Shown one piece after another: positions 1 through 49,130 of a stretch of 49,130 nucleotides of DNA (positions are counted from its first letter, which is position 1; every line of letters starts with the position of its first letter). This stretch comes from a virus. The translations under genes were made by a program, and so were the position numbers. The notes beneath the pieces are model-generated. The model saw only the letters and a program-made list of their open reading frames with translations, was not told the DNA's origin and ran no database searches. The stretch is from positions 1 through 49,130 of the IMG/VR virus record IMGVR_UViG_3300022221_000011; one strand, given 5' to 3'.

Positions 1-86
1 CCACGCTCAACCGGACTCGCTGGTAGCTCGTCTTCTCCATGTCCTGTCCTTGTTTCATATCCCTCTTCGTTCTTCCAAGTTGTCAT
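1..86 (-). CDS. Small zinc-finger cassette protein, 5' part (cut by window edge)
   Basis: N-terminal 28 codons of the same gene as 47839-48066; positions 1-118 are identical to 47981-48098. The start ATG at 86 follows a GGAGGGG ribosome site and lies inside an attC. The 3' part of this copy is at 49072-49130, and the middle (83 bp by comparison with the intact copy) is missing at the contig ends. Confidence 0.7.
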   Translation of the reverse strand, partial: MTTWKNEEGYETRTGHGEDELPASPVER

Positions 87-121
87 AACCCCTCCGCTCT
101 CAGGTTAGCTTTTCGTTATGT
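1..121 (+). repeat. attC, right part (cut by window edge)
   Basis: Second copy of the attC at 47973-48101, lacking R''. L'' includes CGCTCAACC at 5-13, L' includes AGGTTAGC near 102-110, and the R' core GTTATGT is at 115-121. It contains the start of the gene at 1-86. Confidence 0.7.
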
Positions 122-301
122 TTGCTTCTCAGCTTTCAACTTTGCCTTCGTTTCCTTTTTTTCTTGCTTTATTGCCTCTGCCACCATGTCGTGTATGCCG
201 AAAGCATTCCAGCCGCAAATATTCATTGCCTCTTTTATTCTTTCAGGTAATTCGCTCTGTACTTTTTCATGTAAGGTGTAGCTATAAACTTTTCTTTTCA
301 T
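116..301 (-). CDS. Hypothetical cassette protein (61 aa)
   Basis: Not recognised. Start at MKRKVYSY, chosen because GAAAGGAGAGAC precedes this ATG; the leader closely matches those of the unrelated genes at 11847-11978 and 48751-48945. Charged, probably helical, with a Lys/Glu-rich C-terminus. The TAA stop is formed by the R' core of the attC at 1-121. Confidence 0.6.
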   Translation of the reverse strand: MKRKVYSYTLHEKVQSELPERIKEAMNICGWNAFGIHDMVAEAIKQEKKETKAKLKAEKQT

Positions 302-325
302 GTCTCTCCTTTCTTCCAGCGGCAA

Positions 326-422
326 ACATAACCCCGCGCTGGAGAATCAGCTTGTACCAAGCTTTCGACGGTCAATAGCTCGTTTCACTTCACTATTGCC
401 GCGTCTCAGCTTTTCGTTAGGC
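326..422 (+). repeat. attC site
   Basis: R'' ACATAAC 326-332 and R' GTTAGGC 416-422. The L'' region CGCTGGA can also pair with TCCAGCG in the leader just to the left. The core supplies the stop codon of 417-689. Confidence 0.75.
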
Positions 423-689
423 AACCGTGTGTTGCTTCACGTATTCCATAGCTGCTTCCTTGGCTTCAGCTTCCGTCTTTAGTGGCTTATCACAAGTATT
501 CCTCATCGGAACATCGCTATCCCATCCTGCCACCCAATACCAGCCATCATAGCCCTTCCCCCATCCTATACTACGTGCGTTTACTGAAGCATATTTCTTT
601 TCACCATCATATAGTCCTGAGCCTCTTGGCCCTGCACATACTCCGGCAAGTCCTGTTTGTCGCTTATCTTTTCTCCATCGTAAAGCCAT
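417..689 (-). CDS. Hypothetical cassette protein (90 aa), Trp/Gly-rich
   Basis: Not recognised at family level. Start at MALRWRKDKR behind GGAGGGAA. The middle is rich in Trp, Gly and Tyr (around residues 40-60, GWGKGYDGWYWVAGW), and the C-terminus has an Ala/Glu helix with the phrase EAKEAAMEYV common in small phage proteins. The TAA stop lies in the attC core. Confidence 0.6.
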   Translation of the reverse strand: MALRWRKDKRQTGLAGVCAGPRGSGLYDGEKKYASVNARSIGWGKGYDGWYWVAGWDSDVPMRNTCDKPLKTEAEAKEAAMEYVKQHTVA

Positions 690-716
690 ATTTCCCTCCA
701 TAGTTAAAGTTGTTTT

Positions 717-774
717 GCCTAACCCCACATCCAAGCAGACGTAAGGAACACGCTGCTTAATTTTTATGTTATTT
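717..774 (+). repeat. attC site (58 bp)
   Basis: R'' GCCTAAC 717-723, R' GTTATTT 768-774, with stem halves CCAAGCAGAC and GCTGCTTAA. A canonical short 59-base element. Confidence 0.75.
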
Positions 775-915
775 TTTCTTCAAGTAATCAAGCAAATCAT
801 AAATCATGGCATATACCACAGATATCATTACTAGCCAAAGGCCACTTTTTAACCTTTCAGGCGTTGCTACTACTGGAAAATATAAAGCTGCCATCATCAC
901 AAAAGTAAATCTCAT
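769..915 (-). CDS. Small membrane protein (48 aa) in cassette
   Basis: Start at MRFTFVMM, preceded by GGAGGTAA. Two hydrophobic segments (about residues 3-16 and 24-38) around a short polar turn, with a Lys-rich C-terminus, suggest a small two-pass or hairpin inner-membrane protein. No family recognised. The stop is in the attC core. Confidence 0.55.
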   Translation of the reverse strand: MRFTFVMMAALYFPVVATPERLKSGLWLVMISVVYAMIYDLLDYLKKK

Positions 916-929
916 TTTGTTACCTCCAA

Positions 930-1024
930 AAATAACCAGTTTTTGCAAGGGACATTGCCCACGCATTTTAATTTTCTATTTGCACCGCTTCCGGTGGGCA
1001 AAGCCCCTGAAAAGGTTGTTAAAT
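930..1024 (+). repeat. attC site
   Basis: R'' AAATAAC 930-936, R' GTTAAAT 1018-1024. Inner arms GCCCAC/GTGGGC and outer arms AACCAGTTTTT/AAAAGGTT pair well. Confidence 0.65.
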
Positions 1025-1027
1025 GCC

Positions 1028-1327
1028 CTATCTTTTTCGCAACGCTTCTAAGCTTTTCTTTGCTATCTGCTCTTGCATCCACCTTAAATCTCTGCCACAT
1101 TTACAAGGTGGCCCAGCATCACACTTCCCATCTTCGGGGTCATGGCGGCTCCACTCATGGTCACAAAGGGGGCATTTAACCCCGCAATCCAGCGTGACCT
1201 CTGCCCCGGTGTCTGTTTCGGTTGTAAGGGGAGTTTCTTCATGCCGCACATCAACATCACTTGCCAAATAATATTGCACGTTTTTATGATCTGCTATTCC
1301 TTCAGAATTAATATTATATTTTTTCAT
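1028..1327 (-). CDS. Zinc-finger cassette protein (99 aa) with attC-encoded N-terminus
   Basis: The ATG at 1327 follows AAAGGAGATGGGAAG. The first half (about 50 residues) lies inside the enlarged attC 1178-1374. Translation then runs through R'' (residues GVK) into a compact Cys/His body: CPLCDHEW, a later His-Asp-Pro stretch, and CDAGPPCKCG, likely a zinc ribbon. The body resembles small Cx2CxHxWxxH proteins often found in cassettes and phages. Specific function unknown. Confidence 0.6.
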   Translation of the reverse strand: MKKYNINSEGIADHKNVQYYLASDVDVRHEETPLTTETDTGAEVTLDCGVKCPLCDHEWSRHDPEDGKCDAGPPCKCGRDLRWMQEQIAKKSLEALRKR

Positions 1328-1374
1328 CTTCCCATCTCCTTTAGGGGCAGAGGCCCCTGATTTTTATGTTAAGT
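1178..1374 (+). repeat. Enlarged attC (about 197 bp) containing a gene start
   Basis: R'' CATTTAAC near 1177-1184. Stem half CCTCTGCCCC 1199-1208 pairs exactly with GGGGCAGAGG 1344-1353, and R' is GTTAAGT 1368-1374. The loop holds the RBS, ATG and first ~40 codons of 1028-1327. Confidence 0.55.
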
Positions 1375-1695
1375 TTCTTTTCTGTATATTGAAATAAAAG
1401 GTAAGTTCCAGCAACCGCCTTGAAATCTTCGGTAGCAGTAATCGCCATTCTGTTTTATTGCTCTTATATAACCCTCTACTTGTCTGCGGCTCGGCTCTCC
1501 CGCATCCGATTCAAACTCGTGCATTTTCATCCATCCGTTTCTGTGCATATTGAAATCTGTTGAATTACTGTATTTTTTAAATCGGATGCTTTTTCTCGCC
1601 TCATCATAACTTATCAGGGAAAACTTAACCCCTTCATCAACGCAGACGGCTAACTCGCCGTCTTTTCCGCTCTTGTAAGCTGCTTGCTCTTCCAT
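1369..1695 (-). CDS. Hypothetical cassette protein (108 aa), start inside attC
   Basis: The ATG at 1695 is preceded by AGGAGGAATAGC. About 25 N-terminal residues are encoded within the attC 1622-1745, and the residues EGVK come from L''/R''. The body is basic/aromatic with two Cys (CYRRFQGGCW near the end). No family recognised. The TAA stop is supplied by R' of the preceding site. Confidence 0.6.
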   Translation of the reverse strand: MEEQAAYKSGKDGELAVCVDEGVKFSLISYDEARKSIRFKKYSNSTDFNMHRNGWMKMHEFESDAGEPSRRQVEGYIRAIKQNGDYCYRRFQGGCWNLPFISIYRKET

Positions 1696-1745
1696 GCTAT
1701 TCCTCCTCTTAAAGTTTGTGCGCCGCTGGTTATGGCTTTGTTATA
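1622..1745 (+). repeat. Enlarged attC containing a gene start
   Basis: R'' ACTTAAC about 1623-1630. L'' ATCAACGCAGACGG pairs with L' CCGCTGGTTAT (near 1720-1733), with the extra C of TCAA on the left. R' GTTATAA 1739-1745. Confidence 0.55.
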
Positions 1746-1760
1746 ATTCTTTTCGCGCTC

Positions 1761-2531
1761 TCAGCTTTCAGCGTTTATTCTTTTGCAGGCAATGTCAAAA
1801 TAATCAGCGTCTTTCTCTATGCCGATGAAATCTCTTCCTGCCAATTTCGCCATTTTGCCTGTAGTTCCACTCCCCATGAACGGGTCAAAAACCACATCGC
1901 CCTCATTGCTCCACGAAACTATATGGTCATGCGCTAACTGCTCTGGGAACATAGCCGGATGCCCTGTTTTATTATTCCCCTTGTCAGTTTTAACATCCCA
2001 TATATTCCATCTTGCCCCAAATTCTTTGATCGCCTTTCCATACCCTGGGGCTTTTTGTGTTTCTCCGTTTGCCTTTCTATTTGTTCCGGTTACTTTTCTA
2101 CCAAAACTAACATTTTCCCTATCATGGATTATATTCTTCACAGAAGGACTGTCCTTGCTAAAAACAAACATATATTCAAAACATTGCTGATATCTATTCC
2201 TGTCTGGGAAAGCAATAGCGTCTTTGCCATATATCATAGTGTCATGCAGTCTAAAACCACACTCCATCGCCCACAATGCCTGTCTAAAACTTGTTCCCGT
2301 TTCACTTCCTTTTATGGTGGCATCCCCGACAACCCAAACCACAACGCCACCTTTCTTTGTCACTCGATACAATTCCTGAATAATCGGCTTCCAGATATGC
2401 TCTCCCCACTCAAGAGAATCATTGTATGTTCTTAAATTATCATATGGGGGCGAAGTGACAGTCAAATCTATACTACCATCCTCTAACTGCTCCATCCCTC
2501 TTATACAATCATCATGCATTAATCTAATCAT
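1761..2531 (-). CDS. DNA (N4-cytosine/N6-adenine) methyltransferase in cassette
   Basis: SAM-dependent DNA methylase of the N6_N4_Mtase type, beta order: catalytic TSPPY near residues 30-34 precedes the SAM motif DPFMGSGTTG near 220. TSPPY favours N4-cytosine modification. Start MIRLMHDD behind a GGAGG leader. The first ~20 and last ~25 residues, plus both flanks, are nearly identical to the methylase at 46964-47728, while the centre differs. Probably protects phage DNA from restriction. No cognate endonuclease is next to it. Confidence 0.85.
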   Translation of the reverse strand: MIRLMHDDCIRGMEQLEDGSIDLTVTSPPYDNLRTYNDSLEWGEHIWKPIIQELYRVTKKGGVVVWVVGDATIKGSETGTSFRQALWAMECGFRLHDTMIYGKDAIAFPDRNRYQQCFEYMFVFSKDSPSVKNIIHDRENVSFGRKVTGTNRKANGETQKAPGYGKAIKEFGARWNIWDVKTDKGNNKTGHPAMFPEQLAHDHIVSWSNEGDVVFDPFMGSGTTGKMAKLAGRDFIGIEKDADYFDIACKRINAES

Positions 2532-2570
2532 AAAACCTCCATGTCTGCTTCGCAGCCAGCGCGAAAAAAA

Positions 2571-2648
2571 TTATAACCCAATAATCAAGTCTGACCGCTA
2601 ACACTCTCTTCGTTCGCTTATAGCGTCAGCTTATCAAACTTGTTATAA
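2571..2648 (+). repeat. attC site
   Basis: R'' TTATAAC 2571-2577, R' GTTATAA 2642-2648. Stem CTGACCGCTA/TAGCGTCAG, TCAA on the left side. Confidence 0.8.
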
Positions 2649-2650
2649 AA

Positions 2651-2866
2651 CTATTCTTTATATCCAAGCATTCCAATCAACTCTTTTTCTTCGTCAGTTA
2701 GTTGTTGGTTCACTCCGGCAAGTTGCATTTCAGCATTGTAGTTTGTGCGGCAAACAGCTCTCAGCTCCTTCAAAAATGTTTTAAAGAATGCTGTTTGTTC
2801 TTCGTCAGATTCATTTGCTAATAATGCCGCAACCGTCTTGTAATCTACTATCAATCCTTGTCTCAT
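2651..2866 (-). CDS. Hypothetical cassette protein (71 aa)
   Basis: Start at MRQGLIVDY behind GGAGGACACT. An in-frame upstream ATG lies in the attC arm (MACYK) but has no good ribosome site. Acidic, mostly helical, no Cys cluster apart from one Cys. Unrecognised. It may be translationally coupled to 2880-3035, whose stop overlaps the R'' core immediately upstream. Confidence 0.55.
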   Translation of the reverse strand: MRQGLIVDYKTVAALLANESDEEQTAFFKTFLKELRAVCRTNYNAEMQLAGVNQQLTDEEKELIGMLGYKE

Positions 2867-2879
2867 AGTGTCCTCCGTT

Positions 2880-3035
2880 TTATAACACGCCATTCAACGC
2901 AGAATGTGAACACTCATCTTGCTTTTCAATGGCCCCCTTTAATATATCTATAAAATCACTCTCATAGGGGTAGTCTCCACTTTCAAAGCCTTCAATAATC
3001 CTTTGTAGTCCTTGCTTCAATTCTTTGCTTTCCAT
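2880..3035 (-). CDS. Small ORF (51 aa) lying wholly within an attC
   Basis: ATG at 3035 after GGAGATGATT; begins MESKELKQGL and ends ALNGVL at a TAA formed by R'' (2880-2882). The whole reading frame sits in the loop and L'' arm of the attC 2880-3075. Acidic helical composition typical of small phage proteins. No family recognised. Confidence 0.5.
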   Translation of the reverse strand: MESKELKQGLQRIIEGFESGDYPYESDFIDILKGAIEKQDECSHSALNGVL

Positions 3036-3075
3036 AATCATCTCCTTTTCACATCTGGTTAATTTTTTGTTAGGC
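2880..3075 (+). repeat. Enlarged attC (about 196 bp) containing an ORF
   Basis: R'' TTATAAC 2880-2886. L'' ATTCAACGCAGAATGTG pairs with L' CACATCTGGTTAAT (3050-3063), the extra C being on the left. R' GTTAGGC 3069-3075. Confidence 0.6.
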
Positions 3076-3267
3076 TACAGCCTTTAAGCAATCATCCGCA
3101 CTGTTCATTGGAGTGTAACCCATTTTTTCAAGCTCTTTGGTTGCCCATTCCGAAGAAAATATCCTCATCTTGATATCGTCTGCTGTATCAGCACCTCCAG
3201 CATCCCCTAATGCTGCCTGCGACAACGCATATATCTTTCCAGCTTTTTTTAGTTGTCTATCAGTCAT
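3070..3267 (-). CDS. Hypothetical cassette protein (65 aa)
   Basis: Start at MTDRQLKKAG with a weak GGTGATG ribosome site. The first part has an Ala-rich helix and Gly/Ala turn; the C-terminus KELEKMGYTPMNSADDC is helical. No family recognised. Its leader AAAACAACTTTAATT recurs at several other cassettes. The stop lies in R' GTTAGGC. Confidence 0.5.
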   Translation of the reverse strand: MTDRQLKKAGKIYALSQAALGDAGGADTADDIKMRIFSSEWATKELEKMGYTPMNSADDCLKAVA

Positions 3268-3294
3268 TACATCACCATCAATTAAAGTTGTTTT

Positions 3295-3372
3295 GCCTAA
3301 CAAGGCGCTCCAGCGGACAGCCAACACTCGCTTTGCTTCGCTTATGTCTGCTGCTGAGCTGGTCTGTTATAA
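3295..3372 (+). repeat. attC site
   Basis: R'' GCCTAAC 3295-3301, R' GTTATAA 3366-3372. Nearly identical in L'', loop and L' to the site at 4970-5047, so two different cassettes share the same attC. Confidence 0.85.
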
Positions 3373-3573
3373 AACTCCTGTTAATATATCTTGTGCCACC
3401 AATACAGGGCAGTCTATTTCATGCTTAAACTCTTCCCTGCTTTCCGTCCTACCACCACGGCAATACTCGCAATCAAATCCGTCCATGTTGTAATCGCCTC
3501 CATCCTGATAGCATACAGCATCTTCCACCAATGCCTTTGCTACTATAATTACATCCTCTTCTTTAAATGCCAT
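3367..3573 (-). CDS. Hypothetical Cys-containing cassette protein (68 aa)
   Basis: Start at MAFKEEDVII behind GGAGGGTAAAACG. Cysteines occur as CEYC in the middle with further single Cys (AVCY, DCPV), possibly a metal site. No family recognised. The leader contains the recurring AAAACTTTTAAC element. Confidence 0.55.
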   Translation of the reverse strand: MAFKEEDVIIVAKALVEDAVCYQDGGDYNMDGFDCEYCRGGRTESREEFKHEIDCPVLVAQDILTGVL

Positions 3574-3599
3574 CGTTTTACCCTCCGTAGTTAAAAGTT

Positions 3600-3689
3600 T
3601 TATAACCCCGCTGCTCAACTTCGACGCCTAACGGCGTCTTGAATTTCATAGGTACTTGGTTCAGGCGCGGGTTAAGGGCACCGTTAGTT
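3600..3689 (+). repeat. attC site
   Basis: R'' TTATAAC 3600-3606, R' GTTAGTT 3683-3689. A secondary hairpin GACGCC/GGCGTC lies in the loop. Similar to the site at 5256-5344. Confidence 0.8.
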
Positions 3690-3935
3690 TGCCCCGGCAA
3701 GTGTTCTCATTATCTCTGGTAAACGCTTAAATGCTTGAGCCACTCTCGCCTTAAAGCAATCATCGCAATATCTAAATTGCCACTTGAAGAAAGTTTTTTT
3801 CTTTAATCTTTCTGGCACTTGTTGGCGAGAGAACATTGCCCCACACTCGCAAGTCAAACTAACAACTCCATCAACTTCGGACTGGCCAAATTCGTTGTCT
3901 TTCAGTCCTTTTGCCTTTTCATCCTTCTTGCTCAT
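3684..3935 (-). CDS. Zinc-ribbon cassette protein (83 aa), start inside attC
   Basis: The ATG at 3935 has AAGGAGACCAC upstream. About 25 N-terminal residues lie in attC 3857-3985. The body has CECG and, after a basic stretch (RLKKKTFFKW), CDDC: a four-Cys zinc ribbon with basic surroundings, possibly nucleic-acid binding. Resembles small phage zinc-ribbon proteins. Exact role unknown. Confidence 0.6.
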   Translation of the reverse strand: MSKKDEKAKGLKDNEFGQSEVDGVVSLTCECGAMFSRQQVPERLKKKTFFKWQFRYCDDCFKARVAQAFKRLPEIMRTLAGAN

Positions 3936-3985
3936 GTGGTCTCCTTGCTGTCTATTTGTCCAGCCGGTTATGTCAATCGTTATAA
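3857..3985 (+). repeat. Enlarged attC containing a gene start
   Basis: R'' AACTAAC 3857-3863 (approximate). L'' CATCAACTTCGGACTGG pairs with L' CCAGCCGGTTATG, the extra C being on the left. R' GTTATAA 3979-3985. Confidence 0.6.
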
Positions 3986-4255
3986 GCTCTCAAAAACGTG
4001 GAACACGAGAGCCCCATCTTTTAACTGGTAGGTTCCTATATGCTTCCTTTCAACTCCCATGTCATAAAATACATGGTGCCCAGTTCCGAATGTTTCAAAA
4101 GTCCTAAGCTCTTTCTCCGCCTCTGGGTCAACTAATACCCATAAACAAGGCTGCTCTCTTTGCGCTTGCACAGACAGTATCTCGGCCCCAATAGGTAGGG
4201 CAATTTCCTGTATATCAGTCACTTCCATTTCAAATTTCCATATCGTTTTAATCAT
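3980..4255 (-). CDS. DUF7352-like protein in cassette
   Basis: Begins MIKTIWKFEM behind GGAGGAAAAG. The order IWKFE, GAEILSVQ, PCLWVLVDP, GTGHH, then HIGTYQ and VFHVFE at the end matches a short family, as I recall it, common in phages and integron cassettes (DUF7352). Function unknown. Family assignment is from memory of the motif pattern. The stop codon is in the attC core. Confidence 0.7.
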   Translation of the reverse strand: MIKTIWKFEMEVTDIQEIALPIGAEILSVQAQREQPCLWVLVDPEAEKELRTFETFGTGHHVFYDMGVERKHIGTYQLKDGALVFHVFESL

Positions 4256-4286
4256 CTTTTCCTCCATTGTTTTTAGGAAATTTCGC

Positions 4287-4374
4287 TTATAACAAAACGG
4301 TCAAGCGGGAGCGGCAATAGCTCGTTTGGCTGGTATTGTTTGGTTGCGCCGCCCCCTTACCTAAAACGTTATCT
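4287..4374 (+). repeat. attC site
   Basis: R'' TTATAAC 4287-4293, R' GTTATCT 4368-4374. Arms GGGAGCGGC/GCCGCCCCC. Same subfamily as 8048-8136 and 9353-9440. Confidence 0.85.
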
Positions 4375-4632
4375 AGCCGCCCAAGCAATAAACCTGTCCA
4401 TTTCAATCGCGTCTGTCACTGTCGGCCCACCTTCCAGCACATACGATATTCTTAGGTGTTCACTCCCAAAAGTTACTTCCACCAAATCAAACGCCTCGCC
4501 TCTTACAAACTCTTTCAAAAAGGATTCATCGTTGTCATAGATAAGGCCTATGTACTCACTCAGGCTAGATAACACGCCATTCAACTCGGAGGCCATACCT
4601 GCCGTTTCGTTTTTCCAGTCTTCTTTTTTCAT
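4369..4632 (-). CDS. Hypothetical cassette protein (87 aa), start inside attC
   Basis: Start at MKKEDWKNE behind AAGGAGAAGACGCG. This RBS, the ATG and about 20 codons lie in the attC 4568-4687. The residues ELNGVLSS are encoded by L''/R'', then the cassette body follows. The protein is acidic, with the phrases FVRGEAFDLVEV and LRISYVLEGG. Unrecognised. TAA in the R' core. Confidence 0.6.
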   Translation of the reverse strand: MKKEDWKNETAGMASELNGVLSSLSEYIGLIYDNDESFLKEFVRGEAFDLVEVTFGSEHLRISYVLEGGPTVTDAIEMDRFIAWAAR

Positions 4633-4687
4633 CGCGTCTTCTCCTTGCTTGGGGCATTGAATGGCCCCAGTTAATTTATAGTTAGGC
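4568..4687 (+). repeat. Enlarged attC containing a gene start
   Basis: R'' GATAAC about 4569-4574. L'' GCCATTCAAC pairs with L' ATTGAATGGC (4653-4662). R' GTTAGGC 4681-4687. Confidence 0.65.
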
Positions 4688-4939
4688 AAGTGCAATTTGC
4701 ATTTGCTCTTTAAAGTTACCCGAATCTTCTTTGAGATAATCATATATTTTTTGAGCAAGAGGCATCCCCCCACAAACAAGCGTAAAGGGCATATCAAAAC
4801 AATGCCATTTCCCATCAGCTATGTTCTCCGCTCTTGCTTGATACGTGTCCTTCATCAGCTCCTTTAAATCGTCGGGAAATGTTACTCCAGTACGCTCCTC
4901 TATTTGCTCCACCGTAAGATTTCCAAGCATAATACCCAT
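4682..4939 (-). CDS. Hypothetical cassette protein (85 aa)
   Basis: Start MGIMLGNLTVEQ behind GGAGGAAAAC; MLGNLTV three codons on is also possible. A helix-rich N-terminus (VEQIEERTGVTFPDDLKELM) resembles SMI1/KNR4-like or HTH-type starts, but too little remains to assign it. The C-terminal half is predicted mixed. The stop lies in the R' core. Confidence 0.5.
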   Translation of the reverse strand: MGIMLGNLTVEQIEERTGVTFPDDLKELMKDTYQARAENIADGKWHCFDMPFTLVCGGMPLAQKIYDYLKEDSGNFKEQMQIALA

Positions 4940-4969
4940 GTTTTCCTCCATTAATTAAAGTTTATTTTT

Positions 4970-5047
4970 GCCCAACCAAACGCTCCAGCTGACAGCCAAC
5001 ACTCGCTTTGCTTCGCTTGTGTCTGCTGCTGAGCTGGTCTGTTATAA
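4970..5047 (+). repeat. attC site
   Basis: R'' GCCCAAC 4970-4976, R' GTTATAA 5041-5047. Near-copy of 3295-3372. Confidence 0.85.
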
Positions 5048-5221
5048 ATTTTCCTTTTTATTTGGCACATCTTCATCATAGGGGACAATTAAGTATATTT
5101 GCCCTTTAATTGCGTTTAAATTTCTCTTCACCTTTTTTGGCTCATCCAAATATATTCTAATAAACCCGTCATCGTATCCGCCAAAGGACACCTTTACTTT
5201 TTGCTCTTTCTTTTTCGCCAT
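5042..5221 (-). CDS. Hypothetical cassette protein (59 aa)
   Basis: Start MAKKKEQKVK behind GGAGGAAAT. Basic N-terminus, then short beta-type segments (VSFGGYDDGFIRIYL) and an acidic end. Unrecognised. Confidence 0.5.
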   Translation of the reverse strand: MAKKKEQKVKVSFGGYDDGFIRIYLDEPKKVKRNLNAIKGQIYLIVPYDEDVPNKKENL

Positions 5222-5255
5222 ATTTCCTCCAAGGTTTTCCTGTAATATACAAAAT

Positions 5256-5344
5256 TTATAACACGCCAATCAACTCCGACCGCCAATAGCGGTCTTGAAT
5301 TTCATAGATACTTTGTCCGGCGGCGGGCTATCGGCACCGCTATC
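5256..5344 (+). repeat. attC site, last of array A
   Basis: R'' TTATAAC 5256-5262. L'' ATCAACTCCGACCGCC. The R' position is degenerate (GCTATCC, 5338-5344), so this terminal site may no longer be recombination-competent. Confidence 0.65.
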
Positions 5345-5393
5345 CTTACCTTTAATGAATCCAGCATACACTGGACTCAATGAAACTAAGGAT
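5342..5393. other. Long imperfect hairpin at array A / phage operon junction
   Basis: Two 23-nt arms (5342-5364 and 5371-5393) around a 6-nt loop, matching at about 18 of 23 positions. It lies between the degenerate last R' of array A and the stop of 5395-5664. No U-run follows on either strand, so it is not a classical terminator. Confidence 0.5.
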
Positions 5394-5394
5394 G

Positions 5395-5664
5395 CTAGAA
5401 GTGAACATCCTCCCTATCTCCTTCATGTGGCTGATCGTTTCTTTCCCCTTGCCCCCCTGCGTCCGGCTTCCAATCGTTTACCTCCGCATACCACTTACCG
5501 CCTTTTGATACCTTGATATTAATATTAATCCAATCCTCCTGCCTACCTGACAACCACTCAATAAGCTCTTCACGCTTGATGGAAATATCAGCCTTTACAA
5601 AATCAGGGGCTTTCACATGGGGTGCCTTTACTATAAGACCGTTTACAAATTCCTTATCACTCAT
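5395..5664 (-). CDS. Hypothetical phage protein (89 aa)
   Basis: Last gene of the 7802-5395 operon. Begins MSDKEFVNGLIVKAP; the centre has IEWLSGRQEDWININIKVSKGGKWYAEVNDW, a pattern seen in small proteins encoded beside phage annealing or single-strand-binding proteins; the tail is hydrophilic and charged. Three bases separate it from the Rad52-type gene, so they are probably cotranslated. No firm family. Confidence 0.65.
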   Translation of the reverse strand: MSDKEFVNGLIVKAPHVKAPDFVKADISIKREELIEWLSGRQEDWININIKVSKGGKWYAEVNDWKPDAGGQGERNDQPHEGDREDVHF

Positions 5665-5667
5665 TTA

Positions 5668-6360
5668 TTACCTCCTCTTTTTTACGTTAATGTCTTTCTC
5701 GTATATCTTTCTGAATTTCTCAAGTTCTTCTGGGCCGCATTGTGGCTTTACATCCTCCCAATGTGCTGCCCAAATATCCTTCTTGTATTGATGTGTCTTG
5801 GCGGCGCTTAGTTGCTCGTCAAATTCCATTACGCACATTACTACCTTGGAATCAGAAAACACCGTCTTTACGTTTTCATCTACCTTGTTTCCGTTAATAT
5901 GGGCCGTCAAATCCCATACTTGATTCCCTCGGCTATCGACAACATGCGGGTATTCTCCTTGAACTTTCTTCTTGTTGGCTGGAAGCCTTACTATCTTCAG
6001 GTTGTAGAGAAACCTCCCCACCCCCCAGTTAATGCCAGCCCTCTTGAAACTGTCGCTAGATTCTCCCTTCTCCTTTTCTGTAGATGATTCTGTACCACAA
6101 TCCCAACGCCATTGAACATCACCCGAAGGCATCCATACACCAATACCGGCATAGATGTTATCCTTTATTACTTTATGATCTCTCTCCCATCCATATTCGC
6201 ATACAGCGTCAAGCCTGTCCTGTAAGTCTCTAGCGTCTATGTAGGCAACGCAAGTGGCTTCAGGCTTGATCTTACTGAAAGATTGCACCCTCCACTTGTA
6301 GGACATTGCCTCTGTAAGTAGGGGAAGTATCTTTTTTAGGTATTCCGCATCTTCCTTCAT
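5668..6360 (-). CDS. Rad52/22-type single-strand annealing protein
   Basis: 230 aa from MKEDAEYLKK (GGAGGAAAT upstream). The N-terminal two thirds carries the Rad52/22 pattern: W-VQ, VAYIDARDLQDRLDAVC near residues 35-50, a Gly-rich GIGVWM strand, then SDSFKRAGINWGVGRFLYNL, the family's most conserved stretch. Such phage proteins anneal complementary ssDNA in recombination. The C-terminus is variable. It is placed between two cassette arrays whose sites act as folded single strands. Any link between the two is inference. Confidence 0.75.
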   Translation of the reverse strand: MKEDAEYLKKILPLLTEAMSYKWRVQSFSKIKPEATCVAYIDARDLQDRLDAVCEYGWERDHKVIKDNIYAGIGVWMPSGDVQWRWDCGTESSTEKEKGESSDSFKRAGINWGVGRFLYNLKIVRLPANKKKVQGEYPHVVDSRGNQVWDLTAHINGNKVDENVKTVFSDSKVVMCVMEFDEQLSAAKTHQYKKDIWAAHWEDVKPQCGPEELEKFRKIYEKDINVKKRR

Positions 6361-6572
6361 ATTTCCTCCTCTATTTTTAGGTTTTCGATACACTCCACAA
6401 ACTCTATCCCCAATTTAACAACATCAACATTATTGGAATGATTACAAATGGCATTCTCACGGCCCCAAAACTCCACCATATCTACCTTCAAGAATGGAGC
6501 CTCCCCGTATACCATAAGTAGTACTGTTTTACCTTTGAGTTTCCCCTTGTAAAACCCTGGTTCAATATTCAT
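6357..6572 (-). CDS. Hypothetical phage protein (71 aa)
   Basis: Begins MNIEPGFYKGKLKGKTVLLM with a beta-rich core (VYGEAPFLKVDMVEFWG), a single Cys and an acidic C-terminus. Overlaps the annealing-protein start by ATGA, indicating translational coupling. Unrecognised. Confidence 0.6.
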   Translation of the reverse strand: MNIEPGFYKGKLKGKTVLLMVYGEAPFLKVDMVEFWGRENAICNHSNNVDVVKLGIEFVECIENLKIEEEI

Positions 6573-6856
6573 TTGTCCTCCAATAGTTCAGTGTTTTCGT
6601 AGATGTTGCCGATTATCACCATTTCTCGCCAAGGGTGACAGTATGGATTGTCTCCATCATAATAATCTCCATTATTGTAGCCGCTCAAATCAAAAGATGG
6701 TGCGCTATAGGTAACTTCATAGACCATGATGATAGCATCCTTTATAATATCAGAAGGACACACCATAGTCACTCCACGAACAGTTGCATAGCCATTCATT
6801 ATATTTACATTACTATGCATTGATCCGTTCCAAGCCCTAAATTTAACCTCTCTCAT
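6569..6856 (-). CDS. YopX-like phage protein
   Basis: Starts MREVKFRAWNGSM and ends with VIIGNIYENTELLE, the two signatures of the YopX family found in many phages. At 95 aa it is shorter than most, lacking the usual middle FTGLKDKNG segment. RBS GGAGGAAAGT. Function unknown. Confidence 0.75.
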   Translation of the reverse strand: MREVKFRAWNGSMHSNVNIMNGYATVRGVTMVCPSDIIKDAIIMVYEVTYSAPSFDLSGYNNGDYYDGDNPYCHPWREMVIIGNIYENTELLEDK

Positions 6857-7136
6857 TTACTTTCCTCCCTGTCATAACTTGAATATCATAAGCGTCTGGC
6901 TTGTTTCCGCAAGAAATACACCTAGGATTACAACGTCCTATCTTGTGCATCTGCCTATGATCTTCAATACAATACTGACAATATTTGTCACCTACAGGGA
7001 TAATCTCGTCTTCGCACATCTTGCACCAGTTAATAATCAACTTCTCCTCCTCTACATAGTCTATTGTTGAACAACTTGGGCAATATTGTTCATATGATGA
7101 TCTGCCACATGAAAGGCATTTACCTCGGTTTTCCAT
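6843..7136 (-). CDS. Multi-zinc-finger protein (97 aa)
   Basis: Start MENRGKCLSC (an ATG two codons earlier is also possible). Cys pairs in order: CLSC, CPSC, CKMC, CQYC with a following His, then CNPRCISC. This suggests two or three zinc ribbons. Function unknown, probably nucleic-acid or protein binding. Overlaps its neighbour by 14 nt. Confidence 0.65.
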   Translation of the reverse strand: MENRGKCLSCGRSSYEQYCPSCSTIDYVEEEKLIINWCKMCEDEIIPVGDKYCQYCIEDHRQMHKIGRCNPRCISCGNKPDAYDIQVMTGRKVNERG

Positions 7137-7302
7137 GCTCATCCCTATGTTTTACCTTTTCGGAGTCTCTACGGCCATCCTCGCGCACCTCAGGGTCCAT
7201 TAGGTGGTCTACTGCATCCAAGTCTATAGTCTTTAGTCCATCGGCCCCCCGTTCCTTGTACTTTTCTATTATCTCGTCCATCACTATATGCACTTTACTC
7301 AT
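7120..7302 (-). CDS. Hypothetical phage protein (60 aa)
   Basis: Begins MSKVHIVMDEIIEKY; charged and helical throughout, ending KHRDEHGKPR. Overlaps the next gene by 17 nt and sits 3 nt after 7306-7560. Unrecognised. Confidence 0.5.
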   Translation of the reverse strand: MSKVHIVMDEIIEKYKERGADGLKTIDLDAVDHLMDPEVREDGRRDSEKVKHRDEHGKPR

Positions 7303-7305
7303 ATG

Positions 7306-7560
7306 CTATCCCTCCTTGACTTCCCTCTTTAAGTATTCCCTTGTGCATTCAGCCGGAATATCACTTATAAACTCATCGCTGAAATGCCAATTAGTTTCAT
7401 AATGCCTAGCCTCTCTTTCCTCTTCCGGTGTAACATCGTTAATGGTGGTAATGCCGTATTCTTTAGCCTTTGATAAATGACCACATCCTTTACAGCTATC
7501 ACGTACTACACAGTCTGTATAATTAATTAGCTGCCTGTTGGTTTGGCAATATATCTTCAT
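7306..7560 (-). CDS. Hypothetical Cys-rich phage protein (84 aa)
   Basis: Begins MKIYCQTNRQLINYTDC, then CVVRDSCKGCGHL: five cysteines in the first 30 residues, resembling a small Cys cluster in which C-x5-C-x2-C binds metal. The remainder is helical. Overlaps the regulator gene by ATGA. Confidence 0.55.
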   Translation of the reverse strand: MKIYCQTNRQLINYTDCVVRDSCKGCGHLSKAKEYGITTINDVTPEEEREARHYETNWHFSDEFISDIPAECTREYLKREVKEG

Positions 7561-7802
7561 ACTTCCTCCCCCAGAGATATTTTAGCTGATACTCCAAGTG
7601 TTTTGAATACATTGTGTATAGAAGCAAAGCGGAGGTCAGTACCATCATTACAGGATTCAATATTACTTACTGTTTTGATGCAGAACGTATTTCCACCCCT
7701 TAATACAAGTTGTTCCTGTGTCCACCCCTTTTCCTCCCTGCCCATAATACAGGCCCTTGCTAGCTTCCTACGGTAGTTCTGGTATGTAGCTTCAATTTTC
7801 AT
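7557..7802 (-). CDS. XRE-family HTH regulator (81 aa)
   Basis: Lambda-repressor-like helix-turn-helix spanning about residues 12-70: MGREEKGWTQEQLVLRGG, then TVSNIE and a final helix before VSAKISL. First gene of the 7802-5395 operon, preceded by AAGGAGTAATT and by palindromic DNA (GCTTGCAAGC) that could be its operator. Likely controls its own operon and perhaps its twin element at 46921-46944 (inference). Confidence 0.75.
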   Translation of the reverse strand: MKIEATYQNYRRKLARACIMGREEKGWTQEQLVLRGGNTFCIKTVSNIESCNDGTDLRFASIHNVFKTLGVSAKISLGEEV

Positions 7803-7820
7803 AATTACTCCTTACTTAAA

Positions 7821-7870
7821 GTTGACATAATGCTTGCAAGCGCAAGCGGTCTACATATTATATGTTACGC
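7821..7870 (+). repeat. attC/attI-like anchor site of array B, with shared 24-bp element 7841-7864
   Basis: The left half GACATAAT pairs with ATATTATATGT, and the core GTTACGC 7864-7870 marks the start of array B. Positions 7841-7864 are identical to 46921-46944. Read on the minus strand the element contains TATAAT, so it may also be the -10 of the 7802 operon. Confidence 0.55.
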
Positions 7871-8029
7871 AGTTCTGTCTTTTAATGCCTCACATACCAA
7901 TATAGCAATCGAAAGGATAAATAACATGCAAGGAAAAATAAAATCTTCCATACTTCTATGTCCTTCCAATCTCGTCACAATAGCATTACCTGTAAATCCT
8001 ATAAGAAACCCTATTCCTAGTTTTTGCAT
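7865..8029 (-). CDS. Small membrane protein (54 aa) in cassette
   Basis: Start MQKLGIGFLIGF behind AGGAGGTTGAT. Two hydrophobic segments (about 4-16 and 30-45) joined by a basic/acidic loop suggest a two-pass inner-membrane protein. First cassette of array B. TAA in the GTTACGC core. Confidence 0.55.
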   Translation of the reverse strand: MQKLGIGFLIGFTGNAIVTRLEGHRSMEDFIFPCMLFILSIAILVCEALKDRTA

Positions 8030-8047
8030 ATCAACCTCCTTTGTTTT

Positions 8048-8136
8048 GCATAACCCGCTGCTCAAGTGGGAGCGGCATTAGCTCGTTTCGTTTTTAAGTG
8101 GGCAGGTTGCGCCGCCCCCTTAGCGTTTTGTTATGT
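8048..8136 (+). repeat. attC site
   Basis: R'' GCATAAC 8048-8054, R' GTTATGT 8130-8136. L'' GCTCAAGTGGGAGCGGC against L' GCCGCCCCCTTAGCG shows the single extra C on the left that fixes the site's orientation. Confidence 0.9.
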
Positions 8137-8346
8137 GTTTACCAGTTTAAAGTCTGCACATGTTTTAGCTGTCAATATTTTTTCACGGTAACTTTTCATA
8201 TCCCATGATATATCAACATTCCAATGCCCCTTTGTGCAGCCCATCTCAGCATGCCCCTCACCGCCATAACCGCAAGTAGGGCATCCTCCACCACCAGCAT
8301 CATAATCAAAATCAAGTTTTTCGCAAAACACACATAATTTTTCCAT
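8131..8346 (-). CDS. Zinc-ribbon cassette protein (71 aa)
   Basis: MEKLCVFCEK, then CPTCGYGG: a four-Cys zinc ribbon with Gly-rich spacer, followed by MGCTKGHW and a helical end. GGAGGAAAAAA precedes the ATG. Function unknown. The stop codon is in the attC core. Confidence 0.6.
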   Translation of the reverse strand: MEKLCVFCEKLDFDYDAGGGGCPTCGYGGEGHAEMGCTKGHWNVDISWDMKSYREKILTAKTCADFKLVNT

Positions 8347-8375
8347 AACTTTTTTCCTCCTTTAATTAGCGCAAC

Positions 8376-8462
8376 ACATAACCCCACACTACAAGGGAGC
8401 CATATTAGCATTTCCGTTTTTCAGTGGGCTTGGTCCATGGCCCCCTGAGTTCATAGTTCTAC
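8376..8462 (+). repeat. attC site
   Basis: R'' ACATAAC 8376-8382. The right core is degenerate (GTTCTAC, 8456-8462) yet still gives the TAG stop of the next gene. Confidence 0.65.
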
Positions 8463-8767
8463 TACTCTCCGGCTATAAATACTTCACCTTTGGCATTAGG
8501 GTATCCCGTCAATACACCTTGGCCGTCTTTCTCCCGCCATACCCACTCAATAGCACCGTACACACCTTCTACCATCGCCTTAACCTCCTCTTTTGTAAAG
8601 CCGATTAGCGTAGCAGAACCAGCCATTCCAGCGGGACTTGTTGCCACGCGGTCTGTTTTGCTTATAAGTGAGAGTATTTGATCCGCCATCACATCAGCCC
8701 ACATCTTTGCATTATCATTGTCGCCATCTAGTAAAATATCAATAATCCCACTTCTCACGTCTTCCAT
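8462..8767 (-). CDS. Hypothetical cassette protein (101 aa), start probably inside attC
   Basis: Start MEDVRSGIIDILL behind AAAGGATGGAAAG. The N-terminal ~45 residues lie in the enlarged attC 8612-8815. The body FTKEEVKAMVEGVYGAIEWVW is helical, ending GYPNAKGEVFIAGE. No family recognised. Confidence 0.55.
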   Translation of the reverse strand: MEDVRSGIIDILLDGDNDNAKMWADVMADQILSLISKTDRVATSPAGMAGSATLIGFTKEEVKAMVEGVYGAIEWVWREKDGQGVLTGYPNAKGEVFIAGE

Positions 8768-8815
8768 CTTTCCATCCTTTCTCAGTGGCAAAAGCCCCTG
8801 AATTAAATGTTATAT
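8612..8815 (+). repeat. Probable enlarged attC containing a gene start
   Basis: Left arm CAGCGGGACTTGTTGCCAC (about 8629-8647) pairs with GTGGCAAAAGCCCCTG (8785-8800). R' GTTATAT 8809-8815. The R'' core is poor (GCAGAAC), so the outer left limit is uncertain. Confidence 0.4.
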
Positions 8816-9031
8816 TTTTATTACATCCAACAACTCTTGCTCTCCGTTAGCGACCTTTACCAAAGTTTGAACAAGCGCGGGTTGCATATATAGTCCTTGG
8901 TTAAAAGCAAATCTCCTTCTCTCGTATTCCATTATTTCGGGGCATTGATGCCCCCAGTGCAACTCTGCTTCCCATATCCCAAAATATTCAACTATCTCAC
9001 CACAATGTTCGCATTTCATGCTGTATCCCAT
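8810..9031 (-). CDS. Hypothetical zinc-finger cassette protein (73 aa)
   Basis: Start MGYSMKCEHC behind GGAGGTAATT. CEHCG near the N-terminus plus HWGHQC about 20 residues later would form a Cys/His zinc site. The rest is helical. Not recognised further. Confidence 0.55.
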   Translation of the reverse strand: MGYSMKCEHCGEIVEYFGIWEAELHWGHQCPEIMEYERRRFAFNQGLYMQPALVQTLVKVANGEQELLDVIKI

Positions 9032-9043
9032 AATTACCTCCAA

Positions 9044-9123
9044 ATATAACCCTGCGGTCAACCCCGCTCATTTTATTCGCTTCGACCGCGCTTACGCGCG
9101 TCGAGTTACCTTTTCTGTTCTAA
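9044..9123 (+). repeat. attC site
   Basis: R'' ATATAAC 9044-9050. L'' includes GTCAACCCC. The degenerate R' GTTCTAA 9117-9123 supplies a TAG stop. The loop carries GCGCTTACGCGC. Confidence 0.7.
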
Positions 9124-9320
9124 GGCTGTTCAACAAAGTCAGCAAGGCTCTTTCTCACAGTGATATTTTCGCCTTTATCTTTTACGTTGTATTCCATTAT
9201 CGCCTTTGCCGTCCCGCCCACAATTTCGCCTTCGGCCCATTCGTCACATTGCCCAGCCAAGCGCATAAAGAAGTTGCCTTTTCTTCTGTGTTTCACTAAG
9301 TATATTTTTCCCTCTGTCAT
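9120..9320 (-). CDS. Hypothetical cassette protein (66 aa)
   Basis: MTEGKIYLVKHRRKGNFFMRL, a beta-rich start, then WAEGEIVGG and a basic end. It could be a small SH3-like/barrel fold, but no family is recognised. RBS GGAGGAGACA. Confidence 0.5.
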   Translation of the reverse strand: MTEGKIYLVKHRRKGNFFMRLAGQCDEWAEGEIVGGTAKAIMEYNVKDKGENITVRKSLADFVEQP

Positions 9321-9352
9321 TGTCTCCTCCTTGTCTCTTTAAGTTTCAAGCC

Positions 9353-9440
9353 TTAGAACCACGCGCTCAAAGGGAGCGGCAATGGCGTTTTCGTTTCTAA
9401 GTGAGCAGGTTGCGCCGCCCCCTTAGCTTTTACGTTAGGC
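9353..9440 (+). repeat. attC site
   Basis: R'' TTAGAAC 9353-9359, R' GTTAGGC 9434-9440. Same subfamily as 8048-8136. Confidence 0.85.
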
Positions 9441-9665
9441 ACTCGCCTTGTCTGGGTAATCCCTCTTGCTTTTCATCACTCTTTTGCAATGCTGATAAAT
9501 TCCATACATATCAGCCTCTTTAATCATCGAGATAGGGCCATATAATGCCGTAAACTTTTTTTGATGTTCTGGTGTAATTTGCCCGTATAATTCATCAATC
9601 ATTCCCCTTTGAAACTCTCTCACTCTTTGGCTATACTCACAATTAGGTCTATTATCTCTTTTCAT
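9435..9665 (-). CDS. Hypothetical cassette protein (76 aa)
   Basis: Start MKRDNRPNCEYSQRV behind TTGGAGGTAAG. All-helical charged protein with ITPEHQKKFTALYGPISMI. Resembles small phage proteins without known function. Confidence 0.5.
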   Translation of the reverse strand: MKRDNRPNCEYSQRVREFQRGMIDELYGQITPEHQKKFTALYGPISMIKEADMYGIYQHCKRVMKSKRDYPDKASA

Positions 9666-9679
9666 CTTACCTCCAACGT

Positions 9680-9737
9680 GCCTAACGAGGCACTCAAAGC
9701 GGACTGGCAAGCCAGCCCTTTAGTTTATCCGTTATAT
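9680..9737 (+). repeat. attC site (58 bp), canonical
   Basis: R'' GCCTAAC 9680-9686, L'' CTCAAAGCGGACTGG, L' CCAGCCCTTTAG, R' GTTATAT 9731-9737. Compact and almost fully paired; the best example for type and orientation. Confidence 0.92.
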
Positions 9738-10052
9738 TTTTATCACTGTTCCAGTGTAGAACTCTGTCGCTTGCGGGTTTTCCGCAAAATAGATTTCTGA
9801 TATATGTTTTTTGCAATAAGGTATGTTAAATGTCAGCCCAAGCTTTCTCCTTCTAATCACCCCATTTGCTATGTTCCCGCAGTCTTTGCAATAAACTCCA
9901 GCCCCATCCTTGTCGGTAAGCAACCACTTTATTCGTCCTGCATAATATTTCTTATTCACATACGGCAACAGGCGAAAAAATATAACAAAACGCTCAAAGC
10001 CGGACTGGCTAGGGGCGGTGTTCGTTTTTTGGTCCTCTTGTTCTTTGGTCAC
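9732..10052 (-). CDS. Zinc-finger cassette protein (106 aa), GTG start inside attC
   Basis: GTG at 10052 is preceded by AAAGGAGGAGATA, one of the strongest ribosome sites in the array. The first ~22 residues are encoded in attC 9980-10103 (GFERF from L''). The body has YCKDCGN and PYCKKHI about 30 residues apart, a Cx2C...CxxH zinc site, plus LLTDKDG. No other start with an RBS exists for the body. Confidence 0.6.
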   Translation of the reverse strand: MTKEQEDQKTNTAPSQSGFERFVIFFRLLPYVNKKYYAGRIKWLLTDKDGAGVYCKDCGNIANGVIRRRKLGLTFNIPYCKKHISEIYFAENPQATEFYTGTVIKI

Positions 10053-10103
10053 TATCTCCTCCTTTTTATCGCTTGTGCCAGCCCTTTAGCTTGCACGTTA
10101 GCA
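9980..10103 (+). repeat. Enlarged attC containing a gene start
   Basis: R'' ATATAAC 9980-9986. L'' CTCAAAGCCGGACTGGCT, L' GCCAGCCCTTTAGC, R' GTTAGCA 10097-10103. The arms match those of 9680-9737, but the loop is expanded to hold an RBS and GTG. Confidence 0.8.
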
Positions 10104-10107
10104 AACC

Positions 10108-10437
10108 TTAGTCGTAAATCACCTGAAAATCTTTGTCTGCTTTGGCTTCTCTAGCATATCCCTTTTCAATTAACCAGCCGCCAAAAAATAACTTTGTGCC
10201 CTGATAATTCCCAGCGTTGCAGTATTCTTTGTGCAACTCCTCAAGGTTATAGTCACCTAGCAATATCATATATTCCACAGAGGCATCAGCCCAATCTCCC
10301 CCGCCTTCTATACTTATAAAGCGAGGTTTGCTAACCCCACGTTCAACGGCTTCAGCCTTCGGCTTCGCTTCGGACTTGCTACTCTTCTGTTGGTTTCGTT
10401 TATTGTCTCTCTGTTCTTTACTGCACGGTAAAATCAT
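10108..10437 (-). CDS. Hypothetical cassette protein (109 aa), start inside attC
   Basis: ATG at 10437 behind AGAAAGGAAATGAC. About 35 basic, low-complexity N-terminal residues are encoded by attC 10329-10482, ending in VERGVSKP from L''/R''. The folded-looking body follows (ISIEGGGDWADASVEYMIL, LHKEYCNAGNY). Unrecognised. Confidence 0.6.
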   Translation of the reverse strand: MILPCSKEQRDNKRNQQKSSKSEAKPKAEAVERGVSKPRFISIEGGGDWADASVEYMILLGDYNLEELHKEYCNAGNYQGTKLFFGGWLIEKGYAREAKADKDFQVIYD

Positions 10438-10482
10438 GTCATTTCCTTTCTGGCCCGCAAGCCCGTTAACTTTTCGTTAGAC
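10329..10482 (+). repeat. Enlarged attC (154 bp) containing a gene start
   Basis: R'' TGCTAAC 10329-10335. L'' CGTTCAACGG against L' CCCGTTAAC, with the extra C on the left. R' GTTAGAC 10476-10482. Confidence 0.7.
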
Positions 10483-10734
10483 ATCATCAAGTGTAATTTT
10501 CTTGCCATCAGGAAACTCCGCATATAAAGCCGTGTATTTTTCATCCCCACACTCTCCCTCGTCCCATTCTGGCTTCCGTCCTCCAGCCCTTTCAAATTCA
10601 AGATGCCTATTACAATCACAGGACATATTGCCTTCTGTCCACCAAAAATCAGTGTGTTCTTCCCACTTTAAATCTTGTGGGCATTCCCTGATTTCTCCTG
10701 TTTCATTATTCCTTATTGCTATCTTGTATTCCAT
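10477..10734 (-). CDS. Hypothetical cassette protein (85 aa)
   Basis: MEYKIAIRNNETGEIREC, then SCDCNRHLEFERAGG and EGECGDEKYTAL. The pattern of a short beta hairpin followed by C-x-C...C resembles small phage proteins of unknown role. RBS AAGGAGCCAATT. The stop is in the R' core. Confidence 0.55.
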   Translation of the reverse strand: MEYKIAIRNNETGEIRECPQDLKWEEHTDFWWTEGNMSCDCNRHLEFERAGGRKPEWDEGECGDEKYTALYAEFPDGKKITLDDV

Positions 10735-10749
10735 AATTGGCTCCTTAAT

Positions 10750-10834
10750 GTCTAACCCAACGCTAAACCACCGTTCATTTCATTCTCTCTGACTCGCAAC
10801 CTTCGGTTGCTCACGGGTTAGCTCCCCGTTAGCA
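10750..10834 (+). repeat. attC site next to inverted cassette
   Basis: R'' GTCTAAC 10750-10756, R' GTTAGCA 10828-10834. Loop hairpin CAACC TTCG GGTTG. A plus-strand gene starts 30 bp after its R'. Confidence 0.8.
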
Positions 10835-10864
10835 CTCTAAAACAAATTTAATGGAGGTATCAAA

Positions 10865-11032
10865 ATGTCTAAAGTAGAAGAAGCCAAACAAGATTTCTGT
10901 GAGGTTCTAGTAGAACTTGACGATAGACTATCTAACCCCGAAAAAGCCACTCTATACGAGGGCCTTGTCACATTATCGGATGCCATTATTGCCTTACAGC
11001 GCGAAGTTGCATCACTCAAGAAGTCTCGATAG
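10865..11032 (+). CDS. Small protein (55 aa), inverted relative to its array
   Basis: ATG at 10865 with GGAGGTATCAAA and the recurring AAACAAATTTAAT leader. Protein begins MSKVEEAKQDF and is helical with a Leu/Ile heptad-like C-terminal half (LVTLSDAIIALQREVASLK), likely a coiled coil. The only plus-strand ORF in either array; convergent with 11016-11204, overlapping it by 17 nt. Confidence 0.6.
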   Translation: MSKVEEAKQDFCEVLVELDDRLSNPEKATLYEGLVTLSDAIIALQREVASLKKSR

Positions 11033-11204
11033 TAACAATCGTTTCTTTGAACTTTCGCGCTTGCTCTTCGCGTTTGCATTTTTGTTCTTCATTGAAAGCT
11101 TTTAATCCTTTCATTACTAACTCGACAAATATGTGATCGTTGGAAGTAATTGGCTCTATTATCCATTTGTCTTTTGTGCCTGTTTGGTGTCTTTCGATTT
11201 TCAT
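11016..11204 (-). CDS. Hypothetical cassette protein (62 aa)
   Basis: Start MKIERHQTGTKDK behind AAGGAGCTTATT. Helical Lys/Glu-rich C-terminus. Its stop is not in a core site, unlike its neighbours, and overlaps the convergent gene 10865-11032. This suggests a past rearrangement here. Confidence 0.5.
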   Translation of the reverse strand: MKIERHQTGTKDKWIIEPITSNDHIFVELVMKGLKAFNEEQKCKREEQARKFKETIVTIETS

Positions 11205-11218
11205 AATAAGCTCCTTAG

Positions 11219-11347
11219 TGCTAACCAATCGCTCAAGACGGACTTGTTAACAGTGGCCTCTTTTTGAACGTTGATATATTAATATTCATTTACTTTGAAG
11301 CGGCTCTAACAATTTAAGCCACAAGCCGCTTAGCTTAAACGTTAGAC
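11219..11347 (+). repeat. attC site (129 bp)
   Basis: R'' TGCTAAC 11219-11225. L'' CGCTCAAGACGG, L' region GCCGCTTAGC, R' GTTAGAC 11341-11347. The AT-rich loop has no convincing gene start. Confidence 0.75.
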
Positions 11348-11806
11348 ATTCTTCCTTAATTCTTTAAGTCTAGCTATAGCCCATTTGCTTCCAGGCAGAT
11401 CGTCCCTCAAATATACACGATTTCCACTAAAGGTAACTCCCACAAAATTTTCAGGAGTAGATTCTTCTATTAAGATTCTATATTCTTCAAGGGTCAGCTC
11501 CATGTCTAACCCGCCACTTAAGGCAGGGTTGCTAACTTTTGGTTCTTTTTCATCTGGGGGGTCTCCTATCAAGCCTAGTTCTCTTAAACAATCAGCAAAT
11601 CCATCCTCGTACCCCGCCTTACGATTGTGTAAATCGCTAGGAAGGTTATTTTCGCTAAATTGCTTCATATATTCTGACGATTTTTTTCTAAGCGGTAAAT
11701 CACCGCAAAACCTAACCCCGTCAGTCAACATGGAATTAGCTAACGCCTTTGCTTTTCCGTTCAGTATGCCCTTATCAATGTTTTCCTTTATTTTATCTAT
11801 GTCCAT
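11342..11806 (-). CDS. Hypothetical cassette protein (154 aa), start inside attC; possible fusion
   Basis: Start MDIDKIKENI behind GGAGGGATT. The N-terminal ~30 residues lie in attC 11709-11843 (TDGVRF from L''/R''). A second attC-like remnant, GTCTAACCCGCCAC near 11504, encodes NPALSGGLDM. The last 53 residues (MELTLEEYRIL onward) therefore look like a once separate ORF joined by site read-through. No family recognised. Confidence 0.55.
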   Translation of the reverse strand: MDIDKIKENIDKGILNGKAKALANSMLTDGVRFCGDLPLRKKSSEYMKQFSENNLPSDLHNRKAGYEDGFADCLRELGLIGDPPDEKEPKVSNPALSGGLDMELTLEEYRILIEESTPENFVGVTFSGNRVYLRDDLPGSKWAIARLKELRKNV

Positions 11807-11843
11807 AATCCCTCCGCTAATCCAGTTACCTTTTACGTTAAGT
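11709..11843 (+). repeat. Enlarged attC containing a gene start
   Basis: R'' ACCTAAC 11709-11715. L'' GTCAACATGGAATTAGC pairs with L' GCTAATCCAGTTAC. R' GTTAAGT 11837-11843. Confidence 0.65.
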
Positions 11844-11846
11844 GGG

Positions 11847-11978
11847 CTAACATCCATATACAACTCTTATAGTCCATAAGAGAAGTATGTCTAAAATAAA
11901 TGTCAAAAGAATGGTTCCTCCTGCCTCACCTTTATACTTGAGGCAACATAACGTGAATATAGTCAATAAAGTTATCAT
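11847..11978 (-). CDS. Small membrane protein (43 aa) in cassette
   Basis: ATG at 11978 behind AAGGAGATATC. Two hydrophobic stretches (LLTIFTLCCL and TILLTFILDILLLW) and a C-terminal Cys. The TAG stop is next to R'. Function unknown. Confidence 0.5.
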   Translation of the reverse strand: MITLLTIFTLCCLKYKGEAGGTILLTFILDILLLWTIRVVYGC

Positions 11979-12003
11979 GATATCTCCTTTCTTCCAGCGG
12001 CCC

Positions 12004-12092
12004 ACTTAACCCCACGCTGGAGAGTCGCTTTTTTCAAAAGCTTCGGACTTTCGCTCACGCTGTTCGCTCGTCCGCTCAGCTCCCCGTTATTT
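12004..12092 (+). repeat. attC site
   Basis: R'' ACTTAAC 12004-12010, R' GTTATTT 12086-12092. The leader CCAGCGG to its left can pair with CGCTGG of L''. Confidence 0.75.
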
Positions 12093-12398
12093 GCCTCTCA
12101 CCCTTAAAGCTGTAGGCTTTTTACCACATTGGTCAAGTAGCTCTATTATCTTCTTTTGGCATGGGCTTCCTTTTCCCGGCAGTGTCTTTGTCTCAATGCA
12201 ACTATTAAACACATCTAGCATTAAGGAGAGTTCAGCAAATAACACGTCACTGCATTGGAAATTTGCCACGGGTGCTTTTTTCTCTTTAAGGGTCTTGTAC
12301 AGCCTGCATGTTTTCAAGTCATCTTTGTGGGTTATTTGGCATCCGCTCACATAGTCTAAGTTGTTGGCTGTACATTGGTCATTTACACATTTGCTCAT
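12087..12398 (-). CDS. Cys-rich cassette protein (103 aa), start inside attC
   Basis: Start MSKCVNDQCTANN behind AAGGAGACGGAAAG. The N-terminal ~50 residues are in the attC 12236-12446 and carry CVNDQC, GCQ and TCR, a plausible metal cluster. The body is ELSLMLDVFNSCIETKT with further Cys. A basic tail ends at TAA in the R' core. Unrecognised. Confidence 0.55.
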   Translation of the reverse strand: MSKCVNDQCTANNLDYVSGCQITHKDDLKTCRLYKTLKEKKAPVANFQCSDVLFAELSLMLDVFNSCIETKTLPGKGSPCQKKIIELLDQCGKKPTALRVRGK

Positions 12399-12446
12399 CT
12401 TTCCGTCTCCTTCCAGTGGCAAATTCCACTGAGTTTTTAGCTAGCC
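12236..12446 (+). repeat. Enlarged attC (about 211 bp) containing a gene start
   Basis: R'' AAATAAC 12236-12242. L'' GGAAATTTGCCACGGG pairs with L' CCAGTGGCAAATTCC. The right core is degenerate, GCTAGCC 12440-12446. Confidence 0.55.
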
Positions 12447-12635
12447 AAACTTTTCGTGTCTCACACTTCCCCAGTGTTGGTAAAAGTCATGCAACAGTCC
12501 ACATATCTCTTCAGCTTCTTTTTTCATTTCAGGCTGTTCCTCCATTGCTTCATGCTGCAAGATCTGTTCATCAAACATATCGGCAATTATACTTGCTCTG
12601 TCCAAAACTTCATGGTAACTAAATTCATCTGCCAT
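12441..12635 (-). CDS. Hypothetical acidic cassette protein (64 aa)
   Basis: MADEFSYHEVLDRASIIADMFDEQIL: all-helical, acidic, of a type seen as small phage proteins of unknown function. RBS GAAAGGAT. Confidence 0.5.
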   Translation of the reverse strand: MADEFSYHEVLDRASIIADMFDEQILQHEAMEEQPEMKKEAEEICGLLHDFYQHWGSVRHEKFG

Positions 12636-12662
12636 CGCTTTTATCCTTTCTGTTTACGGTTT

Positions 12663-12738
12663 GGATAACCCCACATTCAACCATCGCTTCGCTCAGACTC
12701 GCGCCTACGCCGCTCGCAGGGTTAATTTATTGTTAGGG
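12663..12738 (+). repeat. attC site
   Basis: R'' GGATAAC 12663-12669, L'' ATTCAACC, L' GGTTAAT, R' GTTAGGG 12732-12738. Confidence 0.85.
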
Positions 12739-13011
12739 CTTGTATGCCATCTCTGTTCCGAGTATGGCATAACCCTCTTCTATACCTTCAAATGGCGCAT
12801 GATGATCGCTGTAGAGAATGTAGGTTATTCTCACAACACAAGCCCGGCCTGTCGGCTTATATGGCTCACAGAGTCGCCCGTCAATTTCATTCAGCTTTAT
12901 CTCGTCACCCACCTTGAAATCCCTGTCAAACTTCCTTATCTCAAAGTTTTTGAATCCGTTTATTTGTGCCTCATAGTATTGCGGCAATATCTTCAGATTG
13001 TGCCTTTTCAT
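12733..13011 (-). CDS. DUF3850 (ASCH-like, putative RNA-binding) protein in cassette
   Basis: 92 aa from MKRHNLKILPQYY (RBS AAGGAGGATAT). HNLKILPQYYEAQINGFK, FEIRKFDRDFKVGDEI and LNEID match DUF3850, a short beta-barrel domain related to ASCH and common in phages and accessory DNA. Substrate unknown. The stop is in the R' core. Confidence 0.8.
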   Translation of the reverse strand: MKRHNLKILPQYYEAQINGFKNFEIRKFDRDFKVGDEIKLNEIDGRLCEPYKPTGRACVVRITYILYSDHHAPFEGIEEGYAILGTEMAYKP

Positions 13012-13023
13012 ATATCCTCCTTG

Positions 13024-13081
13024 CCCTAACCATGTCGCTCCAGCCGACCGTTGACACGTCGGCTGACCTTTGTTGTTAAGT
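13024..13081 (+). repeat. attC site (58 bp)
   Basis: R'' CCCTAAC 13024-13030, inner stem CAGCCGAC/GTCGGCTG, R' GTTAAGT 13075-13081. Confidence 0.8.
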
Positions 13082-13267
13082 TTGCTCTCCAATTTTAATG
13101 TCAATCTTTTTCATAATCTCTTCAGCCAGTGTCATCGCAATGTGCTTCACTATCATTGGCCTTAATTCTGCTGGAGATAACATGCTTTCTATTTCCTTGT
13201 TCTCGTATCGAACCCTTAGCTCTCTTGCCATCTCTCCCGGTATGTCAAGTATTGTTACTCTACCCAT
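13076..13267 (-). CDS. Hypothetical cassette protein (63 aa)
   Basis: MGRVTILDIPGEMARELRVRY, a short beta strand plus helix, then MIVKHIAMTLAEEIMKKIDIKIG. It could bind nucleic acid, but no family is recognised. RBS GAGGAATGAG. Confidence 0.5.
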   Translation of the reverse strand: MGRVTILDIPGEMARELRVRYENKEIESMLSPAELRPMIVKHIAMTLAEEIMKKIDIKIGEQT

Positions 13268-13279
13268 CTCATTCCTCTT

Positions 13280-13357
13280 CCTTAACGGTTGTTTTTATTT
13301 CTTCAGCCCTCGTGCCGCTTGGATCGATGTGCATTTCTCTCATCCAACTTGTTATAA
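13280..13357 (+). repeat. attC-like site
   Basis: R'' CCTTAAC 13280-13286, R' GTTATAA 13351-13357. The arms are weaker than elsewhere. Confidence 0.5.
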
Positions 13358-13549
13358 AACTGTCTCGGCCAACATCTTTTTTACCTTTAAATATGGTTCA
13401 TCAACAATGAAATCATCATCTGTATCAGTGTGCATTCGTGACATAATTATAAGTGTCGTGTTGCTGTCCCTCTCTGAAATCCCATGTATATGTTCAGCCA
13501 CAATGGATAATTTTTTCTCATTTGCCATCTCAAATTCAATTAATGTCAT
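13352..13549 (-). CDS. Hypothetical cassette protein (65 aa), promoter-proximal
   Basis: MTLIEFEMANEKKLSIVAEHI with short strands and IIMSRMHTDTDDDFIVDEPYL; acidic. AAGGAGTATAAA ribosome site within the recurring AAACTTTTTAATTAA leader. First gene after the array promoter at 13663-13690, so likely the best expressed. Confidence 0.55.
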   Translation of the reverse strand: MTLIEFEMANEKKLSIVAEHIHGISERDSNTTLIIMSRMHTDTDDDFIVDEPYLKVKKMLAETVL

Positions 13550-13573
13550 TTTATACTCCTTAATTAAAAAGTT

Positions 13574-13659
13574 TTATAACACGCCATTCAACCAGATGGC
13601 AAATAGCGGTTTCTTTTCCAGTGGGCAGGTTTGCGCCACTGGTTAATTCATAGTCATAA
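13574..13659 (+). repeat. attC site, last of array B
   Basis: R'' TTATAAC 13574-13580. L'' ATTCAACCAGATGGC, L' GCCACTGGTTAAT, right core degenerate GTCATAA 13653-13659. No ORF lies to its right, only the promoter. Confidence 0.75.
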
Positions 13660-13662
13660 GTA

Positions 13663-13690
13663 ATTTTACCACACCGGAATATAATGTCAA
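13663..13690 (-). promoter_or_regulatory. Sigma-70 promoter reading into array B
   Basis: On the minus strand: TTGACA (13690-13685), 16-bp spacer, TAAAAT (13668-13663). Predicted start near 13656, inside the last attC. It lies directly after the late terminator, so it separates array expression from the late operon. Confidence 0.75.
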
Positions 13691-13713
13691 GTAAATATTT
13701 ACATATTATAGAC

Positions 13714-13742
13714 AAAAAAGAAGCCACATTTTAAGTGGCTTC
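13714..13742 (-). terminator. Intrinsic terminator of late operon
   Basis: Perfect 8-bp stem GAAGCCAC/GTGGCTTC with a 7-nt loop followed by TTTTTT on the minus strand, five bases after the o-spanin stop. Confidence 0.9.
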
Positions 13743-13746
13743 AATA

Positions 13747-13959
13747 CTATCTACCCAAACAGCGTTTATATTCTTGTATGATCTCGTATAAATACCCTGA
13801 TTCAAGGCACATATACTTTTCATCGGTAGGATGGTTAATTATCTGCTTTCCGTCCGGTAGTATTACCGTTTTTCTCTTTAAGCATCCTGTAGTAATGGTC
13901 AAGCTCAACAGCAATAAAATCAACGTCTTTTTCTGCAAAGGCTTTGTCAAGTTTTTCAT
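13747..13959 (-). CDS. o-spanin (Rz1-like outer-membrane lipoprotein)
   Basis: 70 aa with a basic N-terminus, hydrophobic run LILLLLSLTI and lipobox TTGC (Cys 26), so a lipoprotein. It starts inside the i-spanin gene in another reading frame, the classic Rz/Rz1 overlap. Works with 13835-14050 to fuse inner and outer membranes at lysis. The mature part is short and Cys-containing. Confidence 0.8.
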   Translation of the reverse strand: MKNLTKPLQKKTLILLLLSLTITTGCLKRKTVILPDGKQIINHPTDEKYMCLESGYLYEIIQEYKRCLGR

Positions 13960-14050
13960 CTGCTCGCTTCTCTTTAGCTTCTTTAGATAGTACTAGCTCA
14001 ACAACAACGCATAATATACTTAACAGGCTAGCAATTATAGTAGTTGTCAT
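13835..14050 (-). CDS. i-spanin (Rz-like)
   Basis: 71 aa: one N-terminal membrane segment (IIASLLSILCVVVELVL) then a charged periplasmic coiled coil (SKEAKEKRADEKLDKAFAEKD). ATGA overlap with the upstream holin candidate. Shorter than lambda Rz but has the right topology and overlaps the lipoprotein gene. Confidence 0.75.
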   Translation of the reverse strand: MTTTIIASLLSILCVVVELVLSKEAKEKRADEKLDKAFAEKDVDFIAVELDHYYRMLKEKNGNTTGRKADN

Positions 14051-14238
14051 TTCGTGACAGCTTTTGCACCCTTATGGGTCAGTCCGGTACCCGTAAAGAT
14101 GTAGGCCAGATTTTTAAGTCCCTCTGCAATATCAGGATATGCAAAGGCGGTTGCTATATCGGACAATGCAAAGCAAGTCGCCCCTATAGCCGTTTTCTTA
14201 TTGTTGAAAAATGTCCAAATCTTTAAAACGTGTTCCAT
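14047..14238 (-). CDS. Putative holin-like protein (63 aa)
   Basis: Small protein with two moderately hydrophobic segments (AIGATCFALSDIATAFAY and LAYIFTGTGL), directly upstream of the spanins and downstream of the amidase. Position and size suit a holin or pinholin. No specific family is recognised. Confidence 0.5.
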   Translation of the reverse strand: MEHVLKIWTFFNNKKTAIGATCFALSDIATAFAYPDIAEGLKNLAYIFTGTGLTHKGAKAVTK

Positions 14239-14239
14239 G

Positions 14240-14402
14240 ATTTATCCTTTCTTTTTAGTTTTTATCCAAAATACAAAATGATTTAATGACCATGTTTGCC
14301 ACGGCCTATTTATTCTAAGTGTGAAATATGGAGTTATGAGGCTCCAGCAATGAACGCCGCTTAATACGGCGTAGCAATTATATTTTATGTTAGATAGGTA
14401 CA
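14240..14402. other. Non-coding gap with possible orphan attC-like site
   Basis: Contains an RBS for 14047-14238 and, at about 14333-14395, an inverted repeat CGCCG/CGGCG followed by TTTTATGTTAGAT, whose core (14389-14395) matches GTTRRRY. No convincing R'' core, so this may be a relic or chance. Confidence 0.3.
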
Positions 14403-14903
14403 TTATATTGTAAGCCCTAAGTCCTTAATAAATTGAAGCCACGGGAAACCGTCTCCTGGGTCTATTTTTCGAGAAGGATCTACATCTGAATGTCTATCGA
14501 GGCGAAGCATATTCAACTCCTCGACCCACTCCCGCCTTATGATATCGACCCCGGCCGCGTATTCCGCATCGGTTAAATACGGCTCTTTAATAGTCTCGAT
14601 AAAAGTTCCGTAATCATGTACCCCAGGCACTAAAAACTCCGCGCCGAGAGTCCCAATATTGTAGCCTTTAGCGTGCCACGCTATTTGATTATTCCGCCGA
14701 CACCGCGTAACGTCGCCCGACGGGTGTATCAGTAAGTGGGCGGACCACCCGCATCTTATAAGCCAATCGGCGGCACTGTATACCGTTCCGTCGTCGTCTT
14801 TAATAAACTCCCCCATAGCGTGAATTATTCCTCGCTTCGGGGTATTGCCATCGCGGCCGTACGGGCTGGGGGTATTAATTATGTCATATGAGCCTCTACT
14901 CAT
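14403..14903 (-). CDS. Endolysin, N-acetylmuramoyl-L-alanine amidase
   Basis: 166 aa, Amidase_2/PGRP fold. Zinc and catalytic residues: His in IIHAMGEF (about 28), His in IAWHAKGYN (about 76) and the late LDRHSDVDPSRKIDPG with His and Lys. Cuts the peptide stem from glycan in peptidoglycan. No signal peptide, so it needs a holin. Codons are visibly more GC-rich than neighbours, suggesting separate acquisition. RBS AAGGAGGAACACAGACG. Confidence 0.9.
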   Translation of the reverse strand: MSRGSYDIINTPSPYGRDGNTPKRGIIHAMGEFIKDDDGTVYSAADWLIRCGWSAHLLIHPSGDVTRCRRNNQIAWHAKGYNIGTLGAEFLVPGVHDYGTFIETIKEPYLTDAEYAAGVDIIRREWVEELNMLRLDRHSDVDPSRKIDPGDGFPWLQFIKDLGLTI

Positions 14904-15174
14904 CGTCTGTGTTCCTCCTTAGGGGTAGACCGTCCTTTTTTCTCTCCTCTTTTTCAGCTTCTTGCCGCTCAATAGATGCCGCCATAGCATTATCTTTTCT
15001 TTTGGCGGCCCTATTCCTGCCTATAATCGTAAAGGCAACTACCGCACCGAGTATTGCCGTTATAAGGTTAAAGACCTGAGTTAATCCCCCAATAGTCAGT
15101 ACAGTCGCGGCAAGTTTCTGAAATAAGGGATTTCCCGCTACATCTTCCACAATCCTCTTTAATTCTTCGCTCAA
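14896..15174 (-). CDS. Putative holin (TTG start, 92 aa)
   Basis: TTG at 15174 directly after GAGGAAGAGGAG. Hydrophobic region at residues about 22-50 (one long or two short segments), then a strongly charged cytoplasmic tail (RNRAAKRKDN, EAEKEERKKD). Overlaps the amidase start by 8 nt and begins within 15068-15274 in another frame. Holin by topology and position. Confidence 0.55.
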   Translation of the reverse strand: MSEELKRIVEDVAGNPLFQKLAATVLTIGGLTQVFNLITAILGAVVAFTIIGRNRAAKRKDNAMAASIERQEAEKEERKKDGLPLRRNTDDE

Positions 15175-15274
15175 GCTCCTCTTCCTCTCTTGCCCTGTAA
15201 TAAATAGTGATGACTTTCAAGAGGATTAGGGTAAAAGTCACTATCCCCAAAATCATTCTTATAGTATCTTCCAC
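15068..15274 (-). CDS. Small membrane protein with Cys cluster (68 aa)
   Basis: One N-terminal membrane helix (IRMILGIVTFTLILLKVITIYY), a basic/acidic helix, then CGRC...CRDC, a possible zinc site. Overlaps the following holin-like gene by 107 nt. The two overlapping frames both look coding. Function unknown. Confidence 0.5.
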   Translation of the reverse strand: MEDTIRMILGIVTFTLILLKVITIYYRAREEEELERRIKEDCGRCSGKSLISETCRDCTDYWGINSGL

Positions 15275-15656
15275 GCCTCATATCCCCTTCCCATGTTATT
15301 AGCGCTGAAATGACATACAAGTATAAAATAACAAAGGAGAATTCATGCCAGCATGGATCAAAATAATTCTCGTACAATATCCACCCTATCCCGTTTAGAC
15401 AAACATCTATCACACATACCAGCATTAATGTAGTCACTAACTCAGTCTTTCGACAAAGAGACAACATCCCGGTTATGAGTAAAGCAAGTATCATTCCAAG
15501 GAAGTAATGTCTATAATCTCCAATATCTCCAAGGAAGAACATGTATGCCCATGTACCTGTTGCAAATATTATAGACGGCGCAGTTACTATTGCCCCATAC
15601 CTAGTAGCTTGCACCGCTACAATAAGGCATATCAATATTGACAGCCAATCATTCAT
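15171..15656 (-). CDS. Polytopic membrane protein (161 aa)
   Basis: About five hydrophobic helices through residue 125, then a soluble Tyr/Pro-rich tail ending in GKRGRGA. The ATG at 15656 overlaps the stop of the 16-residue ORF (TGATG). Unrecognised. Membrane placement near the lysis genes suggests a role in lysis or exclusion (inference). Confidence 0.55.
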   Translation of the reverse strand: MNDWLSILICLIVAVQATRYGAIVTAPSIIFATGTWAYMFFLGDIGDYRHYFLGMILALLITGMLSLCRKTELVTTLMLVCVIDVCLNGIGWILYENYFDPCWHEFSFVILYLYVISALITWEGDMRRGRYYKNDFGDSDFYPNPLESHHYLLQGKRGRGA

Positions 15657-15706
15657 CACTTGCCCTTACCCTTGCCTTTTTTCTTCGGTCCTCTTTTGCC
15701 TGGCAT
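15656..15706 (-). CDS. Sixteen-residue basic micro-ORF
   Basis: ATG at 15706 behind a perfect AAGGAGG. Encodes MPGKRGPKKKGKGKGK and stops in a TGATG overlap with the next gene. Very short and basic, like the other tiny Lys-rich ORFs at 36459-37008. Confidence 0.45.
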   Translation of the reverse strand: MPGKRGPKKKGKGKGK

Positions 15707-15716
15707 ATTAACCTCC

Positions 15717-15995
15717 TTATTTAATTACCCATCCGCCTTCAGTGCATATATTTATTGTTCCATCTGTTTTTATGTGCATCAATCCTATTGTGTCACATGC
15801 ACCTATATTTGTATACAACCCAAATACTACGTCAGACCCTACTATATCTGTCCCATGCCCCTCATCATTTACAAACGATACGTGAGCTTCAGATGCTTCA
15901 GGGTATGTAACGTAATTACTGGGGATATGTCCTAGTTTAAGGGTAATAGCAGAAACACAAAGCACCAAAACACCTACAAGTAAATATCTCATCAT
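15717..15995 (-). CDS. Exported or membrane-anchored protein (92 aa)
   Basis: N-terminal hydrophobic signal/anchor (YLLVGVLVLCVSAI), then a beta-rich domain with two Cys. Unrecognised. Grouped with two further signal-peptide proteins upstream. Confidence 0.5.
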   Translation of the reverse strand: MMRYLLVGVLVLCVSAITLKLGHIPSNYVTYPEASEAHVSFVNDEGHGTDIVGSDVVFGLYTNIGACDTIGLMHIKTDGTINICTEGGWVIK

Positions 15996-16002
15996 ATCCT
16001 CC

Positions 16003-16494
16003 TTAAGGCCAGTTTACCATAGTTGATACATTAAAGAAAGTAATAGAACCATGACCCGTATAATTGTTTAACGTTGTTTCGGCGTCTAGCCACGGCTGAT
16101 AATGACTTATAGCCTTTGACTTAGATACTGTAGCTTGCCTAGCTGCTGGCGCAATACTAAGCCAATCATTGTAGGCTATGACTAATGCATCCCATGATTC
16201 ATAACAGAGACCGGATGTGCGGCAAGTGTGCTCAATTCCCTTTGCGTTTAACTCTGCCAGCTTATCGTCTTTTGCCTTTTTTTTATTGCAAGCCGCCATG
16301 TATGTTACTATCTGCGCCTCAGACGGCTTCGCCCCTGCACCTTCCGGCCACGTCCTTATCTCTGTCCCAGAAGAGTTCATAACAAACGAAACCGTATCGC
16401 CGTATTGCATCGATATTGCCCTCATTTTCGAGCATTCTTCAGCGTTAACGGCTAATGGTGTGAGCAATAGAAAAATAATCACGTATCTTTTCAT
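16003..16494 (-). CDS. Secreted protein of unknown function (163 aa)
   Basis: Clear signal peptide MKRYVIIFLLLTPLAVNA with AxA-type cleavage before EECSK. Several Cys in the mature part (ECSK, AACNKKK, HTCRTSGLCY) suggest disulphides in the periplasm. Resembles phage tail-associated or host-surface proteins only in context. ATGA-type overlap with 16491-17126. Confidence 0.6.
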   Translation of the reverse strand: MKRYVIIFLLLTPLAVNAEECSKMRAISMQYGDTVSFVMNSSGTEIRTWPEGAGAKPSEAQIVTYMAACNKKKAKDDKLAELNAKGIEHTCRTSGLCYESWDALVIAYNDWLSIAPAARQATVSKSKAISHYQPWLDAETTLNNYTGHGSITFFNVSTMVNWP

Positions 16495-17126
16495 TTCAGA
16501 ACCTCCCGTATTTTTAAACCGCCGTTCGATGCGCTTCCGAAGATATCAACTCCGGTTAAAGGAGCGCCTATATATAAATTCCCCGCATTTGCCCCGCATC
16601 TCACAGTAAATAACTTTTCATCTGTATTTGAATTATCATATTCATGATATAGCCACATAATATCCTCACTATTACTCGCATTTGCCCCGCGAACATATAC
16701 AGCTTCAATACTTGTGGTGTTTATAAACGGTGCGAACAGGGCGCATTCTGCCAAAGAACTACTTGTGACTGGCGCTACAGTGGAATGGTACTCTATTTCT
16801 AAAATAGAATTTTCACTCAAAGGCTGATAATTTATGCGCCTCACCTCTACGCCCTCACCTATAAGCGGCTCCGTAGCATCGAACGGAATTATGACTGTAG
16901 ATAATATAACACTCGATAAGGGGACAAAAGATGTCTTCGTGTAAATACCGGGGTTGAAACTTGAGGTATAAGCAGCGAAGTCAGCGGCAGTGAGCCTAGC
17001 GGTAGACGTATATGCTATAAACGCTGCGTTATTACCCTGCCTGTGTATCCCGCCTCCGCCACCAAGAGCAAAGGATAGGGTGGTTGTTAGTACCATGAAT
17101 AATGTCAATGTGAGTATTTTTCTCAT
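16491..17126 (-). CDS. Secreted glycine-containing protein (211 aa)
   Basis: Signal peptide MRKILTLTLFMVLTTTLSFA, then GGGGGIHRQG and a beta-rich Ser/Thr-rich domain. Phage virion proteins rarely carry Sec signals, so this may act on the host envelope or be a moron product. Unrecognised. Confidence 0.55.
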   Translation of the reverse strand: MRKILTLTLFMVLTTTLSFALGGGGGIHRQGNNAAFIAYTSTARLTAADFAAYTSSFNPGIYTKTSFVPLSSVILSTVIIPFDATEPLIGEGVEVRRINYQPLSENSILEIEYHSTVAPVTSSSLAECALFAPFINTTSIEAVYVRGANASNSEDIMWLYHEYDNSNTDEKLFTVRCGANAGNLYIGAPLTGVDIFGSASNGGLKIREVLK

Positions 17127-17135
17127 CTTACCTCC

Positions 17136-19628
17136 TCAATAACCTTCTACTGCAAATTTTTCTTCAGGCTCATCTTCCATCATTTTCTTATATCCATACA
17201 TTCCCATTCTCATCATGTTTTCATCTACCATCTTATCTATCAACTTAGGCGCTGCCTTTCTCTTGGCTATAGTAACGAGTGTTTTAGCAAAATCAGGATC
17301 AAACATAGCTCTAGTAATAAGCCCATGAACCTGTTCTTCACTATACTTAGAAAAAAGACCTTGCATGTGAATGATAAAGTTTATAGGTGCCCACTTACCG
17401 TATATCATACCTACCGACCCAAGTGTCATGCCAGACACTAGCTTTTCTGCCGTATCGGAGCCACTTGCAATAGGCGACCTAATGTTCCTGTCGAGTATCT
17501 GGTAGGCTTTTTGAACGTCCTTCAGGGCGCTGAATTCCTTTGGCGTATAAAGAACCTTCATGGCTGGCTCAAACCTTTGCATCAATTGATTCATCTTGGA
17601 TGAACTTATGATTGGATTGTTCAGCAAATCAATACCCTGAAGCCTTGATTGCTCTAGTATGTGGTCTTTGAGCGCCTTCTTAAGTCCCTGTTCTGCTCTT
17701 ACGTCCCCCTTAACAACATTCAGTAATTCTCTTGTAACTTCAGCCGTTTGCCTGCCAGACTTTCCAGTAAATGCCTCAGCGAATGCTTTCTGTGCATCTA
17801 CCCCTAAAATCTTCGATGCTACTGATTTGTTAAAGTTATCCTGTAATGCTTTTGCTCCAATAATCAATTCTTGAGCTTTTTTTATTCCTGCGAAATCTCC
17901 ATCAATACCCAACCTCTTTAACTTAGGTTGATTATTCGTCATCCATCGGTTAAACGAAGACGGTATCAATTCTCCTGTGGTAGGGTTGGTAGCCTTAGTA
18001 AGTAGATCATGTGCTGCGAAATCTTTCATTGCCATTTTCGCATTTTCATTACCACCTGCTGCCTTAACAAAGTCATCTACCGTATCCAAATTATTGAAAA
18101 ATCTATCGGCAATATTGGAATTTTGTATTCTTGTTAACTCTCCCCTTCTGCCAGCCTGAGTTACATCAGCTACCGTTCCCTGCTTGTACGTTTTAACGTA
18201 GTTCTTGTATAGTTCAGTGGCCTTATCGAATTGGTTGGCAACCTCTGGCCTTGTGTTCCTTATCTTATTTATCGTATGCTCTACGGCGTTTTGTGCCCTA
18301 TTGAGGCGTTCTATTTTTGAAAAGTTTGGAGTTGCAGAAGCCTCTATAGCCCTCCTCTCCCTCATCAATATCGTCCTAAGACCCCTAAGGTCTTGAAATC
18401 CATATGTCTTTTGCTTTCCTAGCACCTTAATAGCATTAGTTATGACTTCTGGAACATTCCCCTTTATTTGCTCAAACGCACCCCCACCAACCTCAAGCGG
18501 CTTAGTTGCGAGATTCTTAAAGGCTGGGAGCATATCATCTAGGTCGATCTGAATATTGGGAATAGCGTCATATTCAGCAGTAACCCTATCCTTGACAACC
18601 CTCTTAGCACCCTGCATTTCTGCATGAATAACCCTTCCAGAATCTTGTGGATTCATGCCCTTTGAGAGGTTAGACATTTCGGCCTGAATTGCTCTCTGGG
18701 CAGTTTTATTAGCGGCTTCAATAGAAGCCTGCCTTGCTTGCGCTGCGGTTATCGTGTCATCCATTCCTGCTCCAGCCGGGAACAAATCATCCAATTGCTG
18801 TTGGATAGTAGATGATGACTCGGCCCTTTGGTTCAGTAAAAGATTGGGTTCCTTAATCTCTATGGACCTTTCCATCTGAACTAGCTTCGGGTCTTTTGTT
18901 AATTGGGAAATAGTGAACCTAATCCCTGGTATTCTCTTTTCTATCTCCCTTGCCTCTTTTGCGTTAGCAGCGTATATTGGCCCCTCGGTTGTCATAGCCA
19001 TCAAATACCTACCTGCTTGCTGCTCTAACCTCTTGCCAGAAAACGCAGGTATAGAGTCTCTAATAGCCCTTGTTGCCTTAATTCCAACCCTTGCCCCCGC
19101 GCCCAATAATCTGCCACCAGCCTCCATTTTTAGACCATAGTAAACATCTTTAGGTATTTCTTCTAATTCCTCTATTACGGTTTTCCTATCCCTGAGGCCC
19201 AGAGAGGATGTTATCAACTCTCCAACTTCCTTGCCACCAGCATATCCTAGTGCGCCACCAGTAATACCCCCAACAGTAGTGCCAACCCCAGGGCCACCCA
19301 CAACGGTCCCACCAGCAGCGCCAACTATTGCACCGCCAACACCACCTATAGTTTCTGCTGCTGTCTCTATGGTTTGTTTGACAGTTTCCCTTGATGGTGT
19401 CAAGGCTTCCCTTGTTGCGCCCATTCCCGTATCTGTAACTTCTGGACCAAGCGCAGCGCCAAAGGGGTCGAATGCACCGGCATCTCCTACGCCTGTAGGT
19501 ACTGGAGGTGGCGCTACCTCTTGAGGCTTGGAATCTATGTATTCCTTTAGAGCCGCCTCTATGGTTTCGTTTGGAGTGCCATCTGGAAATTCAACTATTT
19601 GTCCAGTATCTCCGATCTCTATCTCCAT
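17136..19628 (-). CDS. Large internal virion / DNA-ejection protein (830 aa)
   Basis: N-terminal short domain (IEIGDTGQIVEFPDGTPNETIEAAL, as in many virion proteins), then a Gly/Ala membrane-like stretch at about 85-145 (IVGAAGGTVVGG and similar), a long helical coiled-coil body, and a C-terminal domain. The organisation matches podoviral ejection proteins that form a trans-envelope channel. Specific homology not established. Confidence 0.6.
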   Translation of the reverse strand: MEIEIGDTGQIVEFPDGTPNETIEAALKEYIDSKPQEVAPPPVPTGVGDAGAFDPFGAALGPEVTDTGMGATREALTPSRETVKQTIETAAETIGGVGGAIVGAAGGTVVGGPGVGTTVGGITGGALGYAGGKEVGELITSSLGLRDRKTVIEELEEIPKDVYYGLKMEAGGRLLGAGARVGIKATRAIRDSIPAFSGKRLEQQAGRYLMAMTTEGPIYAANAKEAREIEKRIPGIRFTISQLTKDPKLVQMERSIEIKEPNLLLNQRAESSSTIQQQLDDLFPAGAGMDDTITAAQARQASIEAANKTAQRAIQAEMSNLSKGMNPQDSGRVIHAEMQGAKRVVKDRVTAEYDAIPNIQIDLDDMLPAFKNLATKPLEVGGGAFEQIKGNVPEVITNAIKVLGKQKTYGFQDLRGLRTILMRERRAIEASATPNFSKIERLNRAQNAVEHTINKIRNTRPEVANQFDKATELYKNYVKTYKQGTVADVTQAGRRGELTRIQNSNIADRFFNNLDTVDDFVKAAGGNENAKMAMKDFAAHDLLTKATNPTTGELIPSSFNRWMTNNQPKLKRLGIDGDFAGIKKAQELIIGAKALQDNFNKSVASKILGVDAQKAFAEAFTGKSGRQTAEVTRELLNVVKGDVRAEQGLKKALKDHILEQSRLQGIDLLNNPIISSSKMNQLMQRFEPAMKVLYTPKEFSALKDVQKAYQILDRNIRSPIASGSDTAEKLVSGMTLGSVGMIYGKWAPINFIIHMQGLFSKYSEEQVHGLITRAMFDPDFAKTLVTIAKRKAAPKLIDKMVDENMMRMGMYGYKKMMEDEPEEKFAVEGY

Positions 19629-21067
19629 TATTCTATTTTCCCTGTTGCTGGATTAAATTTAAGTCTCTTTGCTTGTTTCGTGGACTCTGGCACCTCTACT
19701 TTAAGGTCTACAGGCAAATCGTACTGAGGGCTTTGCATTACCTTCTCGGCTTTTTTGTTGTGTTCATTTATGATAGCAATGTTAATTCTTTCACCTATGT
19801 CAAGCAACTTTCGGATAGATTGCTCGTCAAGGCTTATGTCTCCACCAGCTATCTTCATTGCGAACTCACGGTCAGCATCAGAAAGCCCAGTACCAGCACC
19901 AAATTGCTTGATGATTTTACCGACAAGGCTACCAGCATTAGCGGCAAAAGTTTCGGTATTTTCTATCGTCTGCCCGCCTAGCTTCATCCCACCAAGCTTA
20001 AGGAATTTATTGAAGGCCAATTTAACCTTCGCACCAGTGCCAGAGAAGATACCTGCATCTAACTGTTTTACCCCATCCCTGATTATGTTTATTGTTCCAG
20101 CTGAGTCTTGAGCGTCTATCTGTGACTTAACGGTAGCATCTGCTGTCTGCTTGCCCAACTCCTCAAAAAACTTGTTCTGGCTTTTTGAACCACCTATATT
20201 AATTACCTGCCCTGTCTTTGGAGCTACTTCACCGACAAGAATATCATATCTATTTGTTTCTGGATTTAGTTGATACCTCAAAGTCTTACCGCCTACAATT
20301 ATATCTGTTGTTTCATGGGTTGGCTTAGGTGCTTTCGTCTCAGGGAGTTTTCCTGCCTTAGCTTTCGCAAGACTATCTATGTGCCGCAATAATGAAGAGT
20401 TCTCTTCAGCTATTGCTTGAATCTCTTGCTGTATCTGTGCCATTTCTTCAGGCTTTTTCGACTTAATTAATTGCTCTTCTAGTTGTGACTTCCTAGTATT
20501 ATTATCATTTAGAGCTGCTATATTTATCTGACTCTGTAGGATTTCACTTTTTTGTAAATCTTCTATAGCCTGGTCTCTATCGGCGGCAGACATTGTTTCA
20601 AATCCTCCAACGTTTTTTACTAGACCACGCTTTCTAGCAAAATCAAGAACAATATTTTGAGATGAAGGGTATTTATCCAATGCCCTGAATTGGGGTATAT
20701 CCTCTAACAGCATAGGGGTTTTCTTTTTTTCTTCTTCTTCTGCCATAATAGATTTGTCTACTTCACTTATTTGTGGTTCCCCCTCCCCTTGGGCTTGCAA
20801 CGCTGGACCCCGTTCAGCAGGAGGGGTAAAGTCTGCGCCGTATGGAGACAAGTCTACTGAGGCATCTGAAAAATCTATTGCGCTCCCTTGTGGTTGCTGC
20901 TCTTGTGCTGCGCCTATAGCAACCGGCCTATTCGCTGCCTCTGCGGCCAGCTTATCAGCAGCGGCCTTTTCTTTTTCTTTCCTTAATTCAGAAGCAGCAT
21001 CAATAAGTTCTTTAGCCGTACCCCTTAATGCCCCTGATCTTCCTATAGCTTCTAGTGCGCCAGCCAT
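19628..21067 (-). CDS. Internal virion / ejection protein (479 aa)
   Basis: Ala/Glu-rich helical N-terminus (ELRKEKEKAAADKLAAEAANR), central coiled coil (IQQEIQAIAEENSSLLRHI), then a domain with GAGTGLSDADREFAMKIAGGDISL near residue 400, a motif typical of phage virion structural or tape-measure-like proteins. Start overlaps 21052-21879 by 16 nt. Likely DNA-ejection component. Confidence 0.6.
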   Translation of the reverse strand: MAGALEAIGRSGALRGTAKELIDAASELRKEKEKAAADKLAAEAANRPVAIGAAQEQQPQGSAIDFSDASVDLSPYGADFTPPAERGPALQAQGEGEPQISEVDKSIMAEEEEKKKTPMLLEDIPQFRALDKYPSSQNIVLDFARKRGLVKNVGGFETMSAADRDQAIEDLQKSEILQSQINIAALNDNNTRKSQLEEQLIKSKKPEEMAQIQQEIQAIAEENSSLLRHIDSLAKAKAGKLPETKAPKPTHETTDIIVGGKTLRYQLNPETNRYDILVGEVAPKTGQVINIGGSKSQNKFFEELGKQTADATVKSQIDAQDSAGTINIIRDGVKQLDAGIFSGTGAKVKLAFNKFLKLGGMKLGGQTIENTETFAANAGSLVGKIIKQFGAGTGLSDADREFAMKIAGGDISLDEQSIRKLLDIGERINIAIINEHNKKAEKVMQSPQYDLPVDLKVEVPESTKQAKRLKFNPATGKIE

Positions 21068-21879
21068 AATACCCTCCCGTATTTCGTTATGTTAAAAACA
21101 AGCCTGCTGAAATGAGATAGGGCGCTATAAGCAAACTTACCAAACCAACTTGTTTTTATTCTAGGCTGCATCCTGTGAGCCATTTCAAATGTAACCGGAA
21201 TCCATACTTTGCTTACCATCGAAGTCACAAATTTTGATTTCTGCATCAACCTTGCTAAGGGTGTTGCCCAAGCAATGTATCCTTCGTATACATCATTGTC
21301 TATATGCTTGATTCTGTAGGCTATTGCTATAGTCTTAAGCCTTCTAGTCATTATCCCTTGCCTTTCAAGCTCAGTACAAAGGACTGAAAGATTAGCCAAT
21401 ATCCCACCTCCAGCCCTGCCAACTCCCGCCCCAACTTTACCGCCAGCCACTCCACCGGTAGCCAAGCCTATTCCTGTTCCTATGAGAGCGCCGATATCTC
21501 CACCTCCCGCTGCCCTTGCAGCAGCACTTTCTTTTTCTGCCTCAAGGTTATATCTTTCTATATCCAGCGCCCTTTCCCTTTCTTTCTCTGCTGCCATAGT
21601 AGCAGGTGCTATCTGAGCGCCTATAGCGCCCTTTGTAGCCGCCTCAATCGCTTCGGGGGCTATAGCCCTACCTGTCACGGCTTGCGTCTGCTTAAGGCCT
21701 TTTGTAATCTCTCCTATGTCAAAAGGCTGTATGGTGACAGCACCGCCTCCCTTTAATGCGGAACTCTCTTGTCCCGGCATTAGCTTACCGGCTATCTTCG
21801 CTCCCGCCCGAACCGTTTCAGACAGGCCACCCGTGGCAACAGCCTTGACCGCCCTTTTAGTATACCTACTTAACCCCAT
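21052..21879 (-). CDS. Internal virion protein (275 aa)
   Basis: Ala/Gly-rich helical first half with a Gly zipper (ALIGTGIGLATGGVAGGKVGAG), then a Cys-containing globular second half (LCTELERQG, IAYRIKHID, YEGYIAWATPLARL) common in podoviral ejection proteins. Gene order with the next two fits a three-protein ejection set. Confidence 0.6.
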   Translation of the reverse strand: MGLSRYTKRAVKAVATGGLSETVRAGAKIAGKLMPGQESSALKGGGAVTIQPFDIGEITKGLKQTQAVTGRAIAPEAIEAATKGAIGAQIAPATMAAEKERERALDIERYNLEAEKESAAARAAGGGDIGALIGTGIGLATGGVAGGKVGAGVGRAGGGILANLSVLCTELERQGIMTRRLKTIAIAYRIKHIDNDVYEGYIAWATPLARLMQKSKFVTSMVSKVWIPVTFEMAHRMQPRIKTSWFGKFAYSALSHFSRLVFNITKYGRVLWLAH

Positions 21880-21880
21880 A

Positions 21881-24800
21881 TCAGCCTCCTAAGCTCTCTC
21901 TGATTCTTTTATAATAAACACCAAGGTATAAAGGTTCCAATCCACTCGTCTCGTCATTCGTAGTAAGATTGAACTTCAATGAATGGAATATATGCCCCCC
22001 TTGATGATTGACACTTTTTGTCACTTTAGTAACTCTGCTCCCAGAAGCCAATGGAGAAATTGCAGGAAAAGCTGTGCCTGTAGTTTTGGTATCTCCATAG
22101 TGCGTTACTGATATATTATTTGCCGTATTCGTTTTGGCTACCGTAATTAGCTTAATATTTCTTAACTGTGTTTCAGTCATTACAGTGCCATCAAGTGTAA
22201 CATCGCCTATATGAAGTTCAGACACTATATTGCTACCATCAAAGGTGGTTCCGTTTTCAAGTCTTTCCAGATACCCTGTATCAATAGACCCGTATGTATA
22301 TCTATTACCTGAAGTGTCTATAACGTCAAATCCAGACTGTAGGTAAGTTCCCCTGTCGATCTGATACCACTTGAACCGTCTTACGTCAAATACCCACTCT
22401 TCATTGAGGGTGGCAGACGCTCCCGTAGCAACAAGCCAATGGTATTCGTCTCTGTCTTCATCTACGAAGGCCACCGAATCAGCTATTTTTGATGTATTGA
22501 TTCTTCCAAGAACATCACTAATGTCTTCGTCTATCTGCAAGAAATCCCTTCCGTTGTAAAGATAAACACCGTTAATCCCTTGCCATATAGCAGCATGATA
22601 ACCAGGGTTCCCATCTGAAGGTTCAACGTTAACAGACTTCATTGTGAGTGGCGCTACACAGCCTATCCCATCCGAGGCTTTATACCATGTATAGTTTTGG
22701 GGAGAATTGCCCTCCACAACCCACGTTTCGTTCTTTTTACATAGGATGGTTAAGTTGTAAAGAGAAGAGCTAAACAAGCTATACAGCCCAACACCGGCAG
22801 TAAGTTCTTCATCATTACCGAACGAAAGCTCTATTGAATCCGTTCCGTTAAATACGGAGTTGGACCCACTAGCTCCAACCTTAATGGAATTCTTCTTATC
22901 GTCTTGGTCTGAACATAAAATCAATCTATTATGCGAAAGTATAGGAAACTTATATCCGTTAATTTGTTTTTGTGCAGGTATGCCACCTATGTAATAAATC
23001 TTCACATTAGCACTATAAGTAATGCCCTGCCCTGCAATAAGTGGAAATATCCTATAGTAATAAAGCGATGGTTTTCCTTCTTCTGTCTTTCTCATTTCCT
23101 CTCCGTCTAATGGAGACGTAAAACGAATTATACCACTTTGACCCATAGAGGCATCATTTAATGCCGTGCCATCCCTTTCAACGGAAAGAGGTTTCCATAT
23201 TCCTCCACTCCAATACTCGATCCACATATGCCCCTGAACCGTGTTGCCATTCTCAGACACAAATCTTATATCTAGCCCTGTGAGCTTTTCGGTGAACCCT
23301 ACAACCAATTCCCCGTTATACCCCCCTATGTCTGCAAATGTAGCTGTATTGGCTGAATTGTAAGTAGGCTCAAACACGTTAATCGTATTATCGTACTTAT
23401 TTGCTCCATTATACGCCACAAAAGACAATTCCTGCCTTGTTTCACCGTCCCACAAATCCCTTATTTGCTGCATACTCATATCAAGTGTAAGTTGAGATAT
23501 GGTGGTAGTATTATCTACGGATAAAAACGTAAACCTATACCAATAGAGGTATGTGTTATTGAAGAGCCTCGGTTTAGATGTTGCAGAAGTGTCGGAAAAT
23601 GTTATACTTCCTGTTTGCGCTAAAGAAACGCCTCCCGAAGCAGTCCCATCCGTAGGGGATACTATGTCAACCCAATATCCTGTTGTTATGTTGCCGGAAG
23701 AAGATATTTGCCATTCTTCAACCTTAACGCTACTCGCGGTTGCATTAGCTGTGCCTACATAAAACTTAGCACCCTTTATTGGCCTTACAGCACCAACCAT
23801 TACGTACGCTGCCGCTGTACCATAAGCGGAATTTCTAGGATCAAAATAATCGGTATGCAGGGCGGTACCTTTCCCTATCCTGAACTCATCTATATCTGCG
23901 GTAATATAGTCTGATAGAACAGCACCGTTATAGAAAGCCCCAATATAAACCGTCCCTGTGTAATTTGCAGCCCTCGTTGCTCCGGTTATTGTGGCATCAT
24001 TGAAATAAACAAGAGACCCGTCTACGAATAAGTACCAGTCGTTCCCGTTTTCAGTTACTTCTACATGGTGCCATGCACCGGTTTCAATATTGGTTGTACT
24101 GGTTAATCCCAATATCGTCGTGGTAACACCGGCTATATTAATTTCAACGATAATTCTATTAAAACTATACGCTATTCTAAACCAGTTGTTAGCATCTGTG
24201 GCATGTGAGTATATGGTCCCGTCAGCCGTAGGTTTAATATAAAAGTCTACCGTGAAAACCCCGCCGCTAAAATCGAAGTCTGCATTATCTGGAATTGTTA
24301 AATATGCGTTAGTGCCATTAAACGTAGCGGCATGTGTACCCATCTTTGCAGACGTGGTAAATGTAACATTGTTATTCGTTACCGTATGCGGAGTTGTTGG
24401 GGACGAATCTGTTACATTATTGTCAAGATGAAGTAGTAACGTGGTATTTTGTGGAGTGCCAGAACCAACCGTAGTAAGGGTTGCTATATTCTGTGAATCA
24501 GTAAGGGTGTTCTGGGTAGCCGTTGTGTAGTCTTTAAACAAATTTCCATCTGGGTTATAGTTTACGAACCCACTAGAAAAATGCTCATCCCCGCCCCAGA
24601 CAAGAGACTCCTTCCCGTTACAATAAGCTATATTGCCAGCCAAGGCTTTACTAAACACACCAACACTGGACCCTGACGAATCTGTATGCAATGCCGTTGC
24701 AGCAAAATCTCCCGTATTAGGTATTGCTGTTGTATTCTGGAATACCTTTGATTCTGTCTCTCCAGAATTAAACGCCTGAACTAAGACGTGGTTTTCTGAG

Positions 24801-25036
24801 GGTTGATCCTTCTTGAAGTGGATACCGCTTCTAATCTTGGGATGACTAGACAGTGCCGTAGTATTAATCTTTGTCATACCGGCAATACTCTTGGGATTAG
24901 TATCGGTATAACGCATATTCTTAAGGCTTTGAAAGTTAGCCTCACCTGTTGGGCTTATTACGGTTGCATCTTCTCCGGTAATGAGCTTTCCAGTTAAGGC
25001 TACCTCAACAGGTATGAGCGGTTTATCATCTGCCAC
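21881..25036 (-). CDS. Tail hub/nozzle-type protein with LamG insertion (1051 aa)
   Basis: The GTG at 25036 follows AGAGGAAG and overlaps the previous stop. Longer ATG extensions would lie inside 25026-25955 and are less likely. Residues about 200-390 form a LamG/concanavalin-type domain (LLLHLDNNVTDSS, AATFNGTNAYLTIPD, WHHVEVTENG, DEFRIGKG). The C-terminal half (GVYLYNGRDFLQID, WYQIDRGTY) resembles the beta-propeller of podoviral tail proteins. Probably binds host surface glycans (inference). Confidence 0.65.
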   Translation of the reverse strand: MADDKPLIPVEVALTGKLITGEDATVISPTGEANFQSLKNMRYTDTNPKSIAGMTKINTTALSSHPKIRSGIHFKKDQPSENHVLVQAFNSGETESKVFQNTTAIPNTGDFAATALHTDSSGSSVGVFSKALAGNIAYCNGKESLVWGGDEHFSSGFVNYNPDGNLFKDYTTATQNTLTDSQNIATLTTVGSGTPQNTTLLLHLDNNVTDSSPTTPHTVTNNNVTFTTSAKMGTHAATFNGTNAYLTIPDNADFDFSGGVFTVDFYIKPTADGTIYSHATDANNWFRIAYSFNRIIVEINIAGVTTTILGLTSTTNIETGAWHHVEVTENGNDWYLFVDGSLVYFNDATITGATRAANYTGTVYIGAFYNGAVLSDYITADIDEFRIGKGTALHTDYFDPRNSAYGTAAAYVMVGAVRPIKGAKFYVGTANATASSVKVEEWQISSSGNITTGYWVDIVSPTDGTASGGVSLAQTGSITFSDTSATSKPRLFNNTYLYWYRFTFLSVDNTTTISQLTLDMSMQQIRDLWDGETRQELSFVAYNGANKYDNTINVFEPTYNSANTATFADIGGYNGELVVGFTEKLTGLDIRFVSENGNTVQGHMWIEYWSGGIWKPLSVERDGTALNDASMGQSGIIRFTSPLDGEEMRKTEEGKPSLYYYRIFPLIAGQGITYSANVKIYYIGGIPAQKQINGYKFPILSHNRLILCSDQDDKKNSIKVGASGSNSVFNGTDSIELSFGNDEELTAGVGLYSLFSSSLYNLTILCKKNETWVVEGNSPQNYTWYKASDGIGCVAPLTMKSVNVEPSDGNPGYHAAIWQGINGVYLYNGRDFLQIDEDISDVLGRINTSKIADSVAFVDEDRDEYHWLVATGASATLNEEWVFDVRRFKWYQIDRGTYLQSGFDVIDTSGNRYTYGSIDTGYLERLENGTTFDGSNIVSELHIGDVTLDGTVMTETQLRNIKLITVAKTNTANNISVTHYGDTKTTGTAFPAISPLASGSRVTKVTKSVNHQGGHIFHSLKFNLTTNDETSGLEPLYLGVYYKRIRESLGG

Positions 25037-25955
25037 TAAATCTTCCTCTACGTCTAGCCTTAAGGTTGACGCTAACATCATTACGGCGCAAAGTACCATT
25101 AATGGTATTAGCTTGTGTCCTGACCTGCCTGTCAAAGTGTGCATAAAACGCATCACCATAATTAGGTTCCCTATCCCTATATTTATATAACCATGCTGCG
25201 TACTTTATGAGTGAGTCCATGTATTGAGATGGCACCCGAAACATCCCATAATCGCTATAAACTGGTGCAGGTCTCTGTATGTAGTGAACTGTAATGGTGT
25301 AGTTAGCCACAGAGCAAGCAGGGTCAAGGACTATCTGCAAATTACCCTGTGGCTGGATTACATAACTATCACCAGAAGTCCAATCGTTATTCGTACCACC
25401 AAACAAGGCCGTAACGAGTACGGTAGATGAAGTCTTTGACAGAACTATCCCATCAGACCCATCGGTAATATTGTGGACAATATCGCCAGCACTCACATCA
25501 GAGAAGTCGGCCCCTGTATCAGTTAAGGTAGATTCCCCTGCACTAGCCGCTCCAGCACTTGTGGTAGTACTTGATATTCTGGTATCAAGTGTTGAACTAT
25601 TAAGTATTGTGAAGAATCCCGGTATCTCTACAGGAGTTGTATTGCCTTCATACACAACATCCTCATAGTCCCTCCAGAATATATATTGATCTGTAGACCC
25701 GTTATTAATGCTTATGAAAGGAATATTCTGACCATCCCTAAGATACAGTTCCATGAAGTCTGCATTCAAGTCATATGCTGTCTGATTAGCAACAGTGGTG
25801 ATTGATTGACTTGCTCTTAAGAATTTAGTCCTTCTGATAAATTCATAAGCAGCTTGATTCAGATAATCATAAGACGTTTTAGTGTCTATAAAGCCTGAAT
25901 CAGAGGCTTCATTAAGAATCTGTCTTAGGTTTCTCAGTAATTCCTTTCCGTCCAT
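25026..25955 (-). CDS. Head-tail adaptor-type protein (309 aa)
   Basis: Starts with a four-helix style domain (LLRNLRQILNEASDSGFI, YDYLNQAAYEFIRRTKFLRA), then NQTAYDLNADFMELY and a beta insertion. This order matches the connector family that follows capsid genes in many podoviruses. A Ser/Thr/Ala-rich beta domain sits in the middle. Basic C-terminus. Confidence 0.65.
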   Translation of the reverse strand: MDGKELLRNLRQILNEASDSGFIDTKTSYDYLNQAAYEFIRRTKFLRASQSITTVANQTAYDLNADFMELYLRDGQNIPFISINNGSTDQYIFWRDYEDVVYEGNTTPVEIPGFFTILNSSTLDTRISSTTTSAGAASAGESTLTDTGADFSDVSAGDIVHNITDGSDGIVLSKTSSTVLVTALFGGTNNDWTSGDSYVIQPQGNLQIVLDPACSVANYTITVHYIQRPAPVYSDYGMFRVPSQYMDSLIKYAAWLYKYRDREPNYGDAFYAHFDRQVRTQANTINGTLRRNDVSVNLKARRRGRFSGR

Positions 25956-26524
25956 TATGCAGCCACGGCCTGCCTGGTTGCGTTACCTTCTGCAACCTTA
26001 TCACGCCTTAGAACCTCGATATTTGAAGGCTCGTTAAGAAGCTTGCCAAGAATCTTAAAAGGCTTTGCTGCCTGATTTCGGCTTACCTTACGGTCTTGCC
26101 CCATCTTAATACCACAAGACTTAGCAATAGAAGCCTCTTCAGGGTTAAGGGTAATGCAAGGCTGAGTCATTCTACTGGCTTCAGTATGAGCGTCTACTAT
26201 ACCCATGTGCATCTCCGAACGGGTATACATTGATTCGCTGATCTTCTCACCAAGAGATTTATATAGTTTCCAAAGCTTGTCTCTTTCTGCATCGCTAGGC
26301 TTTGGTTTCGATTTCAAAATAGTGTCTAGTTTTTCTTGCTTATTAGCCATGTCCTGACGCTGTACAGGAACTTTGTCGGCAGGGATAAGCCCCATATCGA
26401 GCGATCTTTTAAGACTTGCAATAGATTCTTTCAGTTCATCAATATGCCGGTCAAAATACCATGCCGGATATTCCGAAGCATTACCACCTTTCGAGTTTTT
26501 ATCTACTTCACCAAATACTTCCAT
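25955..26524 (-). CDS. Hypothetical virion protein (189 aa)
   Basis: Helical; central coiled-coil SIASLKRSLDMGLIPADKV and RDKLWKLYKSLGEKISE. One-base stop/start overlap with the adaptor gene. No family recognised. Position suggests head completion. Confidence 0.5.
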   Translation of the reverse strand: MEVFGEVDKNSKGGNASEYPAWYFDRHIDELKESIASLKRSLDMGLIPADKVPVQRQDMANKQEKLDTILKSKPKPSDAERDKLWKLYKSLGEKISESMYTRSEMHMGIVDAHTEASRMTQPCITLNPEEASIAKSCGIKMGQDRKVSRNQAAKPFKILGKLLNEPSNIEVLRRDKVAEGNATRQAVAA

Positions 26525-26572
26525 ATATATCCTCCTGTTTTAAAAATACGGGGGCGTTATGCCCCCGCTTAG

Positions 26573-27031
26573 TTATGACAATGCTACAGCACCTACATTT
26601 TCAACAATAGTACCATTACCAGCACTATCAAAATAAACAACCAATGCCTCATTAGGGGCGTTAAGAGTTGCTACATTGTTAGTACCGTTAAACGTACCTG
26701 CCGTAAGTGTAAGGGTATGTGCAGCCGTTCCACTGGCGCTTGTGTCTTTTACTATAAACAAGCCCTGGTGATTAGAAGCATCAGCTATAGTAGCTGCCAC
26801 TACCACCGTGGCATGGTTTAGCTCGACAGACTGGATGCCAGCCGTAACATTCCCGGTTACAGTAAGTTCTTGAACGCGGCCAGAAATACTAGCGGCACCG
26901 TTAATCTCAGCGGCAGTAGCAGAAATCAGTACCCCTGCTTGATATAGGTTCCCACTTGCATCGCATACGGTAACTGGAGAAACTTCAGTCCCTACCTCAA
27001 GACCGCCATCAAATTTACTTGGATCAGCCAT
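26573..27031 (-). CDS. Putative capsid decoration/fibre protein (152 aa)
   Basis: Beta-rich, Ala/Thr/Val-rich, no long helices. SPVTVCDASGNLYQAG and HTLTLTAGTFNGTNN repeats resemble small head-decoration or structural proteins next to the capsid gene. Confidence 0.5.
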   Translation of the reverse strand: MADPSKFDGGLEVGTEVSPVTVCDASGNLYQAGVLISATAAEINGAASISGRVQELTVTGNVTAGIQSVELNHATVVVAATIADASNHQGLFIVKDTSASGTAAHTLTLTAGTFNGTNNVATLNAPNEALVVYFDSAGNGTIVENVGAVALS

Positions 27032-27082
27032 ATTGGTCTCCTTTCCTAAAATAGGAGGGTCCGAAGACCCTCCGGTTAAGTG

Positions 27083-28006
27083 TTAGCTAACGATATGGCC
27101 GTAAATCCATCTCCAATCCCTATACCCATAGGAACATCTGTAGTATACGCTAGTCTTGAGTTGTTTCGTCTCATAGTCTACCGTATTTTCAATTTCAGGA
27201 TTTACACGGTTAAACCATACAGCATCACGCTTCATCATGTCCTTATCGACCATATACCAGTTGTTGGTATCGTAGTCATCAAGACGAAGGTAAGGAATAA
27301 CCTCATACCGACCGTACTGGTTATTCTTCGTGTGGTTAGCCGTTTCATACCCCTTAGGAGTGCCTACAAGCTCGTCAGCCGTATCAGCGAGGTTGTCCGG
27401 CACTACAAGGGCCAGATTATCCCCAACTTCAATACGCTCACCGATATCGTTCCTGAACTGCCTCATGAGAATCCTGGTAGCAGCTACAGCAGTTTTGCTG
27501 AGAGCCGAAGTACCAGAGTTATCGAAACCAGAAGCAGTAGAGGCTCCAGACCTTGAAGCGTGAGAGCTAGAAACAAGAGCTACACCCTCTTCGTTAGTCA
27601 TGAAGTCAAAAGCACTAGAAGCTGAGTTAGCGAAAAGCCTTACAGCTTGCTTCTCTTTTGACCTACCAGCGGATTCCATAAGACCAGCAGCCCTTGCGTC
27701 AAGAACAGCATACTTCTTGTCGTCAATAAGCTTCCGCTCTACCATTATACCACCGGCATATTCCTTGTGTTCAATCTTCCTGTGAAACTCAGGAGAAATA
27801 GGAAGGTAGGAAATCTTCCCATTGAATTCAGGGATATCAGGAACCGCCCCGATATCAAGAAACTCTTCCCAAGCACTGTCAGAAGACATTACATTGAAGA
27901 ACGTAGGAATCATAGAGGCAAGCTCCTTGTGACGCCTTTCACCTACATCCTTAAGCCTTTTGTCAAGAAGGCGTACAAACTGAGAACTATCTAATGGACT
28001 ACCCAT
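27083..28006 (-). CDS. Major capsid protein (HK97 fold, Mu gpT-like)
   Basis: 307 aa. Sequence blocks typical of this capsid group: FNVMSSDSAWEEFLDIGAVPDIPEF, EYAGGIMVERKLIDD, LFANSASSAFDF, NLALVVPDNLADTA and a C-terminal YRCSYGYRDWRWIYGH. Follows scaffold and precedes the adaptor. Forms the shell. Confidence 0.8.
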   Translation of the reverse strand: MGSPLDSSQFVRLLDKRLKDVGERRHKELASMIPTFFNVMSSDSAWEEFLDIGAVPDIPEFNGKISYLPISPEFHRKIEHKEYAGGIMVERKLIDDKKYAVLDARAAGLMESAGRSKEKQAVRLFANSASSAFDFMTNEEGVALVSSSHASRSGASTASGFDNSGTSALSKTAVAATRILMRQFRNDIGERIEVGDNLALVVPDNLADTADELVGTPKGYETANHTKNNQYGRYEVIPYLRLDDYDTNNWYMVDKDMMKRDAVWFNRVNPEIENTVDYETKQLKTSVYYRCSYGYRDWRWIYGHIVS

Positions 28007-28020
28007 TGTTTAACCTCCTC

Positions 28021-28809
28021 TTATGTTCTTACTGAATCGAAATGACAGGGATGAAAACGGAATTCAACGTATTCGCGCCCTGCTTCTCTCAGATCCAGCC
28101 TGATTACATCAATCAGGAAATAGTTAGTAGTTACCGTAGCTCCCGTATCAACGAAAAGGGCTTCTGTCCCAATCTGCATACGAGAAAGACCTTGCGGCCT
28201 AAGATTAATCCTTACTACAGTGTCTCCGGCAACAGGAGCCGCATTAAGCGGCAAGTCCCAGGTAAGAGCCGTGGTAGAAGTATCGTCCGTTACCCGATAT
28301 GCCCCAGCCTGATCGCCAGACCGTACAAAAAGGGTAGAAAGACTTGCTACACCAGCTTCTTCTACAGCGGAACTAGTTGCGGTAACAGTAGTAGGCGTAC
28401 CACTAAGAGTACCTACGGTAGGTGCGGTCCCAAGCGTATCGGTATAAAGAGGTGCCCTAAGAACGGTCTGAGCCGTAATGAGGTCAATCTTTACCATAGC
28501 CTGTTTGTCACCTTTTGCCCACGGACCTTCTACGCTTACATAATCTTCCGAACCAGCAGAAGACGGGTCTTTGTAGAGAATCTTGTCCGTATTGTACGTT
28601 GAATCAAATGTCGGCGTTTTAAGATTGTTCCCAATTACAACGCCGTAGGGAACTTGCTTTCCAGTTGTATCGCCAGCACCAGTTGCAGCAGCCAAAGGCG
28701 CTACACCTTCGTTGCCAACTACTACCAATTGCTCATTATAGAGAGTATCGGTATTAATTAGTGGTGCCCAAATAGGCTGGCAACCGTTGTGAACTACTCT
28801 AAAGCCCAT
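28021..28809 (-). CDS. Capsid-associated structural protein (262 aa)
   Basis: Beta-rich with VVHNGCQPIWAPL, a Thr/Ala-rich middle (GTAPTVGTLSGTPTTVTATSS) and EYVEFRFHPCHF at the end. Found between scaffold and capsid genes in related layouts. Likely head protein, family uncertain. Confidence 0.55.
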   Translation of the reverse strand: MGFRVVHNGCQPIWAPLINTDTLYNEQLVVVGNEGVAPLAAATGAGDTTGKQVPYGVVIGNNLKTPTFDSTYNTDKILYKDPSSAGSEDYVSVEGPWAKGDKQAMVKIDLITAQTVLRAPLYTDTLGTAPTVGTLSGTPTTVTATSSAVEEAGVASLSTLFVRSGDQAGAYRVTDDTSTTALTWDLPLNAAPVAGDTVVRINLRPQGLSRMQIGTEALFVDTGATVTTNYFLIDVIRLDLREAGREYVEFRFHPCHFDSVRT

Positions 28810-28834
28810 TTTGTACCTCCAAATGTTTAATGGT

Positions 28835-29236
28835 TTAGTAGTCGCCTCTCCAGTTCAAAGAGCCACAGAAAGGACAACCACTGTTTACTACGGGTCTTAA
28901 ATCGTGCCTTATTCCTTTAGGTTCCCCGTCCGAACCTAATTCTAGTGTAACGTGAAAATGTTCTATACTCCCGCCCAAAACAGTAACGCTATTTAAAGGG
29001 TCTCCGTCGTAGGAACCTCCTACAGCAGGGTTATAGTAATCTTCGTGCGATACACCATTTCCACTTTGACCATCTCCCAACGCATCCCTATCTTCGTTAC
29101 ACGCCAGGAATCCGCAATGCCAGCAGCGGTAATACCTACCATCGTCTAAACCATTGCCTCTGTCAGGATTTCCTTTTCGAGGGATGGTTTTAGATTGCCG
29201 TGGTAGTCTACGGCCCCTGTCTCTTGCTCTAGCCAA
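28835..29236 (-). CDS. Zinc-ribbon protein in head operon (133 aa)
   Basis: Basic N-terminus (RARDRGRRLPRQSK), then CWHCGF near residue 38 and CPFCGSLNW near the end: a four-Cys zinc ribbon split by a long beta segment. Unusual in a head-gene cluster. Function unknown. Confidence 0.6.
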   Translation of the reverse strand: MARARDRGRRLPRQSKTIPRKGNPDRGNGLDDGRYYRCWHCGFLACNEDRDALGDGQSGNGVSHEDYYNPAVGGSYDGDPLNSVTVLGGSIEHFHVTLELGSDGEPKGIRHDLRPVVNSGCPFCGSLNWRGDY

Positions 29237-29237
29237 A

Positions 29238-30053
29238 TTAAGCCCTTATATATGCGGGGGCTTCTCCGCTTAAAGCTTCTGCTGCTTCCTCGTCGCTCAT
29301 GCCTGTAGCCTTAATGAAATCTCTTGCTTCCTGGCTCAACTTAGGCAACTTAAGCTCTCTCCCAGGAACCTTGTCTTTACCACCCCCACCAAGGGGCGCT
29401 CTAGGCTTCTCGCCTTTCAGTGGGATAACGTTTTTCTTCACAGCAAGGCTTTTAATTACATTCTTAATGTTTTTAGCTGCATCCCTTGAACCGTTATCAG
29501 AATGACGTACATTGAATTCCTCCGTTTTAAGACGGGCAATAATCTCCTCCCTAACATCATCTTCCTCATCGGCCACAAGGTCTTTCATTGTATCTACATA
29601 ATCCTTCGTATATTGCTCTGCTTTCTGTACCGCTACCGTCTTACTCGCCTGCTCCTTTTTTTCAAGAGCCTCGTCTATAAGCTTTTGAAGCTCAGACTTG
29701 GTTTCAGGCATAATAAAATCATCTTCTTCCGGCTCTTCCTTGGCCGTCAAATTATTGATGGCCTCAAGAGCCTTGGCTAGTCTTTCGTTATTTTCGATAG
29801 ACTGCCTTTCTAGTTGCGCCTCTAGTTCCTTTACCTTTCTACCAAGTTTTGATCTCTCAGCGTTTTCCTTTTCAGCATCAGGTTCCGCAGGTATCTCTTC
29901 TTCCTGTTCTTCCTCAGCCTCTTCTTCTTCACTTGACTCTTCTTCAATTACTTCCTCTTCGGTGGCTTCTTCAGCGACCCCTACGGCTTCATCTGCGGCC
30001 CTATCCAGTTCTTCATCACTAACTGGCTGGCTGGCTTCTTCAGCTTCTGACAT
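29238..30053 (-). CDS. Scaffolding protein (271 aa)
   Basis: Highly acidic N-terminus (EEVIEEESSEEEEAEEEQEE), long coiled coil (LGRKVKELEAQLERQ), basic C-terminal region before a terminal helix (LSQEARDFIKATGM). Composition and position directly upstream of the capsid genes are those of a phage scaffold. Confidence 0.75.
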   Translation of the reverse strand: MSEAEEASQPVSDEELDRAADEAVGVAEEATEEEVIEEESSEEEEAEEEQEEEIPAEPDAEKENAERSKLGRKVKELEAQLERQSIENNERLAKALEAINNLTAKEEPEEDDFIMPETKSELQKLIDEALEKKEQASKTVAVQKAEQYTKDYVDTMKDLVADEEDDVREEIIARLKTEEFNVRHSDNGSRDAAKNIKNVIKSLAVKKNVIPLKGEKPRAPLGGGGKDKVPGRELKLPKLSQEARDFIKATGMSDEEAAEALSGEAPAYIRA

Positions 30054-30078
30054 TTACTACCTCCTGTTTAAATTTAAT

Positions 30079-30116
30079 AAAAAAGGCCGTACCAATGCGC
30101 TAGCATTAATACGACC
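30079..30116 (-). terminator. Intrinsic terminator inside the late block
   Basis: On the minus strand a 14-bp stem with G-U pairs (GGTCGTATTAATGC/GCATTGGTACGGCC), TAGC loop, then TTTTTT. It lies between 30153-30473 and the scaffold RBS, so the scaffold needs readthrough or antitermination. Confidence 0.8.
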
Positions 30117-30152
30117 TCTGGGTTTCAGTTAGTCGTTAAATATTTAGTTTAT

Positions 30153-30473
30153 TTACTTGCTATAATCTTGCCAGTTGTATCCTATCCCGTTATAAGTAAA
30201 ATTAGCAGGCTTCACGTTATGCTCCCTCAAGGTATCTTCTGGTATCTCTTCCATTGATAGTGTCATTCTTGAGCCTACCATGTATTCTACCTTCTTTGTC
30301 TCAAGGTCCATCCTATCATGTAATTCTGGCTCTTTCCTCCAATACTTATATCCTCTGGTCCATGTGCAAAAATCAGTATATAATTTTATATAGTGTTCCC
30401 ATGCGTCATCAGGGTTATCGAATGTTAAATCACTTGTTAATATCTTGCCAATAACCTTATCTTTTTCATCCAT
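30153..30473 (-). CDS. Hypothetical protein (106 aa)
   Basis: Begins MDEKDKVIGKIL; aromatic-rich centre (IKLYTDFCTWTRGYKYWRKEPELH), C-terminus NGIGYNWQDYSK. No family recognised. Last gene before the internal terminator. Confidence 0.55.
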   Translation of the reverse strand: MDEKDKVIGKILTSDLTFDNPDDAWEHYIKLYTDFCTWTRGYKYWRKEPELHDRMDLETKKVEYMVGSRMTLSMEEIPEDTLREHNVKPANFTYNGIGYNWQDYSK

Positions 30474-30491
30474 ATCACCTCCGTTTTTCGG

Positions 30492-30740
30492 TTAGCCATC
30501 AATAAATTCTACCCCCTCTATCTCGCCTACAAATCCACATTTTTTGCACTTTACTTTATCACCCTCATAATGCATTTGCTCACCACAACAAATTGGCATA
30601 CTTGTATTGATCCCTGAACATGAAGACCTGAATTGCTTTATCACTTGCCTTGATTTTCTTATACTATCAGTATTTAATTCGGGCAACTTTAAATAAGTTT
30701 TTGGTGGCGACCCAAGTGTTGAATTATAAATATCGTCCAT
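30492..30740 (-). CDS. Zinc-ribbon protein (82 aa)
   Basis: MPICCGEQMHY and VKCKKCGFVGEI form a C-terminal four-Cys ribbon. The N-terminal half is helical. Function unknown. Confidence 0.55.
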   Translation of the reverse strand: MDDIYNSTLGSPPKTYLKLPELNTDSIRKSRQVIKQFRSSCSGINTSMPICCGEQMHYEGDKVKCKKCGFVGEIEGVEFIDG

Positions 30741-30742
30741 TA

Positions 30743-30901
30743 TTACCTCCGTTTTTCGGTTAGCTTTAGGGTTTCTTCTCTTCCGTAATAAATTATTCTA
30801 CCATGCTGATAATTAAGAACTATCTTACCATTGTATCTCTCATGGGTCAATCCCATTTCTTCCAATAAATCCTCTAGTTTATCCTGTTGTTCTTGAGTCA
30901 T
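30743..30901 (-). CDS. Small hypothetical protein (52 aa)
   Basis: MTQEQQDKLEDLLEEMGLTHERY, then short beta strands (KIVLNYQHGRIIYYG). ATGA overlap with the upstream gene and two bases to the next start, so part of a tightly coupled set. Confidence 0.55.
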   Translation of the reverse strand: MTQEQQDKLEDLLEEMGLTHERYNGKIVLNYQHGRIIYYGREETLKLTEKRR

Positions 30902-31197
30902 TTATTTATCTCTTGTATGTTAATAAGGTAGCTATTTATCTTTGTTCCCCATCCCAAGAGGATTCCTTTCAAGGCTCTAAACTCTGCTTTCTCTTGTGGT
31001 GTGGCTGTTTCATCTATTACCTTATCAAGCAAACCCTCCATCCTGATTAGTGCATCCGACATAAGCTCCTGCCCTACCGGACTCTCTATTGCAGACATGA
31101 ACGCTTGATTTTTCCCCAAAGTATTGAGAACCCTTGCGGCTTTCTTCCCAGACGTTTGCAGGAACCTATTGATTGATTCTGTGCTTAGCTTTTCCAT
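30898..31197 (-). CDS. Hypothetical protein downstream of portal (99 aa)
   Basis: All-helical (INRFLQTSGKKAARVLNTLG, PQEKAEFRALKGILLGW). One-base overlap with the portal stop. Possibly a head or portal cofactor. No family recognised. Confidence 0.5.
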   Translation of the reverse strand: MEKLSTESINRFLQTSGKKAARVLNTLGKNQAFMSAIESPVGQELMSDALIRMEGLLDKVIDETATPQEKAEFRALKGILLGWGTKINSYLINIQEINK

Positions 31198-33137
31198 TAC
31201 ATCGCTCCTCTAACTGATTGTTCTGCCATTGATTGAGGTAAACCAGACTGATTACTTGTCGGTAAAGCCATACCTTCTGTCTGAACAGGCGCTCCCTGCT
31301 CCATAGGCACTGCTTCGTCAAACAAATTGCCTGCAATATTTACAAATTCATCACCCCACAGCTCGTAAACCTTCTTAAGTAGGCTGTTTATTACTTTTAC
31401 AGCGTCAGGATGTTGAACATTAGTCGTATACCCGTAAAGCTGAATTGCCCTCTGAATCTTAATGTCTTTAGACTGATCTGTTTCTATAGAGGCACTTACG
31501 GGCCTATAGTAGTAATCTTTTCTTGGGTCAAAGTCTTTCAGCTTGTTGCCCATCAGCTTCCTTGCTGTAGGCTCTTTGGCAAAAGCGTACGTCATCTGTT
31601 GGATCATCCAATAAAGCTCAAATGCAGCCGTATTTTCAAACGTCATGGCCTTATAATTAGACCTCATATCCGTTCTTGACTCTGCACCGGCCACCGCCGT
31701 AGCCGTAGTACTGGCTGCAACGGGCGTAGAACCCATTGTGGTAGGATAAATAGACATAACCTTGTCCATACCACCCGTAAGCATTGATAGCTGCTGTAAA
31801 GACCCGTTAATATTGTCAGAGATAACTATTTCCTGCAAATCGTCAGGGTGATTTAGAGGAATAGTGTGTCCCGGCTCCATATAGACTGAATCATTATCAT
31901 CAAGCTCATACTTCTTGCCCTTAAATGTCGGGATGGTCGCCAATCTAACCCTGTCATTGCTCATGTTGAACGTATCGTCTATGGCAATCTGTAGTTCACG
32001 GCTATACTTACCGTCTCCAGCGCCGTTATCCCTTGAGGGATGAACGTAACAAAGACCTCTTATGATCGGCTTATAAGGTACGCCGTCTGCATCAAGGTAA
32101 GGAGTAAGGTTAAATCCTATCAGAACCTTAGTACTGCCGGAAACAGCGTGGGTAATGATGGTTTCCTGAAGCTCGGCACTCTTCAAGATGTTTCCATCAG
32201 CATCAATCCCAGGCTCTGCCTTAACAGGGACGCCTTTTCCGTCTCTTTCCGTTACCTTTACCCAAAACAAGCCATACCTTCTGAGTATATCGAAGGGTTT
32301 ATTGCCCTTGAGGTTGATCTTTATATGTTCATCTTCCTTATTGTACGTTTCGCTAGATGTTTCAGTCTCGTCGGTTGCTATATCTTCCTTGGTATCCTTG
32401 TCTACCAATTTGTCAAGGTTAAAATAGCCATGCCTGTCAGCGTCTACATACAATTCGTTAAGTGTTTTCTCACTTCTAATGATGATAAACGGCTTATCCT
32501 GGAGCGTATAAACGTAAGAATTATCAGTAAATACGTTCCTTGGGTCTATAACATCATAATTAAACCTGTCTATAACCGGAACCTCTTCTTCTATGTCAAC
32601 AACCTCTATGCCCCTTGCAGGTATTTGAGTAGTTAAGTCCGTGATTTGATTGCCTAATTCGTCTACATCAAGGTCTACTATCCTTTCTTCCTGCCCCACC
32701 ACCATAGGGTTAAGCTCTTGCTCCCACCAGCATTCGAGGTATACGCTTCCGACGAGATGATTGATTGTTTTAGCCCTAACATATTTCGGGTAATGGTGAA
32801 GATGCTTCTGATTAAGCGTCCTGTTGATAAGTTCTTTTGCCGCATCAGCACTACCCTTGGCTTCATCTCCTTCATCCTCTACATAAACCTCTATGAAATC
32901 TCTGGTTTTAAAGTATTGAGCAACATCTATGGAACTCTGGGTCAGCATATGAGAAGTAAACTCAGGAAGGCTAATATCGCTCATCCAGTCGTAATCTTTC
33001 TCTGACCTTTCAGCGTCGAACAGGTCTATAAACGATTCGTACTCTTCGTTATCATACTGCCTGTTTGTTTTGGCAGTAAAGTACTCGTTGTCTATAACGA
33101 TAGATGTGATCTGGTCTTCTACGTCTTTTTTCGCCAT
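31197..33137 (-). CDS. Portal protein (646 aa)
   Basis: Begins with an acidic region and MSDISLPEFTSHMLTQSSIDVAQYFKTRDF, with the wing-domain strand GSVYLECWWEQEL and long helices later (SNDRVRLATIPTFKGKKYEL, ATAVAGAESRTDMRSNYK). Size and order relative to TerL match podoviral-type portals. Forms the dodecameric DNA-entry vertex. RBS AGGGAAGGGC. Confidence 0.75.
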   Translation of the reverse strand: MAKKDVEDQITSIVIDNEYFTAKTNRQYDNEEYESFIDLFDAERSEKDYDWMSDISLPEFTSHMLTQSSIDVAQYFKTRDFIEVYVEDEGDEAKGSADAAKELINRTLNQKHLHHYPKYVRAKTINHLVGSVYLECWWEQELNPMVVGQEERIVDLDVDELGNQITDLTTQIPARGIEVVDIEEEVPVIDRFNYDVIDPRNVFTDNSYVYTLQDKPFIIIRSEKTLNELYVDADRHGYFNLDKLVDKDTKEDIATDETETSSETYNKEDEHIKINLKGNKPFDILRRYGLFWVKVTERDGKGVPVKAEPGIDADGNILKSAELQETIITHAVSGSTKVLIGFNLTPYLDADGVPYKPIIRGLCYVHPSRDNGAGDGKYSRELQIAIDDTFNMSNDRVRLATIPTFKGKKYELDDNDSVYMEPGHTIPLNHPDDLQEIVISDNINGSLQQLSMLTGGMDKVMSIYPTTMGSTPVAASTTATAVAGAESRTDMRSNYKAMTFENTAAFELYWMIQQMTYAFAKEPTARKLMGNKLKDFDPRKDYYYRPVSASIETDQSKDIKIQRAIQLYGYTTNVQHPDAVKVINSLLKKVYELWGDEFVNIAGNLFDEAVPMEQGAPVQTEGMALPTSNQSGLPQSMAEQSVRGAM

Positions 33138-34970
33138 TTAAGCCCTTCCCTGAAAGTATCGTGGAGCCTGTCTTTCGTTATAATAAGAACTAATACGAGG
33201 CCGAAAAGCGGGATGCTTAAAAATAGCTTCGTATACCATATTAAGGTGCGAATATTTCTGCTGAGGGACGTTCTTCTGGTCCTTAATGCTTCTATCCCTC
33301 GCATTTGCCCACTCTTCCCATCTCCATTGTTTCATCCATTGTGCTGAAGTTCTGGCTGTATCTAAAACCCATATAGTAGGGAGTCTCTTTTCTCTTCCAT
33401 CCTCCACTACCTTGTTGTTAAATGGAACACCAACCCTTTTAGCGTTCTTAAGGCGCATTCTTATCTCATCGCGGCCTTTTTCGCCCTTAGTGTCCCATGT
33501 CTGCCAGAATCCACCGCACCCTATGCCTTCTCTTTTAAGTTCGTGAAACACTCTATTCAAATCATCCAAAACCGTTACAGTATCTTTCTGCGTAGCTTCG
33601 GATAATGGGTCGATCAAGTTAAGGGTAAATTTGTAGTCCTTACCCATTATTGCATTCTCTCTTGCTATCTCTCTTGTTGTGAACTTCTCTGGAGATATGT
33701 TCATGTCTGCCCATATGAACGCTTCGTTTTCCGGTGAAAGGCTCATAAACCCATTCGCCCAAGGCGTTTGAGGGTGAAAGTCTATCCCTCTTGCATGAAC
33801 CCAATCATGCGGTATCCCATCAGGGAAGTGCCTCTCGCTTTCTATTACATGAGTCTGATAATCAAAGTCCTTAAATATTCTTCCTGATACCTGCCTGAAT
33901 ATTCCATACCGCCTTATTGCCTTAACGTCTGGATCATCCATGTCTCCAAGTAGTTCTTCGATAACGCTTTTACTTAGAGTGGGGTTGTCGTCTGTAGCCG
34001 CCTGTATAACCGCTATATTCTTAGTGCTGTCGGTATGCTCTATCTGTTTAACCCTGTCATCTTCTTTGCTAAGAAAATCGCATATAGCTTTAGACCTGAA
34101 ATACACCTTTGCTTTCTCGAATATCTCGTCATATGTCCAAGTTATGTAGTTAGCAGGCGTGAGAGATATAATCAAATCTCCATCTTCTGCCACAAGTCTT
34201 GGTAGCTGCTCATTGTGGAACTCTAGGGGAGCTTCCTCATCCTCCCATATGCTAAGCCTTTGAACACCGGCTGTTGACAGTGTAGATTGATTGTATGAAA
34301 CGAAATCTATCACAATATCCCCGCCTACATACTCCATCGGCGTTCCGTCTGCATTCAACCCAAAAACCATACCATCGTTAGGGTCCAGGATCTTCATTGA
34401 CGGATTTCTTGCCGTTATGTCCCCCCCTTTTTTAAGCAAAAACGAAGGCAACCACTTCTTAAACTCAGGGTAGGTAGTGTTTCTCGTTTCCGAAGAATCA
34501 CTAGCACTACCTGTGTCGCCTTTATCGCTCGGAAGATTCTCGGCGCAAAACCTGAAGGTTCTTGTCTTACGTTTATGGATAGTTATTCTTTCTCCACACT
34601 CCGTACATACATTATCTTCAGGTCTGGTTTTTATGGAGTAGTTATGTCCGCTAAATTCGTTTATTTCCTCTCCACAATCGCCACAGAGCTTATCTTTTGG
34701 CATAACCGTATGCCGGTGTCCATTCGGACAGTATCTACTGGCACATTCAAAGAACAGGACGTTTTTCTTAGGTACAGGGTGAAGACCCATTATCCTTAAA
34801 ACATACTGATAAGCAACACCACCTGTCTTACCGTACTGATTACCTGTAAAAAGAGCTATAATTCTATGATGACAATTAACAAATTTCTTAAATATCCACG
34901 AAGACCTCTGGAAAGACAGAAGGTTCTCCATGTCGTTCATTTGCTTTACGGCATCGTCGGTTAACTCCAA
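33138..34970 (-). CDS. terL: Terminase large subunit with zinc-finger insertion
   Basis: ATPase Walker A TGNQYGKT near residue 42, Walker B RLSIWEDEEAP near 245, then an RNase H-like nuclease with GIDFHPQTPW (about 395) and FIWADMN. Between the Walker motifs is an insertion with three Cys pairs (CPNGH and CGDCGEE, CTECGER), an extra zinc module not usual in TerL. The start shown is TTG; an ATG at 34940 is the alternative. Packages DNA into the prohead. Confidence 0.85.
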   Translation of the reverse strand: MELTDDAVKQMNDMENLLSFQRSSWIFKKFVNCHHRIIALFTGNQYGKTGGVAYQYVLRIMGLHPVPKKNVLFFECASRYCPNGHRHTVMPKDKLCGDCGEEINEFSGHNYSIKTRPEDNVCTECGERITIHKRKTRTFRFCAENLPSDKGDTGSASDSSETRNTTYPEFKKWLPSFLLKKGGDITARNPSMKILDPNDGMVFGLNADGTPMEYVGGDIVIDFVSYNQSTLSTAGVQRLSIWEDEEAPLEFHNEQLPRLVAEDGDLIISLTPANYITWTYDEIFEKAKVYFRSKAICDFLSKEDDRVKQIEHTDSTKNIAVIQAATDDNPTLSKSVIEELLGDMDDPDVKAIRRYGIFRQVSGRIFKDFDYQTHVIESERHFPDGIPHDWVHARGIDFHPQTPWANGFMSLSPENEAFIWADMNISPEKFTTREIARENAIMGKDYKFTLNLIDPLSEATQKDTVTVLDDLNRVFHELKREGIGCGGFWQTWDTKGEKGRDEIRMRLKNAKRVGVPFNNKVVEDGREKRLPTIWVLDTARTSAQWMKQWRWEEWANARDRSIKDQKNVPQQKYSHLNMVYEAIFKHPAFRPRISSYYNERQAPRYFQGRA

Positions 34971-34974
34971 TTAA

Positions 34975-36126
34975 TTAAGCCCAAGCCTTGATTACCAGTT
35001 TCCAGTTTGCATTTGTTATGGATGCGCTCGTCCCCGTCGTTTTATTCAGTAGGGAGTAAACACCGCCCCCGGCTGAACCATATCTAACATATACGTTTGT
35101 AGCATCAAATGTTATAGCATTACCCTCACTGTTCCCTCCTTCGTGATTATTGACTATAACCTCATCCCCTATACTATAATTAAGTTCAGCGGTCTTGCAG
35201 ACAATCTTTGCTTGAATTAAGTTTGGAGCGGTAGAAAGGCTATGAGCCAAGGTAAGGGTACCTGCGGTCGTTATTGCTTGTTCGGTAGAAGTAAAGGAAG
35301 TTGTAAGCCCTGCCGGAGTGGTCCACGAGGGTATGCCTGCCGCCAAAGTAAGGACATCTCCGTTAGATGCCTTAGCAAGTCTTGTTAAAACCCCACTACC
35401 CCTATAATAAATATCACCATCTGCATCCGACCCCAAAGACATGGTAGGACCGGAAGAAATAACTGTTCCAGTACTAAGAGTCTTATTTGTTAAGGTCTGA
35501 GCGAAGTCCTTAAACACAAACTCATCGTTAGTAGTCAATAATGGAAGATTTACATTTCTATCGGCAACTAACTCGCTTACAGTAAAAATATACTGATGGT
35601 CTGCGCTTGTGTCATTAATCTGAGGGAGGGTAAGTGTTTTGTTGCTTAATGTCTGTGCTGCCGCATTTAGTGTAAACGTATCATCGGCCACATTAGGGAC
35701 AGTATGCCCTACCGTATTACTTGCGCCACCAAAGATAGTCCCAGGCTTAATATTTAGATCATATCCAGCATCAACTAAATCTTCTACAGTCTTGTCGGTA
35801 TACCCTGCGGTAGTAAACTGAATATTTGAAGCTACATCTGAAACAGGGTATATAACAAGATCATCATAACTCTTGCTCCTGAAATTTGTCTTTGATAGAG
35901 TAATCTTAAATCTCTGTGTCTGAGCATAATCACTATCATCCACCCAAAAGGAAAAGCTCCCGTCAGTAGAATCAGACGTTACGGAATTAACAGGACTACC
36001 TCCAACCTCAGCCACATACACGCTAGCAGCAGTAGCGGTCCCTGCAAGGTACACACTAACAGTGCCGGAAGTGACTACCCGCCCATTCCCATCCTTCCAC
36101 GTTCCCTGGTAGATATACCTTGCCAT
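34975..36126 (-). CDS. Tail-fibre type protein with repeated NKTL motifs (383 aa)
   Basis: Beta-rich N-terminal domain (TWKDGNGRVVTSGTVSVYLAG, probably virion attachment), then the phage-fibre repeat AQTLSNKTLTLPQI and AQTLTNKTLSTG, and a C-terminal domain YGSAGGGVYSLLN. Trimeric fibre likely. Lying beside TerL rather than with the tail genes is unusual. Confidence 0.65.
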   Translation of the reverse strand: MARYIYQGTWKDGNGRVVTSGTVSVYLAGTATAASVYVAEVGGSPVNSVTSDSTDGSFSFWVDDSDYAQTQRFKITLSKTNFRSKSYDDLVIYPVSDVASNIQFTTAGYTDKTVEDLVDAGYDLNIKPGTIFGGASNTVGHTVPNVADDTFTLNAAAQTLSNKTLTLPQINDTSADHQYIFTVSELVADRNVNLPLLTTNDEFVFKDFAQTLTNKTLSTGTVISSGPTMSLGSDADGDIYYRGSGVLTRLAKASNGDVLTLAAGIPSWTTPAGLTTSFTSTEQAITTAGTLTLAHSLSTAPNLIQAKIVCKTAELNYSIGDEVIVNNHEGGNSEGNAITFDATNVYVRYGSAGGGVYSLLNKTTGTSASITNANWKLVIKAWA

Positions 36127-36458
36127 CAGAAGAAGGGAGTTACCTTAATGATTCCAGGCGTAGCAGCAACGCGGTCTATAAACAAGGCGTTCTTCACATT
36201 CTCTTGCCCTCTTATAACGTAGCTATCGCCCACATACAGTACATGCCCTACGTTTGTTCCAGCCAAGGCAGTTGGCGCGGTACCATCTAGTGTCATATGA
36301 ACATCACCGGCCTCACAGGTAATCAGCGCAGACTTTGCCGTCATGCCTTTATACTTACCAGACGTAGGATGTCTAATAGCGGCGGTAATTCCAGTAGAGC
36401 TTGTTGGTGTTATATTTTCAGGGGTTCCGGCATCACCCTGTACGTCAAATACTTGCAT
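36126..36458 (-). CDS. Small structural protein (110 aa)
   Basis: Beta-rich, no Lys-rich tail: MQVFDVQGDAGTPENITPTSSTG, ALITCEAGDVHMTLDG, HVLYVGDSYVIRG. Fits small virion proteins found near fibres. One-base TGATG overlap with the fibre gene. Confidence 0.55.
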   Translation of the reverse strand: MQVFDVQGDAGTPENITPTSSTGITAAIRHPTSGKYKGMTAKSALITCEAGDVHMTLDGTAPTALAGTNVGHVLYVGDSYVIRGQENVKNALFIDRVAATPGIIKVTPFF

Positions 36459-36656
36459 CTAGTCCTCCATTAACTCTTTAAGGTATTCGCGCTCCTTGCG
36501 CTTACGTTCCTTGATGGCATCTGAGGCACCCTTCCCTATCTTAACACCAAAGGTAACGTTTTCTTTCTTACCATTCTTCTTCTTCTTACCATTAGTCTTT
36601 TTCTTCTTGGTAACAAGTTTACTCTTCGGACCTTTGTTAAATATGTTGAACGGCAT
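36459..36656 (-). CDS. Tiny basic protein (65 aa), paralogue of the next
   Basis: MPFNIFNKGPKSKL followed by Lys-rich KKKKTNGKKKKNGKK and a charged helix ending LKELMED. Starts in TAATG with its upstream neighbour and shares its first residues (MPxNxF). Probably nucleic-acid binding (inference). Confidence 0.55.
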   Translation of the reverse strand: MPFNIFNKGPKSKLVTKKKKTNGKKKKNGKKENVTFGVKIGKGASDAIKERKRKEREYLKELMED

Positions 36657-36814
36657 TACTTCTTCCTCCCCTTAGACTTAGTGAGCTTCTTTCTGGGCTT
36701 AGTAGGCTGACCCTTGTAAATAGGAAGTTGCATACTAGGTTTCTTCTTCTCTTTCTTCTTCCCGTTACCCTTCCTTGGCTTCTTTTCAATGTCGCCAAAT
36801 ACATTGTATGGCAT
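36656..36814 (-). CDS. Tiny basic protein (52 aa), paralogue
   Basis: MPYNVFGDIEKKPRKGNGKK, then KEKKKPSMQLPIYKG and a basic tail. Leader AAACCTAAGGGGAGGAAG is nearly repeated before 36459-36656, indicating tandem duplication. Confidence 0.55.
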   Translation of the reverse strand: MPYNVFGDIEKKPRKGNGKKKEKKKPSMQLPIYKGQPTKPRKKLTKSKGRKK

Positions 36815-36861
36815 TATCTCTTCCTCCCCTTAGGTTTCTTTATCGTCCCCCGCTAATCAAA

Positions 36862-37008
36862 TTACTTGCCCATCACCTTTCGCCTCTGACGGTCACTCAT
36901 GCCGACACCAGCGCCTACAGCTTTAATCCTTTTAGCCAAATTACTCTTTTCTAGTTTCTTTTTTGCTGCTACTGTCCTTTTCTTCCTCACTACTGTATTT
37001 TTCCTCAT
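36862..37008 (-). CDS. Tiny basic protein (48 aa) overlapping another frame
   Basis: MRKNTVVRKKRTVAAKKKLEK, ending GMSDRQRRKVMGK; ATG preceded by AAAGGAGAGTGGCG. The first 68 nt are shared with 36941-37090 in a different frame. Confidence 0.5.
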   Translation of the reverse strand: MRKNTVVRKKRTVAAKKKLEKSNLAKRIKAVGAGVGMSDRQRRKVMGK

Positions 37009-37090
37009 CGCCACTCTCCTTTTCCCATTTGATATTGTCCCACCTATCCCATCCATTCTTATCCAACGGCCTCTGATGATAATCAAACAT
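36941..37090 (-). CDS. Small charged protein (49 aa) overlapping another frame
   Basis: MFDYHQRPLDKNGWDRWDNI, then an acidic/Ser tail; RBS GGAGGCGAGG. Overlaps the RMF-like gene by 8 nt and the basic gene by 68 nt. Both frames keep coding character. Confidence 0.5.
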   Translation of the reverse strand: MFDYHQRPLDKNGWDRWDNIKWEKESGDEEKYSSEEEKDSSSKKETRKE

Positions 37091-37217
37091 TCCTCGCCTC
37101 CATATATCCTAGCTTCCAAGCATCCATATACCTTCTCTCTACATGCGGGTTATCCTCAATGCGCTTACCTTCCTTATATGCTGAGTAACCCTGTATATAT
37201 GCTTGCTTAATACTCAT
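37083..37217 (-). CDS. Ribosome modulation factor-like small protein (44 aa)
   Basis: MSIKQAYIQGYSAYKEGK...NPHVERRYMDAWKLGYMEA has the RMF/CrpP spacing: an aromatic-G-x-x-A-x-x-x-G helix, an NP turn, then AWxxGY. In bacteria RMF dimerises ribosomes. Phage copies are of unknown role. No strong ribosome site is seen. Confidence 0.55.
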   Translation of the reverse strand: MSIKQAYIQGYSAYKEGKRIEDNPHVERRYMDAWKLGYMEARNV

Positions 37218-37525
37218 AATAAATGTGTGTCTGTGTGTATATGTTATTAAGATACCAACAACCTACTACCATCCCTCGTCCCGCTCCCCCTCCCCCTTGT
37301 ATCAATGTCTGATAAAAACTAATTATGTTAACTCTTAACCACTATATGTTGTGTACTCTATCTGGACCATACCATATATTGTAATGATCGAGTTATCCAC
37401 AGGGTATAATGAAAGTTATCAACATGCTACCAGGATACTGTTTCGTAGTGTGTGCGAAGCCCGCAGGGAGATATCCTTTCATTTCCTTACTAGCATATCC
37501 TTTCATTTCCCTACTAAGGTTATCC
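37218..37525. other. Non-coding region before small terminase's downstream genes
   Basis: 308 bp without a convincing gene. Contains a perfect DnaA box TTATCCACA (37393-37401), a GT-rich tract at 37224-37240, a pyrimidine-rich tract, and a tandem 21-bp near repeat starting ATATCCTTTCATTTCC (about 37473 and 37494). Could be a packaging or replication site. Confidence 0.5.
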
Positions 37526-37987
37526 TCATTCATTGTCTTCATCCTCTATTATCTCTCCGTCGATAATGTCGTTTAACTGGCCATGCAGTAGGTTAGCCAC
37601 ATTTGGATTGAGTATAGTTTTTCTATTATCATTGAATATTTGTTGTACGTGAATAGATGGTGCATTACTTGGGACTATGCCGGTTGCCTTAAGTAGCGCC
37701 TCCTCTTTCTTATCTATCCTGGCCAGTGCTTGCTGATTGTCTTTATCGAATAGTTGGTCTTCTGTAAGAGTATGAGCTTTTGTTATTTCCTTTAGACTAC
37801 GAGCTACTATGAGGGGGAGACCTTCGTCGATATATCTAGCTTGCAATGTTAGTATGAGGTCTTTGTGCTTGTTATTGATTCGTGAGACTGACGGTTGACT
37901 GATACCTAGTTGTGCGGCTATAGCATTTTGAGGCGTTCCTTGTGCTATCTCGTTTGCCACTGCTATTTGAGTTGATTGATCAATCAT
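37526..37987 (-). CDS. Small terminase-like HTH protein (153 aa)
   Basis: N-terminal helix-turn-helix (EIAQGTPQNAIAAQLGISQPSVSRI, about 13-37), a helical middle typical of oligomerising TerS (PLIVARSLKEITKAHTL), and an acidic tail (DIIDGEIIEDEDNE) that could contact TerL. Recognises phage DNA for packaging. No good RBS is visible. Confidence 0.65.
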   Translation of the reverse strand: MIDQSTQIAVANEIAQGTPQNAIAAQLGISQPSVSRINNKHKDLILTLQARYIDEGLPLIVARSLKEITKAHTLTEDQLFDKDNQQALARIDKKEEALLKATGIVPSNAPSIHVQQIFNDNRKTILNPNVANLLHGQLNDIIDGEIIEDEDNE

Positions 37988-38047
37988 TATTATTATTCTG
38001 GTTTATTCAGTGTTAAAAACAATTGATTTGTATACCCCTTATGCTGC

Positions 38048-38062
38048 GGCAGTGCAACTGCC
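38048..38062. promoter_or_regulatory. Small inverted repeat upstream of small terminase
   Basis: GGCAGT GCA ACTGCC; a possible operator or mRNA hairpin in the leader of 37526-37987. Confidence 0.35.
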
Positions 38063-38143
38063 TTGCTTTCCCCTTTTATATATGTCAATTCTCGACATAA
38101 TTTCATGTAAGTATATAGTATCATTGGGAAACCCTGCGACAAA

Positions 38144-38494
38144 CTATTTCAATCCTGCCTGCCTCTCAATAGTTCTAACTGATATATTCATCATCCTTGC
38201 CTGATCTGCCTTGCTAATGTTTGCATATGTCATAGCTGCAATGGCCCTGACTCTTATATCGTTTATATCCCTTATATCTGCAATGGTGTATTGCTTAACT
38301 CTTGAGAGTTGTAGTTCGATTAGTACCTCTTTGTAATCTCTGCCAGTTTCGGGGGGTTCAGGTGGGGGAATTAACTCTCTGCATGATTTCTTTCCGCCTG
38401 CTATCTTATCAACAAATATACAGGGCGCTTTGCAGTGATCCCTCTTGCTGCATTCCTGGCAGGTAAGCTGCGCTAAATGTTCAGGATTAATCAT
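38144..38494 (-). CDS. Cys-cluster / HTH regulator, leaderless (116 aa)
   Basis: Start MINPEHLAQL, because a TTGACA/CATAAT promoter ends seven bases before it; an upstream ATG at 38530 would lie in the -35. N-terminal CQECSKRDHCKAPC is a likely metal site. C-terminal HTH KADQARMMNISVRTIERQ. First gene of the late block, so perhaps a late regulator (inference). Confidence 0.6.
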   Translation of the reverse strand: MINPEHLAQLTCQECSKRDHCKAPCIFVDKIAGGKKSCRELIPPPEPPETGRDYKEVLIELQLSRVKQYTIADIRDINDIRVRAIAAMTYANISKADQARMMNISVRTIERQAGLK

Positions 38495-38501
38495 GTGACG
38501 A

Positions 38502-38530
38502 ATTATGACACCAGTGCCCAAAATTGTCAA
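38502..38530 (-). promoter_or_regulatory. Sigma-70 promoter giving a leaderless transcript
   Basis: TTGACA (38530-38525), 17-bp spacer, CATAAT (38507-38502). Predicted start is at or within two bases of the ATG at 38494. Confidence 0.7.
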
Positions 38531-38585
38531 TTACTATCTTCTTCTTTATTCATATGAGTTTATCCTAGTTTTCCACTATTTCTTA

Positions 38586-38600
38586 TGACAATTATTGTCA
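38586..38600. promoter_or_regulatory. Palindromic operator/activator site 1
   Basis: Perfect palindrome TGACAATTATTGTCA between the divergent promoters, about 130 bp upstream of the sigma-54 start. Confidence 0.5.
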
Positions 38601-38606
38601 CTTTTC

Positions 38607-38631
38607 AGTTATTCCAATTTATCGAATAACT
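38607..38631. promoter_or_regulatory. Inverted repeat operator/activator site 2
   Basis: AGTTATTC (38607-38614) and GAATAACT (38624-38631), about 107 bp upstream of the sigma-54 start, a normal enhancer distance. Confidence 0.45.
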
Positions 38632-38698
38632 CAATCTATTAATTTATTATTCCTTTATATTCAATAGCTTACAAGTTAATTCTATGATGTCTTAGAAC

Positions 38699-38715
38699 TT
38701 GGCACCGGCATTGCA
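38699..38715 (+). promoter_or_regulatory. Sigma-54 (RpoN) promoter of plus-strand operon
   Basis: TTGGCAC-CGGCA-TTGCA: GG and GC elements exactly 10 bp apart inside 16 of 17 consensus positions. Start expected near 38726, 26 bp before the first ATG. Confidence 0.65.
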
Positions 38716-38751
38716 TTTATATTAAGTAAAACGAAAGAGGAGGGAAACAAA

Positions 38752-39018
38752 ATGTTTAATAATGTTTTAACAGTAGGGAGGTATGATCCGAAATGGAAAA
38801 TCGAAACCCTAGATAAAAAGTTTAATATGTCTTTCAAGTACGAAGGGGAGGGGTATGTAAAAGAAAACCATGTTTATTTGTATTCTGCTTTTAAGTCTGG
38901 TAAGTGTTTTATAATTGCAATAGATGACGAAAATAGAATGTACAACCCAACGTCTAAGGGGAATCGTTTACTAGGGGATATTCACACAAAAAAAGAAATA
39001 ACACTTAAAGGACAATAA
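38752..39018 (+). CDS. Hypothetical protein, first gene of plus operon (88 aa)
   Basis: MFNNVLTVGRYDPKWKIETL, a beta-rich basic protein with one Cys. Strong GAGGAGGGAAAC ribosome site. Unrecognised. Confidence 0.6.
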   Translation: MFNNVLTVGRYDPKWKIETLDKKFNMSFKYEGEGYVKENHVYLYSAFKSGKCFIIAIDDENRMYNPTSKGNRLLGDIHTKKEITLKGQ

Positions 39019-39048
39019 GCAGGTGAACCAGGAAGGAGGTGAATTGTC

Positions 39049-39147
39049 ATGGTTAAAGTATTAAACAAGTACAATAAGGTTGATTATGTAAAAATGGAAC
39101 TGCTGAAGTATTTTATTGCAGCTGGGTATGTTGTAGCGGTTCTTTAA
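39049..39147 (+). CDS. Small peptide gene (32 aa)
   Basis: MVKVLNKYNKVDYVKMELLKY ending AAGYVVAVL; a perfect GGAAGGAGGTGAATTGTC leader supports translation. Amphipathic then hydrophobic C-terminus. Confidence 0.45.
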   Translation: MVKVLNKYNKVDYVKMELLKYFIAAGYVVAVL

Positions 39148-39173
39148 AACTTAAACTAATGGAGGGAAAGACA

Positions 39174-39575
39174 ATGGATGATTTAAGAGGGCAAGACGTG
39201 ATTGACAGCAGGGACGTAATAGAAAGGATTGAGGAGCTTGAAGGAATGCTCCCCGAAAACGTACATGAAGTATTGCCGGGAGATATGGAGGAGCTATCAG
39301 CTATTCAAGAAGAACTTGAGGCGCTAAAAAGCCTTGAAGCTGAAGCAGAATGCTCTCCTGACTGGAATTATGGAGAAACCTTAATTCTTGATACTTACTT
39401 CACGGAGTACATAGAGGAACTTATAGATGATTGCTACGAGATGCCAAAAGAGATTAATTCCGGGCAATGGCCTTATAGACATATGCACATCAATTATGAC
39501 GCTGCGGCAGACGATGCCATGCAAGACTACATGGAAGTAAACTTCGACGGATCAACGTACTATATAAGGGCTTAA
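39174..39575 (+). CDS. Hypothetical acidic protein (133 aa)
   Basis: Start MDDLRGQDVIDSRDVIERIEELEG behind GGAGGGAAAGAC. Strong antirestriction-like composition: RDVIERIEELE followed by LEALKSLEAEAE, then FTEYIEELIDDCYEMPKEI and YDAAADDAMQDYMEV with YYIRA at the end. This matches phage proteins often annotated as antirestriction/KlcA-neighbour types; the assignment is tentative. Confidence 0.6.
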   Translation: MDDLRGQDVIDSRDVIERIEELEGMLPENVHEVLPGDMEELSAIQEELEALKSLEAEAECSPDWNYGETLILDTYFTEYIEELIDDCYEMPKEINSGQWPYRHMHINYDAAADDAMQDYMEVNFDGSTYYIRA

Positions 39576-39581
39576 TCCCTT

Positions 39582-39613
39582 TCCCTGCGCATCTCTTAGG
39601 AGGTGCCCAGGGA
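39582..39613 (+). terminator. Stable hairpin, possible terminator
   Basis: 14-bp stem TCCCTGCGCATCTC/GAGGTGCCCAGGGA with a TTAG loop, ending 2 bp before the next -35. The T-run is weak, so termination is uncertain. Confidence 0.4.
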
Positions 39614-39615
39614 AT

Positions 39616-39644
39616 TTGACAAACTTCAACGGTTAATATATAAT
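39616..39644 (+). promoter_or_regulatory. Consensus sigma-70 promoter
   Basis: TTGACA (39616-39621), 17 bp, TATAAT (39639-39644): full consensus, driving 39670-40368 independently of the operon. Confidence 0.85.
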
Positions 39645-39669
39645 CCTCTAAAAACTTGGAGGTTTTACA

Positions 39670-40368
39670 ATGGGACGACCAACTACGCATGGATTGATAA
39701 ACACGCCAGCCTATAAATCATGGGAGGCAATGAAGCAAAGGTGCTTGAACAAAAACCATCCATCCTATAAGCATTATGGTGGAAGGGGTATTTTGATTTC
39801 TAACAGGTGGATCAATAGTTTTGAGAATTTCCTAGAAGATATGGGAGAGAGACCAGAAAACCGCTCCTTGGATAGAATAGATAATGACGGCAATTACACT
39901 CCCGAAAATTGCCGGTGGGCCACAACTTCGGAACAAGCTCTCAACAAAAGGACCAGCCGTTTATTTACGATTAATGGAGAGACAAAGACAATGCAAGAAC
40001 TATGCTCCATTTACAAGATACGAAGGAAAACAGTTTATAATCGACTTGGAAAAGGATGGACACCTCAAAGAGCTTTTACAGAAAAACCTGGACTGTGGAA
40101 GAAATCAAAAAGGAAAATCTGGCACAAAGTAGAGGACAGCACGCCAAGGCTATGCAATGATGAGGGATGGCGAAAAGAATCAGACATTGTTCTAATGTAT
40201 TCGTCTTGTGGCGCAATGTTTACGGGTATTTTTACGAAAAAATATGACGATTTCGATCCCGATGATGACTACCCGATAGAGATATATCAATATGGCCCCG
40301 ATTCTTACCAGATGACAGAGGGCTATGTGACACACTGGAGATATTTACCACCAAAACCAAAGGATTAA
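39670..40368 (+). CDS. HNH homing-type endonuclease fused to a DUF551-like domain
   Basis: Residues about 10-95: typical phage HNH pattern YKSWEAMKQRCLN, HYGGRGI, FENFLEDMGERP, SLDRIDNDGNYTPENCRWAT. Residues 100-140: NUMOD-like HTH (TKTMQELCSIYKIRRKTVYNRL). From about 155: WHKVEDSTP...VLMY...VTHWRYLPPKP, the DUF551 pattern. Probably a mobile endonuclease lodged at the start of a DUF551 gene. Has its own consensus promoter. Confidence 0.75.
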   Translation: MGRPTTHGLINTPAYKSWEAMKQRCLNKNHPSYKHYGGRGILISNRWINSFENFLEDMGERPENRSLDRIDNDGNYTPENCRWATTSEQALNKRTSRLFTINGETKTMQELCSIYKIRRKTVYNRLGKGWTPQRAFTEKPGLWKKSKRKIWHKVEDSTPRLCNDEGWRKESDIVLMYSSCGAMFTGIFTKKYDDFDPDDDYPIEIYQYGPDSYQMTEGYVTHWRYLPPKPKD

Positions 40369-40390
40369 AAACGAAAGGAGGGAATGAAAA

Positions 40391-40600
40391 ATGATTATGA
40401 GATACGGAATGCGAAGCGAAAAGAACAACGTACTTGTTGAAGTAGAAAGAAACGAGAAAGGCAAACAATTTTTAATTGATATTAGGAGACTCGACAAGAG
40501 ATTTAAGGGTTGCCGTATTATAGAGTATTTCCAAGCTAGACCAAACGAAATTACACTAAATCAAATCACATATATTTATGTCACAAAAGGAGGTGATTAG
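40391..40600 (+). CDS. Hypothetical basic protein (69 aa)
   Basis: MIMRYGMRSEKNNVLVEVERN, a beta/alpha mixed basic protein, behind AAAGGAGGGAATG. Unrecognised. Confidence 0.5.
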   Translation: MIMRYGMRSEKNNVLVEVERNEKGKQFLIDIRRLDKRFKGCRIIEYFQARPNEITLNQITYIYVTKGGD

Positions 40601-40601
40601 A

Positions 40602-40907
40602 ATGCACACTAAAGGACCGTGGTACGCAAGCGAGAGCTTCAATATTCACGAGCAACGCATAGTTGCAGACGAAGAGACCGGGCAAACGATAGCAATTGTT
40701 TACGGGCGGGGCAGCTATGAAGAGAGGATAGACGAAACAAGAGCCAATGCCCACCTTATAGCAGCTGCACCGGAACTATTGGAAGCGCTTAAAAAGGCCG
40801 TGTCATTGATCGAGGGTGTAGCAAGCGAGACCCCAATGGAAAGGTTTTACCAAAGCCAAGCCGATAGCCTGCAAGAGGTTATCAACAAAGCAGAAGGCAA
40901 GGGGTGA
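40602..40907 (+). CDS. KGPW-type phage protein, copy 1 (101 aa)
   Basis: Begins MHTKGPWYASESFNIH, then IVADEETGQTIAIV, ETRANAHLIAAAPELLEALK. This is the widespread phage family starting MxxTPGPW with the ANAxLIAAAPELLEAL motif. Role unknown. RBS AAAAGGAGGTGATTAGA overlaps the previous stop. Paralogue at 40993-41286. Confidence 0.75.
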   Translation: MHTKGPWYASESFNIHEQRIVADEETGQTIAIVYGRGSYEERIDETRANAHLIAAAPELLEALKKAVSLIEGVASETPMERFYQSQADSLQEVINKAEGKG

Positions 40908-40992
40908 CTAGGGGGTGTATTGAGAAAACGCCCTGTAGGGCATTCTCGAAAGCCTGAAACGTAAAAACAGCATATAGAAAGGAGGTGCTAAA

Positions 40993-41286
40993 ATGTATAC
41001 CAAGGGACCGTGGAGAGTTAAGGGCTATTCAGAGGGGCCAAGGGTTACGATTGAATCAGAAAAAGATTGTATTGCCACTGTCTGGGAAAACAAAGAGGCG
41101 TCCAGGTGGATGGAAACCTTATCCAATGCCCAACTAATGGCGGCGGCACCCGAATTACTGGAGGGATTAAAATACCTCCTTCAATCTTATCGGGCAGACT
41201 TTCGCGCTATCACTGGCGGCGAGCTTAATCAAACCGAAGCAGTAAAGAAAGCTTTGAATGCCATAAACAAGGCAGAGGGTAACTAA
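40993..41286 (+). CDS. KGPW-type phage protein, copy 2 (97 aa)
   Basis: MYTKGPWRVKGYSEGP and SNAQLMAAAPELLEGLKYLL; same family as 40602-40907 but clearly diverged, so an old tandem duplication. RBS AAAGGAGGTGCTAAA. A hairpin (GCCCT/AGGGC) lies in the gap between the two copies. Confidence 0.75.
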   Translation: MYTKGPWRVKGYSEGPRVTIESEKDCIATVWENKEASRWMETLSNAQLMAAAPELLEGLKYLLQSYRADFRAITGGELNQTEAVKKALNAINKAEGN

Positions 41287-41320
41287 AACCGTATAGCATT
41301 TTCAACCGGAGAGTAGGCAG

Positions 41321-41368
41321 TCAAGGCAATTAAAGGCTTCAAAACTAATAAAGGAGGGTAAAAAAATG
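41321..41368 (+). repeat. Repeated gene leader, copy 1
   Basis: GTCAAGGCAATTAAA...AAAACTAATAAAGGAGGGTAA, almost identical to 41766-41816; both end at an ATG. Confidence 0.7.
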
Positions 41369-41722
41369 AACGCAAATATAATAAGGGAAATGATGAACAA
41401 GTACAACGAGGCTAAAATTAAATGGATGGCTAAATATGGGACTGAATTTGGCTTTGATGCTTGGTATACGAATCAGGTGATAACAGGTGATAAAATTAAT
41501 GGGATAGAGCCAAGGGGATGCCCGTTACCTGGAAATTGTGCCTGCGTTGATCCGGCTCAAATAGATATGACGGTTTTGTATAATCGGGAACTAGCTAGGG
41601 CAGAGGCATTGCGAAATATGTTGTATGATCTTGTACATCATAAAGACACTAGGGGGCACAGTTTATATGGTGCTACCATTAAATGCCTCAATGAAAATAA
41701 ATTGATACCTCCCAAACCATGA
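41366..41722 (+). CDS. Hypothetical protein (118 aa)
   Basis: Helical start (NIIREMMNKYNEAKIKW), centre with CPLPGNCACVD (three Cys), helical end. Unrecognised. Confidence 0.55.
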   Translation: MNANIIREMMNKYNEAKIKWMAKYGTEFGFDAWYTNQVITGDKINGIEPRGCPLPGNCACVDPAQIDMTVLYNRELARAEALRNMLYDLVHHKDTRGHSLYGATIKCLNENKLIPPKP

Positions 41723-41765
41723 AAGGAAGGGGCGAAAGCCTCTCTTATTTGGTTGAATAATGGGT

Positions 41766-41816
41766 AGTCAAGGCAATTAAAAGGTTTTAAAACTAATAAA
41801 GGAGGGTAAGAAAATG
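41766..41816 (+). repeat. Repeated gene leader, copy 2
   Basis: Second copy of the 41321-41368 leader before 41814-42017. Confidence 0.7.
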
Positions 41817-42017
41817 TATATAGCAAAAGGTAATACTTATCAAGCAAAGGACGCTCTGAATAAGATAGGATTCGTTTGGAATAGAGAGGCGAAAAGGTGG
41901 GAAAGCGATAAGCCTGATTTTGAGGCATGGGAGAAAAAATATTGCAACCCGACATGGAACGGCAGGAGAGCTGCCAGGATCAATATCGAAGCTAACATTA
42001 CTTTCGAGCAAATATGA
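41814..42017 (+). CDS. Small protein (67 aa) resembling GFVWNREAKRW phage proteins
   Basis: MYIAKGNTYQAKDALNKIGFVWNREAKRWE: the phrase 'GFxWnxxxKxW' recurs in small DNA-associated phage and plasmid proteins. The second half is basic. Function unknown. Confidence 0.55.
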   Translation: MYIAKGNTYQAKDALNKIGFVWNREAKRWESDKPDFEAWEKKYCNPTWNGRRAARINIEANITFEQI

Positions 42018-42034
42018 GCAAAGAGGAGGGTAAA

Positions 42035-42205
42035 ATGAAAACCATAAGTAAGTATCATTCGTCAGTATCAAGGAAGGGGTTGGATATAATGTGCCCTAAA
42101 TGTGGGCAAGGGTCTACTGTTTATCATCTCGCATGGAATACCTCGATTTGTCAAAGGTGTGGCAAAGAAGTTAAGAAAACGGAATATATCAAGAGGGAGG
42201 TTTAA
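42035..42205 (+). CDS. Zinc-ribbon protein (56 aa)
   Basis: MKTISKYHSS, then CPKCGQGS and CQRCGKEVKK: classic four-Cys ribbon. GGAGGGTAAA before this ATG; an upstream ATG at 42014 overlaps the previous stop and is possible. Confidence 0.6.
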   Translation: MKTISKYHSSVSRKGLDIMCPKCGQGSTVYHLAWNTSICQRCGKEVKKTEYIKREV

Positions 42206-42367
42206 ATGATTAAAATATACTACAAGGGAAAGATTTTATTCTGTATGCCGGACTTCGTAACACCTGTTCAGCTCTTTGTAGCCTGTAAGATCATGCAAGA
42301 GAAATTAAACCTGCCTGACGGCAATCTTGCTTTCAGGCGGGGGGATTGTATCAAAATAAAAGAATAA
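42206..42367 (+). CDS. Small hypothetical protein (53 aa)
   Basis: MIKIYYKGKILFCMPDFVTPVQLFVACK; beta start then helix; GGGAGGTTTAA upstream. Unrecognised. Confidence 0.5.
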   Translation: MIKIYYKGKILFCMPDFVTPVQLFVACKIMQEKLNLPDGNLAFRRGDCIKIKE

Positions 42368-42378
42368 AGGGGGTATTT

Positions 42379-42591
42379 ATGTCAAGAGGAAATCATCCCT
42401 GGAGGAACAACAGGGTAAATAAGTTTCCTAAAAGTCCAAAGGGCGATACAAGGACATTTAGGGAGAAAATATGTCTTAATTGCAAGCGTACTTATCGCCC
42501 AACTAACGGAAGGCAATTATACTGCAAGGAATGCCGGGCTATAAGATATGCTGATGATCTGCTGGAATCTTTAGGTGATAGTGCCTATTAA
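42379..42591 (+). CDS. Zinc-finger protein (70 aa)
   Basis: MSRGNHPWRNNRVNKF, basic, then CLNCKRTY and YCKECRAI: four-Cys zinc site. Likely nucleic-acid binding. Common form in phage accessory genes. Confidence 0.6.
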   Translation: MSRGNHPWRNNRVNKFPKSPKGDTRTFREKICLNCKRTYRPTNGRQLYCKECRAIRYADDLLESLGDSAY

Positions 42592-42635
42592 ATGTCTGAT
42601 GAATATTACAGGAGAGATAAGGAAGAGAGGGAAAT

Positions 42636-42842
42636 ATGTATATGATCTGTAATTTTCAACGGCTACTTAAAGAAAGAAGTCCACATTATAAAATTGGCGA
42701 TATAGTTTTTGCAGAAAAAGAGCCATTAGATAAGCCGTTTATATCTCACGGCATATGCAAGGATTGCTTCAAAATATCTATGGCGGATATCGACAGAGAT
42801 GAACTCAAGGAAATACAAGACGAAGGGAGGGAAACCGTATGA
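42636..42842 (+). CDS. Hypothetical protein (68 aa)
   Basis: MYMICNFQRLLKERSPHYKIGDIVF, then HGICKDCFKIS and an acidic end; one Cys pair. Unrecognised. Confidence 0.5.
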   Translation: MYMICNFQRLLKERSPHYKIGDIVFAEKEPLDKPFISHGICKDCFKISMADIDRDELKEIQDEGRETV

Positions 42843-42898
42843 GTCTTTTAATCGTAACAGTAGTCATATGGGTTGCTTATGAAATCCTCTTTGGCTGA
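42839..42898 (+). CDS. Membrane micro-ORF (19 aa)
   Basis: MSLLIVTVVIWVAYEILFG in an ATGA overlap with the previous gene; a single hydrophobic helix. Confidence 0.4.
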   Translation: MSLLIVTVVIWVAYEILFG

Positions 42899-43067
42899 GT
42901 ATAAGGAATGTAGTAGAGGCGAGAAGCCTAAAATGCGGTTCAGAACGTCGAGGATTGCGCTCAAGGCCATTTCTCGAATGAAGAAGGCTGGTAGACCGTA
43001 TGAAACTTTAACCGCCTATAAATGCCGATTCTGTGATTATTGGCATATAGGCAATAGGAGGAACTAA
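42879..43067 (+). CDS. Small zinc-finger phage protein (62 aa)
   Basis: MKSSLAEYKECSRGEKPKMRF, AISRMKKAGRPYETLTAYKCRFCDYWHIG: Cx2C with a following His, as in small phage proteins that bind nucleic acid. Overlaps the micro-ORF. Confidence 0.55.
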   Translation: MKSSLAEYKECSRGEKPKMRFRTSRIALKAISRMKKAGRPYETLTAYKCRFCDYWHIGNRRN

Positions 43068-43240
43068 TGGAGCGTAAAAAGATCATCCCAGGTTGGTATA
43101 TTTGGGAGCGATGGAATACAGCCTTAATCATGAGGGCTAGGCGTGCAGGATATACAAGTACACAACAATTCATTTTGCGTATTATAGAAGATGTGATATG
43201 CGGTAAAATAAGGATAGAGAGGGAGGACAAAAATGATTAA
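43067..43240 (+). CDS. Small basic hypothetical protein (57 aa)
   Basis: MERKKIIPGWYIWERWNTALI, then a basic helix and DKND; ATAGGAGGAACTA upstream and TAATG overlap. Confidence 0.5.
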   Translation: MERKKIIPGWYIWERWNTALIMRARRAGYTSTQQFILRIIEDVICGKIRIEREDKND

Positions 43241-43397
43241 CCTACTCAAATTGATCGGCTCTATACTGGTAATCGTATTGATGTTTTACATGCAAGGCTG
43301 CACCATAAAGATTAACTGCAAGGAAGTTGATTCTATTAACTTCTATAATGGAGAGGAGACGACAGAAGAAATACCCGTAAGTTATAAAGGGGCTTAA
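43233..43397 (+). CDS. Lipoprotein (54 aa), last gene of plus operon
   Basis: MINLLKLIGSILVIVLMFYMQGC: signal helix and lipobox with Cys 23, then a short acidic mature part. Overlaps the previous gene in another frame. An outer-membrane lipoprotein could act in exclusion or as an extra spanin part (inference). Confidence 0.55.
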   Translation: MINLLKLIGSILVIVLMFYMQGCTIKINCKEVDSINFYNGEETTEEIPVSYKGA

Positions 43398-43415
43398 AAA
43401 GCCCCTTGTTTTTTA
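43387..43415 (+). terminator. Intrinsic terminator of plus operon
   Basis: AAGGGGC/GCCCCTT stem with a 7-nt loop, then TTGTTTTTT, overlapping the last codons of 43233-43397. Confidence 0.85.
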
Positions 43416-43463
43416 TTGTTCCCGAACATTGTTTCGGTAACATAGGATAAGTGCTTGATTATA

Positions 43464-43676
43464 TTAATTCTTCCAATGTCCTACTTGCTTCAACCCCTTA
43501 GTTAATCGCTCTTTGTATCTATCCAAACCTTTAATAGTAAAGTTGTCGGTGAGTTCTTTTTCAAGTGATTCGTACGCTTCGGGGTATTCAGTTTTTAGCT
43601 TAGTTATTCCACCCTTAATGTATCCTTCATTTATCTCACATATCACCTTATGGCTATACTCGTCTATTTGTCCCAT
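43464..43676 (-). CDS. Hypothetical protein (70 aa)
   Basis: MGQIDEYSHKVICEINEGYIKG, wholly helical and charged. Overlaps the helicase gene by 13 nt. Unrecognised. Confidence 0.5.
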   Translation of the reverse strand: MGQIDEYSHKVICEINEGYIKGGITKLKTEYPEAYESLEKELTDNFTIKGLDRYKERLTKGLKQVGHWKN

Positions 43677-44791
43677 GCAAACCTATCCTCCTTTTTTCTT
43701 GAATTTGCCCAAATTTGCTGCTCTATGGTTACTATCTCTTGACCGGCTCTCTTCTCCTTAACTACCTTACCCCATCCACTAGCCTTAATCAATCTACCAC
43801 CGTTGCCAAATTCATAATTACAAGCCAAACCGTCTATATTGCATTCCTCCTCTACAGGGTCTTTAAGTTTATTGATTTGAAGTATCTTGTTATCAAGGGT
43901 AACGGCCAGTGCAGCTTTTTCTATAGTGCCGTGCCCACCTTTACCAAACGTACTACCTGGGCTTTTCTGTAGTAAGATAATGGCTATGCCTTCGTTCAGC
44001 TTATCAAATATAGCCTCGATCTGTCCACTTACCTTCCAAGCTTCGTCGTGTATCTCAAGGAAGTCTATAATATTAAGTCCGTCAGGTTCTATCACATCAC
44101 CGAAGTTTCTTGACCTGCTTATAAACTCTACCTGCCTGGCCTTATCTTCCCTGAATTTAAAATTCTTTAGCCTACGCCTAAGATTAGAAGGCGACCACTC
44201 TGAGGCACAATATCTTATCTTGAACGCCTCACAGTTCTTCTCGGCCACCTCTAAGGTGAATCCGCTCTTGCCTTGATTAGATACACCGGCTACCATTATG
44301 ATTGATTTACGGGGTATATTAACCTTGTCATGTAGATCAAAGGGAAGTTGTATAGGCAATACATCATCATCTGCCTCCCACCAGTTAATAACATTAAGCT
44401 CTTTATTAACCTTCCTGTATCTACCGTTTACCTTCTCATCCTTCTCAAGTACACCCTTATCACAAAACCGTAGTATGGCAACCCTAATGGCCGTCTTGTC
44501 TTTAGCATCGATAGCATGGAGTTCGTGATAACATTGTTGTAGAGAGAAATAACCAGAAGTACCGCCAATCCATTCCTCTACCTCATGGCTCCAGCTTATA
44601 CTGGTATTACCATCTATTGCCAATTCACAAATATCGTTAGCAAGAGACTCTACTTCTTTTGGTTTTGAATCAGGAGAGGCAAATTTGATAGACTTACAAA
44701 TTCGCTTGAATAGGTTTTCTTTAGGATAACCACCCTTAATAAGGCAATAGGCCAGAAATACTAACTCTGTTTTGTCTTTTTCTTTTAACAT
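43664..44791 (-). CDS. Replication ATPase of the RecA/DnaB-helicase type (375 aa)
   Basis: N-terminal ~140 residues form a helical/winged domain (YHELHAIDAKDKTAIRVAILRFC), then a RecA core: Walker A GVSNQGKSG (about 168), EWSPSNLRRRL, a GLNIIDFLEIHD strand, IAIILLQKS as Walker B region. Resembles AAA_25/DnaB-like phage helicases. Lies just downstream of the origin-like region. Confidence 0.7.
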   Translation of the reverse strand: MLKEKDKTELVFLAYCLIKGGYPKENLFKRICKSIKFASPDSKPKEVESLANDICELAIDGNTSISWSHEVEEWIGGTSGYFSLQQCYHELHAIDAKDKTAIRVAILRFCDKGVLEKDEKVNGRYRKVNKELNVINWWEADDDVLPIQLPFDLHDKVNIPRKSIIMVAGVSNQGKSGFTLEVAEKNCEAFKIRYCASEWSPSNLRRRLKNFKFREDKARQVEFISRSRNFGDVIEPDGLNIIDFLEIHDEAWKVSGQIEAIFDKLNEGIAIILLQKSPGSTFGKGGHGTIEKAALAVTLDNKILQINKLKDPVEEECNIDGLACNYEFGNGGRLIKASGWGKVVKEKRAGQEIVTIEQQIWANSRKKEDRFAWDK

Positions 44792-44844
44792 AAAAAGACC
44801 GCCGCCTTGCCTGACACCAATTCTAGCATACTTCTTGCCCCCTG

Positions 44845-44990
44845 TAAATAAAAAAATTAATATCTATTATTTTCAATTACTTGCCCTGTGGATAACTTTA
44901 TGGACAATATGTGGATAACTATAGTTGTTACAAGATAGTAACATGAAAGTTACAATATGTTACATGGATACTCAATTTGTTACATCGCGT
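44845..44990. other. Putative replication origin
   Basis: AT-rich stretch 44848-44880, two perfect DnaA boxes (TGTGGATAA at 44887-44895 and 44910-44918), then at least eight GTTAC or inverse repeats from about 44926 to 45015, running into the end of the HNH gene. Typical of an iteron-plus-DnaA origin. Confidence 0.6.
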
Positions 44991-45283
44991 TACTTGTTGT
45001 TACATCCTGTTACAGCGGCTTCAGATAACGCTTTAATTATGCGCATATAGGCATCAACTATTTTTTCATCAGGGCTAGCTCCGCAATGGCAATCTTCACA
45101 TAAAGTTGTAAGCGCAGATTCATCGTAGTCCCAAGGTTCCGTATTTGGAGTGTAATACTTATGGTGTACGTGAAGAGTCTTGACGCCTGAATAGCATTCT
45201 GAGCATACCCACGCATCACGTTCCAATATCTGTAGACGCTTCTTTTGCCATCGTGGGTCTTTCAGTTTTTCAGAATATGTCAT
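44990..45283 (-). CDS. HNH endonuclease (97 aa)
   Basis: DPRWQKKRLQILERDAWVCSECYSG, HVHHKYYTPNTEPWDY, LTTLCEDCH: complete HNH with two Cys pairs and the HxHH site. Small stand-alone HNH beside replication genes, as in many phages. Its 3' end carries origin repeats. Confidence 0.85.
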   Translation of the reverse strand: MTYSEKLKDPRWQKKRLQILERDAWVCSECYSGVKTLHVHHKYYTPNTEPWDYDESALTTLCEDCHCGASPDEKIVDAYMRIIKALSEAAVTGCNNK

Positions 45284-45342
45284 CTTGCCTCCTTAATAAC
45301 TTCTTAATACTGCCCACCTGTAAAGATGAGCAGGTTAAAAAG

Positions 45343-45708
45343 TTATTTCAGCTTTTTAACAATTACTTCTGTTATCGCCTCTCCCAAGACAGTATGGTCG
45401 AGGATAAAATCACGGTTATCATTAAAGAAGTAATCTAATTCTCTTTCAATTACTCCATCAATATTTTTCTCAAATTGCTTACCGAAGTCTTTTTTATTTT
45501 TTATTGCTTCTACTATTTTGGCCGTAAGGTGCTCATTTACTTCTTTCTGTACTATCTTGGTTAGAGATAAACCAGAAAGAAGCTCCCTGACCTTGATATC
45601 ACCTATATTGGCTATCAAGTGAGCAACCAAAGCATCTTTTATCTTCTCCTTGTCCTCCTTTCCCATTAGTGGTAGTAACATCGTTGCTAGCGTATTAATG
45701 TCGTTCAT
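45343..45708 (-). CDS. Hypothetical replication-block protein (121 aa)
   Basis: All-helical: MNDINTLATMLLPLMGKEDKEKI, LLSGLSLTKIVQKEVNEHL. RBS AAGGAGGAAAG. No family recognised. Might be a small adaptor. Confidence 0.5.
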   Translation of the reverse strand: MNDINTLATMLLPLMGKEDKEKIKDALVAHLIANIGDIKVRELLSGLSLTKIVQKEVNEHLTAKIVEAIKNKKDFGKQFEKNIDGVIERELDYFFNDNRDFILDHTVLGEAITEVIVKKLK

Positions 45709-45773
45709 TCTTTCCTCCTTGTTTAGTTGTTTTATTCCTTATGTAGGGCTATCCAGTTACCGTTTTTCAAGGG

Positions 45774-45959
45774 CTACTCATCCTCCTTAATGGATTGTTG
45801 GTATAGTCTACCCTTATCTATTCTCTCTCCAGTATCAGCATTGTATAGCTCGATACCAGGCAGATTAAATAAATGCCGATGTGATTCTTTTTGGCTAAGA
45901 GGGAACGACCCCATTCTTTTGCCGTCTGCAAATATTATGATTTGGACTTGCTTTGACAT
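45774..45959 (-). CDS. Hypothetical protein (61 aa)
   Basis: MSKQVQIIIFADGKRMGSFPLSQ, beta-rich then acidic; CAGGAGGTGTCCA before ATG. Confidence 0.5.
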   Translation of the reverse strand: MSKQVQIIIFADGKRMGSFPLSQKESHRHLFNLPGIELYNADTGERIDKGRLYQQSIKEDE

Positions 45960-46108
45960 TGGACACCTCCTGTTAAGGTTATGTGAAGAAGCTAAGAGGG
46001 GAGATAACGTAACAGGCGCTATCTATTACCGGCGGCCCACCGAACCCTCATAAGCCAATTTGAATTATTGTATAATAGTAAATAAACATGCATTATACAA
46101 GAAAAAAG

Positions 46109-46276
46109 TTAACCGCAATCAATCCAATATGAAGCCATTATAGACACTACCCATATATACATGAGGCCAACTATCAATGTTGCCGCTAAATGGCGTATAT
46201 GCCCATCCTCGTAAGCGTGAGGCAGGGTTTCAGGTGCAAATAGTTTGTTGTAGATATGCTCTGTGTCTTTATCCAT
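46109..46276 (-). CDS. Small membrane protein (55 aa)
   Basis: Start MDKDTEHIYNKLF; a soluble charged N-half then one helix (LAATLIVGLMYIWVVSIMASYW). Overlaps the HNH gene by 8 nt. Confidence 0.5.
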   Translation of the reverse strand: MDKDTEHIYNKLFAPETLPHAYEDGHIRHLAATLIVGLMYIWVVSIMASYWIDCG

Positions 46277-46589
46277 CCAGTATCTTCCTTTTAATATGTT
46301 CCTCATCATGGCAATCGGGACAAAGGACTTCAAGCATAGAAGGGTCACAAAGTATTTCCTTGCATATCAAGTCGATTACTTCATTCCACACCTCTATTCC
46401 ACCAGAACGGTGATGAACCTCAACCTTCTGCTCCCTTCCCTTGGCTTTACTCTGCTTTACCCCGCAATTTTCACAACAATATCCAGCATTCTTTAAAGCT
46501 GCCGCACGCTCTCTGCTCCTTAGGTATAGGCTTCGTATTGCCGCCCTCACTTTACTCCTTGGTGTTCCTGTTAGCCGCTTACCCATCAA
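46269..46589 (-). CDS. HNH endonuclease (106 aa)
   Basis: GYCCENCGVKQSKAKGREQKVEVHHRSGG, LICKEILCDPSMLEVLCPDCHDEEH: HNH fold with four Cys and an EVHH site, basic N-terminus. Common phage type. Second of three HNH genes in this genome. Confidence 0.85.
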   Translation of the reverse strand: MMGKRLTGTPRSKVRAAIRSLYLRSRERAAALKNAGYCCENCGVKQSKAKGREQKVEVHHRSGGIEVWNEVIDLICKEILCDPSMLEVLCPDCHDEEHIKRKILDG

Positions 46590-46908
46590 ACCTCCCGTAA
46601 TTATCCAGCTTTTCTTTTGCCAACCATGAAGAAAATCTATGCGTGCCCATCTTAACTAGGCCATCATCCTTCAGTAATATCAAACCATTGTCGCAAACAT
46701 TCCATGAGTCTCTACGGTCATGGGCCATAAACATGAAGATAGTGTCTTCCCTTACACCGGAAGGACTATGTTGTTTTATGTTGATCTCTTTGTAGAAATC
46801 TCTAGTGTTAATATCCGGGGGCCTCTCTTCTGCTCTTAGTTCAATGACCCGAAGCCTCGCCCTGGTCATGTTGTCTGCATGTTTTGGTGTTATTTTATGA
46901 GTTAACAT
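46579..46908 (-). CDS. Hypothetical protein, first of replication block (109 aa)
   Basis: Begins MLTHKITPKHADNMTRARLRV and ends GTHRFSSWLAKEKLDNYGRF; a mixed fold without Cys cluster. RBS AAGGAGGTATT lies directly beside the anchor element of array A. Unrecognised. Confidence 0.55.
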   Translation of the reverse strand: MLTHKITPKHADNMTRARLRVIELRAEERPPDINTRDFYKEINIKQHSPSGVREDTIFMFMAHDRRDSWNVCDNGLILLKDDGLVKMGTHRFSSWLAKEKLDNYGRFDG

Positions 46909-46951
46909 AATACCTCCTTCCGCAAGCGGTCTACATATTATATGGTTATAA
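46900..46951 (+). repeat. attC/attI-like anchor site of array A, with shared 24-bp element 46921-46944
   Basis: Left part AGTTAACATAATA pairs with TATTATATGGTTA; core GTTATAA 46945-46951 begins the first cassette. 46921-46944 is identical to 7841-7864. The left half overlaps the start of 46579-46908. Confidence 0.55.
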
Positions 46952-46963
46952 TCCTTTTCGCGC

Positions 46964-47728
46964 TCAACTTTCAGCGTTTATCCTTTTGCAGGCAATGTCA
47001 AAATAGTCAGCATCTTTTTCTATGCCGATGAAATCTCTTTTTAGCTCTTTACAGGCTACGCCAGTTGTTCCACTCCCAGCGCAAAAGTCTAAAACAATCT
47101 CTCCCTCATTGGTATAAGTCTCAATAAAATATCGCATAAGGGCAACTGGCTTTTGCGTTGGGTGAAGCGCAGATTTTTGTTTGTCACTTGGGAATAAAAG
47201 AACGCTCCTCGGATATCTCTCAGTGCTTCCTCCTCCGCTTATCCCTACCTTTGTTTTGCCATAGCAGTCTCCATCCATTGTGTGTTTCGTGTAGCTATTA
47301 ACAGGGTTATGTCCGCTTGTCTTCTGTGGGTTATATGTCGGCTGTTTGGCATAGAAAACCAAAACATTCGCATGATCTTCCTCTGACATGTCTGAAAACA
47401 CCAAGCATTTTTCATGCGCTTTCATTGGCTGCTTCTTAGCATTGAGGTGTCCTGTGGCTGCAGTCTTTTCCCACACCCACTCATATTTTAGCATTCCTAG
47501 ATTAGAGCAGCCAAGAACCTTGTCGAAGGGTGTTTGCGCTGTCAACACTATTACACCATTCGGCTTTATTATCCGCTTTAATTGCTCCCACATCGGTTCA
47601 AGAGCAATCACGCTGTCCCATTTACAAGCAGTTGTGCCATAAGGAGGGTCAGCCAAAACCATATCAACGCTTCCATCTTCTATTTGATTCATGCCCCTTA
47701 TACAATCATCGTGCATTAATCTAATCAT
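46964..47728 (-). CDS. DNA methyltransferase (N6_N4 type) in cassette
   Basis: 254 aa: catalytic DPPY near residue 27, SAM motif FCAGSGTTG near 217; beta order. Start MIRLMHDDCIRGM behind GGAGGGTTT. DPPY with this order suggests N6-adenine or N4-cytosine. Termini and flanks match 1761-2531, the middle differs, so target specificity probably differs. First cassette after the anchor, i.e. the position where new cassettes would enter. Confidence 0.85.
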   Translation of the reverse strand: MIRLMHDDCIRGMNQIEDGSVDMVLADPPYGTTACKWDSVIALEPMWEQLKRIIKPNGVIVLTAQTPFDKVLGCSNLGMLKYEWVWEKTAATGHLNAKKQPMKAHEKCLVFSDMSEEDHANVLVFYAKQPTYNPQKTSGHNPVNSYTKHTMDGDCYGKTKVGISGGGSTERYPRSVLLFPSDKQKSALHPTQKPVALMRYFIETYTNEGEIVLDFCAGSGTTGVACKELKRDFIGIEKDADYFDIACKRINAES

Positions 47729-47767
47729 AAACCCTCCATGTCTGCTTCGCAGCCAACGCGAAAATAA

Positions 47768-47824
47768 TTATAACCAAACAATGCAGCCGGACTGGTGCCC
47801 AGCCGCTGATTTTGGCTGTTAGGC
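47768..47824 (+). repeat. attC site (57 bp)
   Basis: R'' TTATAAC 47768-47774, stem GCAGCCGGACTGG with CCAGCCGCTG, R' GTTAGGC 47818-47824. R' is the left edge of the duplicated cassette. Confidence 0.85.
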
Positions 47825-47838
47825 CTCACGCCTATGCT

Positions 47839-48066
47839 TTAGTAACATAAGTCCTTATCATGGTCTTCTGCACAGGTTTTATGAATGTGCCGTATGTGCC
47901 CATCTATGGTTCTTACTGTAAAATGGTTGCCTCTAAACTGCCTATTGCACAACCAGCATAGGCGGTATTTCGGCTTAACCCCACGCTCAACCGGACTCGC
48001 TGGTAGCTCGTCTTCTCCATGTCCTGTCCTTGTTTCATATCCCTCTTCGTTCTTCCAAGTTGTCAT
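47839..48066 (-). CDS. Small zinc-finger cassette protein (75 aa), start inside attC
   Basis: ATG at 48066 after GGAGGGGTT. The first ~32 residues are encoded by attC 47973-48101 (ending PASPVERGVKP). The body has CWLCNRQFRGNHF and HIRHIHKTCAEDH, a Cx2C...HxxHxxxC zinc-finger pattern. The whole unit is repeated at the window ends, so two copies exist in the genome. Confidence 0.65.
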   Translation of the reverse strand: MTTWKNEEGYETRTGHGEDELPASPVERGVKPKYRLCWLCNRQFRGNHFTVRTIDGHIRHIHKTCAEDHDKDLCY

Positions 48067-48101
48067 AACCCCTCCGCTCTCAGGTTAGCTTTTCGTTAAA
48101 T
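47973..48101 (+). repeat. Enlarged attC containing a gene start
   Basis: R'' GCTTAAC 47973-47979, L'' CGCTCAACC, L' AGGTTAGC, R' GTTAAAT 48095-48101. Right edge of the duplicated cassette. Confidence 0.75.
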
Positions 48102-48674
48102 GGCATTTATTGCCACATCACTTTCAATCTGGTTGCCCCAAACATCCCATCCCTCTGTTTTGCGCCTTGCAAATAATTCGCAGCGAGGCACGTTTCCAAC
48201 AAGCGCAACAATTTTGCTTTTAACTTCATCAGGCTTTCTTGAATGTTCCTGAATGGGTGAATATATTATTTGCCTTATAGATGCGTCCTGTCTCTCTATC
48301 TTTCCTTTTGTGGCAATCAAGCAAAATTCCGTATTTGATCTTGTATACATTCCCATGCCAAAAAACTCCGCAAAATTGTCTTCCGGCAAAAAGGAAGTCT
48401 GGTTCACATTTTTTCTTTTGTTGGTTTTTACCCACACGAACCCAACTGTTTTGTATTCAAACCCCCATGCTTCGATAACCTGCAATATATCTGCTAGTTT
48501 CGTCCAAATGCCCCATATAAACATTATGCAGTTTTCATCAGCAAGGCTTTTTACATCAATCTTGCAGATATCCTCAGTTTTCATCGTTGGATAATCATCT
48601 TCTTGTTGTGTTCTTGTCCCTGGAAACTTGTAGCTCCAAGGAGGGTCTGCGTAAATAATATTATATTTTTTCAT
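48096..48674 (-). CDS. MT-A70-family adenine methyltransferase in cassette
   Basis: 192 aa from MKKYNIIYADPPWSYKF (GGAGTTGATT upstream). DPPW is the catalytic signature of MT-A70-type N6-adenine methylases. Also CIMFIWGIWTKLADILQV, VGFVWVKTNK, EHSRKPDEV and ELFARRKTEGWDVWGNQ, the family's C-terminal motif. Modifies DNA adenines, probably against host restriction. The stop is in R'. Confidence 0.88.
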   Translation of the reverse strand: MKKYNIIYADPPWSYKFPGTRTQQEDDYPTMKTEDICKIDVKSLADENCIMFIWGIWTKLADILQVIEAWGFEYKTVGFVWVKTNKRKNVNQTSFLPEDNFAEFFGMGMYTRSNTEFCLIATKGKIERQDASIRQIIYSPIQEHSRKPDEVKSKIVALVGNVPRCELFARRKTEGWDVWGNQIESDVAINAI

Positions 48675-48690
48675 AATCAACTCCAATGCC

Positions 48691-48746
48691 ATTTAACCCA
48701 ACATTCAAGCGGACGGGTTCCCCGCACGCTTAATTCCATGTTAAGT
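48691..48746 (+). repeat. attC site (56 bp)
   Basis: R'' ATTTAAC 48691-48697, L'' ATTCAAGCGG, L' GCTTAAT, R' GTTAAGT 48740-48746. Confidence 0.85.
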
Positions 48747-48750
48747 GGGC

Positions 48751-48945
48751 TTATGAATCATCCCAACATCTACACCCACTTTTACTGTCGTAGCACTCCA
48801 TACAAGTATTGCCGATAATTTCCAGCACATCAGCAATGTTTTCGTTTGTCAGGTTCTTTTCCCTCATTCTTTTCACCAATAAAGGTTCTCTCCCATAATG
48901 CCCCCAATCTTCGCACCAACTTTTTATTCTGTCCTCAGCTTTCAT
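48751..48945 (-). CDS. Hypothetical Cys-rich cassette protein (64 aa)
   Basis: Start MKAEDRIKSWCEDW behind AAGGAGAGATC, the same leader as 116-301. C-terminus CMECYDSKSGCRCWDDS has four Cys, a likely metal site. Function unknown. Confidence 0.6.
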   Translation of the reverse strand: MKAEDRIKSWCEDWGHYGREPLLVKRMREKNLTNENIADVLEIIGNTCMECYDSKSGCRCWDDS

Positions 48946-48970
48946 GATCTCTCCTTTCTTCCAGCGGCCC

Positions 48971-49057
48971 ACTTAACCCCTTATTCAACCAGAGTGGCAG
49001 GGGCTTGTCTGTTTTTAGTGGGTCTGGTTGCGCCACCTGGTTAATGCCACGTTAGGC
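48971..49057 (+). repeat. attC site
   Basis: R'' ACTTAAC 48971-48977, L'' ATTCAACCAGAGTGGC, L' GCCACCTGGTTAAT, R' GTTAGGC 49051-49057. Confidence 0.88.
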
Positions 49058-49071
49058 CTCACGCCTATGCT

Positions 49072-49130
49072 TTAGTAACATAAGTCCTTATCATGGTCTT
49101 CTGCACAGGTTTTATGAATGTGCCGTATGT
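49072..49130 (-). CDS. Small zinc-finger cassette protein, 3' part (cut by window edge)
   Basis: Last codons of the second copy of 47839-48066; positions 49051-49130 equal 47818-47897. Continues at window positions 1-86 after a missing 83 bp if the genome is circular. Confidence 0.7.
   Translation of the reverse strand, partial: IRHIHKTCAEDHDKDLCY

Follow-up and report, generated by a model that had tools for sequence, protein, structure and literature searches.

Probable gene trade by site-specific cassettes in tailed phages

The integron cassette system is best known for moving antibiotic-resistance genes, and the trade of small accessory genes among unrelated phages, whose genomes are mosaic, is mostly attributed to illegitimate or relaxed homologous recombination. 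The locus described here raises the question of whether tailed phages also carry arrays of attC cassettes as part of their own genomes and, if so, what would move them. We analysed a metagenome-derived tailed-phage record of IMG/VR (IMGVR_UViG_3300022221_000011; 49,130 nucleotides, hereafter the window).

Two cassette arrays embedded in a phage genome

The window encodes a portal protein (PF23899), a major head protein (PF10124/PF25209) and a lysis amidase (PF01510), all above the Pfam cut-off, which identifies it as a tailed phage. Between its phage genes lie two arrays that together span 13,324 b (27.1% of the contig) and hold 36 cassettes, 19 in array 1 and 17 in array 2 (Table 1). The contig ends break a cassette that is also present whole at 47818-48098: 49051-49130 and 1-118 reproduce the two ends of that copy exactly, and the genome therefore closes with 83 b missing, as is compatible with a circle. 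Array 1 runs across this junction, where one cassette is split. A first-pass annotation of the same DNA had placed two arrays of about 36 attC-like sites within these borders, had estimated them at about a quarter of the genome, had let array 1 wrap around the window end and had described structural and lysis genes; all of this is borne out by our analysis. At the DNA level the arrays had no match to named phages beyond methyltransferase genes, array 2 had none to plasmids, and a protein scan with the Rad52-type protein encoded between the arrays did not find relatives.

Table 1 Features of the window (49,130 nucleotides)
Feature	Position	Strand	Remarks
Array 1, first part	46945..49130	genes -, attC canonical orientation +	R1 matches 47768-47824, 48691-48746, 48971-49057; start/R'' pairs. 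Cassette starts: 46945, 47818, 48095, 48740, 49051 (cut by contig end)
Array 1, second part	1..~5344	-	R1 model, start/R'' pairs; last R' degenerate (GCTATCC). Cassette starts: 115, 416, 768, 1018, 1368, 1740, 2642, 3069, 3366, 3683, 3979, 4368, 4681, 5041
Array 2	7864..~13659	-	R1 model, start/R'' pairs; last R' degenerate. Cassette starts: 7864, 8130, 8456, 8809, 9117, 9434, 9731, 10097, 10476, 10828, 11341, 11837, 12086, ~12440, 12732, 13075, 13351
Duplicated cassette	47818..48098	-	75-aa ORF 47839-48066; copy 2 is 49051-49130 / 83 b missing / 1-118
Candidate attI 1	46900..46944	+	Flanks array 1 on the left (45 b; ends ...CGCAAGCGGTCTACATATTATATG); first cassette follows at G|TT
Candidate attI 2	7820..7864	+	Left flank of array 2; abuts TTACGC of first cassette
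Right flank of array 1	5345..5400		Common to unrelated phage G002 (TATCCTTnCTTTAATGnATCCA ... GGACTCAnTGAAACTAAGGAT)
109-aa gene left of array 1	46579..46908	-	Homologue (39%) left of G002 array
N6/N4 DNA methylase, cassette gene	46964..47728	-	PF01555
MT-A70 type methyltransferase, cassette gene	48096..48692	-	Sole PF05063 match of the set; assigned to ORF by its sequence
Second N6/N4 DNA methylase, cassette gene	1761..2531	-	34% identical to 46964-47728
DUF3850 cassette gene (probable)	12733..13011	-	PF12961 match of the set, probably this gene
Rad52-type annealing protein, between arrays 1 and 2	5668..6393	-	PF04098 above cut-off
Promoter-like TTGACA-16-TAAAAT	13663..13690	-	11/12, TG before second hexamer; best site in scanned 8.7 kb; consensus match only
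Terminator-like hairpin with T-run	13720..13742	-	Would close late (structural/lysis) operon just before array 2
N-acetylmuramoyl-L-alanine amidase (endolysin; Amidase_2)	14403..14903	-	Pfam match above cut-off
Major head protein, Mu gpT-like	27083..28006	-	Pfam match above cut-off
Portal protein, SU10-type	31197..33137	-	Pfam match above cut-off

Because the record comes from a metagenome and the contig ends within a repeat, we considered whether phage and integron contigs had been joined in an assembly chimaera, and rejected this as very improbable. Each of the two arrays is embedded between phage genes, the G+C contents are similar (42-43% versus 40-43%), and other phages have arrays too. 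An unrelated phage from a different metagenome assembly, G002, is a closed circle of 36.6-kb with TerL, portal, head, tape measure, DnaB and Erf genes and the same kind of array; its array has the same right edge as array 1, and a search with the pattern of that flank gave matches only in G002. A relative of the window phage (G005; 61% identity in a terminase-region protein, 58% in the portal and 57% in the head protein) carries a smaller array.

The sites are attCs and the units are complete cassettes

Rfam at its gathering threshold gave no match in the window, so we built our own covariance models, and used these with the pairing of cassette starts and R'' instead of a hand-made regular-expression search for R''/R' pairs, which was far too permissive. 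Model R1, from 25 window attCs, gave 24 matches at E<=10; each lies on the + strand and within an array. R2, a model independent of R1, was made from 11 attCs that come from class 1 integrons, phage TJE1 and a Kovacikia plasmid; it gave nine matches in the window, of which 9/9 lie within the arrays and 8/9 on the + strand. Conversely, R1 detects class 1 attCs absent from its training (aadA, E=1.5e-4; cmlA; aadB). The first-pass annotation had proposed a covariance model as the check on its sites, and with both models every match falls inside the arrays. The L''/L' helix is 92% paired, with two-sided changes at 5/7 pairs (covariation), and the extra base of the hairpins is on one constant side throughout. 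Cassette borders alone defined about seven of the 36 attCs, which are degenerate or very long.

Each R'' is complementary to the start of its own cassette at 215/256 bases, and to that of the following one at 83/256; in 10,000 permutations the mean was 97 (sd 8.7) and the maximum 134. In an unbiased subset of neighbouring model matches the figures are 49/56 and 10/56. Such a match is the signature of a unit mobile in circular form, and marks the units here as complete, circle-derived cassettes. Folding of the attC bottom strands was only mildly better than that of shuffled sequences (z +0.1 to -3.5) and was for that reason left out of the main evidence. The hairpins do stand between small ORFs and some are terminator-like, but that they are phage intergenic terminators imitating attC is extremely improbable, and we rejected it, given that a model of known attCs detects them, that the extra base keeps to one side and that the starts are complementary to R''. 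With at least two attC sites close together and no integron integrase nearby, the window belongs with the CALINs.

Cassette genes face the wrong way

The textbook rule is that the strand choice of the integrase ensures reading of cassettes from a promoter on the attI side. We found the reverse. In nine array-bearing phage contigs, 97 SD-supported ORFs are reversed relative to attC and 8 are canonical (sign test, p=1.5e-20, ORFs treated as independent), and in the window alone 32/36 are reversed, so that the genes do not as a rule read toward their attC with the stop codon at R''. Canonical orientation was seen in the controls (class 1 integrons, phage TJE1 and a cyanobacterial plasmid). Being backward relative to attC, the cassette genes read toward attI, in conflict with the rule.

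The promoter-like site beside array 2 reads into its right end in the same direction as the reversed genes. Minus-strand phage transcription would enter array 2 at this right-hand edge (13690-13663) and array 1 from the 7802-5395 operon.

A repeated left flank is probably a duplicated attI

The left flank is the same in both arrays, and each array begins right behind it at G|TT. The two copies are 84% identical over 45 b, with 24 b identical, and 100 shuffles gave 0 chance matches. The repeated flank is probably a duplicated attI, and we treat both copies as candidates. Phage contig G021 has the same two-array layout with an equivalent repeated flank, one copy of which adjoins intI. The window candidate is not clearly alike to the attI of G001 or G021; its exact 24 b occur in no other viral contig searched, and the fetched loci hold no copy within 7 mismatches. 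The flank could also be a shared promoter or operator, given its TATAAT and its position immediately upstream of minus-strand genes.

Integrases in other phages and a cassette shared between phages

The window proteins have no match to PF00589 or TIGR02249; the window is therefore not a complete integron with intI in cis, and IntI is likewise absent from G002. By contrast, five viral contigs encode IntI beside arrays of the window kind, with TIGR02249 matches above the cut-off, at 307-317 bits in G001, G012, G013 and G014 and at 397 bits in G021. The first-pass annotation had concluded that no IntI-type recombinase is present, as our profile search confirms, and that mobility would need a host integrase; this second part needs widening, since there are array-bearing phages that encode IntI themselves, and one of these could supply it just as well in a co-infection. 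Scans of bacterial genomes with an attC 18-mer and with the IntI protein gave no usable match. Phage Rctr41k was set aside as a further example: its IntI has 40% identity, yet R1 finds no attC in it.

One cassette of 333 b is shared at 100% identity by the unrelated phages G001 and G002; the identity runs precisely from one G|TT border to the other, and the flanks are unrelated. The identity of the duplicated cassette in the window also breaks off exactly at G|TT. Together, this border-exact sharing and duplication are indirect evidence of movement by IntI. They also bear on the idea that annealing recombinases, the Rad52-type protein of the window and the Erf of G002, reshuffle the arrays by way of short homologies among attCs, an integrase playing no part today. 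Genes of this type do adjoin the arrays, and some attCs are 70-90% identical to one another; exchange driven by homology would nevertheless not halt at the cleavage point, which is exactly where both the shared and the duplicated cassette terminate, and R' and R'' fail to match in place at their outer bases. We regard this route as improbable.

We conclude, with a probability of roughly 0.7, that unrelated tailed phages share a phage-borne pool of cassettes that are part of their own genomes and are moved by an integrase acting in trans. An integron integrase, from the host or from a co-infecting IntI phage of the G001, G012-G014 or G021 type, would excise cassettes as circles, to be inserted either at attCs or at the attI-like site on the left side of each array.

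The arrays might instead be passengers that host IntI took out of a common host's chromosomal integron, through attC x attI or attC x non-classical attG-type recombination, and that the phage does not use as a system. The lack of IntI in the window record fits this, as do the plain G|TT borders of the left junctions, which attG-type insertion would also give, and there are documented cases of phages that acquired CALINs from their hosts (PMC9892861). We nevertheless consider it unlikely: reversed genes are the rule here, whereas the host-type and other phage arrays tested are canonical; G001-type IntI was found in viral contigs and not in genome_contigs, by a pattern search that detects close relatives only; and the layout with a probably duplicated attI recurs in phage G021.

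A stronger form of the shared-pool reading is tentative, and we put it at somewhat below even odds: a phage-specific integron system, independent of bacterial integrons, with a pool of reverse-facing cassettes, phage-encoded integrases and a duplicated attI, in which phages without IntI swap accessory, probably anti-defence, genes by site-specific recombination at co-infection. The cargo consists of three DNA methyltransferases and many small proteins without assigned function; most likely it serves in protection against host defences or in adaptation to hosts, and the arrays would then be a module of accessory genes open to exchange.

Relation to known integrons

Phage-borne arrays have precedents, contrary to what the first-pass annotation implied: a 2023 survey reported 17 phage CALINs and 3 complete phage integrons, in phages that include TJE1, P12002L, PH101 and Vibrio anguillarum and Shewanella prophages, and showed IntI1-mediated recombination between phage attCs and attI1 (Qi et al. 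2023; PMC9892861). The window resembles those phages in its attC clusters, with or without intI, within phage genomes and in its methyltransferase cargo. The TJE1 cluster, however, is short and canonical, with three attCs on the same strand as the genes, compared with 36 cassettes in two arrays with reversed genes in the window. Our arrays differ further in the repeated attI-like flank, in the recurrence of their type among several phages that are unrelated, and in a cassette that two phages have in identical form. The first-pass annotation was right about attC arrays in a tailed phage, but did not notice that the genes are reversed, that the left flank is repeated, that a cassette is shared or that unrelated phages have arrays of this kind; the reversed layout and the phage-to-phage exchange appear to be new.

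The 'reverse' integron of Treponema is similar in that intI and the cassette genes lie on one strand, as in G001 and G021. In Treponema, intI points toward attI and the cassettes are canonical, with stop codons reported to lie at the R'' of attC (PMC3607928, PMC4909258). In the IntI-bearing phages it is the cassette genes that read toward attI, whereas intI reads away from it, so these are not integrons of the Treponema type. Like sedentary chromosomal integrons such as the Vibrio superintegron, the window has large arrays of mostly single small-ORF cassettes without known function; unlike that superintegron, its arrays are on a phage, with no intI in cis, diverse attCs and reversed genes. The class 1 mobile integron (aadA, cmlA, aadB) has the same attC architecture, its attCs being detected by the phage-built model, but its genes and attC lie on one strand and the genes are expressed from Pc beside attI.

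Unrelated phages appear to use a site-specific cassette system with precise borders, and some of these phages encode an integrase of their own. Such a system would give phages a modular, orderly exchange of genes, would explain clusters of small hypothetical genes and would add a second, phage-borne reservoir of integron cassettes.

Cassette arrays with attC sites

The repeated R''-L''...L'-R' sites that the first-pass annotation had flagged in two stretches of the window are present and are read on the + strand. Put to covariance models, the attC assignment held. We aligned the arms of 25 window sites, in which the L''/L' inner helix is paired in 92% of cells and five of its seven pairs show changes on both sides; the covariation score is 0.349 and drops to about 0.1 or less when the partner is slid by one column. 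A model built from this alignment (R1) gave 24 window matches with E <= 10, each of them inside an array and on the + strand, and it recovered the attCs of aadA, cmlA, and aadB from class 1 integrons, which were unseen in training. A second model (R2), trained solely on 11 attCs from elsewhere (class 1 integrons, phage TJE1, and a Kovacikia plasmid), gave nine matches, all in the arrays; eight are on the + strand and the ninth is a weaker reverse-strand reading of one of those eight sites. The L''/L' asymmetry (an extra base in the left arm), R1, and R2 all give + as the canonical attC orientation in the window.

A true cassette derives its R'' and its first bases from one circle, so the bases that follow the G|TT cleavage point are complementary to the R'' of that same cassette. 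Over the eight outer bases of 32 cassettes, some of whose start/R'' pairs had been chosen with the aid of this match, 215 of 256 positions agreed with the own start versus 83 of 256 with the start of the next cassette, and 10,000 permutations of the starts gave 97 ± 9 matches (maximum 134). The test was therefore rerun on neighbouring model matches alone, giving 49/56 for the own start versus 10/56 for the next (permutations, 22 ± 6). By a count of borders, array 1 holds 19 cassettes and array 2 holds 17, and the 36 occupy 27.1% of the contig, in line with the earlier estimate of about 36 sites and a quarter of the genome; about seven of the attCs, degenerate or very long (up to 340 b), were called from borders alone. 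The ORFs at 1028–1327, 1369–1695, and 2880–3035 begin or sit within the loops of very long attCs (about 125–200 b), so that gene and recombination site overlap.

The phage genome and its cassette cargo

The window covers an IMG/VR virus record from end to end (49,130 b); in it, a portal protein, a gpT-like major head protein, an amidase, and a Rad52-type annealing protein score above Pfam cut-offs; a tRNA search of the window found none, and an Rfam search gave no match. The attC cassette array is genuine and part of a phage. The last 80 b and first 118 b of the contig repeat the two ends of cassette 47818–48098 exactly, with identity ending precisely at the G|TT borders and 83 b absent between the two contig-end parts. 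Most likely, the assembly was interrupted within this duplicated cassette, in a genome that is circular or circularly permuted. Two HNH endonuclease genes (44990–45283 and 46269–46589) lie close to the left border of array 1. Elsewhere, a repeat of about 54 b (41316–41368 and 41763–41816; 91% identical) directly 5' of two early + strand ORFs may be a leader that both share for ribosome binding or regulation.

The cassettes encode two N6/N4 methylases, one MT-A70, a DUF3850, a DUF7352, and about 30 small unknown proteins. The methylase scores indicate type II or orphan enzymes, one of the cassette methylases resembles phage methylases at the DNA level, and the methylases most likely serve to protect against restriction. 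Methylase cassettes 1740–2577 and 46945–47774 have related ends (79–88% DNA identity) and proteins that are only 34% identical overall, as though the gene body had been exchanged between ends that stayed the same.

Related arrays, integrases, and cassette exchange

A search with the window's terminase-region protein returned 11 viral contigs, among them G005, which bears a smaller array and shares 57% (head protein), 58% (portal), and 61% (terminase-region protein) identity with the window. In G006, another relative, a strong lone attC-like match (L023, 36710–36765; 38 bits) lies at the extreme contig end, and an array possibly runs off the contig beyond it.

An 18-mer from the window attCs led to contigs G001 and G002. 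G002 (36,694 b) has a 127-b exact terminal repeat and thus closes into a circle of 36,567 b; it is a tailed phage unrelated to the window, with TerL, portal, head, tape measure, DnaB, and Erf genes. The right flank of its array is the same as that of window array 1, and the gene to the left is homologous (39%) to the window's left neighbour gene. G001 has myovirus-like tail genes and an integron integrase adjoining its array. Three further viral contigs encode an IntI about 80–84% identical to that of G001, and a search of 84,980 bacterial and archaeal species genomes, which detects close relatives only, found no close relative of it. A pattern scan found G021 (45.1 kb; portal, tape measure, primase, endolysin, and head decoration genes; IntI, 397 bits). 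Between its two cassette clusters lies a second tyrosine recombinase (L053, 6813–7760), weakly IntI/Xer-like (46.7 and 24.2 bits). The annotated 'integrase-like' gene of Virus Rctr41k, a phage from a DAMO enrichment culture (KX853513; L044, 4680–5678), is an integron-integrase relative, 40% identical to the phage IntI; R1 found no attC in that genome.

One 333-b cassette is 100% identical in G001, which has IntI, and G002, which lacks it; the match starts and stops at the G|TT borders, beyond which the two contigs have unrelated sequence. It provides direct evidence that the cassette moved recently, either between these unrelated phages or into each of them from a common source.

Reversed cassette genes and a candidate attI

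The window cassette genes lie on the - strand, against the + orientation of the attCs; the start codon and Shine-Dalgarno site adjoin R'', and the stop lies at the previous R'. Counting only Shine-Dalgarno-supported ORFs, we scored 8 as canonical versus 97 as reversed (sign test p=1.5e-20, provided the ORFs are independent), and by the same scoring class 1 integrons, phage TJE1, and the Kovacikia integron are canonical. The clearest exception in the window is a canonical 55-aa ORF with a good Shine-Dalgarno site (10865–11032, +), which sits beside a reversed ORF in cassette 10828–11225.

Direction of cassette genes relative to their attC sites (canonical, same strand; reversed, opposite strand)
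Array or locus	Position	Canonical	Reversed
Window array 1	46945–49130 and 1 to about 5344	0	19
Window array 2	7864 to about 13659	4	13
G002		1	14
G001		0	16
G005		0	6
G012		1	5
G014		0	3
L049		0	3
L050		1	6
L052		1	12

In the literature, bottom-strand selectivity is held to make cassettes readable from Pc beside attI (PMC11023631). The 'reverse' integrons of Treponema differ from the phage arrays in that their intI is directed at attI and their cassette genes are reported to stop at R'' (PMC3607928, PMC4909258).

The two window arrays have a left flank in common (84% over 45 b; 24 b identical), and in both the first cassette begins directly behind it at G|TT. In G021, too, a flank of about 56 b, nearly identical in its two copies, stands before each cluster, and one copy adjoins intI; this parallel makes a duplicated attI the likeliest identity of the window flank. 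On the - strand the window flank contains TATAAT, immediately upstream of phage genes, and it may serve as a promoter. A different attI-like sequence, GATAACCGGAA...ACGGTTAGTTATTG|TTA, is common to the IntI-bearing contigs G001, G012, and G014.

The top promoter-like site in the 8.7 kb scanned (TTGACA-16-TAAAAT, 11/12; 13690–13663, - strand) sits between the right end of array 2 and a hairpin resembling a terminator, at which the late operon would end. Transcription from this site would run directly into the reversed cassettes of array 2, and array 1 comes after the minus-strand operon 7802–5395, so the reversed genes appear to be in step with phage transcription. A cassette newly inserted at attI would be placed at the operon's distal end.

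Relation to known phage attC clusters

The window arrays belong to an already reported kind, the phage-borne attC cluster (PMC9892861). They are set apart from its known examples by their reversed genes and doubled attI-like flank, by the recurrence of such arrays in unrelated phages whether or not these encode IntI, and by the finding of one identical cassette in two phages; the reversed layout and the phage-to-phage exchange appear new.
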